DNA of 64,000 nucleotides. It comes from Christiangramia crocea (lineage in GTDB: Bacteria; Bacteroidota; Bacteroidia; Flavobacteriales; Flavobacteriaceae). The stretch spans positions 1 to 64,000 of the forward strand of contig NZ_JAJSON010000025.1 of NCBI RefSeq assembly GCF_022410465.1, read 5' to 3'. The position numbers and the translations under genes are program-made. Under the pieces are notes generated by a model. That model had not been told where the DNA came from and made no database searches. It saw only the letters and a program-made list of their open reading frames with translations. Positions 1-64,000 of the stretch are shown piece by piece; positions within the stretch are counted from its first letter, which is position 1; the number at the start of each line of letters is the position of its first letter.

Positions 1-63
1 GATTCGAACCTGCGGCCTCCTGCTCCCAAAGCAGGCGCGATAACCGGGCTACGCTACACCCCG
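1..63 (-). tRNA. tRNA-Pro (anticodon TGG), 3' end outside window
   Basis: Read on the minus strand, the sequence begins CGGGGTGTAGCGTAGCC, folds a D-arm, and carries a GCAGG-closed anticodon stem around loop TTTGGGA, giving anticodon TGG (proline). The T-loop TTCGAATC is at the very start of the window. About the last dozen bases, the 3' acceptor strand, lie outside the window. Confidence 0.95.
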
Positions 64-191
64 AGTAATAATTATTATTTTTAGTCTTTTCCGTTCCAAA
101 TCACTTTAAAAAAGCAGCCGGGAAGCGGAGGAAATTTACCCCGATTTTTCCATTGAAAAAGAGAATAAAAAACCACAGACTAAAAATCTTG

Positions 192-274
192 CGGAGAGAC
201 CGGGATTCGAACCCGGGCATCCAAGAAGGATGACAGCTTAGCAGGCTGCTGCATTACCACTCTGCCACCTCTCC
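192..274 (-). tRNA. tRNA-Ser (anticodon GCT)
   Basis: Minus-strand class II tRNA. The acceptor stem GGAGAGG pairs with TCTCTCC (one G-U pair), the anticodon arm GCAGC-CTGCTAA-GCTGT gives anticodon GCT, a long variable arm (CATCC/GGATG) follows, and the T-loop TTCGAAT is intact. The 3' CCA is not encoded (GCA follows the acceptor), so it would be added after transcription. Confidence 0.96.
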
Positions 275-310
275 GTTGTTATAAGAACGTCGCAACTAAT
301 TTTGCGGTTG

Positions 311-341
311 CAAATGTAACTTTTACTTATAAACCTTCCAA
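311..341 (-). promoter_or_regulatory. Bacteroidetes-type promoter for tRNA-Ser
   Basis: On the minus strand a TTG (341-339) lies 20 bases before TACATTTG (318-311). This matches the Bacteroidetes -33 TTG / -7 TAnnTTTG consensus (usual spacing 19). Transcription would start near 304, about 30 bases before the mature tRNA-Ser. Confidence 0.6.
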
Positions 342-435
342 ACCTTTTATTTCTTTTTTCGGTTTAATTCCGGATAAAAATAAGGCTTTAATATTTAAAA
401 TACTTGGCTTCAGCAATCTAAGCCGGTACATTTTT

Positions 436-1671
436 TTAAACGGTTTTCTCAGATTGGATTAGTTTGTAAATATTATCTAGAATCCGACTGTGTTTTCTTA
501 CAAAAGGATTTGAATTATCCCATACATATCCCGCCAGTACCGCACAAATCTGTTCCTTGATCTGCTCATTTGGATATGGATGAAAGAATATTTCCTGTAG
601 CTTACCGGAGTACCATTCTTTTACGTAGGTAGAGAATACATTTACTCCTTTATTGATATAAGCAGAATATTCCTGTTCCCAGTCCACTTTCTCTCCATTA
701 AGTTCCCTGTAGGCAAGTTTTGCTGCGAGAAGTCCGGATTCGGTAGCAAAAGCAACACCTGAAGAAAATACAGGATCCAGGAATTCTGCAGAATTGCCTG
801 TAAGTGCAAAACCCTTACCATGAATATAATTCACATTTCTGGAAATATTCTGAAGTTTTACCGGCTCAAAACGGAATTCATAATTATCAAACCTCCCTTT
901 ATAGTAATTGGTTTCCTGTAGCATTTTTCGGAATAACACCTCATTTGTTCCTTTGAATCTATCAAACCACTCATTTGGCCCAACAAATCCAATACTGGAG
1001 GTTCCATTGGAAAAGGGAATGTACCAGAACCAGGTTTCAGTGTTCAAAACTTCAAAACTTATCTGCTCACCTTCTTTTCCTAAAGGTCTGTCTGTTTCTT
1101 CTATATGAGTGAATATTGAAGAATGATCATAGATCTTTGGTGGAGCTTCAAGTTCAAGTTTACGGGCCAGAACCCTTCCATTTCCACTGGAATCAATTAT
1201 GAAACGAGTAAAGAACTGTGATTCATATCCCGAACGGTCAATAGCCGTGATTTTCCAGATTCCATTTTGGTACTCTAGAGATTTAACTTCAGTTTCAAAC
1301 TGTATGTTAACTCCTTTTGAAGAGATTTCATCAGCCAGGACTTTATCAAAATCTGCTCTGGGCACCTGCCAGGTCCAATCCCAGCCATTTCCAAATTTTT
1401 TACTGAAATCAAAATCTGCAACGTCCTTTCCTCTAATAAAGCGGGCGCCGAATTTCTTTTGGAAGCCTTCCTTTTTTATTGCTGGTAATAACCCTGCTTC
1501 TTCAAAATTTTCCATACACCGGGGAATAAGGCTTTCACCAATGCTAAACCTTGGGAACTTCTGTTTTTCCAGAACGAGAAGGGAAGCGTTCTGTTTTTGT
1601 AAATATCCGGCAGCGACCATTCCAGATGGTCCGGCTCCAATGATGATTATATCTTTAATTTCCTTTTTCAT
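436..1671 (-). CDS. FAD-dependent halogenase-like oxidoreductase of the pigment cluster
   Basis: Predicted 411-residue flavoprotein of the tryptophan-halogenase/geranylgeranyl-reductase superfamily. Seen: an FAD-binding GAGPSG at residues 12-17; the halogenase-type motif PRFxIGESLIP at 40-50; and a WFWYIP block near residue 215 that matches the family's WxWxIP signature, which hinders monooxygenase chemistry. Family knowledge: flavin-dependent halogenases chlorinate activated aromatic rings, often on carrier proteins, and flexirubins can carry ring chlorine. It lies divergent to the tyrosine ammonia-lyase that opens the pigment cluster, so a role in halogenating the aryl head group is inferred. 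A hydroxylase or reductase role is not excluded, because the substrate site cannot be read from sequence. Confidence 0.8.
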   Translation of the reverse strand: MKKEIKDIIIIGAGPSGMVAAGYLQKQNASLLVLEKQKFPRFSIGESLIPRCMENFEEAGLLPAIKKEGFQKKFGARFIRGKDVADFDFSKKFGNGWDWTWQVPRADFDKVLADEISSKGVNIQFETEVKSLEYQNGIWKITAIDRSGYESQFFTRFIIDSSGNGRVLARKLELEAPPKIYDHSSIFTHIEETDRPLGKEGEQISFEVLNTETWFWYIPFSNGTSSIGFVGPNEWFDRFKGTNEVLFRKMLQETNYYKGRFDNYEFRFEPVKLQNISRNVNYIHGKGFALTGNSAEFLDPVFSSGVAFATESGLLAAKLAYRELNGEKVDWEQEYSAYINKGVNVFSTYVKEWYSGKLQEIFFHPYPNEQIKEQICAVLAGYVWDNSNPFVRKHSRILDNIYKLIQSEKTV

Positions 1672-1693
1672 AGATCAGAAAGAGTGCGATAGA

Positions 1694-1701
1694 CAAACTT
1701 A
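1694..1701 (-). promoter_or_regulatory. Candidate -7 box upstream of the halogenase-like gene
   Basis: Minus-strand TAAGTTTG matches TAnnTTTG and would start transcription near 1687, about 16 bases before the ATG at 1671. No TTG sits at the ideal -33 spacing, so this is a partial match. Confidence 0.4.
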
Positions 1702-1737
1702 AAGAGAATGTATGAAATGATGCGAAATATTTCTTGA

Positions 1738-1767
1738 AGAAAAAGAAAACCCCGGCATAAACCGGGG
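1738..1767 (-). terminator. Rho-independent terminator
   Basis: On the minus strand CCCCGG (1767-1762), loop TTTATG, CCGGGG (1755-1750) is followed by a T-rich tract (TTTTCTTTTTCTTC). It lies 23 bases after the stop of the 41-residue peptide gene and before the halogenase-like gene, so it separates the two transcripts. Confidence 0.8.
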
Positions 1768-1790
1768 AGTTCCTGAGATATAAGCAAAAA

Positions 1791-1916
1791 TTAATAGACA
1801 AACATTATGCTTATGAGTAGTGTAAAAAGGATTATGCTAAAATAGGCCGAGAGATCCCGGTTAAAAGATCTGTCTCTCAGCTTTTTCATGAACTCCCTTT
1901 CCTGTTTATTGCTCAT
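1791..1916 (-). CDS. Small single-pass membrane protein, 41 residues
   Basis: A short open frame starting ATG at 1916 and ending TAA at 1791. The first half is polar and basic (begins MSNKQEREFMKKLRDR). The second half is a single hydrophobic stretch (about residues 25-41, SAYFSIILFTLLISIMFVY region) that reaches the C-terminus, giving a predicted N-in tail-anchored topology. A good Rho-independent terminator follows at 1767-1738, which supports a real transcription unit. It sits between the halogenase-like gene and the tyrosine ammonia-lyase. The function is unknown; a pigment role would rest on position alone. Confidence 0.6.
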   Translation of the reverse strand: MSNKQEREFMKKLRDRSFNRDLSAYFSIILFTLLISIMFVY

Positions 1917-2145
1917 GACCAGTATTGTTTGAATATTAAATCTGTGATTAAAGTTAAAGAGTCTCCGTTAAAATCACAGTGTATAATGCAAGCCTAACCT
2001 TTTAATAAAATAGGAGTTAATATGTTAAACTTAGTTTTAAATAGAATTAAAACTTGAAACCGATTCTATAAATTAATTTCCTACCCCAGGCTCAAATCTA
2101 TTTGAAACCTACCTCTTAAACATAGATGTTTTGTATTTATTATAC

Positions 2146-2153
2146 TACATTTG
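2146..2153 (+). promoter_or_regulatory. Candidate -7 box for the pigment operon
   Basis: TACATTTG matches TAnnTTTG and would start transcription near 2160, about 45 bases before the ammonia-lyase ATG at 2206. A TTG at 2131-2133 is only 12 bases upstream, so the -33 element is poor. The rest of 1917-2205 is AT-rich with no gene that I can see. Confidence 0.4.
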
Positions 2154-2205
2154 TTAAAAGCTTTAACAGCTATCCCAAACCTAAAACTACTAGCAGAAAA
2201 GGTAT

Positions 2206-3738
2206 ATGCTGAATCTAGAAAATGCACTGGAACTTGTCGATTTTTACAGAGTTCTTTTTGATAATGAGCAAATTGACCTCGATAAAAAAACATTAAAACG
2301 ACTTGATGAAAGTTTCAGTTTCCTGAAAGATTTTTCTCAAAATAAGATAATTTACGGTGTAAATACCGGTTTTGGACCTATGGCTCAGTATAAAATAGAG
2401 AATGGCGACAGGGTCAATCTTCAGTTAAACCTTATTAGAAGTCATGCTACGGGTGCCGGGGAAATCATGGAGCCGCTTTATGTAAAGGCTTTGATGCTGG
2501 CTCGTTTAAACACTCTTTGCCTTGGGAAATCGGGAATTCATTCTTCTGTTGCAAGAACTATGATCGATATGATCAATAAGAATGTCACCCCACTTATTTT
2601 TGAACACGGTGGGGTAGGCGCTTCAGGGGATCTTGTTCAGCTGGCTCATCTTGCCCTTGTTTTGATAGGAGAGGGAGAGGTTTTTTATAAAGGAAAAAGA
2701 AGACCCACAAAAGATGTTTTCGATGAGCTGAATATTAAACCGGCTCAGATCAAAATTCGTGAAGGACTGGCGTTGATGAATGGAACCTCGGCGATGACGG
2801 GGATAGGCATTGTTAATGTCATCTACTCCAAAAGACTGCTGGGATGGGTAATATTCTGCAGTTCGGTGATCAATGAGATCGTGGAGGCTTATGATGACCA
2901 TCTTTCGGAAGAACTAAATTCATCCAAACTTCATCCAGGCCAGCAGCGAATTGCAAAACATATGCGGAGGCATCTGGCCGATTCTCAGCTTACAAGGGAC
3001 CGGAATGAACATCTTTACACTAATGGAGCTGATAAGAACACTTTTTTCAAGGAAAAGGTTCAGGAATACTATAGCTTAAGATGTGTTCCCCAGATTCTGG
3101 GTCCGGTTTCCGATACGATAGATAACTCAAGAAAGATTCTCATTGAGGAAGTAAATTCGGCGAATGATAATCCCATTATTGATGTTGAAACGGAACATGT
3201 ATATCATGGCGGGAATTTTCACGGTGACTATGTTTCCCTGGAAATGGATAAATTAAGATTGGTGATCACCAAGACCGCTATGCTTGCTGAAAGACAGTTG
3301 AATTATCTTCTCAATTCCAAACTAAACGATATTTTACCTCCATTTGTAAATCTTGGCAAATTAGGTCTGAATTTCGGAATGCAGGGTGCACAATTTACCG
3401 CGGTCTCCACCACGGCAGAAAACCAGATGCTCTCAAATTCAATGTACGTTCATAGTATCCCGAACAATAACGATAATCAGGATATTGTGAGCATGGGAGC
3501 CAATTCGGCTAATATTACCCGGAAGGTGATTGATAACAGTTTTGAGGTACTCTCTACCGAACTGGCCACCATTATTCAGGCCCTTTATTATTTGGATTTT
3601 GATAAGAAACTGTCTTCGGCAACCAAATCAAAACTTGAGATTCTGAGATCTATCATTCCTCCAATTAAAGATGACAGGCCATTATATACAGAGATCTCAA
3701 AACTGAAGGATTATTTAAGAAATAACGAAGCCTATTAA
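2206..3738 (+). CDS. Tyrosine ammonia-lyase (HAL/PAL/TAL family)
   Basis: A 510-residue aromatic amino acid lyase predicted to deaminate L-tyrosine to p-coumarate, the aryl starter of flexirubin-type polyenes. Seen: the cofactor-forming Ala-Ser-Gly triad (MIO) at residues 139-141 within GGVGASGDL; the catalytic-Tyr motif YGVNTGFG near residue 50; the substrate-selectivity stretch LIRSHATGAG, which as I recall it matches the characterised Flavobacterium johnsoniae TAL (LIRSHSSGTG) rather than plant PAL; and the conserved NSANDNPI and QDIVSMG blocks. The length is normal. It is the first gene of a long co-directional pigment operon and is followed after one base by the ketoreductase. Histidine could be a secondary substrate, but the pigment context and close likeness to the flavobacterial TAL favour tyrosine. 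Confidence 0.93.
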   Translation: MLNLENALELVDFYRVLFDNEQIDLDKKTLKRLDESFSFLKDFSQNKIIYGVNTGFGPMAQYKIENGDRVNLQLNLIRSHATGAGEIMEPLYVKALMLARLNTLCLGKSGIHSSVARTMIDMINKNVTPLIFEHGGVGASGDLVQLAHLALVLIGEGEVFYKGKRRPTKDVFDELNIKPAQIKIREGLALMNGTSAMTGIGIVNVIYSKRLLGWVIFCSSVINEIVEAYDDHLSEELNSSKLHPGQQRIAKHMRRHLADSQLTRDRNEHLYTNGADKNTFFKEKVQEYYSLRCVPQILGPVSDTIDNSRKILIEEVNSANDNPIIDVETEHVYHGGNFHGDYVSLEMDKLRLVITKTAMLAERQLNYLLNSKLNDILPPFVNLGKLGLNFGMQGAQFTAVSTTAENQMLSNSMYVHSIPNNNDNQDIVSMGANSANITRKVIDNSFEVLSTELATIIQALYYLDFDKKLSSATKSKLEILRSIIPPIKDDRPLYTEISKLKDYLRNNEAY

Positions 3739-3739
3739 T

Positions 3740-4471
3740 ATGAAATATGCACTGGTAACCGGAGGGTCAAGAGGGATTGGGAAAGCCATTTGTATTCGCA
3801 TTGCTTCCGATCTTAAATATAATATACTCCTGAATTATCATTCTAATACCGGGGCCGCTCAAGAAACCAAATCAGAAATAGAGAAAATGGGGCTTAAATG
3901 CGATATCCTGAGATTTGATGTAGCCGATCATGATTCAACTCAAAATTCAATTGAAGACTGGAAAAAAGAAAACCCGGAGGCTAAAATAGAAGTGCTTGTA
4001 AATAATGCAGGCATTACTAAAGACGGACTATTTATCTGGACCAATCAGGAAGCATGGGACTCAGTTATCAATACCAGTCTCAACGGATTTTATAACGTGA
4101 CCCAGGCTGTTTTAAAGGATATGCTAAGGAGCAGGTTTGGAAGAATCATCAATATAGTGTCGCTCTCCGGGCTAAAAGGAAACCCGGGGCAGGTAAATTA
4201 TTCGGCTGCGAAGGGAGCCATGATCTCGGCTACCAAGGCTCTCGCTCAGGAAATTGGTAAACGTAAGGTGACGGTGAATGCCGTAGCTCCCGGATTTATT
4301 AAATCAGATATGACCAGCGATTTTAATGAAGATGAGCTTAAAAAACTTATTCCTCTTAACCGGTTTGGAGAGCCAGAGGAAGTGGCTAATCTGGTAAGCT
4401 TTCTGGCTTCGGAAAAGTCCGCTTATATTACGGGGGAAGTAATAAATATTAACGGAGGTTTATATTCATAG
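3740..4471 (+). CDS. 3-oxoacyl-ACP reductase, FabG-like SDR
   Basis: A 243-residue classical short-chain dehydrogenase that reduces beta-ketoacyl-ACP with NADPH during polyene chain extension. Seen: cofactor motif TGGSRGIG near residue 8; structural NNAG near 91; catalytic Ser in the IVSLSG segment (~140); Tyr154 and Lys158 in NYSAAKGA; and C-terminal SAYITGEVININGG, typical of FabG. It starts one base after the TAL stop and ends four bases before the acyltransferase. The primary FabG of fatty acid synthesis is normally elsewhere, so this copy is inferred to be dedicated to the pigment (ApeQ-type role). Confidence 0.92.
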   Translation: MKYALVTGGSRGIGKAICIRIASDLKYNILLNYHSNTGAAQETKSEIEKMGLKCDILRFDVADHDSTQNSIEDWKKENPEAKIEVLVNNAGITKDGLFIWTNQEAWDSVINTSLNGFYNVTQAVLKDMLRSRFGRIINIVSLSGLKGNPGQVNYSAAKGAMISATKALAQEIGKRKVTVNAVAPGFIKSDMTSDFNEDELKKLIPLNRFGEPEEVANLVSFLASEKSAYITGEVININGGLYS

Positions 4472-4475
4472 ATCC

Positions 4476-5354
4476 ATGGCAACCTGGAAAGGAAAATCTC
4501 GGGGTACGCTTTTAGGCTTCAAAATCTATGTGCAGATAATTAAGAAAACCGGTCTGTATTCGGCTTATTTCGTACTTCTTTTTGTTGCAGCCTATTTTAT
4601 CTTTTTTTCTTTTACTTCTACTAAAAGCACCTACTATCTATTCAGAAAAAGACTTGGCTATTCACCAATAAATTCGGCGTTGCATGTATACCGGAGCTAT
4701 TTTACTTTTGGCCGTATTCAACTGGACCGTATTGCCATTACCAGTGGTTTGAAACATAAATTCACTTTCGAGTTTGATGGAATTGAACATATTAACGCTC
4801 TTTTGAAGCAGAAAAAAGGAGGGATATTACTCACAGCTCATATTGGGAATTTTAATCTTGCCAAGCATTTCTTTGAAGAAAAACATTCTGAAGCCACCGT
4901 TAATCTTGTGGTTACAGATTTTGAACACAGGCAGATCAGGAATTATCTGGAGTCGGTCACCGGAAAGTCGGAAGTCAGGATCATAGTTTTGAAAGAAGAC
5001 CTCAGTCACGTCTTTAAGATGAAGGAAGCCCTGGCTAATAACGAATTACTTGTTTTTGCGGCAGACAGATATTTAAAACATTCCAAAACCTATAAGGCTG
5101 AATTTCTGGGAGAAACGGTTAATTTTCCACAGGGGCCGTTTAAACTTGCAGCAAGAAATAAAATTCCTGTCTTATTTGTACATTTAATGCGTGAAAAGAA
5201 TTTTCACTATCATTTTTATGCCAGGCCATATATTCCAAAAGAATTTAAAGCCAGTGAAATCTTAAAGGCTTATTTGGAAGACCTGGAGAAAATGGTGAAA
5301 AAATATCCTCATCAGTGGTATAATTATTATGACTACTGGAATGATTTCAGTTAA
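4476..5354 (+). CDS. LpxL/HtrB-like lysophospholipid acyltransferase
   Basis: A 292-residue membrane acyltransferase of the lipid A biosynthesis (LpxL/LpxM) superfamily. Seen: one N-terminal hydrophobic segment (~residues 26-46) and the block GGILLTAHIGNFNLA with His122, matching the family's H..GN(W/F) active-site motif. Known family members move acyl groups from ACP to lipid acceptors. APE and flexirubin clusters regularly encode such an enzyme, so transfer of the finished aryl-polyene acyl chain to a membrane acceptor is the likely job. The acceptor cannot be read from the sequence. It overlaps nothing; the dehydratase starts 3 bases later. Confidence 0.85.
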   Translation: MATWKGKSRGTLLGFKIYVQIIKKTGLYSAYFVLLFVAAYFIFFSFTSTKSTYYLFRKRLGYSPINSALHVYRSYFTFGRIQLDRIAITSGLKHKFTFEFDGIEHINALLKQKKGGILLTAHIGNFNLAKHFFEEKHSEATVNLVVTDFEHRQIRNYLESVTGKSEVRIIVLKEDLSHVFKMKEALANNELLVFAADRYLKHSKTYKAEFLGETVNFPQGPFKLAARNKIPVLFVHLMREKNFHYHFYARPYIPKEFKASEILKAYLEDLEKMVKKYPHQWYNYYDYWNDFS

Positions 5355-5356
5355 TT

Positions 5357-5806
5357 ATGGCAGAAAACCTTTTGCATCACCCTATAACCGCCCTTGAAGA
5401 GATCATAAAATTAATTCCTCAGAAAGAACCCTTTGTTTTTGTAGATACTCTTTTTGAATACACTGCTTTGACTGGGATTACAGGTTTTACGGTGCCGGAA
5501 GAAAATGTTCTGCTGGATGAGAACAGACTTTCTGAAAGTGGATTAATAGAACATATGGCACAGAGTATGTCACTGCACAGGGGTTACCAGGGATCTCTTA
5601 ACGGACAAACAAAACCCAAGACCGGTTTTATCGGGCTTATCAAAACAGTGGAGATATTTGATTGCCCTGAAGTAGGAGAGAAGTTAAAGACCTATGTTGA
5701 GATTCTTCATGAGATCATGAACGTGACTTCTGTATCTGCTAGAACCGAAAATGAGATGGGAAAGGTGATCGCCACTTCCGAAATGAAAACCGTTACGGTA
5801 GAATGA
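5357..5806 (+). CDS. ApeP-like hotdog-fold 3-hydroxyacyl-ACP dehydratase
   Basis: A 149-residue hotdog-fold protein. It begins with the family-like run ITALEEIIKLIPQKEPFVFVD and contains the conserved LIEHMAQSMSLHRGY helix, in which the Glu-His pair lies where FabZ/ApeP-type dehydratases place the catalytic residues. It would remove water from the 3-hydroxyacyl-ACP intermediate to give the enoyl unit that stays as a polyene double bond. Its last four bases (ATGA) overlap the start of the thioesterase, so the two are translationally coupled. A non-catalytic hotdog partner for the second dehydratase at 11860 is an alternative. Confidence 0.8.
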   Translation: MAENLLHHPITALEEIIKLIPQKEPFVFVDTLFEYTALTGITGFTVPEENVLLDENRLSESGLIEHMAQSMSLHRGYQGSLNGQTKPKTGFIGLIKTVEIFDCPEVGEKLKTYVEILHEIMNVTSVSARTENEMGKVIATSEMKTVTVE

Positions 5807-6222
5807 ATGAAAGTGCATTGAAGAGTATCATAAAATTGAAAGTTCGCTTTCATGAATGTGATCCTTTACAGATCGTCTGGCATGGGAATTACCTCAAATA
5901 TTTTGAAGAAGGCCGGGAAGATTTCGGTAAAAAACATAATATTTCTTACCTGCACGCAATAGAGAAAGGCTTCTCAACACCTATAGTTAAATCTGTTTGT
6001 GAACATAAACTTCCTCTTAAGTATGGAGATGAGTTTGAAGTGGAGACCTCTTTTGTGAATTCTGCAGCTGCAAAGATCATTTTTCAGTATAAAATATTCT
6101 CTTCGGGGAAACTTATCTGTACCGGTGAAACAACTCAGGTCTTTACCGATAAAAATTCAGAATTAGTGCTTAACAATCCGCCGTTTTTCTTAGATTGGAA
6201 ATCGAAAATGGGCTTGATTTAA
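5803..6222 (+). CDS. Acyl-CoA/ACP thioesterase, 4-hydroxybenzoyl-CoA thioesterase family
   Basis: A 139-residue hotdog-fold thioesterase. The segment VRFHECDPLQIVWHGNYLKYFEEGRE matches the YbgC/4HBT signature, with the catalytic Asp in HECDP and the HGNYLKYFE helix. It would hydrolyse or proofread thioesters on the aryl-polyene ACP (ApeH-type role). The ATG at 5803 overlaps the stop of the upstream dehydratase (ATGA), and the next gene starts directly after its stop codon. Confidence 0.88.
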   Translation: MNESALKSIIKLKVRFHECDPLQIVWHGNYLKYFEEGREDFGKKHNISYLHAIEKGFSTPIVKSVCEHKLPLKYGDEFEVETSFVNSAAAKIIFQYKIFSSGKLICTGETTQVFTDKNSELVLNNPPFFLDWKSKMGLI

Positions 6223-7368
6223 ATGAAAAGGAATTACCTGCTAAGTGATTCGATTATTTCTCCGTTGGGTTTTGGAACTGATGCAAACCTGAAGGCGATT
6301 CGTAGTGGTGGATCGGCTTTGAAATTCCATACTAATTCACGATTCCTTAAAGACGGTTTTTATGCAGGTCTGATCCCTGAAAAAGCTATAGATGAACATT
6401 TTAGTGATATTGGTGCTCCGGCTATGTTTACCAAGCTTGAAAAACTGATGATCCTTGCCGTTCAGCAGATTCTGGATCAAAATCCGGGGCTTGAAATGCA
6501 AGATACAGGGCTTATAATTTCTACCACCAAAGGAAGTATTGACCAGTTAGGAAAAGATGAGTTTCCGGAAGACAGGCTTTTCCTGTGGAAACTGGCAGAA
6601 GTTATAGCAGATTTCTTCCAAATTAAAAAGAAACCCGTGGTGGTTTCTAATGCCTGTATTTCGGGTGCACTCGCCGTTAAGACCGCAAACGATTTGATAA
6701 CAGCCGGAAGGTTTTTAAATGCTATTGTGGTTGCTGGAGATCTAGTGTCAGACTTTGTGCTTTCAGGCTTTCAGTCATTTCAGGCTATAAGTGAAAAACC
6801 ATGCAGGCCTTTCTCCAGTGACCGGACGGGGATCAGTCTTGGAGAAGCATCTGCAGCAATATTAATTGGCCCGGAGGCTGGTAAAAATGAGGATAGAATT
6901 TCATATATCGATGCCTGTACAGCCAATGATGCGAACCATATTTCAGGACCAAGCAGAACAGGGGAGGGGCTTTATTTAAGTATATCCAGGCTGCTTGCGG
7001 CTAATAATATCGAACCTGAAGAAATAGATTATTTGTCCGCTCACGGTACCGCTACAGAATTCAATGATGAGATGGAGGCTATTGCTTTTAATCGCGCCGG
7101 ACTGGAGAAGGTTCCCGTGAACAGTTTCAAAGGATATTACGGGCATACTTTAGGCGCATCTGCTTTAATAGAGACCATTCTCACAAAACACAGTCTGCTG
7201 GAAAATGAACTTTTTACTTCGCTGAATTTCTCAGAGGTGGGGGTTTCTATACCCTTGAATATTATTAAGGAAAATCGTAATAAGAAACTAAGTCTCGCAT
7301 TAAAAACGGCTTCCGGTTTTGGCGGGTGTAACCTGGCCATGTTATTAAAAAAGGAAGTATATGAGTAA
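6223..7368 (+). CDS. Beta-ketoacyl-ACP synthase (KAS I/II type), catalytic
   Basis: A 381-residue ketosynthase with a complete Cys-His-His triad: Cys145 in NACISGA, His274 in SAHGTATEFND and His308 in YYGHTLGAS. It condenses malonyl-ACP with the acyl or aryl chain. It abuts the thioesterase stop and overlaps the next frame by eight bases. That next protein is a truncated ketosynthase-like polypeptide, so this enzyme may work as a heteromer with it. Slightly shorter than the usual ~410 residues. One of two apparently active ketosynthases in the cluster, corresponding to the ApeR-type position in aryl-polyene clusters. Confidence 0.9.
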   Translation: MKRNYLLSDSIISPLGFGTDANLKAIRSGGSALKFHTNSRFLKDGFYAGLIPEKAIDEHFSDIGAPAMFTKLEKLMILAVQQILDQNPGLEMQDTGLIISTTKGSIDQLGKDEFPEDRLFLWKLAEVIADFFQIKKKPVVVSNACISGALAVKTANDLITAGRFLNAIVVAGDLVSDFVLSGFQSFQAISEKPCRPFSSDRTGISLGEASAAILIGPEAGKNEDRISYIDACTANDANHISGPSRTGEGLYLSISRLLAANNIEPEEIDYLSAHGTATEFNDEMEAIAFNRAGLEKVPVNSFKGYYGHTLGASALIETILTKHSLLENELFTSLNFSEVGVSIPLNIIKENRNKKLSLALKTASGFGGCNLAMLLKKEVYE

Positions 7369-7966
7369 GAACCTATTCATAAAGGATTCGGTGATCATAC
7401 GGAATGGAAAGCTACTCAGGAACGGGAAAGTCGTCGTGCAAAACTATCCCGATCAAAAGCTTTCATCATTTCTGAAGGAAATTTATAAAGATCAGGAACT
7501 TAAGTATCCCAAATTCTTTAAAATGGACAAGCTATCCAAACTGGGGTATCTGGCAAGCGAGATCTTGTTCCAGAATATAGAACCTGATCCTGAAACTGCT
7601 CTTGTATTTTCCAACGCTGCTTCCAGTCTTGAAACTGATAATGCCTATGCAGAAACCATGAATGATTTCCCGTCTCCTTCAGTTTTTGTTTATACCTTGC
7701 CAAATATTATGCTTGGGGAAATAAGCATTAGATTTCAGCTTAGATCCGAGAATATATTCCTGGTTAGTGAAGACTTCGACCCAGGTCTTTTTATAGACTA
7801 TTCCAAAACATTATTTCAACAGGAAAAAGCCAGGGAAATTGTTTGTGGCTGGGTTGACTTGCACAATAGCGATTATGATGTATTTTTGTGCCATATTGGC
7901 CCTGAGGGACGATACGATTTTAATGAAGAAGAGCTAAAGAAATTATACTTACCTACACATGAGTGA
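7361..7966 (+). CDS. Truncated ketosynthase-like protein without active-site residues
   Basis: A 201-residue protein resembling only the middle of the ketosynthase N-terminal half. Visible similarities are ALVFSNAASSLETD (KS: TGxGxxxxD), PSPSVFVYTLPNIMLGEISIRFQLR (KS: PxxxxxTxPNxxxGxIAIxxGLxG) and the following strand. Where the KS catalytic Cys should stand there is LVSEDFDPG, with no Cys, and the C-terminal half with both histidines is absent. It overlaps the preceding active ketosynthase by 8 bases and the ACP gene by 8 bases. Inferred: a scaffold or chain-length partner rather than an enzyme. I cannot assign a specific function. Confidence 0.65.
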   Translation: MSKNLFIKDSVIIRNGKLLRNGKVVVQNYPDQKLSSFLKEIYKDQELKYPKFFKMDKLSKLGYLASEILFQNIEPDPETALVFSNAASSLETDNAYAETMNDFPSPSVFVYTLPNIMLGEISIRFQLRSENIFLVSEDFDPGLFIDYSKTLFQQEKAREIVCGWVDLHNSDYDVFLCHIGPEGRYDFNEEELKKLYLPTHE

Positions 7967-8216
7967 CCTGCATACTGAATTAAAAAAAAGCATTATTGAA
8001 CAGTTAAACCTTGAAGATATGGAGGTTAGCGAAATAGATAATGACGAACCTCTTTTTGGGGATGGTCTGGGGCTGGACAGTATCGATGCCCTTGAACTTA
8101 TAGTGCTGCTGGAAAAGGACTACGGAATTAAACTTTCAGATCCCCAGCAGGGAAAGGAAGTCTTTAATTCTATAAATACAATGGCTGATTTTATCGAGAA
8201 AAACCGGACCAGGTAA
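7959..8216 (+). CDS. Acyl carrier protein
   Basis: An acidic 85-residue carrier protein. Ser41 in the GLDSIDALELIVLLE motif is the expected phosphopantetheine attachment site. It would carry the coumaroyl starter and the growing polyene. It is the only ACP in the window, whereas known aryl-polyene clusters usually encode two. The start overlaps the end of the ketosynthase-like gene by eight bases and the next ketosynthase begins three bases after its stop. Confidence 0.95.
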   Translation: MSDLHTELKKSIIEQLNLEDMEVSEIDNDEPLFGDGLGLDSIDALELIVLLEKDYGIKLSDPQQGKEVFNSINTMADFIEKNRTR

Positions 8217-8219
8217 TTT

Positions 8220-9404
8220 ATGAAAGGTGTTGCCGTCACCGGAGTGGGGATTATATCCTCTATTGGGAAAGACCTGGAAGAAACCAGGCATTCCCTGCTT
8301 AAAGGTAAAAGCGGCATAGGTTTTCCTCAGAATTTGAAGACCAGGCATAACAACTTACCCGTAGGGGAGATAGCGTTATCGAACTCCGAATTAAATGCTC
8401 TCCTAAAATTAAATCCGAAATCTGCGTATACCAGGGCTACCATGCTAGGTATTTATGCAGTAAATCAGTTGCTGGATAATACAGATCTGAAGAATTTTTC
8501 TTCAGATACCGGTATCATTTCGGGAACCAGTGTTGGCGGGATCGATATGACAGAGCGTTATTTTAAGGACTTTGAAAAGGATCCGGAAAAGCGCAAATTC
8601 ATCCAGGCTCAGCATCCCGGATTCTCAACTGAAATGATTGCGGAGTATTTTGGGTTGAAGAATTTTGTTTCTACAATAAGTACGGCCTGTTCTTCTTCTG
8701 CCAATGCGATTATGATGGGAGCCAGGATGATTGAGTCGGGAAAGCTGAAACGCGTGATCGTTGGCGGTAGTGACTGCCTCACTAAATTCACCCTGAACGG
8801 TTTTAATTCACTAATGATACTTTCTGGAAATGAGTGCAGGCCTTTTGATGAAAACCGGAACGGGCTTAACCTGGGCGAGGCCGCGGCCTTTATTCTGCTT
8901 GAAGCTGATGATTGTATAGGTGGCAAAGAAGTATTAGGCAGGCTTACCGGTTACGGGAATGCCAATGATGCCTTTCACCAGACGGCATCTTCAGAAAATG
9001 GGGAAGGAGCCTTTCTGGCAATTTCAAAAGCTCTGAAAAAAGCTGGTATTTCAGGAAACGAGGTTGATTATATAAACGCTCACGGAACCGGAACTAAGAA
9101 TAATGACCTTTCTGAGAGTATTGCTTTCAGGCGTGTTTTTGGTGATGAAATTCCCGCGTTCAGTTCCACTAAATCATTCACAGGCCATACGCTGGGAGCA
9201 GCAGGAGCAGCTGAAGCAGTGTTTAGTTTACTTTGCATAAGGGAACAGGAAATTTTTCCCAATCTGAATTTCAGTACCGCGATGAAAGAAACCGGACTGA
9301 ACCCGGTTACTGAGGTTCAAAAAGTGAAGATAGATACCGTCCTTTCCAATTCATTCGGATTTGGAGGAAATTGTACTTCCTTAATTTTTCAGAAAGATGA
9401 GTAG
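8220..9404 (+). CDS. Beta-ketoacyl-ACP synthase II, ApeO-like
   Basis: A 394-residue ketosynthase with a full triad: Cys157 in STACSSSANA, His288 in NAHGTGTKNND and His323 in SFTGHTLGAAG. It is normal length with the C-terminal SNSFGFGGNCTSLIF typical of FabF. It overlaps the downstream cysteine-less ketosynthase homologue by eight bases. In characterised aryl-polyene systems a ketosynthase and a chain-length factor (ApeO-ApeC) form a heterodimer, and this adjacent pair fits that pattern. Confidence 0.93.
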   Translation: MKGVAVTGVGIISSIGKDLEETRHSLLKGKSGIGFPQNLKTRHNNLPVGEIALSNSELNALLKLNPKSAYTRATMLGIYAVNQLLDNTDLKNFSSDTGIISGTSVGGIDMTERYFKDFEKDPEKRKFIQAQHPGFSTEMIAEYFGLKNFVSTISTACSSSANAIMMGARMIESGKLKRVIVGGSDCLTKFTLNGFNSLMILSGNECRPFDENRNGLNLGEAAAFILLEADDCIGGKEVLGRLTGYGNANDAFHQTASSENGEGAFLAISKALKKAGISGNEVDYINAHGTGTKNNDLSESIAFRRVFGDEIPAFSSTKSFTGHTLGAAGAAEAVFSLLCIREQEIFPNLNFSTAMKETGLNPVTEVQKVKIDTVLSNSFGFGGNCTSLIFQKDE

Positions 9405-10464
9405 GATTTACATAAATGGCATAGCATCTATTTCTCCTCAGTCCGAAGACATTTTCGAAACTGAGCCTTTAAAGGAATACCAGGATAATATAATCCCGGC
9501 ATTAAACCAGGATTATAAATCCATGATCAATCCCATGCTGCTCAGAAGAATGTCCGCGGCGGTAAAAATGGGTTTATTTAGTTCAAAGAAGGCCCTCCTG
9601 GATGCAAAAATTGATATTCCCGATTCGATTCTGGTAGGAACAGGACAGGGATGCCTGAAGGATACCGAAAATTTCATGGTTAGCATGCTAAATTCGGAGG
9701 AAGGGCTTTTAAGACCCACCTCCTTTATTCAATCCACTCATAATACGGTAGGAGGTCAGATCGCTCTTGACCTTAAGTGCACCGGATATAATATGACCTA
9801 TACACAGAACTCAGCTTCTTTTGAGAGTGCACTATTGGATAGTATCCTGCAGTTTAAATCTGAAACTGAAATTCAGAATGTTTTGGTAGGAGGCGTAGAT
9901 GAGACTTCTCCTGCGTTCACAGGTTTCCAGAAACTCGACGGACAGTTGAAGCAGGAACCGGTTAGAAATACTGATCTGTTAGCATCGAAAACTTCCGGAA
10001 GTATTTTTTCAGAGACCTCTTCTTTCTTTATTCTTGGTTCAGAAGAATCTGAAAATTCCTATGCAGAATTAGTGGATGTTGAAATCATTAACTCCACAGA
10101 AGTTCAGAATATTGGTAAGAGAACCGAACAATTTCTTCAGACTAATAATCTTAGTTCCTCAGATATTGATGTTGTGATCCTGGGTAATAATGGGGATTCC
10201 AGATATGACTCTTATTACCACGAGTTACGGGAGAAGCTTTTTGCTGGTAAAGTACAGTTGGCCTTCAAGCATCTGGTTGGTGAAAATAATTCGGTTTCAG
10301 CTTATGCTTTCTGGCTTGCTTCTAAAATTATGAAAGAAAAGAGAATCCCCGATTTTATTAAACTGAATGACTTAAATTGCAAAGAACCCCGAAAGATCCT
10401 GATCTATAATCAGTATCTGGGAAAGAATCATGGACTAATTCTTTTAAAAAACCTTGACCTATAA
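9397..10464 (+). CDS. Chain-length-factor-like ketosynthase homologue, ApeC-like
   Basis: A 355-residue ketosynthase-fold protein in which the active site is degenerate. The nucleophile region reads YTQNSASFES, putting Ser139 at the usual Cys place, and the first His motif is replaced by VVILGNNGDSRYD. Conserved KS scaffolding remains, such as SFIQSTHNTVGGQIAL. Chain-length factors of type II polyketide and aryl-polyene systems are dimer partners of this kind. Overlap with the upstream active ketosynthase implies coupled synthesis and a KS-CLF heterodimer. Confidence 0.8.
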   Translation: MSRIYINGIASISPQSEDIFETEPLKEYQDNIIPALNQDYKSMINPMLLRRMSAAVKMGLFSSKKALLDAKIDIPDSILVGTGQGCLKDTENFMVSMLNSEEGLLRPTSFIQSTHNTVGGQIALDLKCTGYNMTYTQNSASFESALLDSILQFKSETEIQNVLVGGVDETSPAFTGFQKLDGQLKQEPVRNTDLLASKTSGSIFSETSSFFILGSEESENSYAELVDVEIINSTEVQNIGKRTEQFLQTNNLSSSDIDVVILGNNGDSRYDSYYHELREKLFAGKVQLAFKHLVGENNSVSAYAFWLASKIMKEKRIPDFIKLNDLNCKEPRKILIYNQYLGKNHGLILLKNLDL

Positions 10465-11224
10465 AGCTGTCAATATACTTTTCGTAAGCCTTTTACTCCT
10501 TTTGCTTGGCTTTTATTTTATGATGGGATGGCCCTTTTGGCCCTTACCGTTACTAGTGGTTATATATATAACATTCATACTTATAGTTTCCACCAACGTA
10601 CAATTCAACTTTTTTGTTAAGGCCTATAACCGAAACCCTGATTTTCCTGAAAATGCGGTTGCGTTAAGTTTTGATGACGGTCCTGATGAGAATACCCTTA
10701 AGATCCTTGATGTTCTTGATAAACATGATGCAAAAGCAGTGTTTTTCTGTATCGGGAAAAAGATCAAGGAACACCCTCAGATTTTCCGGGAGATTCTGAA
10801 GCGTGGACATATTGTAGGGAATCATACTTATTCTCATACACGACGAATGGGCTTTCTGAGCAGTAAGACCATAGAAAATGAAATTACTGAATGTGATAAT
10901 ATTGCTACACAAATTGGTGGTGTGAAAATGAATCTTTTTCGGCCTCCTTTCGGGATAATTAACCCTAAGACCAAAAGGGCTTTACAAAAAACAGGGCATA
11001 AGGTGATTGGCTGGAATATCAGGCCCTATGATGCTATTACCAGTTCACCTGAAGTCATTATAAATCGAATTACAAAAAGGCTCCATAAAGGTGATCTTAT
11101 CCTCTTACATGATAATATGGATAAAACTTATATTATCTTGGAACAGTTATTGGTATTTCTAAGGCAGCGTGATTTCGCTGTTGTAAGACTTGATAAATTA
11201 TTTAGAATCAATGCGTATACTTAA
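10454..11224 (+). CDS. Polysaccharide deacetylase (NodB homology) membrane protein
   Basis: A 256-residue carbohydrate esterase 4-like protein. Two short hydrophobic segments (~residues 5-23 and 30-50) precede a NodB domain with VALSFDDGPD (catalytic and metal Asp), GNHTYSHTRRMG (metal His-His), FRPPFG and LILLHDN. It would remove N-acetyl groups from a sugar polymer on the outer face of the inner membrane. The start used is TTG at 10454, overlapping the previous gene by 11 bases; the next ATG would cut into the first membrane segment. A sugar deacetylase is not obviously needed for a polyene, so it may act on the glycosylated or peptidoglycan-linked product, but that is inference. Confidence 0.85.
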   Translation: MTYKAVNILFVSLLLLLLGFYFMMGWPFWPLPLLVVIYITFILIVSTNVQFNFFVKAYNRNPDFPENAVALSFDDGPDENTLKILDVLDKHDAKAVFFCIGKKIKEHPQIFREILKRGHIVGNHTYSHTRRMGFLSSKTIENEITECDNIATQIGGVKMNLFRPPFGIINPKTKRALQKTGHKVIGWNIRPYDAITSSPEVIINRITKRLHKGDLILLHDNMDKTYIILEQLLVFLRQRDFAVVRLDKLFRINAYT

Positions 11225-11834
11225 GATCTGTATATTTTTCCTTAGCCTTAATATGGTAGCTCAAAAGGGTGTTTTAAACAATGCTGAGGAAGATGCCTTT
11301 AAAACCAGGGTGATCGAAAAAGCAAATGGTATAAACAGCTTCTCGGCTGAATTTATGCAGACCAAGCACATGAAGGTGATGGATGAAAACCCGGAAAGTC
11401 AGGGAAAAGTTTATTACAAGTCTCCAGATCTTCTAAAATGGGAGTATCTCAGGCCTTATGATTACCAGATCCTTTTTAAAGACTCCAAACTCTATATCAT
11501 GGAAGACGGACAGTTGTCAGAAGTGGATTTGTCTTCAAATAAACTTTTTGAAAAAATGGGAGAACTGGTTGCCGGCAGTGTGAATGGCAAAATTCTGCAG
11601 GCAGATAAAGACTTTACTATTACTTATCATAGAGACAATCAGAATATCAAAGCAAGGATAATCCCGAAGGATCAAGGCCTTAGTGGAATGTTCAGTGAGA
11701 TATGGGTCAATTTTAATTCAGATCATCTCATTAATTCGGTGCGGTTAATAGACCCTTCAGGTGATTATACCGAGATCTTCATGAAAAACATTAAAATTAA
11801 TCAGTCCATACCTCCTTCTGTTTTTCAAAACTAA
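11211..11834 (+). CDS. LolA-like outer-membrane lipoprotein carrier
   Basis: A periplasmic LolA-fold carrier of about 207 residues. The ATG at 11211 opens a clear signal peptide (MRILKICIFFLSLNMVAQ). An upstream in-frame TTG at 11190 only adds a short polar head. Conserved LolA-type text includes FSAEFMQTKHMKVMDENPESQGKV, PDLLKWEYLRPYDYQIL and IWVNFNSDHLINSVRL. APE and flexirubin clusters carry a dedicated LolA homologue (ApeF-like position) thought to shuttle the hydrophobic product across the periplasm, a job this one would share with the MMPL transporter. It overlaps the deacetylase gene by 14 bases. Confidence 0.88.
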   Translation: MRILKICIFFLSLNMVAQKGVLNNAEEDAFKTRVIEKANGINSFSAEFMQTKHMKVMDENPESQGKVYYKSPDLLKWEYLRPYDYQILFKDSKLYIMEDGQLSEVDLSSNKLFEKMGELVAGSVNGKILQADKDFTITYHRDNQNIKARIIPKDQGLSGMFSEIWVNFNSDHLINSVRLIDPSGDYTEIFMKNIKINQSIPPSVFQN

Positions 11835-11859
11835 TTATCTTGTCCTTTAAAGCGATAGA

Positions 11860-12225
11860 ATGATTTTAAAGGAATTTTACGAGGTTTTACAGACGGAGCA
11901 TAAAGAAGACCTTTACCATACTACTCTCAGGGTAAATAAAGATCACGAGATCTATAAAGGGCATTTCCCTGGAAGACCTGTAACCCCGGGAGTTGTTCTA
12001 ATGCAATTGTTCAAGGAGGAAGCAGAACGGATTTATGAAAATTCACTTCAGTTGGCCCGGGCAGACAATGTGAAATTCACCGCTGTTTTTGATCCTACTG
12101 AAAATGAGGAACTGATTCTGGAATCCCAGCTTGAAAAAAACGGGGACTTTATTAAACTTAAAGGAATAGCTAAGAATCATAAGGGTATAGTTTTGAAGAT
12201 CAACTCCCTTTATAAGCGCCTTTAA
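11860..12225 (+). CDS. FabA/FabZ-like 3-hydroxyacyl-ACP dehydratase, ApeI-like
   Basis: A 121-residue hotdog protein with the canonical dehydratase motif GHFPGRPVTPGVVLMQL, in which the His is the catalytic base. It would catalyse dehydration during polyene elongation. It is the second dehydratase of the cluster and may pair with the ApeP-like protein at 5357, as dehydratase heterodimers are described for aryl-polyene synthesis. The gene starts 25 bases after lolA and ends about 65 bases before the next gene, where a new promoter is likely. Confidence 0.85.
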   Translation: MILKEFYEVLQTEHKEDLYHTTLRVNKDHEIYKGHFPGRPVTPGVVLMQLFKEEAERIYENSLQLARADNVKFTAVFDPTENEELILESQLEKNGDFIKLKGIAKNHKGIVLKINSLYKRL

Positions 12226-12264
12226 TTCTCATTCTATAAACTATGTTCCTCCCCGAATAAATAA

Positions 12265-12272
12265 TACTTTTG
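12265..12272 (+). promoter_or_regulatory. Candidate internal promoter (-7 box) of the pigment cluster
   Basis: TACTTTTG matches TAnnTTTG, and ATG occupies the -33 TTG position. Transcription would start near 12279, about 11 bases before the GTG at 12290. It would let the glycosyltransferase-to-ligase half be expressed separately. Confidence 0.4.
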
Positions 12273-12289
12273 CAATAAACATTCCCAGG

Positions 12290-13495
12290 GTGAAAAAAGA
12301 ACCGGTTTTTCAACCAAGATTCGAAAAGCTTAACTGCTGTGTTATTGTACCTACTTACAATAATGCACATTCTCTTGCGTCTTTTCTTGAAGACCTGAAA
12401 CTTTATACCCGGAATCTAATTATTATAAATGACGGGTCAACCGATGCTACGGCGAAGATCCTGAATAAACATTCAGAATTACATCGTAAGGCTCATTCTG
12501 AAAATAAAGGTAAAGGCATTGCTCTTAAAACCGGATTTGCCTTTGCCGAAGAACTGGGATACGATTATGCGATCACAATAGATTCTGACGGGCAGCATTA
12601 TCCCGATGATCTTGATGTTTTTCTAACGGAACTGGAGAAACGTAAAGAACATGATCCTGAACTGCTTCTTGTTGGTGACCGGAACATGGGAAGAGACGGT
12701 ATTCCTGGAAAAAGCAGTACCGGAAACAGGTTTTCCAATTTCTGGTTTTTAGTGGTGACAGGAATCGAGTTACACGATACGCAAAGCGGGTACAGATTAT
12801 ATCCTGTAAAACTTATTAATTCACTTAAGCTCATTACCTGGAAGTTCGAACTGGAGATCGAGGTGCTGGTAAAAGCAGCCTGGCAAAAAGTAGAAGTAAA
12901 GAATATTCCCATCAAGGTCTTTTATGAGGAAGGCGAAAGAGTAACTCACTTCAGGCCTTTCTGGGATATCGTTCGCATTGTTCTTCTTTATATGTGGTTT
13001 GTATTGGTGAGTTTCTTTTATATACATCCAAGAAATAAATATCAGGATTTTAAGAATAAAGGTTTCCGGAGGTTCTGGAAGGAAGATATAGTTAAAAGTC
13101 AGGAGCCGCCTCATAAAAAGGCAGCAGCCATTGCCTTGGGCATATTTGTAGGAATTTCACCCTTCTGGGGGATACATACGTTACTGGTCTTTACTCTGGC
13201 AGCGGTTTTCCGGTTAAATAAGGTTGTAGCCTTCTTATTCTCTAATATAAGTATACCGCCTTTAATCCCTGTGATTATATATGCCAGTTACCAGGCGGGT
13301 TCTCTTATTTCAGGGAAAGGTTTTGACTGGGATTTGGAACTTCAGAAATTTGAAACCGGAACCGATATTTTTATGGGCCTCTGGCAATATATTATGGGAA
13401 GTTTCGCTCTGGCAATTGTGACGGCCTTTAGTCTGTGGATTGTATTTTATTTTTTATTTTCGGTCTTTAATCAAAAGCAGGTGGTGAAACCTTAA
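12290..13495 (+). CDS. Family 2 glycosyltransferase fused to DUF2062
   Basis: A 401-residue fusion. Residues ~15-240 form a GT2 (GT-A) domain with VIVPTYNNAHSL, NDGSTDATA and the metal-binding Asp-Ser-Asp at 98-100. A hydrophobic segment follows (~235-250, VLLYMWFVLVSFFYI). Residues ~270-390 are DUF2062, with KKAAAIALGIFVGISPFWGIH and two or three membrane spans. The enzyme would move an activated sugar to a membrane-bound acceptor on the cytoplasmic face, like dolichol-phosphate sugar synthases. The start is GTG at 12290. The stop TAA overlaps the next ATG (TAATG). The same architecture recurs in flexirubin/aryl-polyene clusters, so the pigment or its lipid anchor may be glycosylated. Confidence 0.85.
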   Translation: MKKEPVFQPRFEKLNCCVIVPTYNNAHSLASFLEDLKLYTRNLIIINDGSTDATAKILNKHSELHRKAHSENKGKGIALKTGFAFAEELGYDYAITIDSDGQHYPDDLDVFLTELEKRKEHDPELLLVGDRNMGRDGIPGKSSTGNRFSNFWFLVVTGIELHDTQSGYRLYPVKLINSLKLITWKFELEIEVLVKAAWQKVEVKNIPIKVFYEEGERVTHFRPFWDIVRIVLLYMWFVLVSFFYIHPRNKYQDFKNKGFRRFWKEDIVKSQEPPHKKAAAIALGIFVGISPFWGIHTLLVFTLAAVFRLNKVVAFLFSNISIPPLIPVIIYASYQAGSLISGKGFDWDLELQKFETGTDIFMGLWQYIMGSFALAIVTAFSLWIVFYFLFSVFNQKQVVKP

Positions 13496-16485
13496 TGCAC
13501 AAAGCTTTTCTCAATATTCATAACTTTCTGAAAAACCGTAAGATCCTCGGTTTTTCAATACTGTTCATTTACATTTTCATAACCTCACTTATTGCCTGGA
13601 ATATTGAGCTTAAAGAAGATATTACCAAGCTGATTCCCTCTGGGGAAAAGCAGAATGTATTAAAGAAAGTGCTAAGGGTAACGGACCTTTCCGATAAACT
13701 GATTATCAGTATATCTGCTGAAACCGATGCAACCTCTCCAGATACTCTGGTTGCCTACGCCAACAGACTTACGAAAAGGATAGAAAGTGAATTACCTGAA
13801 TATGTTTCTGAAATTAAGGGAAAAGTGCCTGAAAAGGATATCCGGCAGGTATACAATTTTGTTCATGATAATCTTCCGGTATTTCTTCAGGAACAGGATT
13901 ACGAAAAAATATCTAACCGGTTATATCCAGACAGCATACGCAGAAGACTCGATTCAGGATACAGGCAGCTCATGTCTCCAACCGGTTTTGTAACCAAGGA
14001 TTACTTTCTTGCTGATCCTCTGGGTTTTACAAATCTAGGGCTTTCTAAACTTCAGGAATTACAGGTAGGGGATAATTTCGGTATCTATAAAAATTACCTG
14101 ATCACAAAAGACAGAAAAAATATAATTCTATTCCTGGATTCGGCCTTACCATCTTCAGAAACCAATAGGAATCAGGATTTTATAATTGCCCTAGAAGAAA
14201 TAACCGGTAGCCTGAATAGTGAATATAAAGAAGTTGAAGCCAGTTATTTTGGAGGTATGTTGTATTCACTGGCAAATGCCAACAGGATTAAGAAAGATAT
14301 CAGGCTCACTATTGGTATTGCGGTTGTATTACTTCTTATTTTACTGATATCCTTTTATCGTAAGATCTATGTTCCGGTTCTTCTTTTTATCCCAGGTATA
14401 CTGGCGGGAATTTCAGCTATTGCGGTACTAAGTATAACGAAAAGCAATGTGTCTTCAATTTCTTTAGGGATAGGAGCCATACTTTTAGGGATCACACTGG
14501 ATTATGCCCTTCATATCCTCACCCATTTTAGAAATAACCGGGATATCACTCGGCTTTACAGGGAAATTACCAGGCCTATCCTTACGAGCAGTACTACCAC
14601 TGCAGTGGCATTTCTCTGTCTCATTTTTTTACAAAGTGAAGCTCTTAATGACCTGGGAATCTTTGCCTCCATAAGCGTTTTGCTTTCTTCGGTTTTTGCA
14701 CTGATTCTTATTCCTCTGTTCTATAAACCTGAAGTGGAGACCAATAAGAACAGGACGTTTTTAGATAAAATAGCTTCTGTTGATTATTCGAGAATAAGAC
14801 CTTTGGTTATAACAGTAATTTTGCTGTTTGTTATCTCTCTTTTCTTCTTTAACCGGGTTGAATTCAATAATGACCTTTCAAAACTTAATTACGAACCTCC
14901 CGGCCTCAGGGAAACTGAGAATAGGGTAGAAGCTCTGGCCGGAAGGGCTGGAAAGACCATCTATATGGTAGCCTATGGGAACTCCATTGATGAGGCTCTC
15001 CAGGAAAATAACCGTCTGTACCAGCGTTTACAGGAGTTCGAGAATGAAGGCAGAATTCAAAGTTTCAGCAGTATAGGAGGAGTGGTTTTATCTACTTCCA
15101 CCCAGAACGATAGAATTGGGAACTGGGATTCGTTCTGGACACCTGAAAGAACCGATAGCCTTAAGCAAAATATTACTACAATTTCAGCGGAATATGGATT
15201 CAGGGCCGAAACGTTTGATCGCTTTTATGATCAGCTTAAAGAAGACTTTTCTAATATTGATCTCGCAGATTATAAAAATGCCGGTGGATTATATCTCAAT
15301 GATTTCATTTCTGAAGGAGAAAATATTGCTACGGTGACCAGTACAGTGAGTCTTGAAGAAGATAAGAGCGCTGAATTCATTTCCAATTTCGAAGATGAAG
15401 AAGGTATTTTTGCCCTGGACCGGAGAGCGATGAATCAGAATTTCCTCGGAAGCCTGAAAGAAGATTTCAATATGCTTATAATGATTTCGGTTATTGCGGT
15501 ATTTGTAATTCTTCTTATTTCCTACCGTAACCTTGAAATTAGTCTTTTTACGCTACTCCCAATTGCCATCACCTGGATCTGTGCGCTTGGCCTGATGGCA
15601 ATGCTGGATATTGAATTCAATATTCTGAATATCATTATATCCACATTCATCTTTGGACTCGGTTTGGATTACAGTATTTTTATAACCAATTCCTGCCTTA
15701 ATGAATATGAGACCGGAAGATCAGATCTTAAAACTTATCAAACATCCATACTTATTTCGGTGATCACTACTTTACTGGGAATGGGCGCTTTGATATTTGC
15801 TCAGCATCCGGCACTTAGATCGGTTTCCGTGGTATCAATTATTGGAGTTGTAACAGCAGTTATTGTCAGCTTTGTGATCCAACGGGCAATTTTCAGAAAG
15901 CTGATATTAAAAAGGGCAAAAGAAGGAAAACCTCCTTTTCATTTTGGTCAGTTAGCCGATTTCGGAGGAAGGTTAAGCCAATCAGAAAGTGAAAAGCTAT
16001 ACCGGAAACGTGCGATATTGAGCAACTACCGTTATAAATCTGTTTTTCCTAAAGTAAAACAGAAATTCAGAAATATACGGGAAAAAAATCTTCGGATAAG
16101 CCGGTACATAGAGGATGGGGAAAGTATTTCCATTGTAAATTCCGATTATGGAGTTATTCCTTTATTCCTTTCCTATAAGTTTGAAAATGCCAGGATCCAT
16201 GCTTATGAGAATAAGGAGTACCGTTTCAGGGTCTCCAGTAGTATTCCGCGCTCAAATTCGGCAGAGATCTTTTTCTATTCCAGCATAATTGAATTGCCTG
16301 CAAGTAAGGTTTTCATTATAAACGGCAGCTTTCAGGAAACCGATGTTCTCGTGGATCTGATAAAGAGGGAAGCTGAAAAGGTGATCTTTATAGATTCAGA
16401 TTTCCCCAATCGCTGGCTGTTGGATATGAATTTTGAGATAGTGTACCGCCAGAACAATATTCTTGTATTTCGTAAAACTGATTAA
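13495..16485 (+). CDS. MMPL/RND-family exporter with a C-terminal methyltransferase-like domain
   Basis: A 996-residue RND-superfamily transporter. It has an N-terminal membrane helix (~20-38), a large periplasmic loop, a first membrane bundle (~265-410), a second loop, and a second bundle (~665-805) with GLGLDYSIFITNSCLNEY, typical of MMPL proteins. It likely exports or flips the lipidic pigment. Residues ~820-996 are an extra soluble domain. The stretch from ~860, with ENLRISRYI-like text, SISIVNSDYGVIPLFLS and ARIHAYENKEYRF, lines up with a Rossmann methyltransferase, but its glycine-rich SAM loop is poor. So it may be a decayed or repurposed methyltransferase. Translationally coupled to the upstream GT2 and directly followed by the C45 lipoprotein. 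Confidence 0.85.
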   Translation: MHKAFLNIHNFLKNRKILGFSILFIYIFITSLIAWNIELKEDITKLIPSGEKQNVLKKVLRVTDLSDKLIISISAETDATSPDTLVAYANRLTKRIESELPEYVSEIKGKVPEKDIRQVYNFVHDNLPVFLQEQDYEKISNRLYPDSIRRRLDSGYRQLMSPTGFVTKDYFLADPLGFTNLGLSKLQELQVGDNFGIYKNYLITKDRKNIILFLDSALPSSETNRNQDFIIALEEITGSLNSEYKEVEASYFGGMLYSLANANRIKKDIRLTIGIAVVLLLILLISFYRKIYVPVLLFIPGILAGISAIAVLSITKSNVSSISLGIGAILLGITLDYALHILTHFRNNRDITRLYREITRPILTSSTTTAVAFLCLIFLQSEALNDLGIFASISVLLSSVFALILIPLFYKPEVETNKNRTFLDKIASVDYSRIRPLVITVILLFVISLFFFNRVEFNNDLSKLNYEPPGLRETENRVEALAGRAGKTIYMVAYGNSIDEALQENNRLYQRLQEFENEGRIQSFSSIGGVVLSTSTQNDRIGNWDSFWTPERTDSLKQNITTISAEYGFRAETFDRFYDQLKEDFSNIDLADYKNAGGLYLNDFISEGENIATVTSTVSLEEDKSAEFISNFEDEEGIFALDRRAMNQNFLGSLKEDFNMLIMISVIAVFVILLISYRNLEISLFTLLPIAITWICALGLMAMLDIEFNILNIIISTFIFGLGLDYSIFITNSCLNEYETGRSDLKTYQTSILISVITTLLGMGALIFAQHPALRSVSVVSIIGVVTAVIVSFVIQRAIFRKLILKRAKEGKPPFHFGQLADFGGRLSQSESEKLYRKRAILSNYRYKSVFPKVKQKFRNIREKNLRISRYIEDGESISIVNSDYGVIPLFLSYKFENARIHAYENKEYRFRVSSSIPRSNSAEIFFYSSIIELPASKVFIINGSFQETDVLVDLIKREAEKVIFIDSDFPNRWLLDMNFEIVYRQNNILVFRKTD

Positions 16486-18150
16486 ATGAGTTTCCGTGGC
16501 ATTGGCATATTATTGATCATTCCCACTCTGCTTTTTTCCTGTGGGGTAAAAAGATCTTTGGAGCAAAGGCCTGATATCAGTGGAATTGAGAAAATAGACA
16601 GTACACGAATTAAACATAGCGAAACTCATTTTAGCCTGGGGAATAATCAGCTTTATAAAAATGAGTATGGAATCTGGGAACTTTATATTGAAGGCGATGC
16701 CCTGGAAAGAGGAATAGCCAACGGCAGTCTCACCCGGGAGCTTATCAACCATCAGGAAGTGGCTTTTATGAATAAATTGCAGGCAATGGTCCCTTCTGAG
16801 AATTATCGTGAGTTTTTAAAGAAAGTGGTTTCCTGGTTCAACAGAAAAATGTACAAGCATGTTCCCGGGGAATATCAGCAGGAAATCTATGGGGTATCCC
16901 GGTTCGCATCTAAAAGTTATGATGATTTTGCTCCGGCTTATGTCAGGATGCTCTACCTTCATGGAGCACACGACATCGGGCATGCGCTGCAGGACTTAAT
17001 GCTGGTAGGTTGTACCTCGTTTGCCGCCTGGGATCAAAAGACTCAAGGCGGCGAATTATTACTGGGTCGCAATTTTGATTTTTACGCGGGTGATGAATTC
17101 GGAAAGCAGAAGATCATGGCATTCGTAAAGCCTGATACGGGACATAAATTTATGATGTATACCTGGGGCGGAATGATTGGCGTAGTAAGCGGAATGAACG
17201 AGAAAGGAATAACGGTGACGATCAATGCAGGAAAATCGAAAATGCCTTTTGTGGCTAAAACTCCAATAAGCCTGGTAGCAAGGGAGATCCTGCAATATGC
17301 CGGCAGTACGTCCGAGGCGATCGAGATTGCCAGAAAAAGAGAGGTATTTGTTTCAGAAGCCATTATGGTGGGTAGTGCAGAGGAAAGAAAGGCGATCCTT
17401 ATTGAAGTTTCTCCCTCTAATTTCGGGGTTTATGAGGTGCAAAATTCCAGTGAACTGGTTTGCAGCAATCATTTCCAGAGTGAAGCTTACGCAGATGATA
17501 ATAAGAATTTAAAAGCCATAGAGGAAAGCCATTCAAAATACCGTTACGACCGGATGAAAGAACTGCTTTCCAATACGGAAAATCTAAACCCTGAAAAGGC
17601 GGTTGATATTTTAAGGAATAGAAGAGGTATAAATGACGTCGCCCTTGGCTATGGAAATGAAAAAGCCATCAATCAGTTACTTGCACATCATGGAGTTGTT
17701 TTTAAGCCTGAAAAAAGGATAATGTGGGTTTCGGCGAATCCCTATCAAATGGGGGTGTTCGTGGCTTATGATCTTGAAGAGGCCTTTTCAGAATTTCAGA
17801 AGGGGAACTTAACGGCTTCAGTTTCAAAACCAGAAAAGAATATTCCGGAAAGTAATTTCATTCATACAAAAGCTTTTAGGGATTATGAAGCCTACAGGAA
17901 GCTGGAGAATCAGGTTAAAACAAGTTTATCTGAAGATATTCCTGTGACAATAGACCAAGCCCAAAAACTGGTTAAGCTTAATCCTGATTTCTGGGAAGCC
18001 TGGTATCTGGCAGGATTGATCTACTATGAAAATAAGGATTATAAGAATGCAGTTATCCGTTTCAAACAGGCAGTTAGGAGAGAAGTTACTACAAAACCTG
18101 ATGAGGAAAAGATCGCTGAAATGATCAAAAAAAGCTATCGAAAATTATAA
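16486..18150 (+). CDS. C45-family NTN hydrolase/acyltransferase lipoprotein with TPR tail
   Basis: A 554-residue predicted lipoprotein (signal LLIIPTLLFSC, lipid Cys19). Its central domain belongs to the acyl-CoA:6-aminopenicillanic-acid acyltransferase / phospholipase B-like NTN superfamily. LVGCTSFAAW places the likely autocatalytic nucleophile at Cys176, followed by GELLLGRNFDFYAG and NEKGITVTINAGKS, both typical. The C-terminal ~60 residues (PDFWEAWYLAGLIYYENKDYKNAVIRFKQAV) form one TPR repeat. It starts directly after the MMPL stop. Family members cleave or form amide or ester bonds. Acting at the envelope beside an exporter, it is a candidate for the acyl-transfer or release step of the pigment; that substrate is inferred. 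Confidence 0.82.
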   Translation: MSFRGIGILLIIPTLLFSCGVKRSLEQRPDISGIEKIDSTRIKHSETHFSLGNNQLYKNEYGIWELYIEGDALERGIANGSLTRELINHQEVAFMNKLQAMVPSENYREFLKKVVSWFNRKMYKHVPGEYQQEIYGVSRFASKSYDDFAPAYVRMLYLHGAHDIGHALQDLMLVGCTSFAAWDQKTQGGELLLGRNFDFYAGDEFGKQKIMAFVKPDTGHKFMMYTWGGMIGVVSGMNEKGITVTINAGKSKMPFVAKTPISLVAREILQYAGSTSEAIEIARKREVFVSEAIMVGSAEERKAILIEVSPSNFGVYEVQNSSELVCSNHFQSEAYADDNKNLKAIEESHSKYRYDRMKELLSNTENLNPEKAVDILRNRRGINDVALGYGNEKAINQLLAHHGVVFKPEKRIMWVSANPYQMGVFVAYDLEEAFSEFQKGNLTASVSKPEKNIPESNFIHTKAFRDYEAYRKLENQVKTSLSEDIPVTIDQAQKLVKLNPDFWEAWYLAGLIYYENKDYKNAVIRFKQAVRREVTTKPDEEKIAEMIKKSYRKL

Positions 18151-18151
18151 T

Positions 18152-19426
18152 ATGAAGGACCTTCATTTTCAAAATATTGAAATCATAAAAGCAAAACAGT
18201 GGGATTTACTGAAATCTCAACTTGAATATACAGCTCAGAAATCGCCGTATTATCAGAAACTTTTCAAAGAAGAATCGCTTCAGGTAAAGGATATTAATTC
18301 AATTGAAGACTTTAGAAAACTACCAATAACAAGCAAGGAAGACCTTCAGCATCATAATTCAGAATTCATCTGTGTTCCTGAAGATGATATTATCGATTTT
18401 GTGACCACCTCCGGAACTTTGGGAAGTCCCGTAAATTTCGCCCTTAATGAGGCCGATCTTGAGCGTCTGGCTGAGAATGAATTCCAGTCATTCAGCATTG
18501 CCGGAATAAAAAAAGAAGATAAGGTCCAGATCACTACCACGTTAGACCGCAGGTTCATGGCTGGAATGGCCTATTTTCTAGGTCTCAGAAAGTTAGGTGC
18601 AGGAATTATCAGGACTGGTAGCGGACTTCCTCAGTTGCAATGGGAAAGCATTGAAAGATTCAAACCAGATTACCTGGTAGCCGTTCCCTCATTCCTGCTG
18701 AAAATGATCCAATATGCAAGAGAGAACAATATTGATTACACTAATTCTTCCATCGAAGCGGCAATTTGTATTGGAGAACCACTAAGAAACCAGCAGTTTG
18801 AATTGAATGCCCTGGGAAAGAAGATCACCGAGCTCTGGGATATAGAACTTTTTTCTACCTATGCCTCCACAGAGATGTCTACTGCCTTTACAGAATGTCC
18901 ATATCACGCCGGTAATCATATACTGAGCAAACTTATCTATACAGAAATCCTTGATGAGGATAGAAAACAGGTGAAACCTGGCGAAATAGGAGAGCTGGTG
19001 GTGAGTCCGCTGGGAACCCGGACGATGCCCCTGTTAAGATTTGCTACAGGCGATATGCTTGCTTATTATGAAGGAAAGTGTAAATGCGGAAGAAATACAC
19101 CAAGACTGGGACCGGTAGTAGGCAGGAAGCAACAGAAGATGAAGCTGAAGGGCACAAGCCTATACCCGCAACATATTATTGAGGTTATGAATTCCTATGG
19201 AAAAATAAAGTCATTTGTTATTGAAGCCAAAAGAGATGATCTCGAAAATGACCTTGTTTCGGTCAAGGTTACTGAGTCCTTCAATGATATTAGTGGCTTA
19301 AAAGACTATTTTAAATCACAATTACATGTTACTCCGGAAATTGAAAGAATAAAAGAACAGGAAATTGAGAAATTAAAATTCCCAAAAGGAAGTAGAAAAC
19401 CTCAGGTTTTCAGAGATCTCAGGTAA
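18152..19426 (+). CDS. PaaK-like AMP-forming acyl/aryl ligase
   Basis: A 424-residue adenylate-forming enzyme of the phenylacetate-CoA ligase family. Seen: TTSGTLGSPVNF (AMP/phosphate loop), the YASTEM block near residue 235, FATGDMLAYYEGKCKCGRNTPRLGPVVGR (core hinge region with the family's zinc-like CxC pair) and a C-terminal KLKGTSLYPQHI. It activates an aryl acid with ATP, here presumably p-coumarate made by the TAL, and loads it onto CoA or directly onto the cluster ACP. It is the last gene of the operon and its TAA abuts the stop codon of the convergent methyltransferase gene with no spacer. Confidence 0.88.
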   Translation: MKDLHFQNIEIIKAKQWDLLKSQLEYTAQKSPYYQKLFKEESLQVKDINSIEDFRKLPITSKEDLQHHNSEFICVPEDDIIDFVTTSGTLGSPVNFALNEADLERLAENEFQSFSIAGIKKEDKVQITTTLDRRFMAGMAYFLGLRKLGAGIIRTGSGLPQLQWESIERFKPDYLVAVPSFLLKMIQYARENNIDYTNSSIEAAICIGEPLRNQQFELNALGKKITELWDIELFSTYASTEMSTAFTECPYHAGNHILSKLIYTEILDEDRKQVKPGEIGELVVSPLGTRTMPLLRFATGDMLAYYEGKCKCGRNTPRLGPVVGRKQQKMKLKGTSLYPQHIIEVMNSYGKIKSFVIEAKRDDLENDLVSVKVTESFNDISGLKDYFKSQLHVTPEIERIKEQEIEKLKFPKGSRKPQVFRDLR

Positions 19427-20608
19427 TCAGATCTTTCTGCAGAAGATCACTATCTTTTCTTCCTGAAGATTGGTTGTAAAGAAAATATAATCCTCACCAC
19501 CATCTTTTATTTTGAACCTTTTCCTGATATTTTCAACCGATTCCGGGAAGTTACGGGTAGTAAGGTTAGCTTTTTTATTCTTAAAGTTTTTCTTTAAGTA
19601 AGAGTCTTTATATAATTTTATTTCAGTTATTTTAAATATTCTTCCTGGAAAGATTTTCAATTCTTCTGAAGTATATAAATGGGAATTTTGATTCAGCTTT
19701 TTTGTATTTGTTTTTGTGGCCAGAGTATTGAACATTCCGCTCTTCATAACCGCGGCATTGGGCTCGTATAAATAATCTTCGGGTTCACTAAAAATGATAT
19801 TATCGTAATCATCCGATCTCTTTCCTGAGAACTTCTGGATTTCACTTTTTTCGAAATTCAGCGTTTTGATGACGGGTTCATCTTTATATCCTTTTTCGAG
19901 TATCCACAGCAATTCTTTTACCTCATTTCTTATAGCTATGATGTGAATTTCCTTTACATTCCGCAGTTCATCCAGGCCCGCCGAAATATCCAGGATAGGA
20001 GAGGTCTTGAGTTTTACATTCTCCGTATGCTGAAAGATCATTTCAAGACTGGCAGGAATATTCGGTTCACAATCTTCAAGTTTGAATACTTTTCCACCCT
20101 GTTCATTTCGCCTTGCAGGATCGGCATAAACCCAGCTGAATTTTTCAGTAGCGTTTTTCAGTATTTCAAGCCCGTTCTCCGATCTAACCTTAATGTTATT
20201 TGCTTCAAGAACATCAAAATTATGAGCAGCTATTTCAGCCAGTTCTTCATTTAATTCGCAATAAATAAATTCCTTGAAATTTCTTGAAAGGTAATAGGAG
20301 TCAATTCCCATCCCGCCGGTAAGGTCTATTGCCCTTCTGCCGTTTATAAGTGAAGCTTTATAACGAGCAGTTATTTCTGAAGAGGTTTGTTCCAGGTTTA
20401 ATTTTGGAGGATAGATGATTGCTTCCGTTTCGTAGAACTCAGGGAATTTCTTTTTTGCAACCTGAAGTCCCTTTATCTGAATAGCCAGTTCCTGTACCGT
20501 TACATTTTCGAAAGGGCTTCCTTTTAAGATAAGAGAGGGTATATCCTTATTCTGATTCTTCCTTATAAATCTGGTGACTTCCCGGTCAAACAAGGCCTGG
20601 TTCAGCAT
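19427..20608 (-). CDS. Class I SAM-dependent methyltransferase with THUMP-like C-terminal domain
   Basis: A 393-residue protein with a SAM-binding motif AIDLTGGMGIDSYYLS near residue 95 and catalytic-site text WVYADPARRNEQGG, the DPARR variant common in Bacteroidetes. The remaining ~200 residues match the THUMP-like domain annotated in this family. It most likely modifies RNA, but the target base is unknown. Last gene of a minus-strand operon from tsaD; the upstream permease gene ends 6 bases away. The stop TGA directly abuts the ligase stop on the other strand. Confidence 0.85.
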   Translation of the reverse strand: MLNQALFDREVTRFIRKNQNKDIPSLILKGSPFENVTVQELAIQIKGLQVAKKKFPEFYETEAIIYPPKLNLEQTSSEITARYKASLINGRRAIDLTGGMGIDSYYLSRNFKEFIYCELNEELAEIAAHNFDVLEANNIKVRSENGLEILKNATEKFSWVYADPARRNEQGGKVFKLEDCEPNIPASLEMIFQHTENVKLKTSPILDISAGLDELRNVKEIHIIAIRNEVKELLWILEKGYKDEPVIKTLNFEKSEIQKFSGKRSDDYDNIIFSEPEDYLYEPNAAVMKSGMFNTLATKTNTKKLNQNSHLYTSEELKIFPGRIFKITEIKLYKDSYLKKNFKNKKANLTTRNFPESVENIRKRFKIKDGGEDYIFFTTNLQEEKIVIFCRKI

Positions 20609-20614
20609 GAGTTA

Positions 20615-21703
20615 TCAGAGGTCTCTGGTTAGCCTTTTTACGATCTTATACTCACTAAGTGATTCCTTTGCGATAACCTTCAGGGCTGTGTAGAATGGAA
20701 CAGCTACAACCATTCCCGTAATACCGAACAATAATCCGGCAATAAGTATAATAAGAAAGATCTCTAACGGATGGGATCTTACACTTGCGCCGAAGATCAT
20801 AGGTTGGGAAATGAAGTTGTCTATAAGCTGGCAAATTCCATATCCCAGCATCACGTAGATTACTTTTGGCAGAATTACACTACTAAATTCGGCTCCCAAA
20901 TTGCTGGAAATCACGAACAGCGCCATTAAAATTCCAGCCAGTAAAGGTCCAAGATATGGTACGAGATTGAGTACGGCACATATAAATGCGATGGCTATAG
21001 GGTTGTTTACCTCGAAGACCGAAAGCAGAATGGTGTAGAGAACAAACAGGACTGTGATCTGAAGGGTGAGCCCTACGAAATACCGTGAAAGCAATACTTT
21101 GATCTTGTTGAAAACTCTTTGGAATTTCTGTTCTTCTCCACGGTTAGCAAACACAAGTATACTATTCAGCATCAATTTGCTGTCCTTTAAGAAGAAGAAT
21201 GAAATAAAGAGAATGGAGAAAACAGCAACAATGGTAGCTCCAAGTATTCCAAAGACATTATTTAGAAACTGAGGAATCAGGCTAACATCAAAATTCCTAA
21301 CAAACTCACTTCTTTTAAGGCCTTCTATGATGTTGATTTCTTCGACGCCTAGATAGTTGTTTATTTGTGTATTAAGGTCGTTAAGATCGCTTTTAAAAGC
21401 CTCTACGTCTATTTGCCCGAGATATTTACTTTGTTCAATTACAATAGGGACGAAAACGAATATAATTCCAACAAAGATGGCCAGCACCATTATAAGAACC
21501 GTGACTACCGCAAGCTGATTAGGAAGATGAAGCCTGTTACGAAGAAAAATAACAACAGGTCTGCCAATTAAGGCTATTACACCCGCAACCGCCACATAAA
21601 CGATCACCGATTGGACCTCCCATAGAAAATAGAGAAGCAGGACGATCCCTATCATGATACCTGTAGCTCTGAGTATTCCGTTTGCTATGTCATGTGCTTT
21701 CAC
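20615..21703 (-). CDS. AI-2E/PerM family membrane transporter
   Basis: A 362-residue polytopic protein of the UPF0118 / AI-2E exporter family, with seven or eight hydrophobic segments and the family block FICAVLNLVPYLGPLLAGILMAL followed by QLIDNFISQPMIFG. Members are described as autoinducer exporters or as Na+/H+ antiporters, so the substrate is open. It sits inside the tsaD-rsmE operon, 12 bases after the SpoU methyltransferase stop, with no quorum-sensing gene nearby. Confidence 0.9.
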   Translation of the reverse strand: MKAHDIANGILRATGIMIGIVLLLYFLWEVQSVIVYVAVAGVIALIGRPVVIFLRNRLHLPNQLAVVTVLIMVLAIFVGIIFVFVPIVIEQSKYLGQIDVEAFKSDLNDLNTQINNYLGVEEINIIEGLKRSEFVRNFDVSLIPQFLNNVFGILGATIVAVFSILFISFFFLKDSKLMLNSILVFANRGEEQKFQRVFNKIKVLLSRYFVGLTLQITVLFVLYTILLSVFEVNNPIAIAFICAVLNLVPYLGPLLAGILMALFVISSNLGAEFSSVILPKVIYVMLGYGICQLIDNFISQPMIFGASVRSHPLEIFLIILIAGLLFGITGMVVAVPFYTALKVIAKESLSEYKIVKRLTRDL

Positions 21704-21715
21704 AGCGTAAATATA

Positions 21716-22240
21716 TTATTTCTTGTGAAACTTGTTCAGGGATTTGGTTATTTCATAGAACGCTATCCCAACAGACTGTGCCACGTTCATACTACTATTC
21801 TCCCCGAACATTTCTATATGATAAGATAAGTCGCACATTTCCAGCACTTCGCTTGAAACCCCGTGTCTTTCATTCCCGGCCACAAGAATAATTTTATCTG
21901 AACTACTTGCTGTGAAATTCCAGATAGGTGAACTATTAGAGGTAATCTCAAGTGAAAGACTTCTGTAATTTTGTTTTTTTAGTGTCTGAATAAGTTGCAA
22001 AGGGTTTTCAACAAATTCAAAATCCACAATATTATGAGTGTTACGGGCAGTGCGCTTTAGTCGGTTACTGTTAAGATTAGGCCTGGTACCACTGAATATT
22101 ATCTTTTCTATTCCAAATGCATCCGCAAGCCGGAAAAGACTGCCAATGTTTGCTTCACCGGTAATGTTATCCAGCAAAAGGATGACAGAAAATTTCTTTT
22201 TATGAAAGGATGTTGCCGTATGAGAAAGCTGTTCGCTCAA
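21716..22240 (-). CDS. SpoU/TrmH-family RNA 2'-O-methyltransferase
   Basis: A 174-residue SPOUT-class enzyme. Seen: motif 1 LLDNITGEANIGSLFRLADAFG, motif 2 LVAGNERHGVS and motif 3 SSMNVAQSVGIAFYEI, the full knot signature. It is small and lacks an extra substrate-binding domain, so it resembles TrmH/TrmL-type tRNA enzymes; the target position is not readable. Its start overlaps the end of the upstream DUF4159 gene by four bases. Confidence 0.92.
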   Translation of the reverse strand: MSEQLSHTATSFHKKKFSVILLLDNITGEANIGSLFRLADAFGIEKIIFSGTRPNLNSNRLKRTARNTHNIVDFEFVENPLQLIQTLKKQNYRSLSLEITSNSSPIWNFTASSSDKIILVAGNERHGVSSEVLEMCDLSYHIEMFGENSSMNVAQSVGIAFYEITKSLNKFHKK

Positions 22241-22884
22241 TTTTCAAAAGCGTATTTTATGATGTTCGCGCCCATTTTTAATGCCTTTTGTCTTACTTCT
22301 TCCGGATCGTTATGTACCTGTTGACTCTCCCAGCCATCTCCAAGGTCACTCTCATACGTAAAAAGAAGGACTAGCCTGCCATTATCAAAAATACCGAAGG
22401 CCTGTGGCGGTAAAGCATCATGCTCATGAATTTTAGGCAATCCGTTTGGGAAATCGTATGCCATTGAAAAAACAGGATGCCCGGCAGACAATTCTGTTAA
22501 CTCCTTTTCAGGAAAAAGTTTTTTGATCTCATTTCTTATATACTGATTCATCCCGTAATTATCATCAATATGAAGAAAACCTCCGCTCAAAAGGTAATTT
22601 CGCAGGTTTTCCACTTCAGCGTCATTAAAAAGAACATTTCCATGCCCCGTCATATGCACAAACGGGAACTGAAAAATATCTGTACTTCCCGGTTCTACAG
22701 TTTGGGGTCTTGAGTCTATACGGGTATTAATATTCTCGTTGCAGAATTTGATGAGATTTGGCAGGGCTGTCGGGTTTGCGTACCAGTCACCGCCGCCACT
22801 ATATTTAAGAACGGCGATCTCCTGGGCATATGAAAAATTTAAAATGCCTGTAATAAAGATTATTATCAGAAATCTCAGTTTCAT
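22237..22884 (-). CDS. DUF4159 exported protein
   Basis: A 215-residue secreted protein with a clear signal peptide (MKLRFLIIIFITGILNFSYA). It is a single DUF4159 domain with FPFVHMTGHGNVLFNDAEVENLRNYLLSGGFLHIDDNYG, which resembles a glutamine-amidotransferase-like fold with a His-Asp-Asp cluster. Its function is unknown. The family is widespread in Bacteroidetes, often beside rRNA methyltransferase genes as here. Starts four bases after rsmE. Confidence 0.88.
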   Translation of the reverse strand: MKLRFLIIIFITGILNFSYAQEIAVLKYSGGGDWYANPTALPNLIKFCNENINTRIDSRPQTVEPGSTDIFQFPFVHMTGHGNVLFNDAEVENLRNYLLSGGFLHIDDNYGMNQYIRNEIKKLFPEKELTELSAGHPVFSMAYDFPNGLPKIHEHDALPPQAFGIFDNGRLVLLFTYESDLGDGWESQQVHNDPEEVRQKALKMGANIIKYAFEN

Positions 22885-22887
22885 TAT

Positions 22888-23601
22888 TTAGGATTCTTGA
22901 TTCACTATTGCAGCTGTATGACAGGCTACTATTGCAGCGGTTTCAGTCCTTAAACGGCTATCACCTAAACTTACCGCCGTCCATCCTTCATTTACTGCCT
23001 TTTTTATTTCATTCGGGCTAAAATCACCTTCAGGACCTATGAGGATATTGGCCTTTCCTTTCGGTTTTAATTTCTTCTGAAGATAGGCTTTTTCAGATTC
23101 ATCTTCACAGTGAGCAATGAATTTATCACCTTCTATCTCAGTATCCATAAAATCAGAAAAACTTACCGGTTCATTAAGTTTAGGCATCCTGTAATGCAAG
23201 GATTGTTTCATCGCACTTTGAAGCACTCTTTCAAAACGCTGGAGTTTTACAACCTTCCTTTCACTGTGATCACAAATAATTGGTGTTATTTCATGTACAC
23301 CTATTTCCATTGCTTTTTCAAGGAACCACTCAAATCTGTCATTCATCTTGGTGGGCGCAACTATCATATGTAAATAATAGGATGGAGGGGCTTGTTTTTC
23401 TACCGAGATGATTTTCGCTAGGCATTGTTTAATATCAGCCCTTATGATCTCGGCCTTAAAAAGCAAACCCTTTCCATTTGTGATATCCAGAATATCACCT
23501 TCATTTTTTCTTAGGACCTTAGCAATATGTTTGCTTTCGTCTCTTTGGAATAGCACCTGGGTATCCTTTTCCGAAATTTCAGGATTATAGAATAGTTGCA
23601 T
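22888..23601 (-). CDS. rsmE: 16S rRNA (uracil-1498-N3)-methyltransferase
   Basis: A 237-residue SPOUT enzyme. The N-terminal PUA-like part contains FQRDESKHIAKVLRKNEGDILDITNGKG. The C-terminal knot contains ANILIGPEGDFSPNEI and SLGDSRLRTETAAIVA, the RsmE signatures for SAM binding. It methylates N3 of U1498 in 16S rRNA. It starts one base after the tsaD stop and belongs to the same operon. Confidence 0.96.
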   Translation of the reverse strand: MQLFYNPEISEKDTQVLFQRDESKHIAKVLRKNEGDILDITNGKGLLFKAEIIRADIKQCLAKIISVEKQAPPSYYLHMIVAPTKMNDRFEWFLEKAMEIGVHEITPIICDHSERKVVKLQRFERVLQSAMKQSLHYRMPKLNEPVSFSDFMDTEIEGDKFIAHCEDESEKAYLQKKLKPKGKANILIGPEGDFSPNEIKKAVNEGWTAVSLGDSRLRTETAAIVACHTAAIVNQES

Positions 23602-23602
23602 A

Positions 23603-24625
23603 TCAGAATTTATATCGGGATTGTGCGGTGATGGAATAGTCAGCGAAGTCTTCCTTCAGATATTTATGATATCCGGCAATCCCTATCATGGCAGCATTGT
23701 CGGTTGTATACTCAAACTTTGGGATGTAGCATTTCCAGCCCCATTTTTTTTCCGCATCTCTCAGAGCCTGCCTGATCCCACTATTGGCAGAAACTCCACC
23801 ACCAATGGCGACCTGGTTTATTCCGGTCTCCTGCACGGCTTTCTTCAGTTTATCCATTAGTATTCCAATAATGGTGTACTGAATTGAAGCACAAATATCC
23901 TTAAGGTTCTTTTCTATGAAATCCGGATCTTTCTTCGTTTCCCTCTGAACAAAATAAAGTACGGCTGTTTTAAAACCGCTAAAGCTGAAATTCAATCCGT
24001 CAACCCTGGGTTTTGGAAATTTGAAAGCTTTCGGGTTTCCTTCTTTGGAATACTTGTCTACCAATGGTCCGCCCGGATATGGCAGTCCAAGGATCTTGGC
24101 GCTTTTATCAAATGCCTCTCCCACAGCATCATCGGTGGTTTCACCTATGACCTCCATCTTAAAATAGTCGGTTACCCTGACGATCTGGGTATGCCCTCCA
24201 CTTATGGTCATCGCCAGAAATGGAAATTCAGGTTTATCAAAACCGTCCTCTTCAATAAAATGAGCCAGAATATGGGCCTGCATATGATTTACCTCGATTA
24301 GAGGAATATTCAATCCCATGGCCAGGGATTTTGCAAAGGAGGTTCCCACCAGCAAAGAACCCATTAGTCCGGGACCTCTGGTAAAGGCAATTGCAGAAAC
24401 ATCTTTTTTGTCGATATTTGCCTTCGCCAGGGCCTGATGGATCACCGGAACGATATTTTGCTGGTGTGCTCTGGAAGCAAGTTCCGGCACTACACCACCG
24501 TATTGTTGGTGAACTTCCTGGGTAGCAACAATATTAGAAAGTATTTTTCCGTTGCAAAGTACAGCAGCAGCGGTATCATCACAGGATGATTCAATGGCGA
24601 GAATGTTGATTTTTTGATCTGGCAT
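23603..24625 (-). CDS. tsaD: tRNA N6-threonylcarbamoyladenosine transferase
   Basis: A 340-residue ASKHA-fold enzyme that transfers threonylcarbamoyl to A37 of ANN-decoding tRNAs with TsaB/TsaE. Seen: ILAIESSCDDTAAAV at the N-terminus, metal ligands in HMQAHILAHF (His-x3-His), AMTISGGHTQIV, and the C-terminal TTDNAAMIG loop. Full length. It leads a six-gene minus-strand operon down to the THUMP-like methyltransferase and diverges from tamB. Confidence 0.98.
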   Translation of the reverse strand: MPDQKINILAIESSCDDTAAAVLCNGKILSNIVATQEVHQQYGGVVPELASRAHQQNIVPVIHQALAKANIDKKDVSAIAFTRGPGLMGSLLVGTSFAKSLAMGLNIPLIEVNHMQAHILAHFIEEDGFDKPEFPFLAMTISGGHTQIVRVTDYFKMEVIGETTDDAVGEAFDKSAKILGLPYPGGPLVDKYSKEGNPKAFKFPKPRVDGLNFSFSGFKTAVLYFVQRETKKDPDFIEKNLKDICASIQYTIIGILMDKLKKAVQETGINQVAIGGGVSANSGIRQALRDAEKKWGWKCYIPKFEYTTDNAAMIGIAGYHKYLKEDFADYSITAQSRYKF

Positions 24626-24661
24626 CAGAAATTATTGGGCATAGAAGTTGTAAATTAGACG

Positions 24662-24669
24662 CAAAGTTA
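24662..24669 (-). promoter_or_regulatory. Candidate -7 box for the tsaD operon
   Basis: Minus-strand TAACTTTG matches TAnnTTTG. A TTG (24688-24686) lies 16 bases upstream, which is short of the ideal 19. A start near 24655 would give a 30-base leader. Confidence 0.45.
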
Positions 24670-24716
24670 AAACATAAAAACGTATCAAAAAATTCTGGAA
24701 AATACTAACTAAAACA

Positions 24717-27700
24717 GTGGTCGCACTGATTTTGTTAATCATAATTTTATTGATAGTATTTTCCATTCCTTCAGTACAAACATCTGTAGCTAAAAGACTT
24801 ACTGATTCACTTCGCGAGAATAGTGATGTTAATATTTCAATAGGTCGGGTGTCTCTAAGTTATTTTGGGAATGTGAGACTCAATGAAATATATGTGGAGG
24901 ATCATCATGCCGACACCTTATTTACCGCAGATGAGATACGCTCTTCCATAATTAGCTTCACCAATCTTATTAACAATTCTCCGAATCTTGGAAATACACG
25001 AATAAAGGGCCTTGATATGAGAATGAGGCGCTATAAAGGTGAGGACAAGGACAATCTTGGGGTTTTGATCGAAAAACTTCGAAAAGAGCCAAAAGGAGAT
25101 TCTACTCACTTTGAATTAAATGCAGATAATGTCCAGATCTTAAATAGTCGTTACAGCTATTTTGATGCAAACCTTGACAGCCCTGATGTGCTTATAATCG
25201 ACAGCCTTAACATCTATGCCAATCAACTGGAGATAGACGATGAAAATATAAATATTGATATAGGTAGTCTTAAAGGGCAGGAGCACCGGGGAATTCAGAT
25301 CGATAACCTGTCTACTCAATTTCATTACGACCCTACAAATATGAATCTGGTGGATATGAGTCTGCAAACGCCGGGTTCATTGATAATGGCTGATCTTTAT
25401 TTTAACTACGATCAGGGTGATTTTTCCGATTTTGAGAATCTTGTCCAGGTGGAGGCCGATTTCAGGAAAAGTGTGCTCTCCAGCAATGATCTGCAGGCTT
25501 TTTATGATGGATTCGGGGATGACCAGGTTGTTAATTTCAAAACGAAACTAACCGGTACGCTTAACGATTTTCACCTGGAAGGCTTTGAGCTTGAAGGGCT
25601 TGACCGTACAACTATTTATGGTAATTTTCAGATCAAAGGTTCTTTTGAAAAAGAACCGGATACATTCAGTATGGATGGAAGTTTCTCCGATTTTAATACC
25701 AATTATTATGATATAGTGAACTTTCTGCCGGGGCCGCTACTTGGTAAATTACCTGAAACTCTCAGGGAATTTGGAAGTGTTAATCTTAAGGGAAATACTT
25801 TTGTGACCAATTCTTCCCTGGATGCAGATGTTTACTTAACCAGCCAGTTAGGCTCAGCCGATGCCGATTTTATTCTCCGAAATTTTAATAGTTCAGCAAG
25901 GTCAACCTATAAAGGAAAGCTGGTTTTCAGGAACTTTAATATTGGCCTCCTTACCGATAATAAGGTGCTCGGTAAGACCAGTTTTGATATCGATTTTGAT
26001 GGAGGCGGCTTTGATCGTGAGCATCTCAATACCCAGTTAAAAGGGAGTATTTCAAAAATACAGTATAACAATTATACCTATTCAAACATTCGTGTGATAG
26101 GAAATCTCAGGAATCCGGTTTTCAATGGATACTTTGTTTCTCGAGACCCCAACCTTCAAATGGAATTCAACGGGCTTGCAGATCTATCGGAAGATATTAA
26201 TGTATATGACTTTGAAGCATCTGTGCAGTATGCTGATCTTAATACTCTTAATTTTGTGAACAGGGACAGTATTTCTGTTTTCAAGGGGGATGTGATCATG
26301 AATATGAAAGGAACTGATATTGATGATGCCTTTGGAGATATTCTTCTGCTAAACACCTCCTACAGGAACCAGGATGATCTTTATTATTTTGACGACCTGA
26401 GTATTTCATCCAGTTTTGAAGGACCGGTTAGAACGATAAAAATTCAGTCACCAGATGTTATAAATGGAGAGGTGACCGGTGTGTTTAAGATTGGTGAAGT
26501 AGGGGCCCTTTTTCAGAATTCCCTGGGAAGTATTTATACTAATTATAAACCCCGGACCATTACTACCAACCAGTATATGGAATTTGATTTTGATATCTAC
26601 AATCAGATCGTAGAGGTTTTTTATCCTGAAATTGAACTCGCTCCAAATACCTTTATCAGGGGAAGGGTAGAATCTGATGAGTCAGAATTCAAGCTTACCT
26701 TCAGATCTCCCAGGATCGACATATTTGACAATATGGTGGAAGAGGTAAACCTCCAGGTAGATAATACAAACCCTATATATAATACTTTCTTTGAGGCCGA
26801 TAGTGTTTCCACCGGACTTTATAATTTCTCTGAGTTCAGTTTTATTAACGTAACCCAAAGGGATACGCTATTTATTCGCTCTGAATTTCAGGGGGGCAAG
26901 AGCAATAATGATGTTTTTAACCTGAACCTTTTCCATACAATCAACGAGAATAGCAAATCTGTGGTGGGTATACAGCGATCAGATTTTAAATTTAAGGAAA
27001 AGGTCTGGTATCTGAATGAATCCGGAAACAAAAGCAATAAGATAATTTTTGATAATAAATTCAGAGATCTACAGATAGATTCACTGGTGATGAGTCACCA
27101 GAATGAGGAAATAAGGCTTAGCGGACAAATGCGGGACTCTACATATAAGAATTTCAAAATGCAGTTCGTAAATGTGGATGTTGGTAAAATAACACCCGAG
27201 ATAGACAGCCTTGATCTGGCCGGTACACTTAACGGAGATCTGGACCTATTACAGGAAAATGGGGCTTATTATCCGAATACAGATATGACCGTAGATTCCC
27301 TTGAGGTGAATGATATATTTTTAGGCGACCTTAGAATGGATGTGGACGGGAATGAAGATCTTACCAATTATTCGGTTTATGCCGTACTTCGGAAAGAAGG
27401 TATGGAATCCTTATCGGCCATTGGGGATATAAATGTAAGTGGCGCTGAACCCACAATAGATCTGGAAGTGAACCTTAACCGACTGAACGTGGGAATCTTT
27501 ACGCCTCTGGGAGCAGATGTGCTTACAGATATCAGGGGTTTTGCGACTGGCAGGGCCTTTGTTACCGGGAATTATAAGAATCCTGATTTTTCAGGTAATC
27601 TTGATCTGATCCAGGCAGGCCTGCGCATACCTTATCTCAATGTGGATCTGGACTTTCAGGACCGGGCCAGGGTAGACCTCACCAAGCAGCAATTTGTTTT

Positions 27701-29135
27701 TGAGGATATTGGGATCATTGATACAAAATATAAAACTCGCGGTATTCTGGACGGAACCATTTCTCATCGTAATTTTTCAGAATGGTTTCTGGATCTTAAC
27801 GTCAGATCAAACAGAATACTGGTGCTGGATACCGAAGCAGATGAAGATGCTCTTTATTACGGAACAGCTTTTATAGATGGGGAAGCTACTATTAAAGGTC
27901 CTACCGACGAACTTGTGATCGATGTGAATGCAGCAACCGAAAGAGGAACGGTATTCAAGATCCCTTTAAGTGATACTGAATCTGTAGGTGACAATTCTTT
28001 TATACGGTTTTTAAGTCCGGAAGAAAAAGCCGCCAGACTGGCCGGGCAGGAGATAGAGATCCCGGAAGTGAAGGGACTTGAAATGATTTTTGATCTTGAT
28101 ATTACCAACGATGCAGAAGTAGAGGTTGTGGTTGATAAAACCAGCGGGAGTACTCTCAGGGGCCGTGGAGCCGGGAACCTTCTTCTTGAGATCAACACCA
28201 ACGGAAAATTCAATATGTGGGGAGATTTTGTGGTTTATGAAGGGGTTTATAATTTCAAATATGCCGGACTTGTTCAGAAAGTTTTCAAGGTAGAATCGGG
28301 AGGAAGTATCAACTGGGATGGAGATCCGATGGATGCTCAGCTAGATGTAAGTGCTGTTTATTCCTTGAATGCAAATCCTGCAGTTTTACTTGAAAATCCA
28401 TCGGTTAACCGGAAAATCCCCGTAGATGTGGTGATTAACCTCCAGGGAGAGATAGAACAGCCGGATATCAGTTTTGACATTGATTTTCCTAATGTGAGTT
28501 CTACGGTGAAATCGGAGTTGCAGTACCGCATAGATGACAGGGCCAGTAAAGAACTGCAAGCCCTATTTCTTGTCACACAGGGTACTTTCTACAGTGAGTT
28601 TGGCTTGCGTGGTGCAGCCATTTACGGAACTCTTGCGGAAAGAGCCTCAAGTATTGTAAATGATATTTTTGCCGACGAGGATGGCAAGTTCCAGGTAGGA
28701 GTGAACTACGTGCAGGGAGACCGTACACCAGATCAGCAAACGGTGGATCGGTTCGGGCTCACTCTGTCAACGCAAATTTCTGACCGGGTTATTATTAACG
28801 GTCAGGTAGGTGTGCCCATAGGAGGAATTACTGAATCGGTTATAATTGGTGATCTTGAAATCGATTTTCTTTTGAATGAAGACGGAACACTACGCGCCAA
28901 GGTATTCAACCGTGAAAGCAATATCCAGTTCATTGGTGAAGAAATAGGATTTACGCAGGGGATTGGACTATCCTATTCGGTAGACTTTGACACCTTCAAA
29001 GAGTTGTTGAGAAAGATCGCAAATACCGAGATAGTAAAATCTGCCGCCGAAGAACAGGAAGAGGAATCGGCTAAATCTGTGGCTCCGGAATATATCAATT
29101 TCCCATCTACCAGTGCTAGCAAACAGAAATTTTAA
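24717..29135 (+). CDS. tamB: Translocation and assembly module protein TamB
   Basis: A 1472-residue AsmA/TamB-type protein. An N-terminal membrane anchor (VALILLIIILLIVFSIPSVQTSVAKRL) is followed by over 1300 residues of beta-rich, Asp/Asn-rich repeats (beta-taco groove) and a C-terminal DUF490 domain (~residues 1100-1450) with GNLLLEINTNGKFNMWGDFVVYEGVYNFKYAGL. It bridges inner and outer membrane and is implicated in outer-membrane protein and lipid transport. The start used is GTG at 24717. In-frame codons upstream to 24678 read as a basic tail (KRIKKFWKILTKT) typical of such proteins but have no standard start codon before an in-frame TAA. Length is normal for Bacteroidetes TamB. Confidence 0.92.
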   Translation: MVALILLIIILLIVFSIPSVQTSVAKRLTDSLRENSDVNISIGRVSLSYFGNVRLNEIYVEDHHADTLFTADEIRSSIISFTNLINNSPNLGNTRIKGLDMRMRRYKGEDKDNLGVLIEKLRKEPKGDSTHFELNADNVQILNSRYSYFDANLDSPDVLIIDSLNIYANQLEIDDENINIDIGSLKGQEHRGIQIDNLSTQFHYDPTNMNLVDMSLQTPGSLIMADLYFNYDQGDFSDFENLVQVEADFRKSVLSSNDLQAFYDGFGDDQVVNFKTKLTGTLNDFHLEGFELEGLDRTTIYGNFQIKGSFEKEPDTFSMDGSFSDFNTNYYDIVNFLPGPLLGKLPETLREFGSVNLKGNTFVTNSSLDADVYLTSQLGSADADFILRNFNSSARSTYKGKLVFRNFNIGLLTDNKVLGKTSFDIDFDGGGFDREHLNTQLKGSISKIQYNNYTYSNIRVIGNLRNPVFNGYFVSRDPNLQMEFNGLADLSEDINVYDFEASVQYADLNTLNFVNRDSISVFKGDVIMNMKGTDIDDAFGDILLLNTSYRNQDDLYYFDDLSISSSFEGPVRTIKIQSPDVINGEVTGVFKIGEVGALFQNSLGSIYTNYKPRTITTNQYMEFDFDIYNQIVEVFYPEIELAPNTFIRGRVESDESEFKLTFRSPRIDIFDNMVEEVNLQVDNTNPIYNTFFEADSVSTGLYNFSEFSFINVTQRDTLFIRSEFQGGKSNNDVFNLNLFHTINENSKSVVGIQRSDFKFKEKVWYLNESGNKSNKIIFDNKFRDLQIDSLVMSHQNEEIRLSGQMRDSTYKNFKMQFVNVDVGKITPEIDSLDLAGTLNGDLDLLQENGAYYPNTDMTVDSLEVNDIFLGDLRMDVDGNEDLTNYSVYAVLRKEGMESLSAIGDINVSGAEPTIDLEVNLNRLNVGIFTPLGADVLTDIRGFATGRAFVTGNYKNPDFSGNLDLIQAGLRIPYLNVDLDFQDRARVDLTKQQFVFEDIGIIDTKYKTRGILDGTISHRNFSEWFLDLNVRSNRILVLDTEADEDALYYGTAFIDGEATIKGPTDELVIDVNAATERGTVFKIPLSDTESVGDNSFIRFLSPEEKAARLAGQEIEIPEVKGLEMIFDLDITNDAEVEVVVDKTSGSTLRGRGAGNLLLEINTNGKFNMWGDFVVYEGVYNFKYAGLVQKVFKVESGGSINWDGDPMDAQLDVSAVYSLNANPAVLLENPSVNRKIPVDVVINLQGEIEQPDISFDIDFPNVSSTVKSELQYRIDDRASKELQALFLVTQGTFYSEFGLRGAAIYGTLAERASSIVNDIFADEDGKFQVGVNYVQGDRTPDQQTVDRFGLTLSTQISDRVIINGQVGVPIGGITESVIIGDLEIDFLLNEDGTLRAKVFNRESNIQFIGEEIGFTQGIGLSYSVDFDTFKELLRKIANTEIVKSAAEEQEEESAKSVAPEYINFPSTSASKQKF

Positions 29136-29168
29136 TATTTATTTAGTGCTCATTCATTTACATCCCTT

Positions 29169-29176
29169 TAAATTTG
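29169..29176 (+). promoter_or_regulatory. Candidate -7 box for pfkA
   Basis: TAAATTTG matches TAnnTTTG and would start transcription near 29183, about 60 bases before the pfkA ATG. The -33 position is not TTG. Confidence 0.4.
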
Positions 29177-29242
29177 GGGAAGTATGTTTAACCGACCGAA
29201 TTTTTCAAATTAGTTCGTAGATTTATTATCAATTAAATTTTT

Positions 29243-30229
29243 ATGGGAAAAAAAGTAAGACGTATCGGAGTAATGACATCCGGCGGAGATTCCCCGGGGA
29301 TGAATGCTGCGATCAGGGCAGTTGTAAGAACCTGTGCTTATTATCACACAGAATGTGTAGGTTATTACAGGGGATATCAGGGAATGATAAATGGTGAATC
29401 CGTCAATATGAACGCCAGGAGTGTCCGCAATATCATAAACCAGGGAGGGACTATCCTTCAGAGTGCCCGTTCCAAAGGATTTCTTACCGAAGAGGGAAGA
29501 GCCAGGGCTGCAGAAAACCTAAAAAGAGATGGAGTTGATGCCATGATCCTGATAGGTGGGGATGGAACTTTTCGCGGAGGCCAGGTATTCAGTAAGGAGC
29601 ACGGTTTTCCGTTGATTGGAGTTCCCGGGACCATAGACAATGATATTTACGGGACTAATTATGCCATAGGTTACGATACGGCTCTGAACACGGTGGTAGA
29701 AGCAATTGATAAAATAAGGGACACTGCCAGTTCCCATAATCGTCTGTTTTTTGTGGAGGTTATGGGTCGTGATGCCGGATTTATCGCTCTTAACAGTGGA
29801 ATAGGAGCTGGTGCTGAAGAGATCCTTATTCCCGAAGAAAACCTCGGTCTGGAGCGATTGCTGGACTCTCTTGAACGAAGTAGACGCGCCGGAAAGACCT
29901 CAAGTATAGTGGTGGTTTCTGAAGGAGATAAGATTGGAAAGAATGTTTTTGAGCTTGCTGATTACGTAAAAAAGAACCTTCCTAATTATGATGCCAGGGT
30001 CACTGTTCTCGGGCATATTCAAAGGGGAGGAAGGCCCAGTTGTTTTGACAGGGTGCTTGCCAGTCGATTATCAGTTAAGGCTGTAGAACTTTTACTGGAT
30101 GGTAAAAAAGATCTGATGGTGGGTATGCTTAATAATGAAATTGTATCCTGCAGCCTGGATCAGGCCCTTAAAGGAAAACATAATATCAACAAGGACCTTC
30201 TTAGAATATCTGAAATCTTATCAACCTAA
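29243..30229 (+). CDS. pfkA: ATP-dependent 6-phosphofructokinase
   Basis: A 328-residue PFK-A enzyme phosphorylating fructose 6-phosphate in glycolysis. Seen: ATP-binding GVMTSGGDSPGMNAAIRAVVR, MILIGGDGTFRGG, the catalytic GVPGTIDNDIYGTNYAIGYDTALN (PGTIDND), MGRDAGFIAL, and LGHIQRGGRPS for substrate contact. Gly in GGDGTF suggests ATP rather than pyrophosphate as donor. It is followed after one base by methylglyoxal synthase, so the two form an operon at a branch point of triose phosphate flux. Confidence 0.97.
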   Translation: MGKKVRRIGVMTSGGDSPGMNAAIRAVVRTCAYYHTECVGYYRGYQGMINGESVNMNARSVRNIINQGGTILQSARSKGFLTEEGRARAAENLKRDGVDAMILIGGDGTFRGGQVFSKEHGFPLIGVPGTIDNDIYGTNYAIGYDTALNTVVEAIDKIRDTASSHNRLFFVEVMGRDAGFIALNSGIGAGAEEILIPEENLGLERLLDSLERSRRAGKTSSIVVVSEGDKIGKNVFELADYVKKNLPNYDARVTVLGHIQRGGRPSCFDRVLASRLSVKAVELLLDGKKDLMVGMLNNEIVSCSLDQALKGKHNINKDLLRISEILST

Positions 30230-30230
30230 T

Positions 30231-30599
30231 ATGAAAACAATAGCGATAATCGCCCATGATGGTAAAAAACCTGAAATGGTCCAGTTCCTTAACGAGAGCA
30301 GAAAAATACTTGATTCCAAACAAATAAATATTATAGCTACCGGGACTACAGGCTCTAAAACAGAAGCTGCTGGTTATAAGGTGGATAAATTACTCTCCGG
30401 ACCTCTTGGCGGGGATGCGCAGATCGCTGCCAGGATCGCTGAAGGACTTGTGGATATGGTTATCTTTTTTAGAGATCCGTTGGATAAACATCCTCACGAG
30501 CCGGATATATTTATGCTAATGAGATTATGTGATGTACATAATGTGCCACTGGCCACCAATCCTGCAACCGCCAGGCTACTTATAAAAGGGCTGGAATAA
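30231..30599 (+). CDS. mgsA: Methylglyoxal synthase
   Basis: A 122-residue enzyme converting dihydroxyacetone phosphate to methylglyoxal and phosphate. Seen: AIIAHDGKKPEM (phosphate/His region), IIATGTTGSKT, LSGPLGGDAQIAARI with the catalytic Asp, FFRDPLDKHPHEPDI with the active-site Asp and His, and NVPLATNPATA. The ATG at 30231, one base after the pfkA stop, gives the family's usual N-terminus. An extended frame back to 30135 inside pfkA lacks homology and is not used. Linking mgsA to pfkA suggests co-control of the methylglyoxal bypass. The stop lies one base from the stop of convergent ridA. Confidence 0.95.
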   Translation: MKTIAIIAHDGKKPEMVQFLNESRKILDSKQINIIATGTTGSKTEAAGYKVDKLLSGPLGGDAQIAARIAEGLVDMVIFFRDPLDKHPHEPDIFMLMRLCDVHNVPLATNPATARLLIKGLE

Positions 30600-30600
30600 G

Positions 30601-30984
30601 CTAAAGTTTTATTGCTATAGCGCTAATTTCAACATTTACAAACTTAGGGAGATTGGCCACTTCTACAGTTTCTCTTGCCGGTGCGTTTTCTGATTCAAAA
30701 TAACGGGCATATACTTCGTTTATCTGGCCAAAATTATTCATGTCACTAATAAATATAGAGGTCTTAACGATATTCTCCATTCCTAAACCTGCTTCTTTCA
30801 GAATGGCTTTTAGGTTTTCCAACACCTGGATGGTTTCCTTTTCAAGATTTTCGGTTTCAAGATCTCCTGTCTCAGGATCAATGGCTATCTGACCTGAAAC
30901 GTACAGAGTATTTCCTGCAAAAACTGCCTGGTTATAAGGCCCTATCGGAGACGGTGCATTTTCGGTTTTAATAATTTTTTTCAT
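30601..30984 (-). CDS. RidA-family reactive enamine/imine deaminase
   Basis: A 127-residue YjgF/YER057c/UK114 protein. Seen: NAPSPIGPYNQAVFAGNTLYVSGQI, TSIFISDMNNFGQINEVYARYF and PARETVEVANLP, in which the Arg is the residue that binds the substrate carboxylate in RidA. It hydrolyses 2-aminoacrylate-type intermediates released by PLP enzymes. The ATG at 30984 gives the normal MKK start; another in-frame ATG at 30990 adds two residues. Convergent with mgsA. Confidence 0.94.
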   Translation of the reverse strand: MKKIIKTENAPSPIGPYNQAVFAGNTLYVSGQIAIDPETGDLETENLEKETIQVLENLKAILKEAGLGMENIVKTSIFISDMNNFGQINEVYARYFESENAPARETVEVANLPKFVNVEISAIAIKL

Positions 30985-31011
30985 AATCATATAATTTTAA
31001 AATTCTAACTT

Positions 31012-33705
31012 CTATAATTGTCTGTCCCTCTCGCGTCTCTTTTCATATTTAATATCGCTTAACACATTCGCCTTTATTCTTATAAGGAAGTTCCATGATT
31101 TCCTGTTGCTGAATGGAACCCAGTTAAAGCTCATCATCCAGCTGTTCAGGTCTCGCTGGAAACGCAATTGGGTAAAAGTGAATCCCTGGTTTACCAGGTC
31201 ATATCCGGAACTCACACCTACTTTCCATTTTGGAGCCAGCTCCACATTCCCGGTGAACATTAAAGAATGTGCTGAAATTTCATCCTGTCTTGCGGAATTT
31301 GAATAGTTAAGCGAATAGGCCATTCTTATATCCCACGGGATCTTATAATTATACCAGGAATTTTCATTTTCTTCTTCCTTTCCTTCAAATTCATCCTCCT
31401 CAAACAACTCGCCATCGGGGCCCATACCTTTTCCAAAAAGATCATCCGGTCTTCCGCCATTTCTAAAGGTTTCATTTTCAAGCTCGTCAGTTTCTTCTTC
31501 CTCACCACCTTCAAAATCTTTACTGGAAAAAGAATAACCAAAATTTACACTTCCGTTGGTTAGTCTGAAAAGACTTCCTCCATTCTCAATATTCAGCTTA
31601 TCAATTCGGCGATTGTTGTTATTAAGTGCATAGATATCCAGGTTACCGCCAAAATTAATGTCCAGTTTATTCTGAACTATCGGAATGGAACCCCTAAGAG
31701 AAATTGGGGATAGCCTTAATGAATCTCCAGCCAGATTATAACTGGTACTCATGCTAAAGTTGTTAAGCAGTGTTACTTTTTTTGGTTCGGTAGCGGTACT
31801 GTCTTTTGAGGTAACCTTTGCTTCAAAAGTATTACTTAAGCTTAAGCCAATGGAACTGGAAAAATTCCTGCCCGGAGCCCCATATAAAGTACCATCGAAT
31901 CTGGAGTAATCAACCAGTTCAATTTGATCAGGATTCGCCCTGTCTGGCCTTTCATAAGTATCATAGAACCTGTCAAACCCGGGATTAATACTGTAACTCA
32001 CTGAAGGTCGCATCACATGGCGTACAGCCTGAATCTTCTTATCTTTTCCAAAACTTTTAAGCCCGTAAACTGTTGTACCCATACTTGCATTGAAGTTATA
32101 GGTACGATAGGAATCAAAACCGTTAACGGTATCCCTAATAACTTCATTTAGCACAGGGTCATAGGACTGTTCAAAAGTACGGGAAACCCAGGTTTCTTCG
32201 TAACTGGTTCCGGTACTAACACTTAGAAACTTAAAGAGTTTGAAGTTTGTAGAAAGCGGTATGGAATGCTGGGCTCCCAGCTTAGCGTCCCTGAACATTT
32301 CAGGTTTAAAGAATAAGGAGTCTGTAGTTTCGATCTGGTTTTCGGCCCGTAAGCTGTATTGTAAATTAATATTTTCAAAAAGACCTTTTTTGGCACCCAC
32401 ACTCGGAGCAAAAGGATAGATCCTTGACATACTCAGCTGCAAGGTTGGCAGGCTCATATTGATGCTCTGGGTTCGTGTATTTTGGGAATGCCTTGCAGCC
32501 AGACTCAGATTCACCTGCGGTTCTCCCTCAAAAGTCTTACTGTACGAAACCGAAGAACTCAAAGTGTTGTTCAGGAAATTTCCGGTATTTGACTGATTGA
32601 TGGATTCCTGGTAATATTCACTACTCCCCAGATTTACTGAAGCAGAGAACCTGGAACTCGGATTTGCTTTGGCATCCTGGCTATGAGACCATCTGATGTT
32701 ATAGGAAGATGATTCGCTGAAATCGGGAAAGCCCCGCTGGCTATTGAACCTTTTTTCATATCTCACGCTAAAATTCCCCCGAAAACGATACCTCTTTGCA
32801 TAGTTGGACGTTAGCTCCATGTTATAGGTTCCATTTGTATAATAACTTCCTACCGCCAGAAGATCTGCATAATCGCTTATCGCAAAATAATAGCCCCCAT
32901 TTTGAAGATTATAACCATACTGACTGTCGCCAAAGGATGGAATAATGAATCCGGAGGTCTCTTCTTCTGTCAATGGGAAATACCCAAAAGGTAAGCCCAG
33001 GGGAGTAGGCACATCGGCGATATACATATTCACCAGTCCTGATACGATCTTCTTATCCGGAACGAATTTAATACGCCTGGCATAAAAGAAATATTCGGGG
33101 TTATCTACATCTTCAGAGGTAGTGAAGCGTACATTCTTCATAAAATAAACCGAATCATTCTCCCTTTTGGTAACCATTCCTTTTACATTGAATTCGGCTT
33201 GCTGGGTCCGGGAGTTATGAACCAGGGCACGTTCTGTATCAAAATTGAACCTTATGGAATCTGGCTCAACCGTTCTTTGTGCCTGGGTAAAAACCGGGGT
33301 TTGAACATATACACCCGTAGAATCCTCAATTCCATATGCATAGACCTCATTTTTTGAATTATCTATAATAATAAGGCCCGCTTCTATGGTCATATCCCCA
33401 TACACGATTTTGGCCTCATTATACAGGTACATTTTATTCTCTTTTGGGCTTAGCCTCATATAGTCTGTGGCCGTATAGGTTACTATATCGGTAAGGAACT
33501 GGGGTTTTCTTACAGTATCTGTTTTAGTGGTGTCCTGTTGCTGAAGCTGCCTGCTTATCTCATCGGCATTCATCGCAGGAGCTATCGAATCCTTTTCTGC
33601 CCGCACCGGAATAGAAGATGTTTCTACTTCCTGTGGGTACAAAACAAGGGAAAAGAACAGCGTGAAAACGAAGCAAAAAAGACTATTCGGGATATTTGTT
33701 TGCAA
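31012..33705 (-). CDS. lptD: LPS-assembly protein LptD (Bacteroidetes type)
   Basis: An 897-residue outer-membrane protein that inserts lipopolysaccharide into the outer leaflet. It has a signal peptide (SLFCFVFTLFFSLVLYPQ). An LptA-like OstA domain (~residues 75-230) contains NKMYLYNEAKIVYGDMTIEAG. The long C-terminal beta-barrel (~240-897) carries the LPTPLGLPFGYFPLTEE-like plug text. A very acidic, low-complexity loop sits near residues 735-785 (poly-Glu blocks). The cysteines of proteobacterial LptD disulfides are not obvious. Divergent from the amidase gene, whose promoter overlaps the lptD start region. Confidence 0.92.
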   Translation of the reverse strand: MQTNIPNSLFCFVFTLFFSLVLYPQEVETSSIPVRAEKDSIAPAMNADEISRQLQQQDTTKTDTVRKPQFLTDIVTYTATDYMRLSPKENKMYLYNEAKIVYGDMTIEAGLIIIDNSKNEVYAYGIEDSTGVYVQTPVFTQAQRTVEPDSIRFNFDTERALVHNSRTQQAEFNVKGMVTKRENDSVYFMKNVRFTTSEDVDNPEYFFYARRIKFVPDKKIVSGLVNMYIADVPTPLGLPFGYFPLTEEETSGFIIPSFGDSQYGYNLQNGGYYFAISDYADLLAVGSYYTNGTYNMELTSNYAKRYRFRGNFSVRYEKRFNSQRGFPDFSESSSYNIRWSHSQDAKANPSSRFSASVNLGSSEYYQESINQSNTGNFLNNTLSSSVSYSKTFEGEPQVNLSLAARHSQNTRTQSINMSLPTLQLSMSRIYPFAPSVGAKKGLFENINLQYSLRAENQIETTDSLFFKPEMFRDAKLGAQHSIPLSTNFKLFKFLSVSTGTSYEETWVSRTFEQSYDPVLNEVIRDTVNGFDSYRTYNFNASMGTTVYGLKSFGKDKKIQAVRHVMRPSVSYSINPGFDRFYDTYERPDRANPDQIELVDYSRFDGTLYGAPGRNFSSSIGLSLSNTFEAKVTSKDSTATEPKKVTLLNNFSMSTSYNLAGDSLRLSPISLRGSIPIVQNKLDINFGGNLDIYALNNNNRRIDKLNIENGGSLFRLTNGSVNFGYSFSSKDFEGGEEEETDELENETFRNGGRPDDLFGKGMGPDGELFEEDEFEGKEEENENSWYNYKIPWDIRMAYSLNYSNSARQDEISAHSLMFTGNVELAPKWKVGVSSGYDLVNQGFTFTQLRFQRDLNSWMMSFNWVPFSNRKSWNFLIRIKANVLSDIKYEKRRERDRQL

Positions 33706-33725
33706 TGCTTTAAGTGCTATTTTTG
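33696..33725 (+). promoter_or_regulatory. Consensus Bacteroidetes promoter for the amidase gene
   Basis: TTG at 33696-33698, then exactly 19 bases, then TATTTTTG at 33718-33725: a full match to TTG-N19-TAnnTTTG. Transcription would start near 33732, leaving a leader of about 110 bases to the amidase ATG at 33842. The -33 element lies inside the first codons of lptD on the other strand. Confidence 0.75.
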
Positions 33726-33752
33726 TACGGATTGGCTTGCTTTTTGCAACTC

Positions 33753-33760
33753 CAAAATTA
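33753..33760 (-). promoter_or_regulatory. Candidate -7 box for lptD
   Basis: Minus-strand TAATTTTG matches TAnnTTTG and would start transcription near 33746, about 40 bases before the lptD ATG. No TTG at the -33 position. Confidence 0.4.
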
Positions 33761-33841
33761 CATATATTTTTTCAGCTGAGTTTTGAGAGCGCAGGAAAAA
33801 TAGTAATTAAAATATTCACCCCACTTAAGCGTTAGCTTTTT

Positions 33842-34966
33842 ATGAGAACGAACTTACTTAAACTTTTCGTATTTGCAATTTTAATAACCGGCTTTTCAAG
33901 CCAAGTGTTTTCGGCAGAAATTCCACCGAACATGGACAGGTTCGTGGTTGTTCTTGATGCCGGTCATGGAGGTAAGGATTCCGGGAATATCGGGAACGGT
34001 TATAAGGAGAAGGATATCGCTTTGAGCATTGTCTTAAAGATAGGGAAGGCCCTTGAAAAATATGAGGGAGTTGATGTTGTTTATACCAGGGATACCGATG
34101 TTTTTATTCCACTGGAAAAAAGAGGGAAGATAGCCAATGATGCCAATGCTGATCTTTTCGTGTCAGTACATTGTAACGCTCATAATTCTCAGGCCTATGG
34201 AACTGAAACCTTTGTTCTTGGGTTGCATAGAAATGAAACAAATTTTGAAGTGGCCAAACGGGAAAACTCGGTGATATACCTGGAAGAGGACTATGAGATC
34301 ACTTATAGTGATTTTGATATCAACTCACCCGAATCTTTTATAGGCCTCACCATAATGCAGGAAGAATACCTGGATCAAAGCATTCTGCTGGCAGATTTTG
34401 TACAGAAAGAATTCACCAACAAGCTTAACCGAAAGAATAGAGGTGTTAAACAGGCAGGATTTATCGTTCTCCATCAAACCTATATGCCCAGTGTGCTTGT
34501 AGAAACCGGTTTCCTTACCAATGATCAGGAAGGAGCTTTTTTGAACAGTAACACCGGAAGGGATAAAATGGCAGCCGCCATTACCAATGCTATTGTAGAA
34601 TATAGCCATACCATTAATCTGAATACCCTCGAAAGTATTGCCGTAAACCATCCCGAAAGGATTGAAGATTCACCCAAAATCACCCAGCCCCAGATATATA
34701 GAGATGTTACATTCAGAGTGCAGCTTGCTGCAGGTTCTAAGAAAATAGATGCCAAACCATATAATTTTAAGGGATTACAGAATATAGAGCGCACAAAAGA
34801 AGGGAAGCTGTATAAGTATTATTATGGTGAAACCTCAGATTATTTGAAAATACAGCAATTACATCAGGAAGCAATAAAGAAGGGATATCCAAGCAGTTAT
34901 ATTGTTGCTTTTAGAAATGACAATAAGATAACGGTTAATGAGGCGTTAAAATCTAGGCTTAAATAG
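33842..34966 (+). CDS. N-acetylmuramoyl-L-alanine amidase (Amidase_3)
   Basis: A 374-residue exported zinc amidase that cleaves the stem peptide from peptidoglycan. It has a signal peptide (LLKLFVFAILITGFSSQVFSA). Catalytic domain ~30-260: FVVVLDAGHGGKDSG (zinc His), GYKEKDIALSI (zinc Glu), LFVSVHCNAHNS (zinc His) and SVLVETGFLTN (catalytic Glu). The C-terminal ~90 residues include TFRVQLAAGSKKIDAKPYNFKGL, a SPOR-like or related binding segment. It is followed by an MCE-domain protein, so the operon mixes cell-wall and lipid-transport functions. Confidence 0.93.
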   Translation: MRTNLLKLFVFAILITGFSSQVFSAEIPPNMDRFVVVLDAGHGGKDSGNIGNGYKEKDIALSIVLKIGKALEKYEGVDVVYTRDTDVFIPLEKRGKIANDANADLFVSVHCNAHNSQAYGTETFVLGLHRNETNFEVAKRENSVIYLEEDYEITYSDFDINSPESFIGLTIMQEEYLDQSILLADFVQKEFTNKLNRKNRGVKQAGFIVLHQTYMPSVLVETGFLTNDQEGAFLNSNTGRDKMAAAITNAIVEYSHTINLNTLESIAVNHPERIEDSPKITQPQIYRDVTFRVQLAAGSKKIDAKPYNFKGLQNIERTKEGKLYKYYYGETSDYLKIQQLHQEAIKKGYPSSYIVAFRNDNKITVNEALKSRLK

Positions 34967-34989
34967 AATGGCTTTTATATTTTTATTTC

Positions 34990-34997
34990 TAAATTTG
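34990..34997 (+). promoter_or_regulatory. Candidate -7 box for the MCE protein gene
   Basis: TAAATTTG in the 56-base gap between the amidase stop and the MCE start; transcription from about 35004 would give a short leader. The -33 position reads ATG, so only a partial match. Confidence 0.4.
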
Positions 34998-35022
34998 TGC
35001 TTATCCTTTAAAAAGTTTGCTT

Positions 35023-35976
35023 TTGAAATATTCCAGAGAGGTCAAGACTGCCCTGCTAGCTATTATAGCAATAGTAATTTTAATTTTCGGTTATAGTTTT
35101 CTAAAGGGGGAAAATCTACTGGACAACAGTCGTACCTTTTATGCAGTGTATGACGATGTTGAAGGTTTATCGCCCTCTTCAGAAGTTACCATCAACGGTC
35201 TAAAAGTTGGTAAGATCACAGGGATAGATTTTCTAAACAAAAAAGGTGAACTTCTGGTAACATTTACCGTTAAAAATGATTTCCCATTCTCAAAAAACAG
35301 CCTTGCTGAAATTTATGGAGGTAATATTATTGGAGGCAAGTCTCTCGCGGTGATTCCAAAATACGACGCAAAAATTGGGATGGCAAAGGATGGCGATACC
35401 TTAAAAGGCAGTAAAGAGGAAGGGATCATGGAGTTGGTGAACGACAGACTTACGCCACTTCAAAAGAAACTTGAAGGTACTATAGTTAGCGCAGATTCCA
35501 TGCTAACGGCAATTAATCAGATTTTAAACGATTCCACCCGAAAGAATATCCGTGGTACTTTTAAGAACCTTGACCATACAGTTACAAGTTTTAGAATTAC
35601 TGCAGAGGAACTTCAGGGCATTGTACAGGGTAATTCTGAAAAACTGGACAGGACATTTACCAATCTGGATGAAATGTCTACTAATTTCAATCAATTTTCA
35701 GATACTCTTACCAGCATGGATATCAGGAAGCTTACTTCAGATCTTGAAAAAGTGGTGGCCGATTTCGAAAGTGTTTCAGATAAACTGAATAATGGAAATG
35801 GAACCGCGGCCAAGCTCATCAATGATGATGCTGTTTACAATAACCTGGACCGTGCAACAAAACAACTTGAACAATTACTTCAGGATGTAAAACTGAATCC
35901 GAAAAGATATGTGCATTTTTCGGTTTTTGGCAAGAATCCAGGTCCATATGATCCTCCAAAAGACACCTTAAAATAA
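35023..35976 (+). CDS. MlaD/MCE-family lipid-binding protein
   Basis: A protein of about 317 residues with one N-terminal membrane anchor (KTALLAIIAIVILIFGYSFL) and an MCE/MlaD domain (~residues 35-115: FYAVYDDVEGLSPSSEVTINGLKVGKI), which in other bacteria forms the hexameric ring of a phospholipid transporter. A helical region follows (~130-300). The start is TTG; both 35017 and 35023 are in frame, and 35023 gives the usual MKYSREVKT-type start. No MlaE/MlaF genes are adjacent, so the permease and ATPase must be elsewhere. Confidence 0.85.
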   Translation: MKYSREVKTALLAIIAIVILIFGYSFLKGENLLDNSRTFYAVYDDVEGLSPSSEVTINGLKVGKITGIDFLNKKGELLVTFTVKNDFPFSKNSLAEIYGGNIIGGKSLAVIPKYDAKIGMAKDGDTLKGSKEEGIMELVNDRLTPLQKKLEGTIVSADSMLTAINQILNDSTRKNIRGTFKNLDHTVTSFRITAEELQGIVQGNSEKLDRTFTNLDEMSTNFNQFSDTLTSMDIRKLTSDLEKVVADFESVSDKLNNGNGTAAKLINDDAVYNNLDRATKQLEQLLQDVKLNPKRYVHFSVFGKNPGPYDPPKDTLK

Positions 35977-35982
35977 CCAACC

Positions 35983-37323
35983 ATGCAGATTATTGCACAA
36001 ATTTTATTTGCTATTGCCCTGGTGGCGGGAATAGTTTTTTTCGCCAGAAACGTCAAAAGACTTATCAGAAATATAAAACTGGGAAAAGAGGTAGACAGAA
36101 CTGACAATCCCGGGGAGAGATTTGCTAAAATGGCAAGGATCGCGATGGGCCAGAGCAAAATGGTTCGGAGACCCCTGGCCGGTGCCCTCCACATAATAGT
36201 CTATTTAGGTTTTATCATTATAAATATTGAAGTTCTGGAGATCATTATAGATGGTATCTTTGGGACCCATCGCATATTATCCTTTCTTGGAGGTTTTTAT
36301 AATGTATTGATAGCCGCCTTTGAAATTCTGGCATTCCTTGTGCTTGTAGGGGTGATACTTTTCTGGACCAGAAGGAATGTTAGCAGGATAAAAAGATTCT
36401 GGAACCGTGAGATGAAGGGCTGGCCAAAGAACGATGCTAATAACATCCTTTATTTTGAGATGGTCCTTATGGTGCTGTTCCTTACCATGAATGCTGCAGA
36501 TTATCAGTTACAGCTTAACGGAGCCACTCATTATACTTCTGAAGCCGGAATTATAGGGAGCTTTCCCGTAAGCCAGTTTTTATTACCATTATTGGATGGC
36601 CTTAGCAATTCTACGTTAATTATAATTGAAAGAATTGCGTGGTGGGCGCATATCCTGGGTATACTTTTCTTTCTTAATTATCTGTATTATTCGAAACACC
36701 TGCATATTTTACTTGCTTTCCCGAATGTATATTATTCAAAGCTTACTCCTCAGGGTAAACTTGATAATCTTGAAGCTGTTAAGAAGGAAGTTGAGTTAAT
36801 GATGGATCCTAATGCCGATCCCTTTGCTGCACCGGCCGAGGGTGAAGAAGAGGAGGAGCCAGAAAAATTTGGAGCATCAGATGTTTTTGATCTCAACCAG
36901 GTTCAGCTTTTAAATGCTTATACCTGTACCGAATGCGGTCGCTGTACTTCGGAATGTCCTGCAAACCAGACAGGAAAAAAGCTTTCCCCGAGAAAGATCA
37001 TGATGGATACCAGAGACAGGCTGGAAGAGGTAGGAGAGATTATCAACAAAAATGGCAAATATGAAGATGACGGCAGGCAATTGCTGGATGATTATATTTT
37101 AAGAGAAGAATTATGGGCATGCACTACCTGTAATGCCTGTGTGGAAGCCTGTCCGGTTGGTATAGATCCTCTTTCTATCATTCTTGATATGCGTAGATAT
37201 CTGGTGATGGAGCAGAGTGCAGCTCCTAATGAACTGGCCATCGCTATGACCAATATTGAAAATAATGGAGCGCCATGGCCTTATAATCAGATGGACCGCC
37301 TTAATTGGGCAAAAGAAAAATAA
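35983..37323 (+). CDS. Membrane-bound (Fe-S) oxidoreductase, HdrE/DsrM-like plus dicluster ferredoxin
   Basis: A 446-residue protein. The N-terminal ~260 residues have five or so membrane spans with histidines (e.g. GALHIIVYLGFII, IAWWAHILGILFFLNYLYYSKHLHILLAF) suited to heme b. The C-terminal part binds two [4Fe-4S] clusters: Cys315, 318, 321, 325 and Cys380, 383, 386, 390, each CxxCxxCxxxCP. Between the parts lies an acidic linker (EGEEEEEPEKFG). It would pass electrons between the quinone pool and the CCG-domain partner encoded next. The electron donor or acceptor is not known. Confidence 0.88.
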   Translation: MQIIAQILFAIALVAGIVFFARNVKRLIRNIKLGKEVDRTDNPGERFAKMARIAMGQSKMVRRPLAGALHIIVYLGFIIINIEVLEIIIDGIFGTHRILSFLGGFYNVLIAAFEILAFLVLVGVILFWTRRNVSRIKRFWNREMKGWPKNDANNILYFEMVLMVLFLTMNAADYQLQLNGATHYTSEAGIIGSFPVSQFLLPLLDGLSNSTLIIIERIAWWAHILGILFFLNYLYYSKHLHILLAFPNVYYSKLTPQGKLDNLEAVKKEVELMMDPNADPFAAPAEGEEEEEPEKFGASDVFDLNQVQLLNAYTCTECGRCTSECPANQTGKKLSPRKIMMDTRDRLEEVGEIINKNGKYEDDGRQLLDDYILREELWACTTCNACVEACPVGIDPLSIILDMRRYLVMEQSAAPNELAIAMTNIENNGAPWPYNQMDRLNWAKEK

Positions 37324-37349
37324 CACCAAAAAAATAAAAGATTAACAAT

Positions 37350-38141
37350 ATGGCAGAAGCACTTAAGGTTCCTACGATGGCCGAATATATGGCAGAAGGT
37401 AAAAAACCCGAAGTTCTGTTCTGGGTTGGTTGCGCTGGTAGTTTTGATGATCGAGCCAAAAAGATCACCAAGGCCTTTGTGAAATTACTGCATCAGGCAG
37501 GAGTGGATTTTGCGGTTTTAGGTACTGAGGAGAGTTGTACCGGTGACCCTGCAAAGCGTGCCGGGAATGAATTCTTATTCCAGATGCAGGCAGCAACTAA
37601 TATAGAAGTGCTTAACGGTTATGAGATCAAAAAGGTAGTAACGGCTTGTCCTCATTGCTTCAATACGCTTAAGAATGAATATCCTTCCCTGGGTGGGAAT
37701 TATGAGGTAATGCACCATACGCAGTTCCTGAAAGCCCTGCTTAATGAAGGAAGGTTAAAGGTAGAAGGAGGGAAATTCAAAGGTAAAAAGATCACTTTTC
37801 ACGACCCCTGTTATCTGGGGAGGGCAAATAATGAATACGAGGCTCCACGAGATCTGTTAAGAAAGCTGGAGGTGGAACTTGTGGAGATGAGAAAATGTAA
37901 GAAGGAAGGTCTTTGTTGTGGCGCCGGTGGCGGGCAGATGTTCAAAGAACCGGAACCTGGTAATAAAGATGTGAATATTGAAAGGACAGAGCAGGCTCTG
38001 GAAGTCAATCCTGAGATCATAGCGGCAGGATGCCCGTTTTGCAATACTATGATGACCGATGGTGTTAAAGGCAAGGACAAGGAAGATAGCGTTGCAGTAA
38101 TAGATGTTGCTGAACTCATTGCCAATGCAGAAGATCTTTAA
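37350..38141 (+). CDS. CCG-domain (Fe-S) protein, HdrB/HdrD-like
   Basis: A 263-residue protein with two cysteine-rich CCG domains, as in heterodisulfide reductase HdrB and glycolate oxidase GlcF. Seen: WVGCAGSFDDRAKKI, ESCTGDPAKRAGNEF, VVTACPHCFNTLKNEY, CKKEGLCCGAGGGQMF and AAGCPFCNTMM. It would carry the substrate-side Fe-S site of a two-subunit complex with the upstream membrane protein, 26 bases away. The substrate is unknown; CoB/CoM is not present in this phylum. Confidence 0.9.
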   Translation: MAEALKVPTMAEYMAEGKKPEVLFWVGCAGSFDDRAKKITKAFVKLLHQAGVDFAVLGTEESCTGDPAKRAGNEFLFQMQAATNIEVLNGYEIKKVVTACPHCFNTLKNEYPSLGGNYEVMHHTQFLKALLNEGRLKVEGGKFKGKKITFHDPCYLGRANNEYEAPRDLLRKLEVELVEMRKCKKEGLCCGAGGGQMFKEPEPGNKDVNIERTEQALEVNPEIIAAGCPFCNTMMTDGVKGKDKEDSVAVIDVAELIANAEDL

Positions 38142-38175
38142 TTAAAATCTGAAAAGTTAAATACCGGTACTATAT

Positions 38176-38205
38176 TTGAGCTCATGGCTAAAAAAATTAG
38201 ATTTG
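38176..38205 (+). promoter_or_regulatory. Consensus Bacteroidetes promoter
   Basis: TTG at 38176-38178, exactly 19 bases, TAGATTTG at 38198-38205. Transcription would start near 38212 with a 20-base leader to the ATG at 38232. It separates the small conserved protein and the GH3 fusion from the Fe-S genes. TATATTTG at 38171 is a second -7-like hit overlapping the -33. Confidence 0.75.
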
Positions 38206-38231
38206 TAACAATTCAATTTTAGCCAATAAAT

Positions 38232-38717
38232 ATGTTAGTACCATTTGAAAGTCTGCCCGATAGTTCGCGGGTATGGATATATCAGGCCAACAGGTCTTTT
38301 ACAAAAGAAGAAGTTCAGGAGATCTCGCAGAAACTTGATCGTTTTATCGAAAAGTGGACTGCTCACGGAGCCGACCTCAAGGCTTCCTACGATATCAAAT
38401 ACAATCGTTTTATTACCATAGCCCTGGATCAGCAACTCAATGCCGCTTCAGGATGCTCTATAGATGCTTCTGTTAACTTCATTCAGCAATTGGAGAAGGA
38501 GTATGGCGTGGACCTGCTTGATAAAATGAACGTCTCATACAAACAAGGTGAATTCATTGCTTATAAAAGCCTGTCAGATTTCAGAAAAATGGCAAAAGAA
38601 AAGGCAGTATCACCAAAAACCATCGTATTTAATAATCTTGTAAACAATAAAGCCGAATATCTGTCAGATTGGGAAGTTCCGGCTTCTGAAAGCTGGCACA
38701 AACGTTTTCTGAATTGA
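38232..38717 (+). CDS. Conserved flavobacterial protein of unknown function
   Basis: A 161-residue cytoplasmic protein beginning MLVPFESLPDSSRVWIYQANRSFT. Relatives in Flavobacteria are often named ABC transporter ATPase, but no Walker A, signature or Walker B motif is present, so I do not use that name. Residues ~60-100 include FITIALDQQLNAASGCSIDASVNFI, a conserved Ser/Cys/Asp-rich patch that could be an active or binding site. It has its own consensus promoter and its TGA overlaps the start of the next gene, so it is coupled to a GH3-serine hydrolase. Confidence 0.8.
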   Translation: MLVPFESLPDSSRVWIYQANRSFTKEEVQEISQKLDRFIEKWTAHGADLKASYDIKYNRFITIALDQQLNAASGCSIDASVNFIQQLEKEYGVDLLDKMNVSYKQGEFIAYKSLSDFRKMAKEKAVSPKTIVFNNLVNNKAEYLSDWEVPASESWHKRFLN

Positions 38718-41644
38718 TGAAGTTGAAGCAGCCCCAAAGGTTTTATACATTCTTATTTTTTCTATTAATCACTATAAGTGGAATTGCCCAAAATGCCAAT
38801 CCGCTTCTGGTAGAGAATTACCCTGCTCAGAAGCAATGGGTGGATAGTATCTATGATTCCATGAGCCTTGAGCGAAAGGTGGGGCAGCTTTTTATGGCCA
38901 GTATCTGGTCTCAAAATGAGAATGAAGCCGATATTATTCGCAAACTTATCAGGGAACATCATATTGGCGGACTTATCTTTTCTAAAGGTGGCCCCGTAAG
39001 ACAGGCAAAACTTACCAACGAATTTCAGGAAATGTCGGAAGTTCCTCTACTGGTGGGTATGGATGCAGAATGGGGACTGGCGATGAGGCTGGATAGTACC
39101 TTTGCCCTACCCTGGAATATGACCCTTGGAGCTATTCAGAATAACAAACTTGTAGAAGATGCCGGTGCGGCCATCGCAAGACATGCCAGGAGACTGGGAG
39201 TGCATTTCAATTTTGCTCCGGTGGTGGATATAAACACCAATTCTGAAAACCCCATCATCGGTAACCGGTCTTTTGGAGAGACCAAAGAGAATGTTACCGA
39301 GAAAGCCATGGCTTTTATGAGAGGCATGCAGCGGGAAGGAGCTTTAAGTACCGCAAAACATTTTCCCGGGCACGGGGATACCGACCAGGATTCACACAAA
39401 TCACTACCTACAATAAATTTCACCTCTGAAAGGATAGATAATGTTGAACTGTATCCCTACAAGCAACTTATCCCTGAAGGTCTTAACAGTATTATGGTGG
39501 CGCATCTCAATGTTCCGGCCCTGGAATCGAAGGATGGTCTTCCGGCATCCCTTTCAGAAACCATAATTACTGATATTCTCAAGAACAATATGGGCTTTAA
39601 TGGTTTGATCTTTACGGATGCCCTGGGGATGAAAGGTGTTACACAGGGAAGGAAACCGGGAGAAGTGGATCTGGAAGCATTTCTTGCAGGGAACGATATC
39701 CTTTTGATGAGTCAGGATGTTGGAAAAGCTTCGGAAAGTATCGTTGAGGCTTATAATGAAGGCATTATTCCCGAAAGCAGGCTGGAACTTTCGGTCAAGA
39801 AAATACTTGCTGCAAAATACAAAGTAGGACTCAGTGATTTCAAACCAATTTCCACCAATTTATTAATTGAAGAGTTGAATACTTCCAGAGACGATGCACT
39901 ATTGCATGAATTATTTGAGAATGCGATCACTCTTTTAAAGAACAACAAAGGGATAGTTCCGGTTAAAGACCTCGCGAAAAAGAAGATCGCTTATGTGAAC
40001 TTCGGGGATGCTGATGGCAGTGAGTTCTTATCCCAAATGAAGAAATATGCCGAAGTTGACTGGGTAAAAGCTGAAAAGTTATCAGACCTTCTGGAGAAGC
40101 TTGAAGCTTACAACTATGTAGTAGTGGGCTATCATAAATCAGATAAAAGCCCCTGGTCTTCTTATAAGTTTTCTGATAAGGAACTCGTCTGGCTACACGA
40201 AATCGCCAGACAGAACAGAACGGTGCTTTCCCTATTCACGAGACCTTATGCATTACTGGATATCAAGAGTTTTGCGAATCTTGAAGGCATACTTGTAGGT
40301 TATCAAAACCATCCCGTTGCTCAGCAAAAGCTTGCACAGGTGCTTTTTGGGGCCTTAGATGCGAAAGGAAGACTGCCTGTAAGTATAAAGAATGAATTTC
40401 CCGAAGGTACCGGCTTCAATACCAGTAACATTAACCGGCTGGCTTACGGAGCTCCCGAAAGTGTCGGGATGAATTCAGCTACCTTAAAAAAGATAGATAG
40501 TATTGCAAATTATGCTATAGACAAGAAAATGACTCCAGGGGCGCAGGTCCTTGTTGCAAGAAAGGGAAAAGTAGTGTATCAAAAGAATTTTGGCTACCAG
40601 ACCTATGAGGAGGAGCACCCGGTTACCGATACCACCATCTATGATCTGGCATCATTAACCAAGATCCTGGCAACACTTCCCCTGGTCATGGAACTTGACC
40701 ATAATGAAGTGGTAAATTTCAATACAAGGCTGGAAGAGCTATTGCCTGTTTTTAAAAATTCCAATAAAGGGAGTATCAGGCTTCAGGATATGTTAATGCA
40801 TTATGCCCGATTACAGGCATGGATACCGTTTTATATTTCTACCCTTGATCCAAAGACCAAAAAGCTTTCAGGAAGCTACTACAGTGATACTCCCTCTGAA
40901 ATTTTCAATACACAGGTTGCGGAAGGCATGTATATCCGGAATGATGTAGGAGATACAATTGTAGATATTATCAAAAAAAGTGAACTGGAAAGAAGGCTTC
41001 AGTATAAATACAGCGATCTTCCGTATTATTTGCTTAAATATTATCTGGAATCCTATTATAACAGTAATTTACATACGCTTACCCAGGAACATTTTTATAA
41101 ACCTCTGGGTGCCACCTATACAGGTTTTATGCCTTTAACAAGGTTCGATACTCTTCAGATTGCACCTACCGAATATGATAAATTATGGCGCCGGCAGGTG
41201 GTAAGGGGCTTTGTTCACGATCAGGGTGCAGCCATGCAGGGAGGAATTGGAGGTCATGCAGGCTTGTTTAGTACGGCTAATGATGTGGCCAAGCTCATGC
41301 AAACCTATTTGAACGGGGGAACTTACGGAGGAGAAAAACTTCTGGATAAAGAAACTATTGATAAATACAACACCTGTTATTATTGTGAGGATAATGTAAG
41401 GCGAGGTGTGGGATTCGACAAACCACAACTAAGTGAGGCCGGGCCTACCTGTAATTGTGTTTCCATGATGAGCTTTGGTCATACTGGCTTTACAGGAACC
41501 TTTGCATGGGCAGATCCCGAGGAAGAAATTGTTTATGTATTTTTGTCAAACCGAACTTATCCTGATTCTAATAACAGAAAACTTATTCGTGAGGATATTA
41601 GGTCCCAAATTCAAAAAATAATATACGAATCTATAGATTTTTAA
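38717..41644 (+). CDS. Exported GH3 beta-N-acetylhexosaminidase fused to a serine hydrolase
   Basis: A 975-residue secreted fusion (signal FLFFLLITISGIAQ). Residues ~35-370 are glycoside hydrolase family 3 of the NagZ type, with ALSTAKHFPGHGDTDQDSHKS (catalytic His loop) and GLIFTDALGMKGV (Asp nucleophile). A GH3 C-terminal domain follows to ~590. Residues ~600-975 form a beta-lactamase-like domain with the Ser-x-x-Lys motif in DLASLTKIL and a YSD motif. It likely trims N-acetylglucosaminyl-muropeptides and acts on peptide or ester bonds outside the cytoplasm. The start ATG overlaps the previous stop (TGATG); bshA follows after 3 bases. Confidence 0.9.
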   Translation: MKLKQPQRFYTFLFFLLITISGIAQNANPLLVENYPAQKQWVDSIYDSMSLERKVGQLFMASIWSQNENEADIIRKLIREHHIGGLIFSKGGPVRQAKLTNEFQEMSEVPLLVGMDAEWGLAMRLDSTFALPWNMTLGAIQNNKLVEDAGAAIARHARRLGVHFNFAPVVDINTNSENPIIGNRSFGETKENVTEKAMAFMRGMQREGALSTAKHFPGHGDTDQDSHKSLPTINFTSERIDNVELYPYKQLIPEGLNSIMVAHLNVPALESKDGLPASLSETIITDILKNNMGFNGLIFTDALGMKGVTQGRKPGEVDLEAFLAGNDILLMSQDVGKASESIVEAYNEGIIPESRLELSVKKILAAKYKVGLSDFKPISTNLLIEELNTSRDDALLHELFENAITLLKNNKGIVPVKDLAKKKIAYVNFGDADGSEFLSQMKKYAEVDWVKAEKLSDLLEKLEAYNYVVVGYHKSDKSPWSSYKFSDKELVWLHEIARQNRTVLSLFTRPYALLDIKSFANLEGILVGYQNHPVAQQKLAQVLFGALDAKGRLPVSIKNEFPEGTGFNTSNINRLAYGAPESVGMNSATLKKIDSIANYAIDKKMTPGAQVLVARKGKVVYQKNFGYQTYEEEHPVTDTTIYDLASLTKILATLPLVMELDHNEVVNFNTRLEELLPVFKNSNKGSIRLQDMLMHYARLQAWIPFYISTLDPKTKKLSGSYYSDTPSEIFNTQVAEGMYIRNDVGDTIVDIIKKSELERRLQYKYSDLPYYLLKYYLESYYNSNLHTLTQEHFYKPLGATYTGFMPLTRFDTLQIAPTEYDKLWRRQVVRGFVHDQGAAMQGGIGGHAGLFSTANDVAKLMQTYLNGGTYGGEKLLDKETIDKYNTCYYCEDNVRRGVGFDKPQLSEAGPTCNCVSMMSFGHTGFTGTFAWADPEEEIVYVFLSNRTYPDSNNRKLIREDIRSQIQKIIYESIDF

Positions 41645-41647
41645 TCG

Positions 41648-42778
41648 ATGAAAATTGCCATTGTTTGTTACCCAACCTTCGGAGGGAGTGGAGTAGTAGC
41701 CACAGAACTAGGTCTTGCACTGTCTCGAAGAGGCCATGAGGTACATTTTGTTACCTACAAACAACCGGTAAGGTTAGAGACTATTTCCAGTCATATAAGA
41801 TTTCATGAGGTAAATGTGCCTGAATATCCTCTTTTTCATTATCAGCCTTATGAACTCGCGTTGAGCAGTAAGCTGGTAAATGTGGTGAAGAATTACGGGA
41901 TAGAACTTCTTCATGTTCATTATGCCATTCCACATGCCTATGCGGGTTATATGACCAAAAAAATGCTGGCCGAAGAGCAGATCAGTTTACCTATGGTTAC
42001 CACCCTCCACGGTACTGATATTACCCTGGTAGGAAACCATCCTTTCTATAAACCTGCAGTTACCTTCAGTATCAATCACAGTGATTTTGTTACTTCTGTT
42101 TCTGAAAGTCTGAAAGAAGACACACTTAAGTTCTTTGAGGTAACCAAGAATATTGAAGTGATTCCAAATTTTATAGATGTAGCGAAATTTCAGCACCAGA
42201 GCTTTACTGATTGTCAGCGGGAGCTTATGGCAGATGAAGATGAAAAGATAATCACCCATATATCCAATTTCAGAAAGGTAAAAAGGGTAGATGATGTGGT
42301 AAATATCTTTTTCGAGATACAGAAGAAAATGAAAGCGAGACTGATGATGGTAGGTGAAGGCCCACAAAGGGAAGTCGCTGAGAATTTGGTTCGTGAACTT
42401 AATATCAGGGACCGGGTGCTTTTCCTTGGTCAAAGCAATGAGATAGATAAAATACTTTGTTTTTCTGACCTCTTCCTGCTGCCTTCGGAAACTGAAAGTT
42501 TTGGTTTGGCTGCACTTGAAGCAATGGTTCACTCAGTACCTGTAATATCCTCTAATACAGGTGGTTTACCTGAAGTTAATATTGATGGTTTTTCAGGTTT
42601 CCTGCATGAGGTAGGGGATGTGCAGGGCATGGCAAACAGCGCTATCTCCATACTTGAAGACCCTAAACGACTGGAAAAATTCAAGAAGCAGGCCTTGCAG
42701 GCTGCAGAGAAATATGACATTAATCAGATCGTACCAATGTATGAAGACCTTTACCAAAGGGCTCTCGTGAACGCATAA
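41648..42778 (+). CDS. bshA: N-acetyl-alpha-D-glucosaminyl L-malate synthase
   Basis: A 376-residue GT4-family glycosyltransferase, the first enzyme of bacillithiol synthesis, joining GlcNAc from UDP-GlcNAc to L-malate. Seen: MKIAIVCYPTFGGSGVVATELGLAL (family-specific N-terminus), LLHVHYAIPHAYAGYMTK, TTLHGTDITLVG, IPNFIDVAKF and the nucleotide-sugar E-x7-E motif in PSETESFGLAALEAM. It suggests that the organism uses bacillithiol. Last gene of its strand; a terminator follows. Confidence 0.96.
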   Translation: MKIAIVCYPTFGGSGVVATELGLALSRRGHEVHFVTYKQPVRLETISSHIRFHEVNVPEYPLFHYQPYELALSSKLVNVVKNYGIELLHVHYAIPHAYAGYMTKKMLAEEQISLPMVTTLHGTDITLVGNHPFYKPAVTFSINHSDFVTSVSESLKEDTLKFFEVTKNIEVIPNFIDVAKFQHQSFTDCQRELMADEDEKIITHISNFRKVKRVDDVVNIFFEIQKKMKARLMMVGEGPQREVAENLVRELNIRDRVLFLGQSNEIDKILCFSDLFLLPSETESFGLAALEAMVHSVPVISSNTGGLPEVNIDGFSGFLHEVGDVQGMANSAISILEDPKRLEKFKKQALQAAEKYDINQIVPMYEDLYQRALVNA

Positions 42779-42783
42779 AAAAA

Positions 42784-42805
42784 GTGGAGATCTCTCAATC
42801 TCCAC
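42784..42805. terminator. Bidirectional terminator between bshA and an outer-membrane protein gene
   Basis: GTGGAGAT (42784-42791), loop CTCTCA, ATCTCCAC (42798-42805). On the plus strand a pyrimidine tract follows; on the minus strand seven T residues follow, so it is strongest for the leftward gene. It lies between two converging genes. Confidence 0.85.
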
Positions 42806-42835
42806 CTTCTTCTTTCTTAAACCTATTTAAGAAAT

Positions 42836-43336
42836 CTAAAACTGATACCTGATACCTAATGCAACATCAGGAGTAAAATCGTCAATTACGTCATAGTCAT
42901 TAAAGCCCCATTCAGGTCTGAAATCAAGTGAAAGGAGCAATGGAAAATCGAAACTATATTCGATACCTATATCTCCGGCTATGAGAGCAAATAAACCATC
43001 TTTGGGATAACGGTCATCATATTTGGCGGGAACATCAACATTGCCCAACCCGGCACCTACACCGGCATACCAGTTGAAACCGCCTTCAATGTTCCAGACC
43101 CACTGATATAGCCCTACAATTTTAATAGCGTCATAATAGCTATCATTTCTCCAGCCCAGATCGAACTCCAGTCTGTTATTGCCACTGGTAGCTCTTTGAT
43201 AGGAGACCTCTGCACCATATCCTCCACCGCCTCCAACTCTTAGGCCTATTGCATTCTCTGAAATTTCCTGAGCTTTAGTTTCGCTAAAAAGAACCGCTCC
43301 TAATATAAAAGCTGTTATAAGAACTAGTTTTTTCAT
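42836..43336 (-). CDS. Outer-membrane beta-barrel protein
   Basis: A 166-residue predicted small barrel with a signal peptide (KKLVLITAFILGAVLFSETKAQ) and alternating amphipathic strands. The C-terminal residue is Phe (GIRYQF), as expected for outer-membrane insertion. The Gly-rich N-terminal strand and the RLEFDLGWR and EYSFDFPLLLSLDFRPEWGFNDYD strands resemble OmpA/OmpW-like porin folds. The ATG at 43336 is chosen because it starts the signal peptide. Function unknown. Confidence 0.85.
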   Translation of the reverse strand: MKKLVLITAFILGAVLFSETKAQEISENAIGLRVGGGGGYGAEVSYQRATSGNNRLEFDLGWRNDSYYDAIKIVGLYQWVWNIEGGFNWYAGVGAGLGNVDVPAKYDDRYPKDGLFALIAGDIGIEYSFDFPLLLSLDFRPEWGFNDYDVIDDFTPDVALGIRYQF

Positions 43337-43360
43337 ATTTGATTGTTTTGTTTTGATTGG

Positions 43361-43368
43361 CAAATTTA
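43361..43368 (-). promoter_or_regulatory. Candidate -7 box for the outer-membrane protein gene
   Basis: Minus-strand TAAATTTG matches TAnnTTTG, about 25 bases before the ATG at 43336. A second hit, TACATTTG at 43409-43402, lies further upstream. Neither has a TTG at ideal spacing. Confidence 0.35.
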
Positions 43369-43468
43369 GTGCGATTAGTATTACAAGAACGTCGGCTCTA
43401 GCAAATGTATTGTTAATATTAATTAAAAAACTGTTAAGCCTACTCAAAGAAAACTTATAAATTTGGGT

Positions 43469-46405
43469 ATGAAAAAGAATCAAGCCCTGGAAAAACTTTC
43501 TGGAGAACTTACCGGGAAGTTGTTTTACGATGATCTATGGAGGAGTATATATGCCACCGATGCTTCTGTTTACCGCGAAATTCCACTTGCAGTATGCTAC
43601 CCTGAAAATGAAGAAGATCTAATACTTTTAATAGAGTTCGCTAAAAATTATAATACCTCTTTGATACCCAGAACCGCGGGAACTTCCCTGGCTGGACAAT
43701 GTACCGGAGATGGAATTGTGGTTGATGTTTCAAGGTATTTTACCGATATCATTCAGATACATAATAAGAAAAAAACAGTAACTGTTCAGCCTGGAGTGAT
43801 TCGGGACGATCTTAACCGGCGCCTGCTGAAGCACGGTCTTTTTTTCGGCCCCAATACATCCACCTCAAACAGGTGTATGATAGGAGGAATGGTAGGGAAC
43901 AATTCCAGTGGAACTACCTCGATCAAATATGGAACCACCAGGGATAAGCTTATTTCCCTTAAAGCCATTCTTAGTGATGGCTCCAAGGTGGAGTTCAGAG
44001 AACTAACGGCCGAAGAATACGAGGATAAGTTAAAACTACAGAACCTTGAAGGGGATATCTACCGGAAGATCGATGAGAAACTTCGGGATAAGACCAATCA
44101 GGAAAAGATTAAAAAGAATTATCCGCCTGCCAGTCTTCATAGGAGAAATACAGGCTATGCAATAGATGAGTTGCTTGACTCTGAGGTCTTCGAGGATAGT
44201 TCAAGACATTTCAATTTTTGCCGACTCATTGCCGGTAGTGAAGGTACCCTTGCCTTTATTACTGAGATAACCCTTCAGCTTGATGAGCTGCCTCCTCAAA
44301 ATACGGCTATGGTAGCGGCACATTTTAATAGTATAGATGCCTGTATGCAGGCAGTGGTTCCTGCGATGGAACATTCGCTTTTTACCTGCGAGATGATGGA
44401 TAAGGTGATTCTTGACTGTACCAAGGATAGCCTTATGTATCGAGATAACCGATTTTTTATTGAGGGCGATCCACAGGCTATACTTATGCTAGAACTCAGA
44501 TCTGATTCTGAAGTTGAATTACAAACACGGGTAGATGAATTACTCAAATCCCTGAGAGATTCAGGTCTCGGTTATGCCTATCCTGTACTTTATGATGAGC
44601 AGATAGATCTCGCGCTGGAATTGCGAAAGGCCGGGCTAGGTTTGTTGGGTAATATGAAAGGTGATAAAAAGGCAGTTGCATGTATTGAAGATACAGCCGT
44701 GGCCTTGCCTGTGCTTGCCGATTATATCTCAGATTTCAGTAAAATAATGAAATCCTATGATCAGCAGGCTGTTTATTATGCCCATGCAGGAGCCGGAGAA
44801 ATTCATTTGAGGCCCATTCTTAACCTCAAAAGATCAGAAGAGGTTGCTCTTTTCAGAAATATTACTGCAGACGTTGCAAAGCTTGTAAAAAAATACAATG
44901 GCTCCCTTAGTGGAGAGCATGGTGATGGTCGTGTTAGGGCCGAATTCATCAAACTGATGTATGGTGAGCATTTATACCAGGTCTTGAAAGAAGTGAAACA
45001 GGCTTTTGACCCACATAATATCTTTAACCCGGGTAAGATAGTAGATGCCCCGGCAATGGATACTTCACTAAGGTATGTGCCGGACAGAACCGAGCCTGAT
45101 ATTGAAACACTTATGGACTTCTCAGATGCCGATGGAATCCTTCGGCTTGCGGAGAAATGTAACGGAAGCGGGGATTGCCGGAAATCGGTGGAGGCTGGTG
45201 GCACTATGTGTCCCAGTTACAGGGCTACCAAGGATGAAAAAGACACCACCAGAGCAAGAGCAAATGCCCTGCGTGAATTCTTAACGAATTCAGATAAACC
45301 CAATCGCTTTGATCATCCCGAACTAAAAGAAGTACTGGATCTGTGTATTAGTTGTAAAGGCTGTAAAAGTGAATGTCCCTCGAATGTAGATATGGCCTCC
45401 TTAAAAGCCGAATTTCAGCACCAGTATCACAAGAGTCATAAGCCAAGTTTCAGGGATAAAGCCTTTGCTAATATCACGCAGCATAATGCAAGAGCTGCAA
45501 AGATTCCGGGTATTTCAAGGTTTGTAATGTCCAATTCCTTTACCTCAGGACTTGCTAAAAAAGTGATGGGGGTTGCTAAGGAACGTGAACTTCCCATAGT
45601 GGCCAGGGAGACCTTAAAACAATATTATCTCAAGAACAAAGGGAAATTCGATATTAAAGACAGTATAAAGACAGTCTACTTATTTAATGATGAATTCACT
45701 AATTACCTGGATGTTCAGGTAGGAAAAGATGCGCTTAACCTGCTTGCCAGGCTAAAATACAGAGTTCTTATCATTGATCATCCCGAAAGCGGAAGAAGCC
45801 AGATATCTAAAGGTTTTCTTTCGAATGCCAAACGACTAGCAAACGAAAATATCAGCATTTTTAAAGATCTTATTTCTGAAGATACTTTTCTTCTGGGCGT
45901 TGAGCCTTCAGCAATATTAAGTTTCAGAGATGAATATCTCAGGCTGGCAGATGATAAGGAAGCCGCAAAAAAAATAGCAGCTAACAGCTTTCTGGTAGAG
46001 GAATTTCTAAAACAGGAAATTGCAGAAGGCAATATTAAGAAGGATCAGTTCACACATAAAAGTGCAACGGTGAAGATCCATGCACATTGTCATCAAAAGG
46101 CCCTCTCCAGTGCATCCCGCACCTTTGACATTCTTAATTTTCCGGAAAATTACAAGGTGACGATCATAACTTCGGGCTGTTGTGGTATGGCTGGTTCTTT
46201 TGGGTATGAAAAGGAGCATTACGAGATAAGTATGAGAATTGGGGAGAACTCACTGTTTCCTGCTATCAGAAAGACAGCAAAATCTGTAATCATTTCGGCT
46301 AATGGTACGAGTTGTCGCCACCAGATAAAAGATGGAACTGGTAGAGAGGCACTTCATCCGGTTACTATTCTGAGAAATGCTTTATTAAGCAAACCCAGAA
46401 ACTAA
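43469..46405 (+). CDS. FAD-linked oxidase with C-terminal Fe-S/CCG domains (GlcD-GlcF-like fusion)
   Basis: A 978-residue oxidoreductase. Residues ~30-270 are an FAD-binding PCMH domain (LIPRTAGTSLAGQCTGDGIVVDVS, TSNRCMIGGMVGNNSSGTTS). Residues ~280-540 are the FAD-oxidase C-terminal domain ending AFDPHNIFNPGKI. Then come two Fe-S motifs (CNGSGDCRK...MCPSYRATKDE and CISCKGCKSECPSNVDM) and a CCG region (ITSGCCGMAGSFGYEKEHYE). Such fusions oxidise D-lactate, glycolate or 2-hydroxyglutarate and feed the quinone pool. The ATG at 43469 is preferred over a TTG at 43463. A TAAATTTG box at 43458-43465 lies so close that the mRNA may be nearly leaderless. Confidence 0.92.
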   Translation: MKKNQALEKLSGELTGKLFYDDLWRSIYATDASVYREIPLAVCYPENEEDLILLIEFAKNYNTSLIPRTAGTSLAGQCTGDGIVVDVSRYFTDIIQIHNKKKTVTVQPGVIRDDLNRRLLKHGLFFGPNTSTSNRCMIGGMVGNNSSGTTSIKYGTTRDKLISLKAILSDGSKVEFRELTAEEYEDKLKLQNLEGDIYRKIDEKLRDKTNQEKIKKNYPPASLHRRNTGYAIDELLDSEVFEDSSRHFNFCRLIAGSEGTLAFITEITLQLDELPPQNTAMVAAHFNSIDACMQAVVPAMEHSLFTCEMMDKVILDCTKDSLMYRDNRFFIEGDPQAILMLELRSDSEVELQTRVDELLKSLRDSGLGYAYPVLYDEQIDLALELRKAGLGLLGNMKGDKKAVACIEDTAVALPVLADYISDFSKIMKSYDQQAVYYAHAGAGEIHLRPILNLKRSEEVALFRNITADVAKLVKKYNGSLSGEHGDGRVRAEFIKLMYGEHLYQVLKEVKQAFDPHNIFNPGKIVDAPAMDTSLRYVPDRTEPDIETLMDFSDADGILRLAEKCNGSGDCRKSVEAGGTMCPSYRATKDEKDTTRARANALREFLTNSDKPNRFDHPELKEVLDLCISCKGCKSECPSNVDMASLKAEFQHQYHKSHKPSFRDKAFANITQHNARAAKIPGISRFVMSNSFTSGLAKKVMGVAKERELPIVARETLKQYYLKNKGKFDIKDSIKTVYLFNDEFTNYLDVQVGKDALNLLARLKYRVLIIDHPESGRSQISKGFLSNAKRLANENISIFKDLISEDTFLLGVEPSAILSFRDEYLRLADDKEAAKKIAANSFLVEEFLKQEIAEGNIKKDQFTHKSATVKIHAHCHQKALSSASRTFDILNFPENYKVTIITSGCCGMAGSFGYEKEHYEISMRIGENSLFPAIRKTAKSVIISANGTSCRHQIKDGTGREALHPVTILRNALLSKPRN

Positions 46406-46504
46406 TTTTTTGTTAATGCTTCTTAAAAATCCTTTCAGGCTCTCTTTAAATACTAAATTTAACGCAAGTCAATAATGAGGAAAAACAGAGGTTAATAAGT
46501 TCGG

Positions 46505-48058
46505 ATGGATAAAGATCTACGGATTAAAGAATTAGAGCGGGAGTTGGCGGAAAATAAGGAGCAAACAGAGTCGTTGGAAAAGCAGGTTTGCTCTTATGAA
46601 GAATCCAGTGCCAATCTAAAGGAAGAGATCTATCAACTTAAAGACTTTTTATATTCATCTACTGCCCAGATCGCTTTTCTAAAAGGTCCCGATTACAGGA
46701 TTGAGTTCGCAAACAAATCTGTAATCAAGGTCTGGGGAAAGGGAGATGATGTAGTTGGCAAACCTCTTTTTGATGTTATTCCCGAGGTTCGTGATCAGGG
46801 AATAGAAGATTATCTCAACAAGGTTTATAATAGTGGCGAGCCATATCATGCCCGGGCTTTGCCTGTGGAGCATAATATTAATGGTGAAATGGTGAAATCG
46901 TATTTCGATTTTTCATATATGCCACATTATAATTCAGACGGAAAGATAGTAGGCGTAGATATTATTGCCCAGGATGTTACACAGCAGGCAATGCTTCATC
47001 AAAAGGTCAGGAAAAGCGAGAAGGAATTTCGCGGGCTGGTAGATTTTATGCCTCACAAAATTAGTATAGCCGATGCAGAAGGCAATTCGGTATTCTATAA
47101 TAAGAGCTGGCTGGATTATACCGGGATGACGATGGATGAGTTTTTAGATAGTCACTGGACTCAAATCATCCATCCTGAACATGTCGAAAAGGTTGAACAG
47201 GAATTAGCAGAATGTTTAGAAAAAGGAAAAGACCTTGATATAGAACTTAAAATAAAAGATAAGAACGGTGATTATAAATGGCATCTATGCAGGGCTATTG
47301 CCATGAAAGATGATGGGATAACCACCTCATGGATTAGTTCCAGCACCCAGATCCAAAAACTTAAGGAAGAGGAGCAGCGAAAGGAAGACTTCCTTAAACT
47401 CGTAAGCCATGAATTAAAAACACCGGTTACTTCTATAAAGGGTTATGTCCAGCTTTTACAATCCATTCTAAATAGCGAAAAAGATAACATCACAAAGCCA
47501 TATTTACATCGTATTGAAGACCAGATAGAGAGGCTTATCAGGCTAATTTCCGAAATGCTGGATCTTTCCAGAATTGAACAGAACGAGCTTGAACTTCATA
47601 CAGAGGAATTCAGTCTTAACGAACATGTAGAGAATATAATTGAAGATATATTCCACACTAATAAGGATATCCAGATAGAGCTGGAGCATTTATGTAAATG
47701 CGATATAGTTGCTGATAAAGACAGGATAGGGCAGGTGATTATTAATTTTATTACCAATGCCTTAAAATATTCTATGGATGCCAAACGGGTTTTGGTAAAG
47801 GTCTTTTATGAAAATGAAAATCATGTGGCTGTGAGCGTTAAAGATTTTGGGATCGGGATAGAGAAAAAGGATCTTAACCGGATCTTTAAGCGTTTCTATA
47901 GGGTATCGGCTAAAAATGAAGAGACCTATGCTGGATTTGGAATAGGCCTGTACCTTTCCAACGAAATTATAGAACGACATAATGGAAAAATACTTGTGGA
48001 CAGTGAACCGGGTGAGGGATCACAATTCACCTTTATCTTACCCCTAAATCAAAACTAG
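46505..48058 (+). CDS. PAS-domain sensor histidine kinase, soluble
   Basis: A 517-residue kinase without membrane segments. An N-terminal coiled coil (~5-45) precedes two PAS domains (~55-165 and ~175-290). HisKA follows, with phosphoacceptor His302 in LVSHELKTPVTS. HATPase_c comprises N-box VIINFITNALKYS, G1 VKDFGIGIEKKD, F-box and G2 GFGIGLYLSNEI. Signals are therefore cytoplasmic. It is followed by a single-domain response regulator 3 bases later, forming a probable pair. Confidence 0.93.
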   Translation: MDKDLRIKELERELAENKEQTESLEKQVCSYEESSANLKEEIYQLKDFLYSSTAQIAFLKGPDYRIEFANKSVIKVWGKGDDVVGKPLFDVIPEVRDQGIEDYLNKVYNSGEPYHARALPVEHNINGEMVKSYFDFSYMPHYNSDGKIVGVDIIAQDVTQQAMLHQKVRKSEKEFRGLVDFMPHKISIADAEGNSVFYNKSWLDYTGMTMDEFLDSHWTQIIHPEHVEKVEQELAECLEKGKDLDIELKIKDKNGDYKWHLCRAIAMKDDGITTSWISSSTQIQKLKEEEQRKEDFLKLVSHELKTPVTSIKGYVQLLQSILNSEKDNITKPYLHRIEDQIERLIRLISEMLDLSRIEQNELELHTEEFSLNEHVENIIEDIFHTNKDIQIELEHLCKCDIVADKDRIGQVIINFITNALKYSMDAKRVLVKVFYENENHVAVSVKDFGIGIEKKDLNRIFKRFYRVSAKNEETYAGFGIGLYLSNEIIERHNGKILVDSEPGEGSQFTFILPLNQN

Positions 48059-48061
48059 ATT

Positions 48062-48439
48062 ATGGCAAAAATACTGATTGTAGACGATGACCAGACAATA
48101 GGTTTCATGCTGAAGGATATTCTTGAATTCAGCGGTCATGAAGTGACCGTATCCCAACAGCCCAGGAAAACCAAGGAGAATATTCTAAAACACAATATCG
48201 AGCTTGTGCTGCTTGATAAACTGATCTCCGGGGTAGACGGCACCGATGTTTGTGCTGAACTAAGGGAGGATGAAGAAGTGGCAAAGATTCCCATCATAAT
48301 GATGTCTGCACTTCATAATGTTGGAGAGGTCTGTAAATCGGCGGGAGCCACCGAATTTATCTCCAAACCGTTCGATATGGAAACTTTAATTTCCAAGACA
48401 AACGAGATCCTGGAAAAGCATAATAATAAAACCAGCTAA
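48062..48439 (+). CDS. Single-domain response regulator (receiver only)
   Basis: A 125-residue CheY-like receiver with acidic pocket D8-D9-D10, phosphoacceptor Asp52 in LVLLDKLISG, and the conserved Lys near 104 in EFISKPFD. There is no DNA-binding or enzymatic output domain, so it must act by protein interaction or in a phosphorelay. Adjacent to the soluble PAS kinase and probably its partner. Confidence 0.93.
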   Translation: MAKILIVDDDQTIGFMLKDILEFSGHEVTVSQQPRKTKENILKHNIELVLLDKLISGVDGTDVCAELREDEEVAKIPIIMMSALHNVGEVCKSAGATEFISKPFDMETLISKTNEILEKHNNKTS

Positions 48440-48571
48440 TCTATCTTGAGGTTATAATACCTGGTAATAAAATGAATCCGATTCCGGGTGAGCTTTTGCA
48501 TTTTGATATGTGGAGTCTTTGTAATTCTAACATTAAATAGAATTCCATTTTCAAATATGTTCTTAAAAAAT

Positions 48572-48579
48572 TACATTTG
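48572..48579 (+). promoter_or_regulatory. Candidate -7 box for aroC
   Basis: TACATTTG matches TAnnTTTG and implies a start near 48586, nine bases before the ATG at 48595. That supports 48595 rather than an upstream TTG at 48577 as the aroC start. Confidence 0.45.
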
Positions 48580-48594
48580 TTCAAAAAGCTGCTA

Positions 48595-49659
48595 ATGCCC
48601 GGAAATTCCTTTGGTAAATTATTTAAAATAACCACCTTCGGTGAGTCACATGGAGTGGCTATAGGTGGTGTGATAGACGGCTGTCCTGCCGGTCTTGAAA
48701 TAGATGTAGAAAGTGTTCAGAACGATCTTGACAGAAGACGTCCGGGCCAGTCGGCCATCGTTACCCAGCGCAAAGAACCCGATAGTGTGGAATTTCTTTC
48801 CGGAATCTTTGAAGGTAAAACTACTGGCACCCCTATTGGTTTCATAATTAAAAATGCCAATCAGAAATCCAAGGATTATTCTCATATCAAGGATACCTAC
48901 CGGCCTTCGCATGCAGATTATACCTATGACGAAAAATATGGGGTAAGAGATTATCGCGGGGGAGGAAGGTCTTCGGCCAGGGAAACGGCCTGCAGAGTGG
49001 TTGCAGGAAGTATCGCTAAGCAGATACTTCAGAATGTGGAGATCAGGGCCTTTGTATCTTCAGTTGGAAAAATAGAACTTAACAAGGATATTTCAGAACT
49101 TGACTTTTCAGAAACAGAGAAAAATCCGGTGCGCTGCCCTGATGCTAAAATAGCTTCAGAAATGGAAGCTTATATTAAAGAAATCAGGGCCGATGGTGAT
49201 ACGGTGGGAGGAACTGTGCAATGCGTTATAAAAAATGTTCCAAAAGGTCTGGGAGAACCTGTTTTTGATAAACTACATGCCGAACTTGGAAAAGCGATGC
49301 TTTCCATAAATGCTGTTAAAGGATTTGAATATGGCAGTGGGTTTGAAGGGACCAAAATGAGAGGAAGCGAGCATAATGACATGTTCAACAAAGATGGTTC
49401 TACAAAGACCAATTTGAGTGGTGGTATACAGGGTGGTATCTCCAATGGAATGGACATCTACTTTAAAGTGGCATTTAAACCTGTAGCTACACTTATGCAA
49501 AAGCAAACTACCATCAATTCCAGCGGAGATGAAGTGGAAATGCAGGGCAAAGGCCGCCATGATCCCTGTGTGGTCCCAAGGGCTGTTCCTATTGTGGAAT
49601 CTATGGCCGCACTTGTTCTTGCCGATTATTTCCTTCAGAATAAATCATCAAAAATTTAA
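48595..49659 (+). CDS. aroC: Chorismate synthase
   Basis: A 354-residue FMN-dependent enzyme making chorismate from EPSP. Seen: [23 protein letters not shown] (N-terminal motif), [48 protein letters not shown] and the C-terminal [16 protein letters not shown]. Length and both signatures are normal. The ATG at 48595 is chosen by family alignment and promoter position. A DAACS symporter follows 17 bases later. Confidence 0.97.
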
Positions 49660-49676
49660 TTTAGAAAACCGATAAA

Positions 49677-51011
49677 ATGAAAAAACTCGCACTGCATTGG
49701 CAGATTTTATTAGGAATGCTTGCCGGGGTGATCTTCGCTCTTATTATGACCAATTTTAGCTGGGGAGCAGAATTCGTAGGTGACTGGATCAAACCTTTTG
49801 GTAACATTTTTATAAATGCTTTAAAACTCATTGCAGTGCCCTTGATCCTGGCTTCCCTAATCAAAGGGATCTCAGATCTTAAAGATATTTCCAAACTATC
49901 CAAGATGGGAACCCGGACTATAGCCACTTATATCGTTACTACGGTTATAGCTGTTTCCATAGGGCTGGTGCTTGTAAATATTATCGGGCCGGGAAGAACA
50001 ATTTCAGAAGAAACCAGAAGTGACCTTATCGCGAGTTATGAAGGTGATGCTTCGGTAAGGATATCTGACGCTCAGAAACAAAAGGATGCAGGGCCATTAC
50101 AGGCTCTGGAAGACCTTGTGCCGAGTAATATCTTTGGCGCAGCCAGTGATAATGGAAATATGCTTCAGGTTATCTTTTTTGCCATTTTCTTTGGTCTTGG
50201 TTTGATTCTTATTCCTGAAAAAACAGCTAAACCTGTGAAAGACTTCTTTGACGGTTTCAATGAGGTAATACTCAAACTTATCGATCTTATAATGCTTACC
50301 GCACCTTATGGTGTTTTTGCACTTCTTGCCGCCCTTGTAGTGGAATCGCCCAGCACCGATCTTTTTGCTGCACTGGCAATGTATGCGATTACGGTATTAG
50401 CAGGACTGGCACTGATGATTGGAGTATATGTCCTGTTGGTCTGGATTTTCACAAAGAATAAACCTTCTTTCTTTATAAATGGAATAGCCCCGGCACAACT
50501 ACTTGCTTTTTCCACCAGTTCCAGTGCCGCAACACTGCCTGTTACTATGGAAAGGGTAGAGGAACATATGGGTGTGCATAAAGAAGTCACCAGTTTTGTG
50601 TTACCGATAGGAGCTACCATAAATATGGACGGAACCAGTCTTTATCAGGCTGTTGCCGCGGTATTTATCGCTCAGGCTTTTGGGATGGATCTTACTATTG
50701 GAGCACAGCTGGGTATCATTATGACAGCAACCCTGGCTTCTATTGGCTCCGCAGCTGTACCCGGAGCAGGTATGGTGATGCTTGTGATCGTTCTGGCCCA
50801 GGCTGGTATTCCTGAAGCCGGACTTGCTTTGATCTTTGCAGTAGACAGGCCTCTAGATATGTGTAGGACCACGGTGAACGTTACCGGGGATGCCGCTGTA
50901 TCTCTTATGGTAGCGAAGTCGGTTGACATGATGGGCCCTCCAAATGTGAAGGAATGGGACGATGATTACCATCCCGAAGCGGAAACTGTTTCGGAAACTG
51001 AAAAAGTTTAA
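49677..51011 (+). CDS. Dicarboxylate/amino acid:cation symporter (DAACS)
   Basis: A 444-residue polytopic transporter of the glutamate/aspartate-C4-dicarboxylate family. Seen: the serine-rich LAFSTSSSAATLPVTME re-entrant loop, GATINMDGTSLYQAVAAVFIAQAFG (substrate/cation site) and DRPLDMCRTTVNVTGDAAV. The SSSAAT/NMDGT/DMCRTTVN set is common to this family; Arg in DMCRTTVN points to acidic substrates such as glutamate, aspartate or succinate. The stop TAA overlaps the stop of the convergent DCC gene. Confidence 0.93.
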   Translation: MKKLALHWQILLGMLAGVIFALIMTNFSWGAEFVGDWIKPFGNIFINALKLIAVPLILASLIKGISDLKDISKLSKMGTRTIATYIVTTVIAVSIGLVLVNIIGPGRTISEETRSDLIASYEGDASVRISDAQKQKDAGPLQALEDLVPSNIFGAASDNGNMLQVIFFAIFFGLGLILIPEKTAKPVKDFFDGFNEVILKLIDLIMLTAPYGVFALLAALVVESPSTDLFAALAMYAITVLAGLALMIGVYVLLVWIFTKNKPSFFINGIAPAQLLAFSTSSSAATLPVTMERVEEHMGVHKEVTSFVLPIGATINMDGTSLYQAVAAVFIAQAFGMDLTIGAQLGIIMTATLASIGSAAVPGAGMVMLVIVLAQAGIPEAGLALIFAVDRPLDMCRTTVNVTGDAAVSLMVAKSVDMMGPPNVKEWDDDYHPEAETVSETEKV

Positions 51012-51424
51012 TTCAGAAATTTAGATTTTAGTTCGGGAGTTGGGATCATACATTCGTCCTTTTTCCCGAACCACTTATAACGGTTCTTTGCTATAAGATC
51101 ATAAATCAGATCCCTGAATCCCTCTGGTAGTCCAAGGAAATTCTTTAGCAATGAATATCCTCCTGAAAGATCTCTTGAGATCTCCAGAGCAGCTGTAGAT
51201 TTTCGATAGTAAGCCACTCCGGGTTCTATAAGCATGATAGAATCTATTTCGTCTGGATCCAGACCGCGTTCTTCTACAAGCTTTCTTCCGGATTCACTCT
51301 GTAGCGATGCAAACCTGAAAACATCTTTTTTATCATGTTTTATGATAAACTGGACTGCTCCATTACAAAGGTTGCAAACTCCGTCGAACAACACTATCTT
51401 TTTATTTTCAGGTAACTGATACAT
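51008..51424 (-). CDS. DCC-family thiol-disulfide oxidoreductase (DUF393)
   Basis: A 138-residue protein with the N-terminal DxxCxxC motif (VLFDGVCNLCNGAVQFIIKHD) that names the family and is thought to form a redox-active pair. It also has FASLQSESGRKLVEE and a C-terminal DLIYDLIAKNRYKWFG. Substrate unknown. The ATG at 51424 sits 5 bases after the mutS2 stop; an earlier ATG at 51451 would overlap mutS2. Convergent with the symporter. Confidence 0.88.
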   Translation of the reverse strand: MYQLPENKKIVLFDGVCNLCNGAVQFIIKHDKKDVFRFASLQSESGRKLVEERGLDPDEIDSIMLIEPGVAYYRKSTAALEISRDLSGGYSLLKNFLGLPEGFRDLIYDLIAKNRYKWFGKKDECMIPTPELKSKFLN

Positions 51425-51428
51425 ATTT

Positions 51429-53612
51429 CTATTTTTTTGCAGCCTGTACAAGTTCCAGTTGCTCCAGACCTACAGAGGTGGTGAACATCCCATAATTAAC
51501 AATAGCTTTGCCTTTTTCTATACTATCTATAGATCCTACAGCTTTCCCGTCTTCGAGTCGTACCCTGTCTCCGACCTTTAGTTTTGCTTTTGGCTTATTA
51601 GCTTCCTGTTTTTTGATCTCTTCTTCTTTCTTTTTTTCCTCTTTTTTCTTCTGTCTTATTGGCTGTATCTTTTTCTGGACTTCCTGTTTTACCTGGCGTT
51701 CTTTAGCCTTTCTTGCTTGCAGTTTCTTTTTGTCTTCCTTTTTTCTTTTGGAATTCTCTATTTCAACCATTTTCAGGAATTCACCTATCAGTTCACGTTT
51801 TTGCTTATCGTTAAAATATTTTTCGCTTAGGTCATTTACTTTCTGCCCGAGATATATGAGGCGCTGATTGGTATCATAAAGTTCCTGATAGCTTTCCAGC
51901 TTTTGCTGGACCTTTGCATTGATCTCCGCAAGCTTTTCTTTTTGCTCCGCAGCTTTTTCTTCCCTGGTCTTAAGCGAATCTGTAGTTTTTCTAAGTTCAG
52001 ACCGTTCTTTTTGAAGCTTCGCAATACTTCTGTCAAACCTTATCTTGCCGCGTTCTACTTTCTTTTTAGAACGGTTTATCAGGCTGTAAGGGATTCCGTT
52101 TTTCTGAGCTACCTCAAAAGTAAAGGAACTCCCAGCTTCTCCTACCAGCAATTTATAGACCGGTTCAAGGCTTTTGCTATCGAATAGCATATTGGCATTG
52201 CTCATATCCGGCAGTTCGTTGGCCAGCTTTTTAAGATTAGCATAATGAGTGGTCAATATTCCATAGGAGCCTTTTTCATAAAATACCTCCAGGAAGGTTT
52301 CTGCCAGGGCACCTCCAAGCTCAGGATCACTTCCGGTTCCAAATTCATCGATAAGGAAAAGGGTTTTATCATCACATTTCCGAAGAAAATAATTCATGTT
52401 CTTCAGCCTGTAACTATAAGTGCTCAGGTGATTCTCTATCGATTGGTTATCCCCAATGTCGGTCAATACTTTATTGAAAAGACATACCCTGCTGTATTCA
52501 TGAACCGGGATCAGGATCCCACTTTGAAGCATCACCTGGAGCAGCCCCACGGTCTTTAAAGTAATGCTTTTCCCTCCTGCATTAGGACCTGAAATTACGA
52601 TAATACGATTATCAGGAGCCAGTTCTATGCTTTGGGGAAAGGTCTTTTCCCCTTTTTTCTTATTGTTCAGATAGAGGAGGGGATGGTAGGCTTCCTTTAA
52701 TTGCAGTTCTCTTTCCCTGGTGATCTTTGGAAGTACACCGTTAATTTTCTCTGCATACTTGGATTTAGCAGCAATAACATCAATATCGCTCAGTAAATCC
52801 TGATATTCGATCAGGATCTCCCGGTAAGGACGTGCAAATTCAGTTAACTCCTTTAAGATCCTTTTTATTTCTTCTTTCTCTTCGTACTCCAGGTTATTCA
52901 GTTCACGCGTATACCGGTAAGTAGCTTCAGGCTGAATATATACGATACTTCCTGTCTTGGAATTACCCATTATCCCACCTTTTACTTTTCGGCGATGCAT
53001 TGCCTTTACCGCAAGTACCCGAACGTTCTCCACCACACTTTCCTTAATCTCGTCAAGATAGCCATAGGACTGGTAGGAGGTGAGCGCTGAATTAAAACTT
53101 GAATTTATTTTTCCTTTTACAGAATTTATGGAACGTCTGAGCTCCTGTAAGAGGGGAGAGGCATCATCCTTCATTTCTCCAAACCTGTCGATAATGGCAT
53201 TTATCTTATTGGCAAGGCTTAGGTCAAATTCAATATGAGAAACCGTTTCAGACAATGCAGGATATTGTTCTGCATATTTCTGAAAATATTTTAGATGAGA
53301 ATTTACCGTTTCTGTGATGGATGCTATCTTCCTGAAGCCTGAGATCTCTACAACCGAACCTTCTATTCCCAGTAATTTGATTTCCGGCTGAATGGAATCA
53401 AAGCCGTGATTTGGAATAGGCTGGTCCCTGGTCTTTGAATTGAAATATTCATTGGTCTGGTTAAGACCAAAGACCGTTTTTTTATAATTTGGATAAGGTT
53501 GAATATTCAGAGCTTTTTCCTTTCCCTGGCCGGTAATGCAAAATTCACTTATCTGTTCACACACCACCGGAAACTCAAGATCTTCAAGACTTCTCGAACT
53601 AATTTTAATCAT
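51429..53612 (-). CDS. MutS2-like DNA mismatch/recombination protein lacking the Smr domain
   Basis: A 727-residue MutS2-family ATPase. Walker A GPNAGGKSITLKT near residue 340, Walker B FLIDEFGTGSDPELGGAL and signature TTHYANLKKLA are intact. A coiled-coil-rich tail (~525-680) is extremely Lys/Glu-rich. The last ~50 residues are a KOW/SH3-like segment (KVGDRVRLEDGKAVGSI). Usual MutS2 proteins end with an Smr nuclease domain of about 80 residues, which is absent here. It may therefore bind but not cut branched DNA or collided ribosomes. Divergent from ung. Confidence 0.88.
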   Translation of the reverse strand: MIKISSRSLEDLEFPVVCEQISEFCITGQGKEKALNIQPYPNYKKTVFGLNQTNEYFNSKTRDQPIPNHGFDSIQPEIKLLGIEGSVVEISGFRKIASITETVNSHLKYFQKYAEQYPALSETVSHIEFDLSLANKINAIIDRFGEMKDDASPLLQELRRSINSVKGKINSSFNSALTSYQSYGYLDEIKESVVENVRVLAVKAMHRRKVKGGIMGNSKTGSIVYIQPEATYRYTRELNNLEYEEKEEIKRILKELTEFARPYREILIEYQDLLSDIDVIAAKSKYAEKINGVLPKITRERELQLKEAYHPLLYLNNKKKGEKTFPQSIELAPDNRIIVISGPNAGGKSITLKTVGLLQVMLQSGILIPVHEYSRVCLFNKVLTDIGDNQSIENHLSTYSYRLKNMNYFLRKCDDKTLFLIDEFGTGSDPELGGALAETFLEVFYEKGSYGILTTHYANLKKLANELPDMSNANMLFDSKSLEPVYKLLVGEAGSSFTFEVAQKNGIPYSLINRSKKKVERGKIRFDRSIAKLQKERSELRKTTDSLKTREEKAAEQKEKLAEINAKVQQKLESYQELYDTNQRLIYLGQKVNDLSEKYFNDKQKRELIGEFLKMVEIENSKRKKEDKKKLQARKAKERQVKQEVQKKIQPIRQKKKEEKKKEEEIKKQEANKPKAKLKVGDRVRLEDGKAVGSIDSIEKGKAIVNYGMFTTSVGLEQLELVQAAKK

Positions 53613-53625
53613 ATCAATTTTTCCC

Positions 53626-53633
53626 TACTTTTG
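53626..53633 (+). promoter_or_regulatory. Candidate -7 box for ung
   Basis: TACTTTTG matches TAnnTTTG and would start transcription near 53640, 20 bases before the ung ATG at 53660. Overlaps the mutS2 leader. Confidence 0.45.
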
Positions 53634-53641
53634 AGGTCCTG

Positions 53642-53649
53642 CAAAGTTA
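53642..53649 (-). promoter_or_regulatory. Candidate -7 box for mutS2
   Basis: Minus-strand TAACTTTG, about 30 bases before the mutS2 ATG at 53612. The same TAACTTTGC string precedes tsaD. The divergent promoters for ung and mutS2 interleave within about 40 bases. Confidence 0.4.
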
Positions 53650-53659
53650 CTTAATTCTA

Positions 53660-54325
53660 ATGAACGTAAGAATACACCCAAGCTGGAAAAAGGAACTGGA
53701 ACCTGAATTTGAAAAGGATTATTTCCAAAACCTAACGAGCTTCGTCAAAAAAGAATATACTGAGAATAAATGCTTTCCTCCGGGAAAGGAGGTCTTCGCC
53801 GCTTTTGATCATTCTAAGTTTGAAGATACCAAAGTGGTCATCCTGGGGCAGGACCCCTATCATGGGACTGGACAGGCTAACGGGCTGTGTTTTTCGGTGA
53901 GGGACGGGATTCAATTCCCGCCTTCGCTAATTAATATTTTCAGAGAAATAGAGAATGACCTTGGAAAACCGGTTCCTGCTACCGGAAACCTTGAAAGATG
54001 GGCAGATCAGGGCGTGCTTTTGCTGAACGCTACATTAACTGTAAGAGCTCAGCAGGCCGGATCTCATCAGAATAAAGGATGGGAAACCTTTACTGACAGG
54101 GTGATCCAGATTATTTCCAGGGATAAGGAAAATGTAGTATTTATGCTCTGGGGTGGCTATGCCAAGAAAAAGGCTAAGTTAATAGATGGTTCAAAACATC
54201 TTATCCTAACAAGCGGGCATCCTTCTCCATTAAGCGCTAACCGTGGTTACTGGTTTGGAAATAAACATTTTAGTAAGGCGAATGAATACCTTGAAGGAAA
54301 AGGATTAAAACCGATCAATTGGTAA
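53660..54325 (+). CDS. ung: Uracil-DNA glycosylase
   Basis: A 221-residue family 1 UDG that removes uracil from DNA. Seen: water-activating loop VVILGQDPYHGTGQANGLCFSV, LLLNATLTVR, VVFMLWGGYAKKK and the Leu-intercalation loop LTSGHPSPLSANRGYWFGNKHFSKAN. Normal length. Its stop directly abuts the stop of the convergent barrel gene. Confidence 0.97.
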   Translation: MNVRIHPSWKKELEPEFEKDYFQNLTSFVKKEYTENKCFPPGKEVFAAFDHSKFEDTKVVILGQDPYHGTGQANGLCFSVRDGIQFPPSLINIFREIENDLGKPVPATGNLERWADQGVLLLNATLTVRAQQAGSHQNKGWETFTDRVIQIISRDKENVVFMLWGGYAKKKAKLIDGSKHLILTSGHPSPLSANRGYWFGNKHFSKANEYLEGKGLKPINW

Positions 54326-54898
54326 TTAAAACCTGAAACCAAGGTTTACCATGAATTGACCAACTATGGTGGGTGAGACATCATTAAAAAAGTTTCTTCC
54401 TATTCCTGCACTAAGATCCAGTAAAAACCCGCCGGGAGACACAAATTTTCCGCCTAATCCAAAGCCGATCGCAAAATCTGTAAAGTCTTCGGTCTCGTAT
54501 ATATATTCGTCCAGACCCTCATTAAAATCATAAAACCCTGTTTCATATTCTCCAGTGGAGATCATTCCAAAGCCATGTACATAAAATCCTCTGGCATAGG
54601 TAGAGCTAAAGAAATGTTTGTATTTACCGGTTAGAGATAAGTCTTTATAATAAAGCTCATCTATATAATCGTCTTTACCAGGATGTATAAAACCTTCTAT
54701 AGCCCAGGAGGAATTCTCATCTATCACCCTTTCGTAGGTTATTTCTATTATCCCTAAGGTGATAAGGTTAAAAGCATTGATACTTAATTCATTCTGTGTG
54801 GTATCACGTTTTTCAGGTTGGTCATCTCCTGAATTTTTCTGGGCCTGGCAAAACAGGGTGGTTAAAAGCAGGATACCTGCTAAAAGTAAGTTTCTCAT
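54326..54898 (-). CDS. Predicted outer-membrane beta-barrel protein
   Basis: A 190-residue exported protein with a signal peptide (NLLLAGILLLTTLFCQA). The mature part is amphipathic beta strands with aromatic girdles and a terminal Phe (NLGFRF), typical of small outer-membrane barrels. It contains EITYERVIDENSSWAIEGF, a pattern of DUF3575-like barrels. No specific function. A TAATTTCG box lies about 30 bases upstream. Confidence 0.78.
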   Translation of the reverse strand: MRNLLLAGILLLTTLFCQAQKNSGDDQPEKRDTTQNELSINAFNLITLGIIEITYERVIDENSSWAIEGFIHPGKDDYIDELYYKDLSLTGKYKHFFSSTYARGFYVHGFGMISTGEYETGFYDFNEGLDEYIYETEDFTDFAIGFGLGGKFVSPGGFLLDLSAGIGRNFFNDVSPTIVGQFMVNLGFRF

Positions 54899-54992
54899 TA
54901 ATTGGTTAGAATTGTTTCGGCTCGAAATTAGGAATATTATTCGTAATATAATATAGCCCCCCAGATTATTAATAATGAAATTATATAAATAA

Positions 54993-55018
54993 AAAGACCG
55001 GCTATTACACCGGCCTTT
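54993..55018 (-). terminator. Rho-independent terminator of the Gfo/Idh gene
   Basis: On the minus strand AAAGGCCGG (55018-55010), an eight-base loop, CCGGTCTTT (55001-54993) with one G-U pair, followed by TTTATTT. It lies 65 bases after the Gfo/Idh stop at 55083. Confidence 0.8.
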
Positions 55019-55082
55019 CTATATGAAAATTTAATCACGCATTCTTACTGTGGCGGAATACCCGCTAATTTTATTTATCATT

Positions 55083-56516
55083 TCAGAATTCCCGGTAGGA
55101 TGTTTCTAAAAACGCATTAGCTTCCTTTTCAGCGAATTTTGCAGCCTCACTATCCCAATGTAAGGTCTTATTTGGGAATCTTCCCGCAATAACTCCTAGA
55201 AGGATGGTTTCTGTTAACCGAGCTGCATATGAAAAGGGAGCTGAACATTTTTCCCGCCCAAGGCAAGCTTCTACGAATTGATGATAGTGCTTAGGACCTT
55301 CAGATTCATAATCTCTAATAGGTTCACCTAATTTATTTTCTTTGGATATTTTAGCGATTTCATCTGAAATATCCACATATTTACCATTTACAATCTTCGA
55401 TGGTAATTGCATGAAGTGAGGAAGTAATAAGCGGCCTTTTTCACCAATAAACATAGCTCCCTGCTCAGGAAGCTGCCCTTTTTCAGCAACTTTTGCGTCT
55501 AAAGAAATATCACTTTCATCGCTCTTTTTTTTCTTGTTAGCTTTTGAGGCTGAGTTTTTATCATAATCAGGCAATTTCAGGTCTTCATGATCTTCAGGGG
55601 CTCCCGGGCCGTCATACCATACCCATTTTAGTCTTTCTGTTGTATATGGTGTTCCAGGAAATTCATAGGTCACCTCGTTTTTTTCTGGATATCCAAATCC
55701 GTTTGGTACCCTGCAGTCATTTTTGACTGTGAGAGGCACGTCAAGTTGAAGAGCATTATAGGGAGTGTCAAAAATATGAACACCCATATCGCCTAAGGTT
55801 CCACATCCATAATCTACCAGTTTTCGCCAGTTACCAGGATGATATACATCTTCCTTATATCCTTTTGGTTTAGAAGTACCTAACCATAGATTCCAATCCA
55901 AATCTTCCGGAACAGGATCCACGCCCTTTGGAATCGGACCATCATATCCCCAGTTTTTAGGCGACCATGCTCTAACCGTATGTACTTTACCAATGATACC
56001 TGATTGGATCAACAGAGTTGCCAGTTTATAATCATAAAAAGAATGTACCTGAATCCCCATTTGGGTGACCAGGTTCTTTTCTAAAGCCAGTTTATTCATT
56101 GCGCGAGCCTCAGAGACGTGGTGTGTTAATGGTTTCTGGCAGTACACAGGCTTATTCATGTTCATAGCCATTATCGAGGCAGGAGCATGGGTATGATCTG
56201 GTGTGGAGACTATTACAGCATCTATTTCATCTTTCATCACCTGGAACATGACTCTGTAATCTGAAAATGTCTTCGCCTTAGGATGCATGGCATGGGCATT
56301 GGCTAAATAGTTTGAATCCACATCACAAAGGGCAACAACATCCACAAGCTCGTGAGAAGCGATCGCCTTCAGGTCTTCCAATCCCATGTTCCCCACACCA
56401 ATATGTGCTGTTCTCAATCTATTGTGGGGTGCAGATTTCGCCCAGGAAAGGCTGGGTAGAACCAAAATTCCTGATGTGGCGAGGCCTGCAATTTTTAAAA
56501 ATTCTCTTTTTTCCAT
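55083..56516 (-). CDS. Exported Gfo/Idh/MocA-family oxidoreductase
   Basis: A 477-residue NAD(P)-dependent oxidoreductase with a Tat-like or Sec export signal (EKREFLKIAGLATSGILVLPSLSWA, Lys-Arg rather than Arg-Arg). The Rossmann domain contains HIGVGNMGLEDL and VDVVALCDVD. The family's EKP motif reads YCQKPLTHHVSEA, keeping the catalytic Lys. The C-terminal domain includes WNLWLGTSKPKGY and WRKLVDYGCGTLGDMGVHIFD, as in GH109-like secreted members. It may oxidise or hydrolyse a sugar. The ATG at 56516 is preferred because it opens the signal and follows the DUF1080 stop by 4 bases. Confidence 0.88.
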   Translation of the reverse strand: MEKREFLKIAGLATSGILVLPSLSWAKSAPHNRLRTAHIGVGNMGLEDLKAIASHELVDVVALCDVDSNYLANAHAMHPKAKTFSDYRVMFQVMKDEIDAVIVSTPDHTHAPASIMAMNMNKPVYCQKPLTHHVSEARAMNKLALEKNLVTQMGIQVHSFYDYKLATLLIQSGIIGKVHTVRAWSPKNWGYDGPIPKGVDPVPEDLDWNLWLGTSKPKGYKEDVYHPGNWRKLVDYGCGTLGDMGVHIFDTPYNALQLDVPLTVKNDCRVPNGFGYPEKNEVTYEFPGTPYTTERLKWVWYDGPGAPEDHEDLKLPDYDKNSASKANKKKKSDESDISLDAKVAEKGQLPEQGAMFIGEKGRLLLPHFMQLPSKIVNGKYVDISDEIAKISKENKLGEPIRDYESEGPKHYHQFVEACLGREKCSAPFSYAARLTETILLGVIAGRFPNKTLHWDSEAAKFAEKEANAFLETSYREF

Positions 56517-56520
56517 AAGA

Positions 56521-57321
56521 TTACAGCTTTTTGATTTTAATATTCCTGAACCATATCGGGCTAGCGTGATCCTGCAGACCAATATATCCAGATTTGAATT
56601 TACCGTAATCTGGTGCATTATCCCATTTACCTGAATTTTTCTTTTTTTGCCAGTCTTCTGACCATGGAACAAACTCCACTATTTTTTTTCCATTGAGCCA
56701 ATGTTCTACTTTCTCTGGTGTAAACACGATTTTTGAAGAATTCCACTCTCCAACAGGATTTAATACTTTTTGTGTGGTATCAACCGCATGCATTGCATAA
56801 TCTGCACCGGTTTTTTGCCAGTCCTGAAGTTCTTCGGGGTTTTCTACACCAAATTGTGAATTATAACCGGAAAGGTCATGAATGTCTGCATAATTTTCAT
56901 CATCAATTAGTTGATATTCAGGGGAGATTTCAGGTGGTCCTCCATAGCCTTCCTTTACATGATAGAAGATTCCGCTATTTCCTCCTTTCGGTAGTTTCCA
57001 TTCCAAATAGAGTTCAAAATTGTCAAATTCTTCAGCTCCATATATAATGTCTTTTCCACCTTCATAATTTTGTTCCAGGCCCAGTTCAGTATCGAAGGTT
57101 AAAACACTGTCTTTTATCACCCATCCCGGAGGCAGGGAATCACCGTTGTAGGCACGCCAGCCTTCTGTGGAAGTACCATCAAAAAGATAGGTCCATTCTT
57201 TTTCTGAAATCGTATCAGCTGTAGTGGACGGCTCTATTTCGGAATCAGCTTTTGGTTTTTCTTTACAGGAATTTAGAAGCAAGAACTGTAATAGTAGCAG
57301 GGGAATAAAGTTAAATCTCAT
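56521..57321 (-). CDS. DUF1080 (3-keto-disaccharide hydrolase-like) lipoprotein
   Basis: A 266-residue lipoprotein (LLLLQFLLLNSC lipobox). It is a single DUF1080 domain with WTYLFDGTSTEGWRAYNGDSLPPGWVIKDSVL and NFELYLEWKLPKGGNSGIFYHV, a concanavalin-like fold. Some members cleave 3-keto-glycosides after a Gfo/Idh enzyme has oxidised the sugar. Its pairing with a Gfo/Idh gene fits that two-step chemistry, but substrates here are not known. Confidence 0.87.
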   Translation of the reverse strand: MRFNFIPLLLLQFLLLNSCKEKPKADSEIEPSTTADTISEKEWTYLFDGTSTEGWRAYNGDSLPPGWVIKDSVLTFDTELGLEQNYEGGKDIIYGAEEFDNFELYLEWKLPKGGNSGIFYHVKEGYGGPPEISPEYQLIDDENYADIHDLSGYNSQFGVENPEELQDWQKTGADYAMHAVDTTQKVLNPVGEWNSSKIVFTPEKVEHWLNGKKIVEFVPWSEDWQKKKNSGKWDNAPDYGKFKSGYIGLQDHASPIWFRNIKIKKL

Positions 57322-57370
57322 GATGTTTAATAAAAAAGTGGATTTTGTTTCTTTCGAAATTAAAAATTTT

Positions 57371-57385
57371 ATTCTAAAATAGAAT
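57371..57385. promoter_or_regulatory. Inverted repeat upstream of DUF1080, possible operator
   Basis: ATTCTA-AAA-TAGAAT, perfect 6-base arms, in an AT-rich gap between the ScyD-like gene and DUF1080, about 50 bases upstream of the DUF1080 ATG. Minus-strand TAATTTCG nearby resembles a -7 box. Confidence 0.3.
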
Positions 57386-57450
57386 AATTAATTTATTTTT
57401 TTTTATAACTCATCGTGAAACTGGATATTAAAAATGGATTATTAAATTTT

Positions 57451-57474
57451 AAGGCCGGTAAAATTACCGGCCTT
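57451..57474 (-). terminator. Probable terminator after the ScyD-like gene
   Basis: A perfect 11-base inverted repeat, AAGGCCGGTAA / TTACCGGCCTT, with a 2-base centre, 12 bases past the stop at 57486. The tract after it is AAAATTT rather than a clean T-run, so strength is uncertain. Confidence 0.6.
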
Positions 57475-57485
57475 ATTCCTGTTTT

Positions 57486-58679
57486 TTATGAACCTACAAA
57501 TGTGAATTCTCCCGGATCTAATATCCTCACCCTTGGAACAATTATATTATTCTCCAGTAGCCAGAGATTTCCTTTTTTATCAAAGGTGATTGCACTTGGT
57601 AACATTAGTCCTTCTGCTTTTTTAATGAGCTCTCCATCCAGGTTATAGGCACTGACAGTACCTCCCATTGGATTGGCTAATCCAGCCCAACTGTTTTCGT
57701 CAAATTCTACTACATAAAGGAGTCCGTCAGGTCCAAATTCGAGATCGATCACAGAAGTTAACCCATCAAGGAATAAATAACAGTCTTCTGATCCTTCCAC
57801 TTGTGAACAAACTAAATTGGTAGCATCTGCCGGAAACCTCCAAACCCTTGATAGTTCTTTTGGCAGTCCGTCAGGAGTTAAATCAGTTTCTGGCACTGCC
57901 CCTGTGAGTTCGCCAACATATACATAACCATCAGGACCAACGGCCACAGATGTTGCTACAGGCTGTACATAGCAGGTAAGTCCATCATGTTCAAAAAGCA
58001 CTATAAATTCTCCATTCACGTTCAATGGAGGGGTAAGGATAGCTTTCCAGTCGATATGGCCTGTGGTAGTCGCTTGTAGGATCGTATTTCCTGCCGCATC
58101 CCCAATAAGAGCAGTCCCTCCGTCAAGTGTAGTTACTTTAAATGGATTGTTTTGAGGCCCTGCACTAAAAATACCTTCTTCTTCACAGAGCTGGTTTTTC
58201 CATTGTAAACCTTCAAAAGCATCAGGATCATTATCCTTTTCAAATTCACCCAGATCGGCTACCATTCTTACTTTTCCATTTGAAATCCGGTACAGTTCAC
58301 CATCTTCTGCAAGATTGCTTCCACCGGTAGTGAAGAAAGCATTACCAGTTCCTATCGCCTCAATGCCCTGGATGTTGGTATTGGTCTCAACTTCATGGAT
58401 CGTTCTAATTTCACCATTTTTAATCAGCTGAATACTTCTGCCGTTTTCAGTATTTAATCCTACCATGATACTTCCGTCAGGAGTGGCTGATATATCAAAT
58501 GCTACTGCGCCCTGGAATTCATAAGGTCCGGCGTTCAGAGTTTTCTTTACACTCGCATCCTTTACATTAAGATTAAGGTCATTTGTTTCCTTTTCACAGG
58601 CAACTCCAAAAACTACAAGCAGGCATAAAGAAAGAAGTCCCCGGAAATTTAGATCGATTAGTTTTTTTCTTGTTTTCAT
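57486..58679 (-). CDS. ScyD/ScyE-like six-bladed propeller lipoprotein
   Basis: A 397-residue lipoprotein (LLSLCLLVVFGVAC lipobox; acidic residues follow). The mature part has repeated beta-propeller blades: FDISATPDGSIMVG, SVAVGPDGYVYVGELTGAVPETD, DLEFGPDGLLYVVEFDENSWAG and ITFDKKGNLWLLENNIIVPRVRILDPG, the ScyD/ScyE pattern. Function unknown in Bacteroidetes; it may bind or oxidise a small molecule. It is preceded by a consensus promoter and a 5' leader of about 270 bases and is not tightly linked to the DUF1080 gene. Confidence 0.82.
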   Translation of the reverse strand: MKTRKKLIDLNFRGLLSLCLLVVFGVACEKETNDLNLNVKDASVKKTLNAGPYEFQGAVAFDISATPDGSIMVGLNTENGRSIQLIKNGEIRTIHEVETNTNIQGIEAIGTGNAFFTTGGSNLAEDGELYRISNGKVRMVADLGEFEKDNDPDAFEGLQWKNQLCEEEGIFSAGPQNNPFKVTTLDGGTALIGDAAGNTILQATTTGHIDWKAILTPPLNVNGEFIVLFEHDGLTCYVQPVATSVAVGPDGYVYVGELTGAVPETDLTPDGLPKELSRVWRFPADATNLVCSQVEGSEDCYLFLDGLTSVIDLEFGPDGLLYVVEFDENSWAGLANPMGGTVSAYNLDGELIKKAEGLMLPSAITFDKKGNLWLLENNIIVPRVRILDPGEFTFVGS

Positions 58680-58865
58680 AATTATATAGAGATTTTGGTT
58701 AATACTCTGTTATTGAACGAGGTCCACCTTAATTAGAATGAACCTTTAGCAGGTTTAGTGAGATGGGGGCGCATAAAAGCGGAACTCTGCTCGGCTAAGA
58801 AAGCCAGTCTTAACATTAGTACAATCATTTTCAGGGTGATCACATTAATGAGACCACATATGACA

Positions 58866-58916
58866 TCAAGTCCGGGCGATAGGGGTTGTAATAGTAAAGT
58901 GCGGGGAGATCAGCAT
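58866..58916 (-). CDS. Possible leader peptide, 16 residues
   Basis: An ATG at 58916 opens a 16-codon frame ending TGA at 58866, reading MLISPHFTITTPIART. It starts about 30 bases after the predicted transcription start, and its ATG falls in the bulge of a hairpin. The Thr-Ile-Thr-Thr run resembles amino-acid operon leader peptides, but the downstream gene is a propeller lipoprotein and no clean terminator/antiterminator is visible. Low confidence. Confidence 0.3.
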   Translation of the reverse strand: MLISPHFTITTPIART

Positions 58917-58952
58917 GTTTTAATATTTAAAACGCTGAATTTCAGTTAGGTG

Positions 58953-58982
58953 CAAATATACAAACAATATTGAATATTGCAA
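58953..58982 (-). promoter_or_regulatory. Consensus Bacteroidetes promoter upstream of the ScyD-like gene
   Basis: On the minus strand TTG (58982-58980), exactly 19 bases, TATATTTG (58960-58953). Transcription would start near 58946, giving a leader of about 267 bases to the ATG at 58679. Confidence 0.75.
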
Positions 58983-59077
58983 TTAATTGAATAAATGACA
59001 AACATCAAAGCTTACTTTTATTTCGAATCTGTCCAAAATAAAACATAATTATAATTCTATCCGTAAAAAGAATAGAG

Positions 59078-59929
59078 CTAAAAAGTATGAATGAGATCTG
59101 AATAATTTCTCTTTTCTTCGATCAGATTCAATTCCAGGAGGGTTTCCTGGACTTTGGTAAGATCAGCCTCACTTATTTGTTCCTGACTCCACCTGGTAAG
59201 ATCCAGCCATTTTCTGATATCCTCCAGTTTTTGCTGATATCTTTCAGAAAGGATAACATCTATATTTCTCTGAAGCTTGAAGTCTTTAGTTTCAGCATTC
59301 AGGATTTCCAGCATTTTTTGAAGGCGTTGAGGATCTTTGCGAATGCTTTCATCTCTGGCTGCGATCACAAAACAGGGCCATGGAGTAGGGCAGTCGGCCA
59401 CTAAACGGAACGTTTTATTGTCTACCAGGGGTTTGGTGGTAAAATGTTCCCACATAAAATACTGGGCCTCATCATTTTGAAGGGCATGAATAGCTCCATC
59501 CAGATTATTAACGATATTAAACTTAAGCTCATCCAGGTTCCAATTCCTGTGTTGGGCATTCACATACGCCATCAAATGAGAGCCACTGCCTTTTCTGCTA
59601 ATAGCGGCAGTAGTAGTTTCCAGCTCCTGAATATTCTTATATTTCGAACCTGCAGCTACATGGATTCCCCAGATCAACGGACTTACTATATAGGTCTGGA
59701 TGATCTTACTTTCGTTACCATTGATTATATCCCTTGTGATTCCTTCGGTTAGTATAACGGCTACATCCAGCTCTCCAGACCTTAAGGCCTTGCACATGGC
59801 TCCGGTGCCTTCGGGGAAATCTTTCCAGACCACATTTAGTCCTTCATCATTGAATTTGCTATTCTCTATGCAAAGGTGCCATGGCAGGTTAAAATGTTCT
59901 GGTACTCCGCCTACTTTGATCGTTTTCAT
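59078..59929 (-). CDS. Signal-less NMT1/THI5-like substrate-binding protein
   Basis: A 283-residue protein with a type 2 periplasmic-binding fold: IKVGGVPEHFNLPWHLCIENSKFNDEGLNVVWKDFPEGTGAMCKALRSGELDVAVILTEG. The SsuA/THI5 family pattern continues with AAISRKGSGSHLMAYV and DCPTPWPCFVIAARDESI. No signal peptide or lipobox is present and no ABC permease or ATPase is near, so it is probably cytoplasmic, like the fungal Ca3427-type relatives. The ATG overlaps the ppk1 stop by four bases (ATGA), so it is made together with polyphosphate kinase. Ligand unknown. Confidence 0.82.
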   Translation of the reverse strand: MKTIKVGGVPEHFNLPWHLCIENSKFNDEGLNVVWKDFPEGTGAMCKALRSGELDVAVILTEGITRDIINGNESKIIQTYIVSPLIWGIHVAAGSKYKNIQELETTTAAISRKGSGSHLMAYVNAQHRNWNLDELKFNIVNNLDGAIHALQNDEAQYFMWEHFTTKPLVDNKTFRLVADCPTPWPCFVIAARDESIRKDPQRLQKMLEILNAETKDFKLQRNIDVILSERYQQKLEDIRKWLDLTRWSQEQISEADLTKVQETLLELNLIEEKRNYSDLIHTF

Positions 59930-61980
59930 GAGCTGTGTTTTTCTTTGAGATAATTGTAAATTTCGTACTGGGAGCGAATGGCTTTTTCTCCTTTTTTCTT
60001 TTGTACATAATTATTTGCTTCCGAAGCATCCTGTATCCTGGCCTTTACATTGTCATTCAGCTGGATATTAAGGATATTCTTGAATTCCTGTTTTATGTCT
60101 TCATCCAGGACGGGAGAGATAACTTCGATCCTACGGTCCAGGTTACGGTTCATCCAATCTGCGCTTCCGTAGAACATAAGCTCCTCACCGCTGTTTTCAA
60201 AAACATATATTCTTCCATGCTCAAGAAACCGGTCTACAACACTGGTAATATATATATTCTCGCTCATTCCCGTTATACCGGGGATAAGACATGTAAAACC
60301 ACGGATAAGCAATCTTATTTTTACACCAGCATCACTGGCTTTATAAAGTAATTCAATCATCTCCTCATCTTCGAGACTGTTCATTTTTGCCGTGATCCTG
60401 GCTTTCTTTCCTTCCCGTGCATTCTCTATCTCGTTATAAATAAGTTTCAGGAATTCCTGGCGGGTGGAAAAAGGAGAGATCAACAGGTTTTTCTCCCTGG
60501 GAATTATGAGTTCTCCTTCCAGTACCTTGAAGAGCCGTTGTAACTCCTTTGTAATATATTTATTGGCAGTAAAGATGGCATGATCGCAGTATAGCTTGGC
60601 GGTCTCACTATTAAAATTCCCGGTACCGATATACGCATATCTCATATTGACATCCCCTTCCTGACGGCATATTAGCATGATCTTAGAATGAACCTTTACT
60701 TTGGGATAGCTATAAATAACATTGGCTCCTTTTTCTTCAAACTTTCTTCCCCAAATGATATTGTTCTTTTCATCGAATCTTGCCTTGGCCTCTACAAAAA
60801 CAGTAACCCTTTTTCCTCTTTCAAGGGCTTCCAGTAAAAAGGAGGTGAGCTTTGATTCGTCTGCAACTCTGTAAAGAGAGATGCTTATATCGGTAACCTG
60901 ATCATCTTTTGCAGCCTGTTCCAGAAATTTTTCCACATAACCAAATGACATGTATGGAAAATGAAGGGCCTGATCTTTCTTCTTAATATCCTCGAAATAA
61001 TCATTGCTTTTATCCAGAGTTTTATGAGGTAGCGGAGGCAGGTTTTTGTAATGAAGTTCAGGATTATCTGTAGGATCTGGAAAAGAAAAGAAATCCTTGA
61101 AATTATGATACTTTCCGCCAGGCATCATATCAATCTTTCCAAGCTTCAAAAGCTTTCTTATTTTTTTCTGCACTTCCTTAGGCATGGAAGCATCATACAA
61201 TAATCTTGTGGGCTGGCCATCGGTACGCTGTTTTAATGACTCATATATCTTCTCTGCCAGCACACCTTCATAAATGTCATCTATATAAAGCTCGGCATCT
61301 CTGGAAAGTTTAATTTCAAAGATACCTGTAATGTTATTTTCCGGGAAGATTTTATAAGCCTCATACCTGATTATTTCATCGAGAAAGGTAATATTGTGTT
61401 TTCCTTTGATCCCCTCCATCATCACGAAGCGGCCACATTCATTAACGGGAATATTTACCACCGCCAGTTTGTCTTCCTTTTCAAAGGTTACCAGAAAGTA
61501 CAGTATTGAATTTTCAAGAAAGAGTTCATTTTCTTTATTCAGGTTAAGCATTATCGGTTTTAAATGCTTCTCTACCTTATTGTGAAAAAAAGAGCTTACA
61601 AACTCCTTTTGTGCCGGTTTAAAATGTTCTGCATCCAGTATATGAATACCATTTTCTGCAAGTTCAGGAATGATCTCATTATGATAAATTTCACCGAATC
61701 TATCCTGCTGTTTTTTTACCTTCTCAATGATCTGCTTGGTGATCTTTGAGGGTCTTAGGGCCAGTTTTTTACGAATGCTTTTCTTTACCCGCTTCATCTG
61801 GCGAAGCTGGGAGACTCTCACCCTGAAATATTCATCAAGATTTGAAGAAAAAATGGCCAGGAATTTCATCCTTTCGTAAAGAGGATTGATTTTATCCGCG
61901 GCCTCCTGAAGAACCCTATCATTAAAACTTAACCAGTTGAGATCTCTATGTCTAAACCGGTCTTCATTAGGTTGCTGCAT
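59926..61980 (-). CDS. ppk1: Polyphosphate kinase 1
   Basis: A 684-residue PPK1 that builds polyphosphate from ATP. Seen: N domain LNWLSFNDRVLQEAAD and FLAIFSSNLDEYFRVRVSQL; catalytic phospho-His in VKVHSKIMLICRQEG; YAYIGTGNFNSETAKLYCDHA; and the second His in DRFLEHGRIYVFENSGEELMFYGSADWMNRNLDRRIE. Full length. The downstream binding-protein gene overlaps by four bases. A TATTTTTG box at 62007-62000 (minus) could be its -7 element. Confidence 0.97.
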   Translation of the reverse strand: MQQPNEDRFRHRDLNWLSFNDRVLQEAADKINPLYERMKFLAIFSSNLDEYFRVRVSQLRQMKRVKKSIRKKLALRPSKITKQIIEKVKKQQDRFGEIYHNEIIPELAENGIHILDAEHFKPAQKEFVSSFFHNKVEKHLKPIMLNLNKENELFLENSILYFLVTFEKEDKLAVVNIPVNECGRFVMMEGIKGKHNITFLDEIIRYEAYKIFPENNITGIFEIKLSRDAELYIDDIYEGVLAEKIYESLKQRTDGQPTRLLYDASMPKEVQKKIRKLLKLGKIDMMPGGKYHNFKDFFSFPDPTDNPELHYKNLPPLPHKTLDKSNDYFEDIKKKDQALHFPYMSFGYVEKFLEQAAKDDQVTDISISLYRVADESKLTSFLLEALERGKRVTVFVEAKARFDEKNNIIWGRKFEEKGANVIYSYPKVKVHSKIMLICRQEGDVNMRYAYIGTGNFNSETAKLYCDHAIFTANKYITKELQRLFKVLEGELIIPREKNLLISPFSTRQEFLKLIYNEIENAREGKKARITAKMNSLEDEEMIELLYKASDAGVKIRLLIRGFTCLIPGITGMSENIYITSVVDRFLEHGRIYVFENSGEELMFYGSADWMNRNLDRRIEVISPVLDEDIKQEFKNILNIQLNDNVKARIQDASEANNYVQKKKGEKAIRSQYEIYNYLKEKHSS

Positions 61981-61999
61981 GGGTGATAGATTGTTTCAT

Positions 62000-62007
62000 C
62001 AAAAATA
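62000..62007 (-). promoter_or_regulatory. Candidate -7 box for ppk1
   Basis: Minus-strand TATTTTTG matches TAnnTTTG, about 20 bases before the ppk1 ATG at 61980. No TTG at the ideal -33 position. Confidence 0.4.
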
Positions 62008-62054
62008 CAAAGTACCCTATGCTTTGCTTTTAATATATTGTTAAATAAGGCTGG

Positions 62055-62924
62055 CTATTTGGCGATCCTCTCCAGGGAATACCTGATTAGATCGTCAACA
62101 GGTTTTGAAGTATCTTCAGCAAATTCGCCGGTTAGCCTGTTGGCGAGAACTACATTCATTGAAACTGAACGATGCCCGAGTAACTTTGACAGACCATAAA
62201 TACCCGATGTTTCCATTTCAAGGTTGGTAATCTCATGACCTTTATAGTTGAAAGCGCCTATCTTATCGTTCATTTCGGCGTCAGGAATTTGAGCTCTTAA
62301 TACCCGGCCCTGAGGGCCGTAGAAACCAACATTGGTTCCGGTAAATCCTTTTATGGTAGAATCAGAACTAAATTTTTCTATCAGGTTCTCATCTCCTTTA
62401 ACAACATAAGGCATGGCCTTAAGAGAAGACCAGCCTGTTTGTTCTACGAAAGCTTCTGCAATTTCTGTATTTAAAAAAGAATCACTTTTGTAATAGTGCA
62501 TAAGTCCGTCAAATCCTATAGCCCATTCACTGGTAATAAATGAACCCACGGGGATGTTTTCTCTTATGGACCCTGTAGTTCCAATACGTATAATATCCAG
62601 ACTAACGGGATTTTCCTTTATTGCTTTCCCCTTCAGGTCAATATTCGCCAGTGCGTCTAATTCGGTAAAAGCAATGTCAATATTGTCGGTTCCCATTCCT
62701 GTAGACATCACGGTGATACGCTTTCCTCTAAAATAACCTGTATGCGTAAAGAATTCACGTTTATTTTTCTTAACCTCGATCTTATCAAAATGCCTGCTGA
62801 TTTTCGAAACCCTACCCGGATCTCCAACCACAATTATCGTTTGGGCCAGGTCTTCAGGAAGTAGGCCCAGATGGTAGATTGAACCATCCCTGTTAAGGAC
62901 AAGTTCAGATGCTTTTAAACTCAT
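62055..62924 (-). CDS. Uridine phosphorylase-like nucleoside phosphorylase
   Basis: A 289-residue PNP_UDP_1-family phosphorylase that releases bases from nucleosides with phosphate. Seen: IIVVGDPGRVSKIS (phosphate loop with Arg), GTDNIDIAFTELDAL, IRIGTTGSIRENIPVGSFITS, and EMETSGIYGLSKLLGHRSVSMNVVLANR, where Glu contacts the ribose. The base preference cannot be fixed; uridine is most likely. One base separates it from the DUF1835 gene. Confidence 0.9.
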   Translation of the reverse strand: MSLKASELVLNRDGSIYHLGLLPEDLAQTIIVVGDPGRVSKISRHFDKIEVKKNKREFFTHTGYFRGKRITVMSTGMGTDNIDIAFTELDALANIDLKGKAIKENPVSLDIIRIGTTGSIRENIPVGSFITSEWAIGFDGLMHYYKSDSFLNTEIAEAFVEQTGWSSLKAMPYVVKGDENLIEKFSSDSTIKGFTGTNVGFYGPQGRVLRAQIPDAEMNDKIGAFNYKGHEITNLEMETSGIYGLSKLLGHRSVSMNVVLANRLTGEFAEDTSKPVDDLIRYSLERIAK

Positions 62925-62925
62925 T

Positions 62926-63855
62926 CTATAATTTTAATAATTTGTGAGATTCAGACTCATATAGGAAATCATACATCCTGGCACCACCAAAATACTCGTC
63001 ATTTTTAAGATCCCGGTAAAAATTCTTTTCTCCGTTCAATACCTGTTTTCCCTTTTCCGATAGCAGGATACGGTCGTCTTTATTTTCATAAAAAATTGAA
63101 AGCTTCTTCAGCAACCGCTTCATTTGAGTATCACTATATCCATAATAACCCTGATATTGAAGTGCATAACCTAAAAGATGGTTCTCACTGGCTATTTCAT
63201 GATTTTCAATAAGCTTCAGAACATTTCTTTCCAGCGAATTAATTCCGGTGACGCTATTTGGAAACCTTTCAATATGAGCCCTTATGCAGCTTGACAGGTA
63301 TTCGAAATTAGTATTGGTCTTTATCTGTGGTTTTAATTTCATGGGATCACCACTGCAATACAGTTCCCATATCAACATAGCTACCTCCAGATCATCATTA
63401 TTCAACTCGATCCTGTTATCGTAATGGTTTTTAAGCTCATCAAGGCTTAGGTTTGAAAGAGGTTTGAACTCTTTCTCACCAGGCAGTTTTTTGCTACAAA
63501 CCAGTGAGATGGGGACTTCTTTTTTCTTTGCGAAAAGAAGATTAATGGCAGCAAGCATGTTGATATGACAAAAAAGATCAAATTCAAACCAGAGAATGAC
63601 TGAGTCATAGTCATCCATGGCCTTTAATCTCTTTATTTCCGAAATAAAGCGTTCTTCATAATTTTCGGAAGAAATATCATAAGCCTTTCGAAGGAATTTC
63701 TTTCTTACTTTAAAGAAATCCTGGTTGATCTCCTTCAGGGTAGGGCCTTCACATAATAGCTCACGCCAGATGATAAGCTCACCTGGCAGATTGAGTTGTT
63801 CCATTTGTTCAGCAAGGCTGTCGCCGTTAACGATATGTAAGGTTTTATTTCCCAT
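62926..63855 (-). CDS. DUF1835 domain protein
   Basis: A 309-residue cytoplasmic protein starting LHIVNGDSLAEQMEQLNLPGELIIWRELLCEGP, the conserved HIVNGDS of the DUF1835 domain, with WFEFDLFCHINMLAAINLLF following. A helical C-terminal part (~190-309) resembles a winged-helix fold. Function unknown. It forms a two-gene operon with the nucleoside phosphorylase. The gap to the upstream gene is so short that its promoter must overlap that gene's terminator or it is read through. Confidence 0.82.
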   Translation of the reverse strand: MGNKTLHIVNGDSLAEQMEQLNLPGELIIWRELLCEGPTLKEINQDFFKVRKKFLRKAYDISSENYEERFISEIKRLKAMDDYDSVILWFEFDLFCHINMLAAINLLFAKKKEVPISLVCSKKLPGEKEFKPLSNLSLDELKNHYDNRIELNNDDLEVAMLIWELYCSGDPMKLKPQIKTNTNFEYLSSCIRAHIERFPNSVTGINSLERNVLKLIENHEIASENHLLGYALQYQGYYGYSDTQMKRLLKKLSIFYENKDDRILLSEKGKQVLNGEKNFYRDLKNDEYFGGARMYDFLYESESHKLLKL

Positions 63856-63861
63856 AAAAGA

Positions 63862-63897
63862 ATAAAAAAAGCGTATTGGAATTAACCTCCAACACGC
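63862..63897 (-). terminator. Rho-independent terminator overlapping the SUI1-family stop codon
   Basis: On the minus strand GCGTGTTGGA (63897-63888), loop GGTTAAT, TCCAATACGC (63880-63871; one G-U pair), then seven T residues. The TAA stop of the gene lies inside the loop, so the hairpin is built from coding bases. Confidence 0.88.
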
Positions 63898-64000
63898 TTA
63901 ACGTTATAACCCTCTTTTTCCAGTATTTGCATAATTTTATCCCGGTCATCTCCCTGTATAATGATCTCTCCTTCTTTTGTTGAGCCACCAACACCGCATT
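63882..64000 (-). CDS. SUI1/YciH-family translation factor, C-terminal part
   Basis: The last 38 codons of a gene entering from the right edge. The frame reads CGVGGSTKEGEIIIQGDDRDK followed by an EGYNVKRVGG end, the typical C-terminal half of SUI1/eIF1-like proteins (YciH) with the CGxGGxxKxGxIxIQGD signature. It likely influences start-codon selection. The 5' part is outside the window. Confidence 0.92.
   Translation of the reverse strand, partial: CGVGGSTKEGEIIIQGDDRDKIMQILEKEGYNVKRVGG

Follow-up and report, generated by a model that had tools for sequence, protein, structure and literature searches.

Gene content of the aryl-polyene cluster

The window, that is, the whole 64,000-nucleotide stretch of Christiangramia crocea DNA that we analysed, contains at positions 436 to 19426 an aryl-polyene (APE) cluster of 18 genes. 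An earlier note on this DNA had listed a tyrosine ammonia-lyase, a ligase, ketosynthase (KS), ketoreductase (KR), dehydratase and acyl carrier protein (ACP) genes, a thioesterase, an acyltransferase, a LolA, an MMPL exporter and a halogenase-like gene, and all of these are there as intact open reading frames (ORFs), with family support for the named activities. The features, with their positions in the window, strands and supporting matches, are as follows.

1-63, minus: tRNA gene truncated by the contig end, left boundary (Rfam RF00005, 42.3 bits, 3' cut)
192-274, minus: tRNA gene, left cluster boundary (Rfam RF00005, 60.2 bits)
436-1671, minus: halogenase-like FAD enzyme/flavoprotein, divergent to flxA (Trp_halogenase, 67.8 bits)
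2206-3738, plus: flxA, tyrosine ammonia-lyase (NF053541, 858.6 bits, cut-off 700; MIO-group Ala-Ser-Gly present)
3740-4471, plus: flxB, ketoreductase of the SDR type (NF053542, 410.5 bits, cut-off 340)
4476-5354, plus: LpxL-like membrane acyltransferase (PF03279, 60.1 bits)
5357-5806, plus: hot-dog dehydratase-like protein (weak FabZ, 21.9 bits, cut-off 113; no Pfam match)
5803-6222, plus: 4HBT thioesterase (PF13279, 67.8 bits; TIGR00051, 74.3 bits)
6223-7368, plus: ketosynthase a (PF02801, 68.6 bits; Cys-His-His present)
7361-7966, plus: conserved protein without family (no Pfam or NCBIfam match; found in 35/35 clusters)
7959-8216, plus: acyl carrier protein (PF00550, 42 bits; NF006617, 86.6 bits; carrier Ser41)
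8220-9404, plus: ketosynthase b (PF00109, 96.2 bits; PF02801, 108.3 bits; Cys-His-His present)
9397-10464, plus: ketosynthase c, chain-length-factor-like, without active-site Cys (PF00109, 33.5 bits)
10454-11224, plus: polysaccharide-deacetylase-like protein (PF01522, 123.2 bits)
11190-11834, plus: lolA2 (NF053544, 228.9 bits, cut-off 125)
11860-12225, plus: FabA/FabZ-like dehydratase (PF07977, 25.4 bits, cut-off 23)
12290-13495, plus: GT2 glycosyltransferase-DUF2062 fusion (PF00535, PF09835)
13495-16485, plus: MMPL/RND-type exporter (PF03176, 72.6 bits)
16486-18150, plus: C45 Ntn acyltransferase/hydrolase, lipobox-like N-terminus (NF040521, 236.1 bits)
18152-19426, plus: flxY, coumaroyl-CoA ligase (NF053551, 651.5 bits, cut-off 520)

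The curated models for FlxA, FlxB, LolA2 and FlxY all scored above their cut-offs, and LolB2 was not detected in the cluster by profile models. Ketosynthase c has Ala at the position of the Cys, a residue that varies among relatives. In the C45 protein, Cys176 is present in 30/30 sequences and a loose lipobox pattern in 28/30. The dehydratase-like assignments in the cluster are weak matches.

Search for the dialkylresorcinol genes

The earlier note had seen no DarA or DarB, the proteins for the dialkylresorcinol (DAR) half of flexirubins, between 436 and 19426, which we confirmed. It had also considered that the genes lie elsewhere or just outside the window. Neither possibility held, since the whole-genome search it had suggested found no DarA or DarB in the assembly and the left flanks of relatives were also without dar genes. 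The gene named DarA here is taken by us to be DarA because it lies directly before the curated DarB and occurs only in genomes with FlxA; it has no fitting NCBIfam or Pfam model and only a weak flavodoxin match, no close solved relative of it was found, and its comparison with a plasmid collection gave three distant Streptomyces matches.

DarA and DarH (NF053550) were each found in 0/24 Christiangramia-type genomes, which include the strain's own and eight that consist of one contig each. DarB searches in these 24 genomes gave FabH-level matches only, of at most 24.5 bits, and the DarB model reached at most 28.5 bits in the strain's own genome against a cut-off of 550. Because the controls match in relatives, the searches work: a search with this DarA query gave matches in 53 of the 299 family genomes, and in 37 chosen genomes the models scored above cut-off in 19 for DarB and in 20 for DarH. 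A KASIII gene at C26:31926 was rejected as DarB, as it has no adjacent DarA and was unmatched in DarB searches at E values of 0.01 and 0.001.

The first base of the window is also the first base of its contig (C17); the window begins inside a tRNA gene, and nothing further to the left is visible in it. One explanation would be that an assembly gap at this contig edge hides DarA and DarB and that the strain makes ordinary flexirubin. One such false negative did occur in our family survey, where genome G072 seemed DarA-free while DarH and part of DarB lay on another contig; moreover, DarA and FlxA are on different contigs in G119 and G325, and DarAB are unlinked from flxA-flxY in C. pinensis as described in PMC3992019. 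However, no dar genes were found to the left of the same tRNA pair in G015 across the 19 kb read, nor in the left flanks of five further genus genomes (G006, G005, G014, G011 and G012) over about 14-15 kb each. In DAR-bearing (DAR+) relatives a block lies between the acyltransferase and dehydratase genes, whereas in the window these genes are separated by 2 bases. Judging from the genus-wide and whole-genome searches together with the left flanks of these six genomes, we concluded that the contig end does not explain the missing DarA and DarB, and regard an ordinary flexirubin as extremely unlikely.

Distribution of the DAR genes in the family

Among the 299 family genomes surveyed, FlxA was found in 70 and DarA in 53, all of them among the 70; the 53 include G223, which has a relic, and G050, which has a partial hit. 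After one contig-break correction, by which G072 was reclassified as DAR+, 16 genomes are DAR-less. These were compared with 19 DAR+ genomes chosen by hand among the 53, leaving out G072 and G223. DarA, DarB, DarG, DarH (a BtrH-like acyltransferase), the ABC ATPase and the ABC permease were present in 0/16 DAR-less versus 19/19 DAR+ clusters. The halogenase-like gene, FlxA, FlxB, the acyltransferase, KS a-c, ACP, LolA, GT2, MMPL, C45 and FlxY are kept in all 16 DAR-less clusters (C45 and FlxY as counted on longer stretches), and the thioesterase in 14. FlxC, FlxD, LolB2 and a CrtI-like gene are missing from 14/16; LolB2 is retained in just 2, and the CrtI-like gene in 2 (G122 and G074), seen with longer stretches. 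The genes missing alongside darAB (darG, darH, the ABC pair and perhaps flxC and flxD) are candidates for DAR conjugation or export, with a hint that flxC and flxD serve DAR. The acyltransferases that remain are candidate enzymes for fixing aryl polyenes to the membrane.

At C17:68979-74398, some 50 kb beyond the right-hand end of the cluster at flxY, lies an intact ORF read as a type III PKS, accompanied by methyltransferase-, SDR-, FabZ- and KS-like genes, all named by eye except for a KASIII-type C-terminal domain. Alkylresorcinols can be products of type III PKSs, and this cluster might supply a replacement phenolic anchor. However, the PKS is present in 10/17 FlxA+DarA- and 30/53 FlxA+DarA+ genomes (Fisher p = 1.0), or in 9/16 and 31/54 with G072 moved (p = 1.0), and also in 64/229 FlxA-free genomes. 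It was therefore rejected as a DAR substitute for want of association with the DAR-less state, and such a role appears very unlikely.

A quick FlxA tree, with two Chryseobacterium loci without a DAR state as outgroup, needs eight changes of DAR state, at least four of which are forced by starred branches. The number falls to seven without the labels of the 13 named DAR-less loci, which were labelled by cluster stretch only and not by whole genome, and to six without the relic or with only the rows of the G genomes; 8 of the 80 named loci had been left out, their stretches being too short to show the state, and three of the G rows are duplicates. The first branch within Flavobacteriaceae is DAR+. 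Loss and gain are indistinguishable from the tree alone; a darA relic of 49 residues is sited in G223 between the acyltransferase and dehydratase genes. The state changes together with this relic make repeated loss likely, and in related bacteria the DAR genes have probably disappeared as one block on several occasions.

Of the nine long FlxA end branches, seven are DAR-less, which could reflect relaxed or changed selection. Such branches, and the disappearance of FlxC, FlxD, LolB2 and the CrtI-like gene, would also fit a decaying remnant pathway from which no pigment is made, as would the description of two carriers of the cluster, C. echinicola DSM 19838 (L008) and C. portivictoriae DSM 23547 (L019), as having carotenoids only and no flexirubin-type pigments (PMC4891872). 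Against this, the ORFs are open in all 18 genes of the window cluster, the catalytic residues of FlxA, FlxB, ACP, KS a and KS b are all in place, and 18/18 genes have dN/dS values of 0.02-0.10 relative to G015, the nearest genome, ratios that are rough since dS is about 0.9 or more. FlxA is kept in 21/24 genus genomes; G016, which is 100% complete, is without any FlxA. We consider a remnant quite unlikely. If a 4-hydroxyphenyl polyene were abundant, a colour shift with KOH would still be expected; in the two described carriers it may therefore be present in small amounts, masked or blocked at the ring, or cultured cells may not make it. As mutation of darB in F. johnsoniae gives a flexirubin-negative phenotype according to PMC3992019, DAR loss can abolish visible pigment unless something compensates.

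Predicted product and comparison with known systems

With reasonable confidence, we read the genes of the window as an intact aryl-polyene cluster of the flx lineage that has lost its DAR module and whose polyene is probably joined to another membrane lipid. FlxA would convert tyrosine to 4-coumarate and FlxY would activate it, as shown for the Chitinophaga pinensis enzymes, and the ketosynthases, FlxB, the dehydratase-like proteins and the one ACP would build an omega-(4-hydroxyphenyl) polyene thioester. Because darA, darB and the BtrH-like acyltransferase gene darH are absent, the acyl chain would not be esterified to DAR; its transfer to another membrane lipid would probably fall to the retained membrane acyltransferase and GT2 protein, possibly with the C45 lipoprotein, and MMPL and LolA2 would probably carry the polyene lipid to the outer membrane, in line with the proposal for the aryl polyene of E. 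coli. The ring is expected to be unmethylated, because a FlxJ-type methyltransferase is absent from the window cluster, and is possibly halogenated. What the cluster makes is probably a membrane pigment, yellow-orange and akin to flexirubin, whose polyene is carried on an anchor other than DAR. The earlier note's reading of a flexirubin-type cluster without DAR thus stands, and its alternative of DAR genes elsewhere in the assembly falls.

The halogenase-like gene was rejected as a mark of the DAR-less variant, since it is present in all 35 compared clusters (19/19 DAR+ and 16/16 DAR-less). Flavin-dependent halogenases have a conserved Lys and a WxWxIP motif as their signature; the 436-1671 protein was aligned with named halogenases, and in a set of 124 rows, its own and duplicate rows counted, the Lys, both Trp and the Pro are the same in 124/124 and the Ile in 122. 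The nearest solved relative, 3nix (436 bits), is named Flavoprotein/dehydrogenase, and the protein is not a proven halogenase, its activity being putative. A possibly chlorinated product, as the earlier note suggested, would be no special feature, since clusters with and without DAR have the gene alike. Our literature search joining flexirubin with flavin-dependent halogenase found no paper; chlorination is known from flexirubins (PMC3992019). The thioesterase and the halogenase-like gene might together yield a chlorinated aryl-polyene acid that is released free; however, all 16 DAR-less clusters keep the acyltransferase, GT2, LolA2, MMPL and C45 genes, which argues for attachment and export, and with the naming of 3nix this makes the free acid unlikely.

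Flexirubin is a chemotaxonomic marker scored by the KOH colour test, which had been proposed as a check for this strain. The test probably cannot report DAR and would not be diagnostic here; it seems to read the aryl end, because the DAR-bearing Azoarcus pigment showed no alkali shift (PMC3949708). As the polyene and DAR genes are separable, flxA by itself is a doubtful ground for predicting flexirubin, and this applies to 16 of the 70 genomes with flxA in our family sample. A tentative extension, which we advance as a possibility only, is that several flavobacterial lineages independently shed the DAR half and re-anchored the polyene via the existing LpxL-like acyltransferase, GT2-DUF2062 protein and C45 lipoprotein, giving a distinct outer-membrane pigment class, and that the genes lost with darAB, including flxC and flxD, belong to DAR synthesis or conjugation and not, as has been suggested for FlxC, to the elongation of the polyene.

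With the flexirubin cluster (flxA-flxY plus dar) of F. johnsoniae and C. pinensis, which was compared via published descriptions only (PMC3992019), the window cluster has in common FlxA, FlxB, LolA2 and FlxY, recognised here by their models, and the shared genes have the same order as in the 19 DAR+ Flavobacteriaceae clusters. Relative to flexirubin clusters, that of the window is without darA, darB, darG, darH, the ABC exporter, flxC, flxD, lolB2, flxJ and the CrtI-like gene; thus, of the flx and dar genes that define flexirubin, FlxA and FlxY are present and DarA, DarB and DarH are not. As in a DAR-less APE cluster, there are KS, chain-length-factor-like KS, KR, dehydratase (weak matches), ACP and starter ligase genes, and the attachment and export genes for acyltransferase, GT2, thioesterase, LolA and MMPL. 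The APE cluster of E. coli CFT073, compared by its published gene list only (PMC8253772), likewise has KS, KR, DH, ACP, starter ligase, acyltransferase, glycosyltransferase, thioesterase, LolA-like and RND exporter genes and no DAR, but its predicted starter is 4-hydroxybenzoate, not coumarate, and it has two ACPs versus one here.

The polyene and DAR loci are also separable in Azoarcus sp. BH72, the producer of arcuflavin, whose dar locus is described as listing BtrH-like, ABC, ACP and KS genes; unlike the window cluster, this system has DAR and a xanthomonadin-like polyene, its pigment being the one without alkali colour shift (PMC3949708). In marine Flavobacteriia, APE genes with or without darA/darB were assigned to 'APEs or FTPs' (Kumagai et al. 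2018, PMC5932025), which is the same kind of cluster as ours; the lost block, its recurrence and the relics do not figure in that account as available to us. The earlier note may be right in supposing a new pigment, but both DAR-bearing and DAR-less aryl-polyene clusters have already been published, for marine Flavobacteriia (PMC5932025, PMC7440613) and for a wider range of bacteria (PMC3949708), and what is new here is the modular DAR loss together with the hint on flxC and flxD.

The cluster and the search for dar genes

The aryl-polyene cluster at 436-19426 lies on contig C17 (731,960 bases) of the C. crocea genome (3.9 Mb, reported 100% complete); the window corresponds to bases 1-64000 of this contig. 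It contains 18 open reading frames, comprising one divergent halogenase-like flavoprotein gene and 17 closely spaced + strand genes:

436-1671, - strand: halogenase-like flavoprotein
+ strand, to 19426: FlxA, FlxB, LolA2 and FlxY (18152-19426), above the cut-off of curated flexirubin models
+ strand: LpxL-like acyltransferase, 4HBT thioesterase, deacetylase-like protein and GT2-DUF2062 fusion, one each
+ strand: two dehydratase-like proteins, three ketosynthase-like proteins (KS a-c) and one ACP
+ strand: MMPL exporter, C45 Ntn enzyme and a conserved protein without family

Catalytic residues are present in FlxA, FlxB, the ACP, KS a and KS b; the active-site Cys is missing from KS c, which by sequence looks like a chain-length factor. 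Compared with the nearest genome, G015, dN/dS was 0.02-0.10 for all 18 genes, values that are approximate at a dS of about 0.9 or more. From these results we concluded that the cluster is real, and it appears to be under purifying selection. By FlxA identity the nearest named relatives are C. echinicola, at 83%, and Christiangramia oceanisediminis, at 85%, which places the organism among marine flavobacteria of the Christiangramia (Gramella) type. The protein encoded at 7361-7966, adjoining a ketosynthase and the ACP, has no Pfam or NCBIfam match, yet it occurs in all 35 compared clusters.

The contig starts within a tRNA gene, and 435 bases separate its first base from the cluster, so the earlier note had reason to doubt what lay outside the window. 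Two - strand tRNA genes occupy 1-274, the same pair being found in G015 (L167:18941-19227), and 1-435 has 95% DNA identity to G015, although dS is near 1 in neighbouring genes.

Queries for DarA and DarB, which make the dialkylresorcinol (DAR), were taken from a Mangrovimonas spongiae cluster (L020), where both lie 3' of flxB-flxC-flxD-acyltransferase. This DarB scores 673 bits against the curated model NF053539, above its cut-off (same genome, read as L114), and the gene directly before it is, from that position, presumed to be darA. The results showed that DarA and DarH (NF053550) were found in none of the 24 genus genomes, C. crocea included, 22 of which are at least 90% complete, and that the DarB search of these genomes gave FabH-like matches only, of at most 24.5 bits. 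FlxA was present in 21 of the same 24; two of the other three are 67-73% complete and the third, G016, is complete. As positive controls, the DarA query matched 53 genomes in a family sample of 299, and DarH and DarB were above cut-off in 20 and 19, respectively, of 37 chosen genomes. The left flanks in G015 and five further genus genomes contained no dar genes in the stretches read. The absence of DarA/DarB from 436-19426, claimed in the earlier note, is thus borne out, whereas its option that they lie elsewhere did not survive the whole-genome search it had proposed.

Genes that accompany DAR

FlxA was detected in 70 of the 299 sampled family genomes. Every DarA genome also has FlxA, the 53 including G223 (a fragment of about 50 residues only) and G050 (a partial match), and 17 genomes have FlxA without DarA. 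One of the 17, G072, was wrongly scored as DarA-free: the contig that carries its FlxA is cut short, and a different contig holds DarH and a piece of DarB. By whole-genome DarA, DarB and DarH searches, 16 of the 70 FlxA genomes are DAR-less. A second DarB-like gene (394.7 bits, G036:C12:543156-544262) and a second DarH-like gene (189.2 bits, G208:C23:69630-70586), both below cut-off, lie on different contigs from the flexirubin clusters.

The gene content of the 16 DAR-less clusters was compared with that of 19 DAR+ clusters, hand-picked from the 53. Eight genes were present in 19/19 DAR+ and 0/16 DAR-less clusters: darA, darB, darG (NF053545), darH (a BtrH-related acyltransferase) and those for an ABC ATPase, an ABC-2 permease, a WG-repeat protein and a 164-residue protein. 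A third hot-dog gene was in 18/19 and 0/16, respectively. From 14 of the 16 DAR-less clusters flxC, flxD, lolB2 and a CrtI-like oxidoreductase gene are also missing, G122 and G074 having them. All 16 keep the halogenase-like gene, FlxA, FlxB, the acyltransferase, two dehydratase-like genes, KS a-c, the conserved protein, ACP, deacetylase, LolA, GT2, MMPL, C45 and FlxY, and 14 keep the thioesterase. Named loci, whose DAR state was judged from the locus stretch only, divide in the same way: the short layout was seen in Christiangramia, Salegentibacter, Gillisia, a Marixanthomonas MAG and UBA1903, and flxC without visible darAB in two loci of Winogradskyella and one each of Aquimarina and Tenacibaculum.

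Loss or gain of the DAR module

Two Chryseobacterium rows, their own DAR state not visible, served as the root of a quick maximum-likelihood tree of 105 FlxA proteins. This tree requires 8 changes of the DAR label, of which the starred (marked) branches force at least 4, whereas shuffled labels need about 25; the changes number 7 when DAR-less labels are restricted to whole-genome-searched rows, and 6 without the relic described below. The window's FlxA belongs to a starred clade whose ten rows all lack DAR, and the earliest branch within Flavobacteriaceae is DAR+. In G223 (L113:4051-8458), a 49-residue darA relic (7452-7598) occupies the very place where darAB would be expected, after the acyltransferase gene and before the dehydratase gene; the third hot-dog gene is broken and remnants of the WG-repeat gene persist. 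Judged by its sequence, this is a cluster caught in the middle of losing the DAR module. In the window, no relic was found between these two genes, which flank darAB elsewhere; the gap is 2 bases. The tree alone cannot separate loss from gain, many branches being open and several DAR-less rows long, but the tree changes, the DAR+ first branch and the G223 relic together favour repeated DAR loss. Seven of the nine long FlxA end branches are DAR-less rows (G135, L019, G228, G189, L028, L047, G113), which would fit a faster evolution of FlxA in the absence of DAR.

Proposed product and known systems

FlxA and FlxY of Chitinophaga pinensis were shown to produce 4-coumarate and 4-coumaroyl-CoA (PMC3992019), and the remaining polyene steps would be those indicated by the gene families. 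In DAR+ clusters attachment is probably by DarH, because its family is named BtrH-related acyltransferase and darH accompanies darAB in all compared clusters; for the Azoarcus counterpart the published name is BtrH-like peptidase (PMC3949708). In the proposal of Schoener et al., FlxW carries out attachment and FlxC is one of the polyene ketosynthases (PMC3992019); no match to FlxW was assignable among genes of the compared clusters. The joint absence of FlxC/FlxD and DAR from 14 of 16 clusters, and the KS and ACP listed in the Azoarcus dar locus itself (PMC3949708), suggest that FlxC and FlxD may serve DAR. In the DAR-less form, the retained acyltransferase and GT2 protein would most likely pass the polyene on to a different membrane lipid, a role proposed for ApeD and ApeJ in E. 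coli (PMC8253772), and export would be via MMPL and LolA2. A lipobox-like N-terminus, found in 28 of 30 with a loose pattern, makes it probable that the C45 enzyme works outside the inner membrane. Directly right of the window lies a putative type III PKS cluster (L152:8979-15219; G000:C17:68979-75219), with genes named by eye as type III PKS, FAD reductase, methyltransferase, SDR, FabZ-like, KS and PPTase-like.

The closest solved relative of the halogenase-like protein is 3nix (436 bits), named Flavoprotein/dehydrogenase; the best chain with halogenase in its name scores 134.6 bits. The conserved Lys and WxWxIP are marks of halogenases, and the Lys, both Trp and the Pro are identical in 124/124 rows and the Ile in 122, own and duplicate rows included. 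The chlorination suggested earlier is plausible, but not as a feature of the DAR-less form, because the gene occurs in both kinds of cluster. In G192 (L120 and L139) it lies behind flxY at the far end, not adjoining flxA.

C. echinicola DSM 19838 (strain of L008) and C. portivictoriae DSM 23547 (strain of L019) are described without flexirubin-type pigments (PMC4891872, citing the genus description), and Aequorivita aurantiaca SDUM287046 (L071, DAR+) is KOH-positive (PMC10608841). These phenotypes fit the DAR state, but two negatives and one positive are little proof. Since the Azoarcus pigment has DAR and lacks an alkali shift (PMC3949708), the KOH reaction apparently reports on the aryl end. 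A separate cause must then be sought for KOH-negative carriers without DAR; little pigment, carotenoid masking or a blocked phenol are candidates.

Our literature search, which covered few subscription papers, found no description of modular, repeated DAR loss or of a relic. Earlier papers already report aryl-polyene clusters both with DAR genes and without them (PMC3949708, with DAR genes in 16 of 39 genomes; PMC5932025; PMC7440613, under the antiSMASH classes aryl polyene and aryl polyene-resorcinol). The possibly new pigment of the earlier note would thus come from a known kind of cluster, to which the comparative result on loss adds modest novelty.
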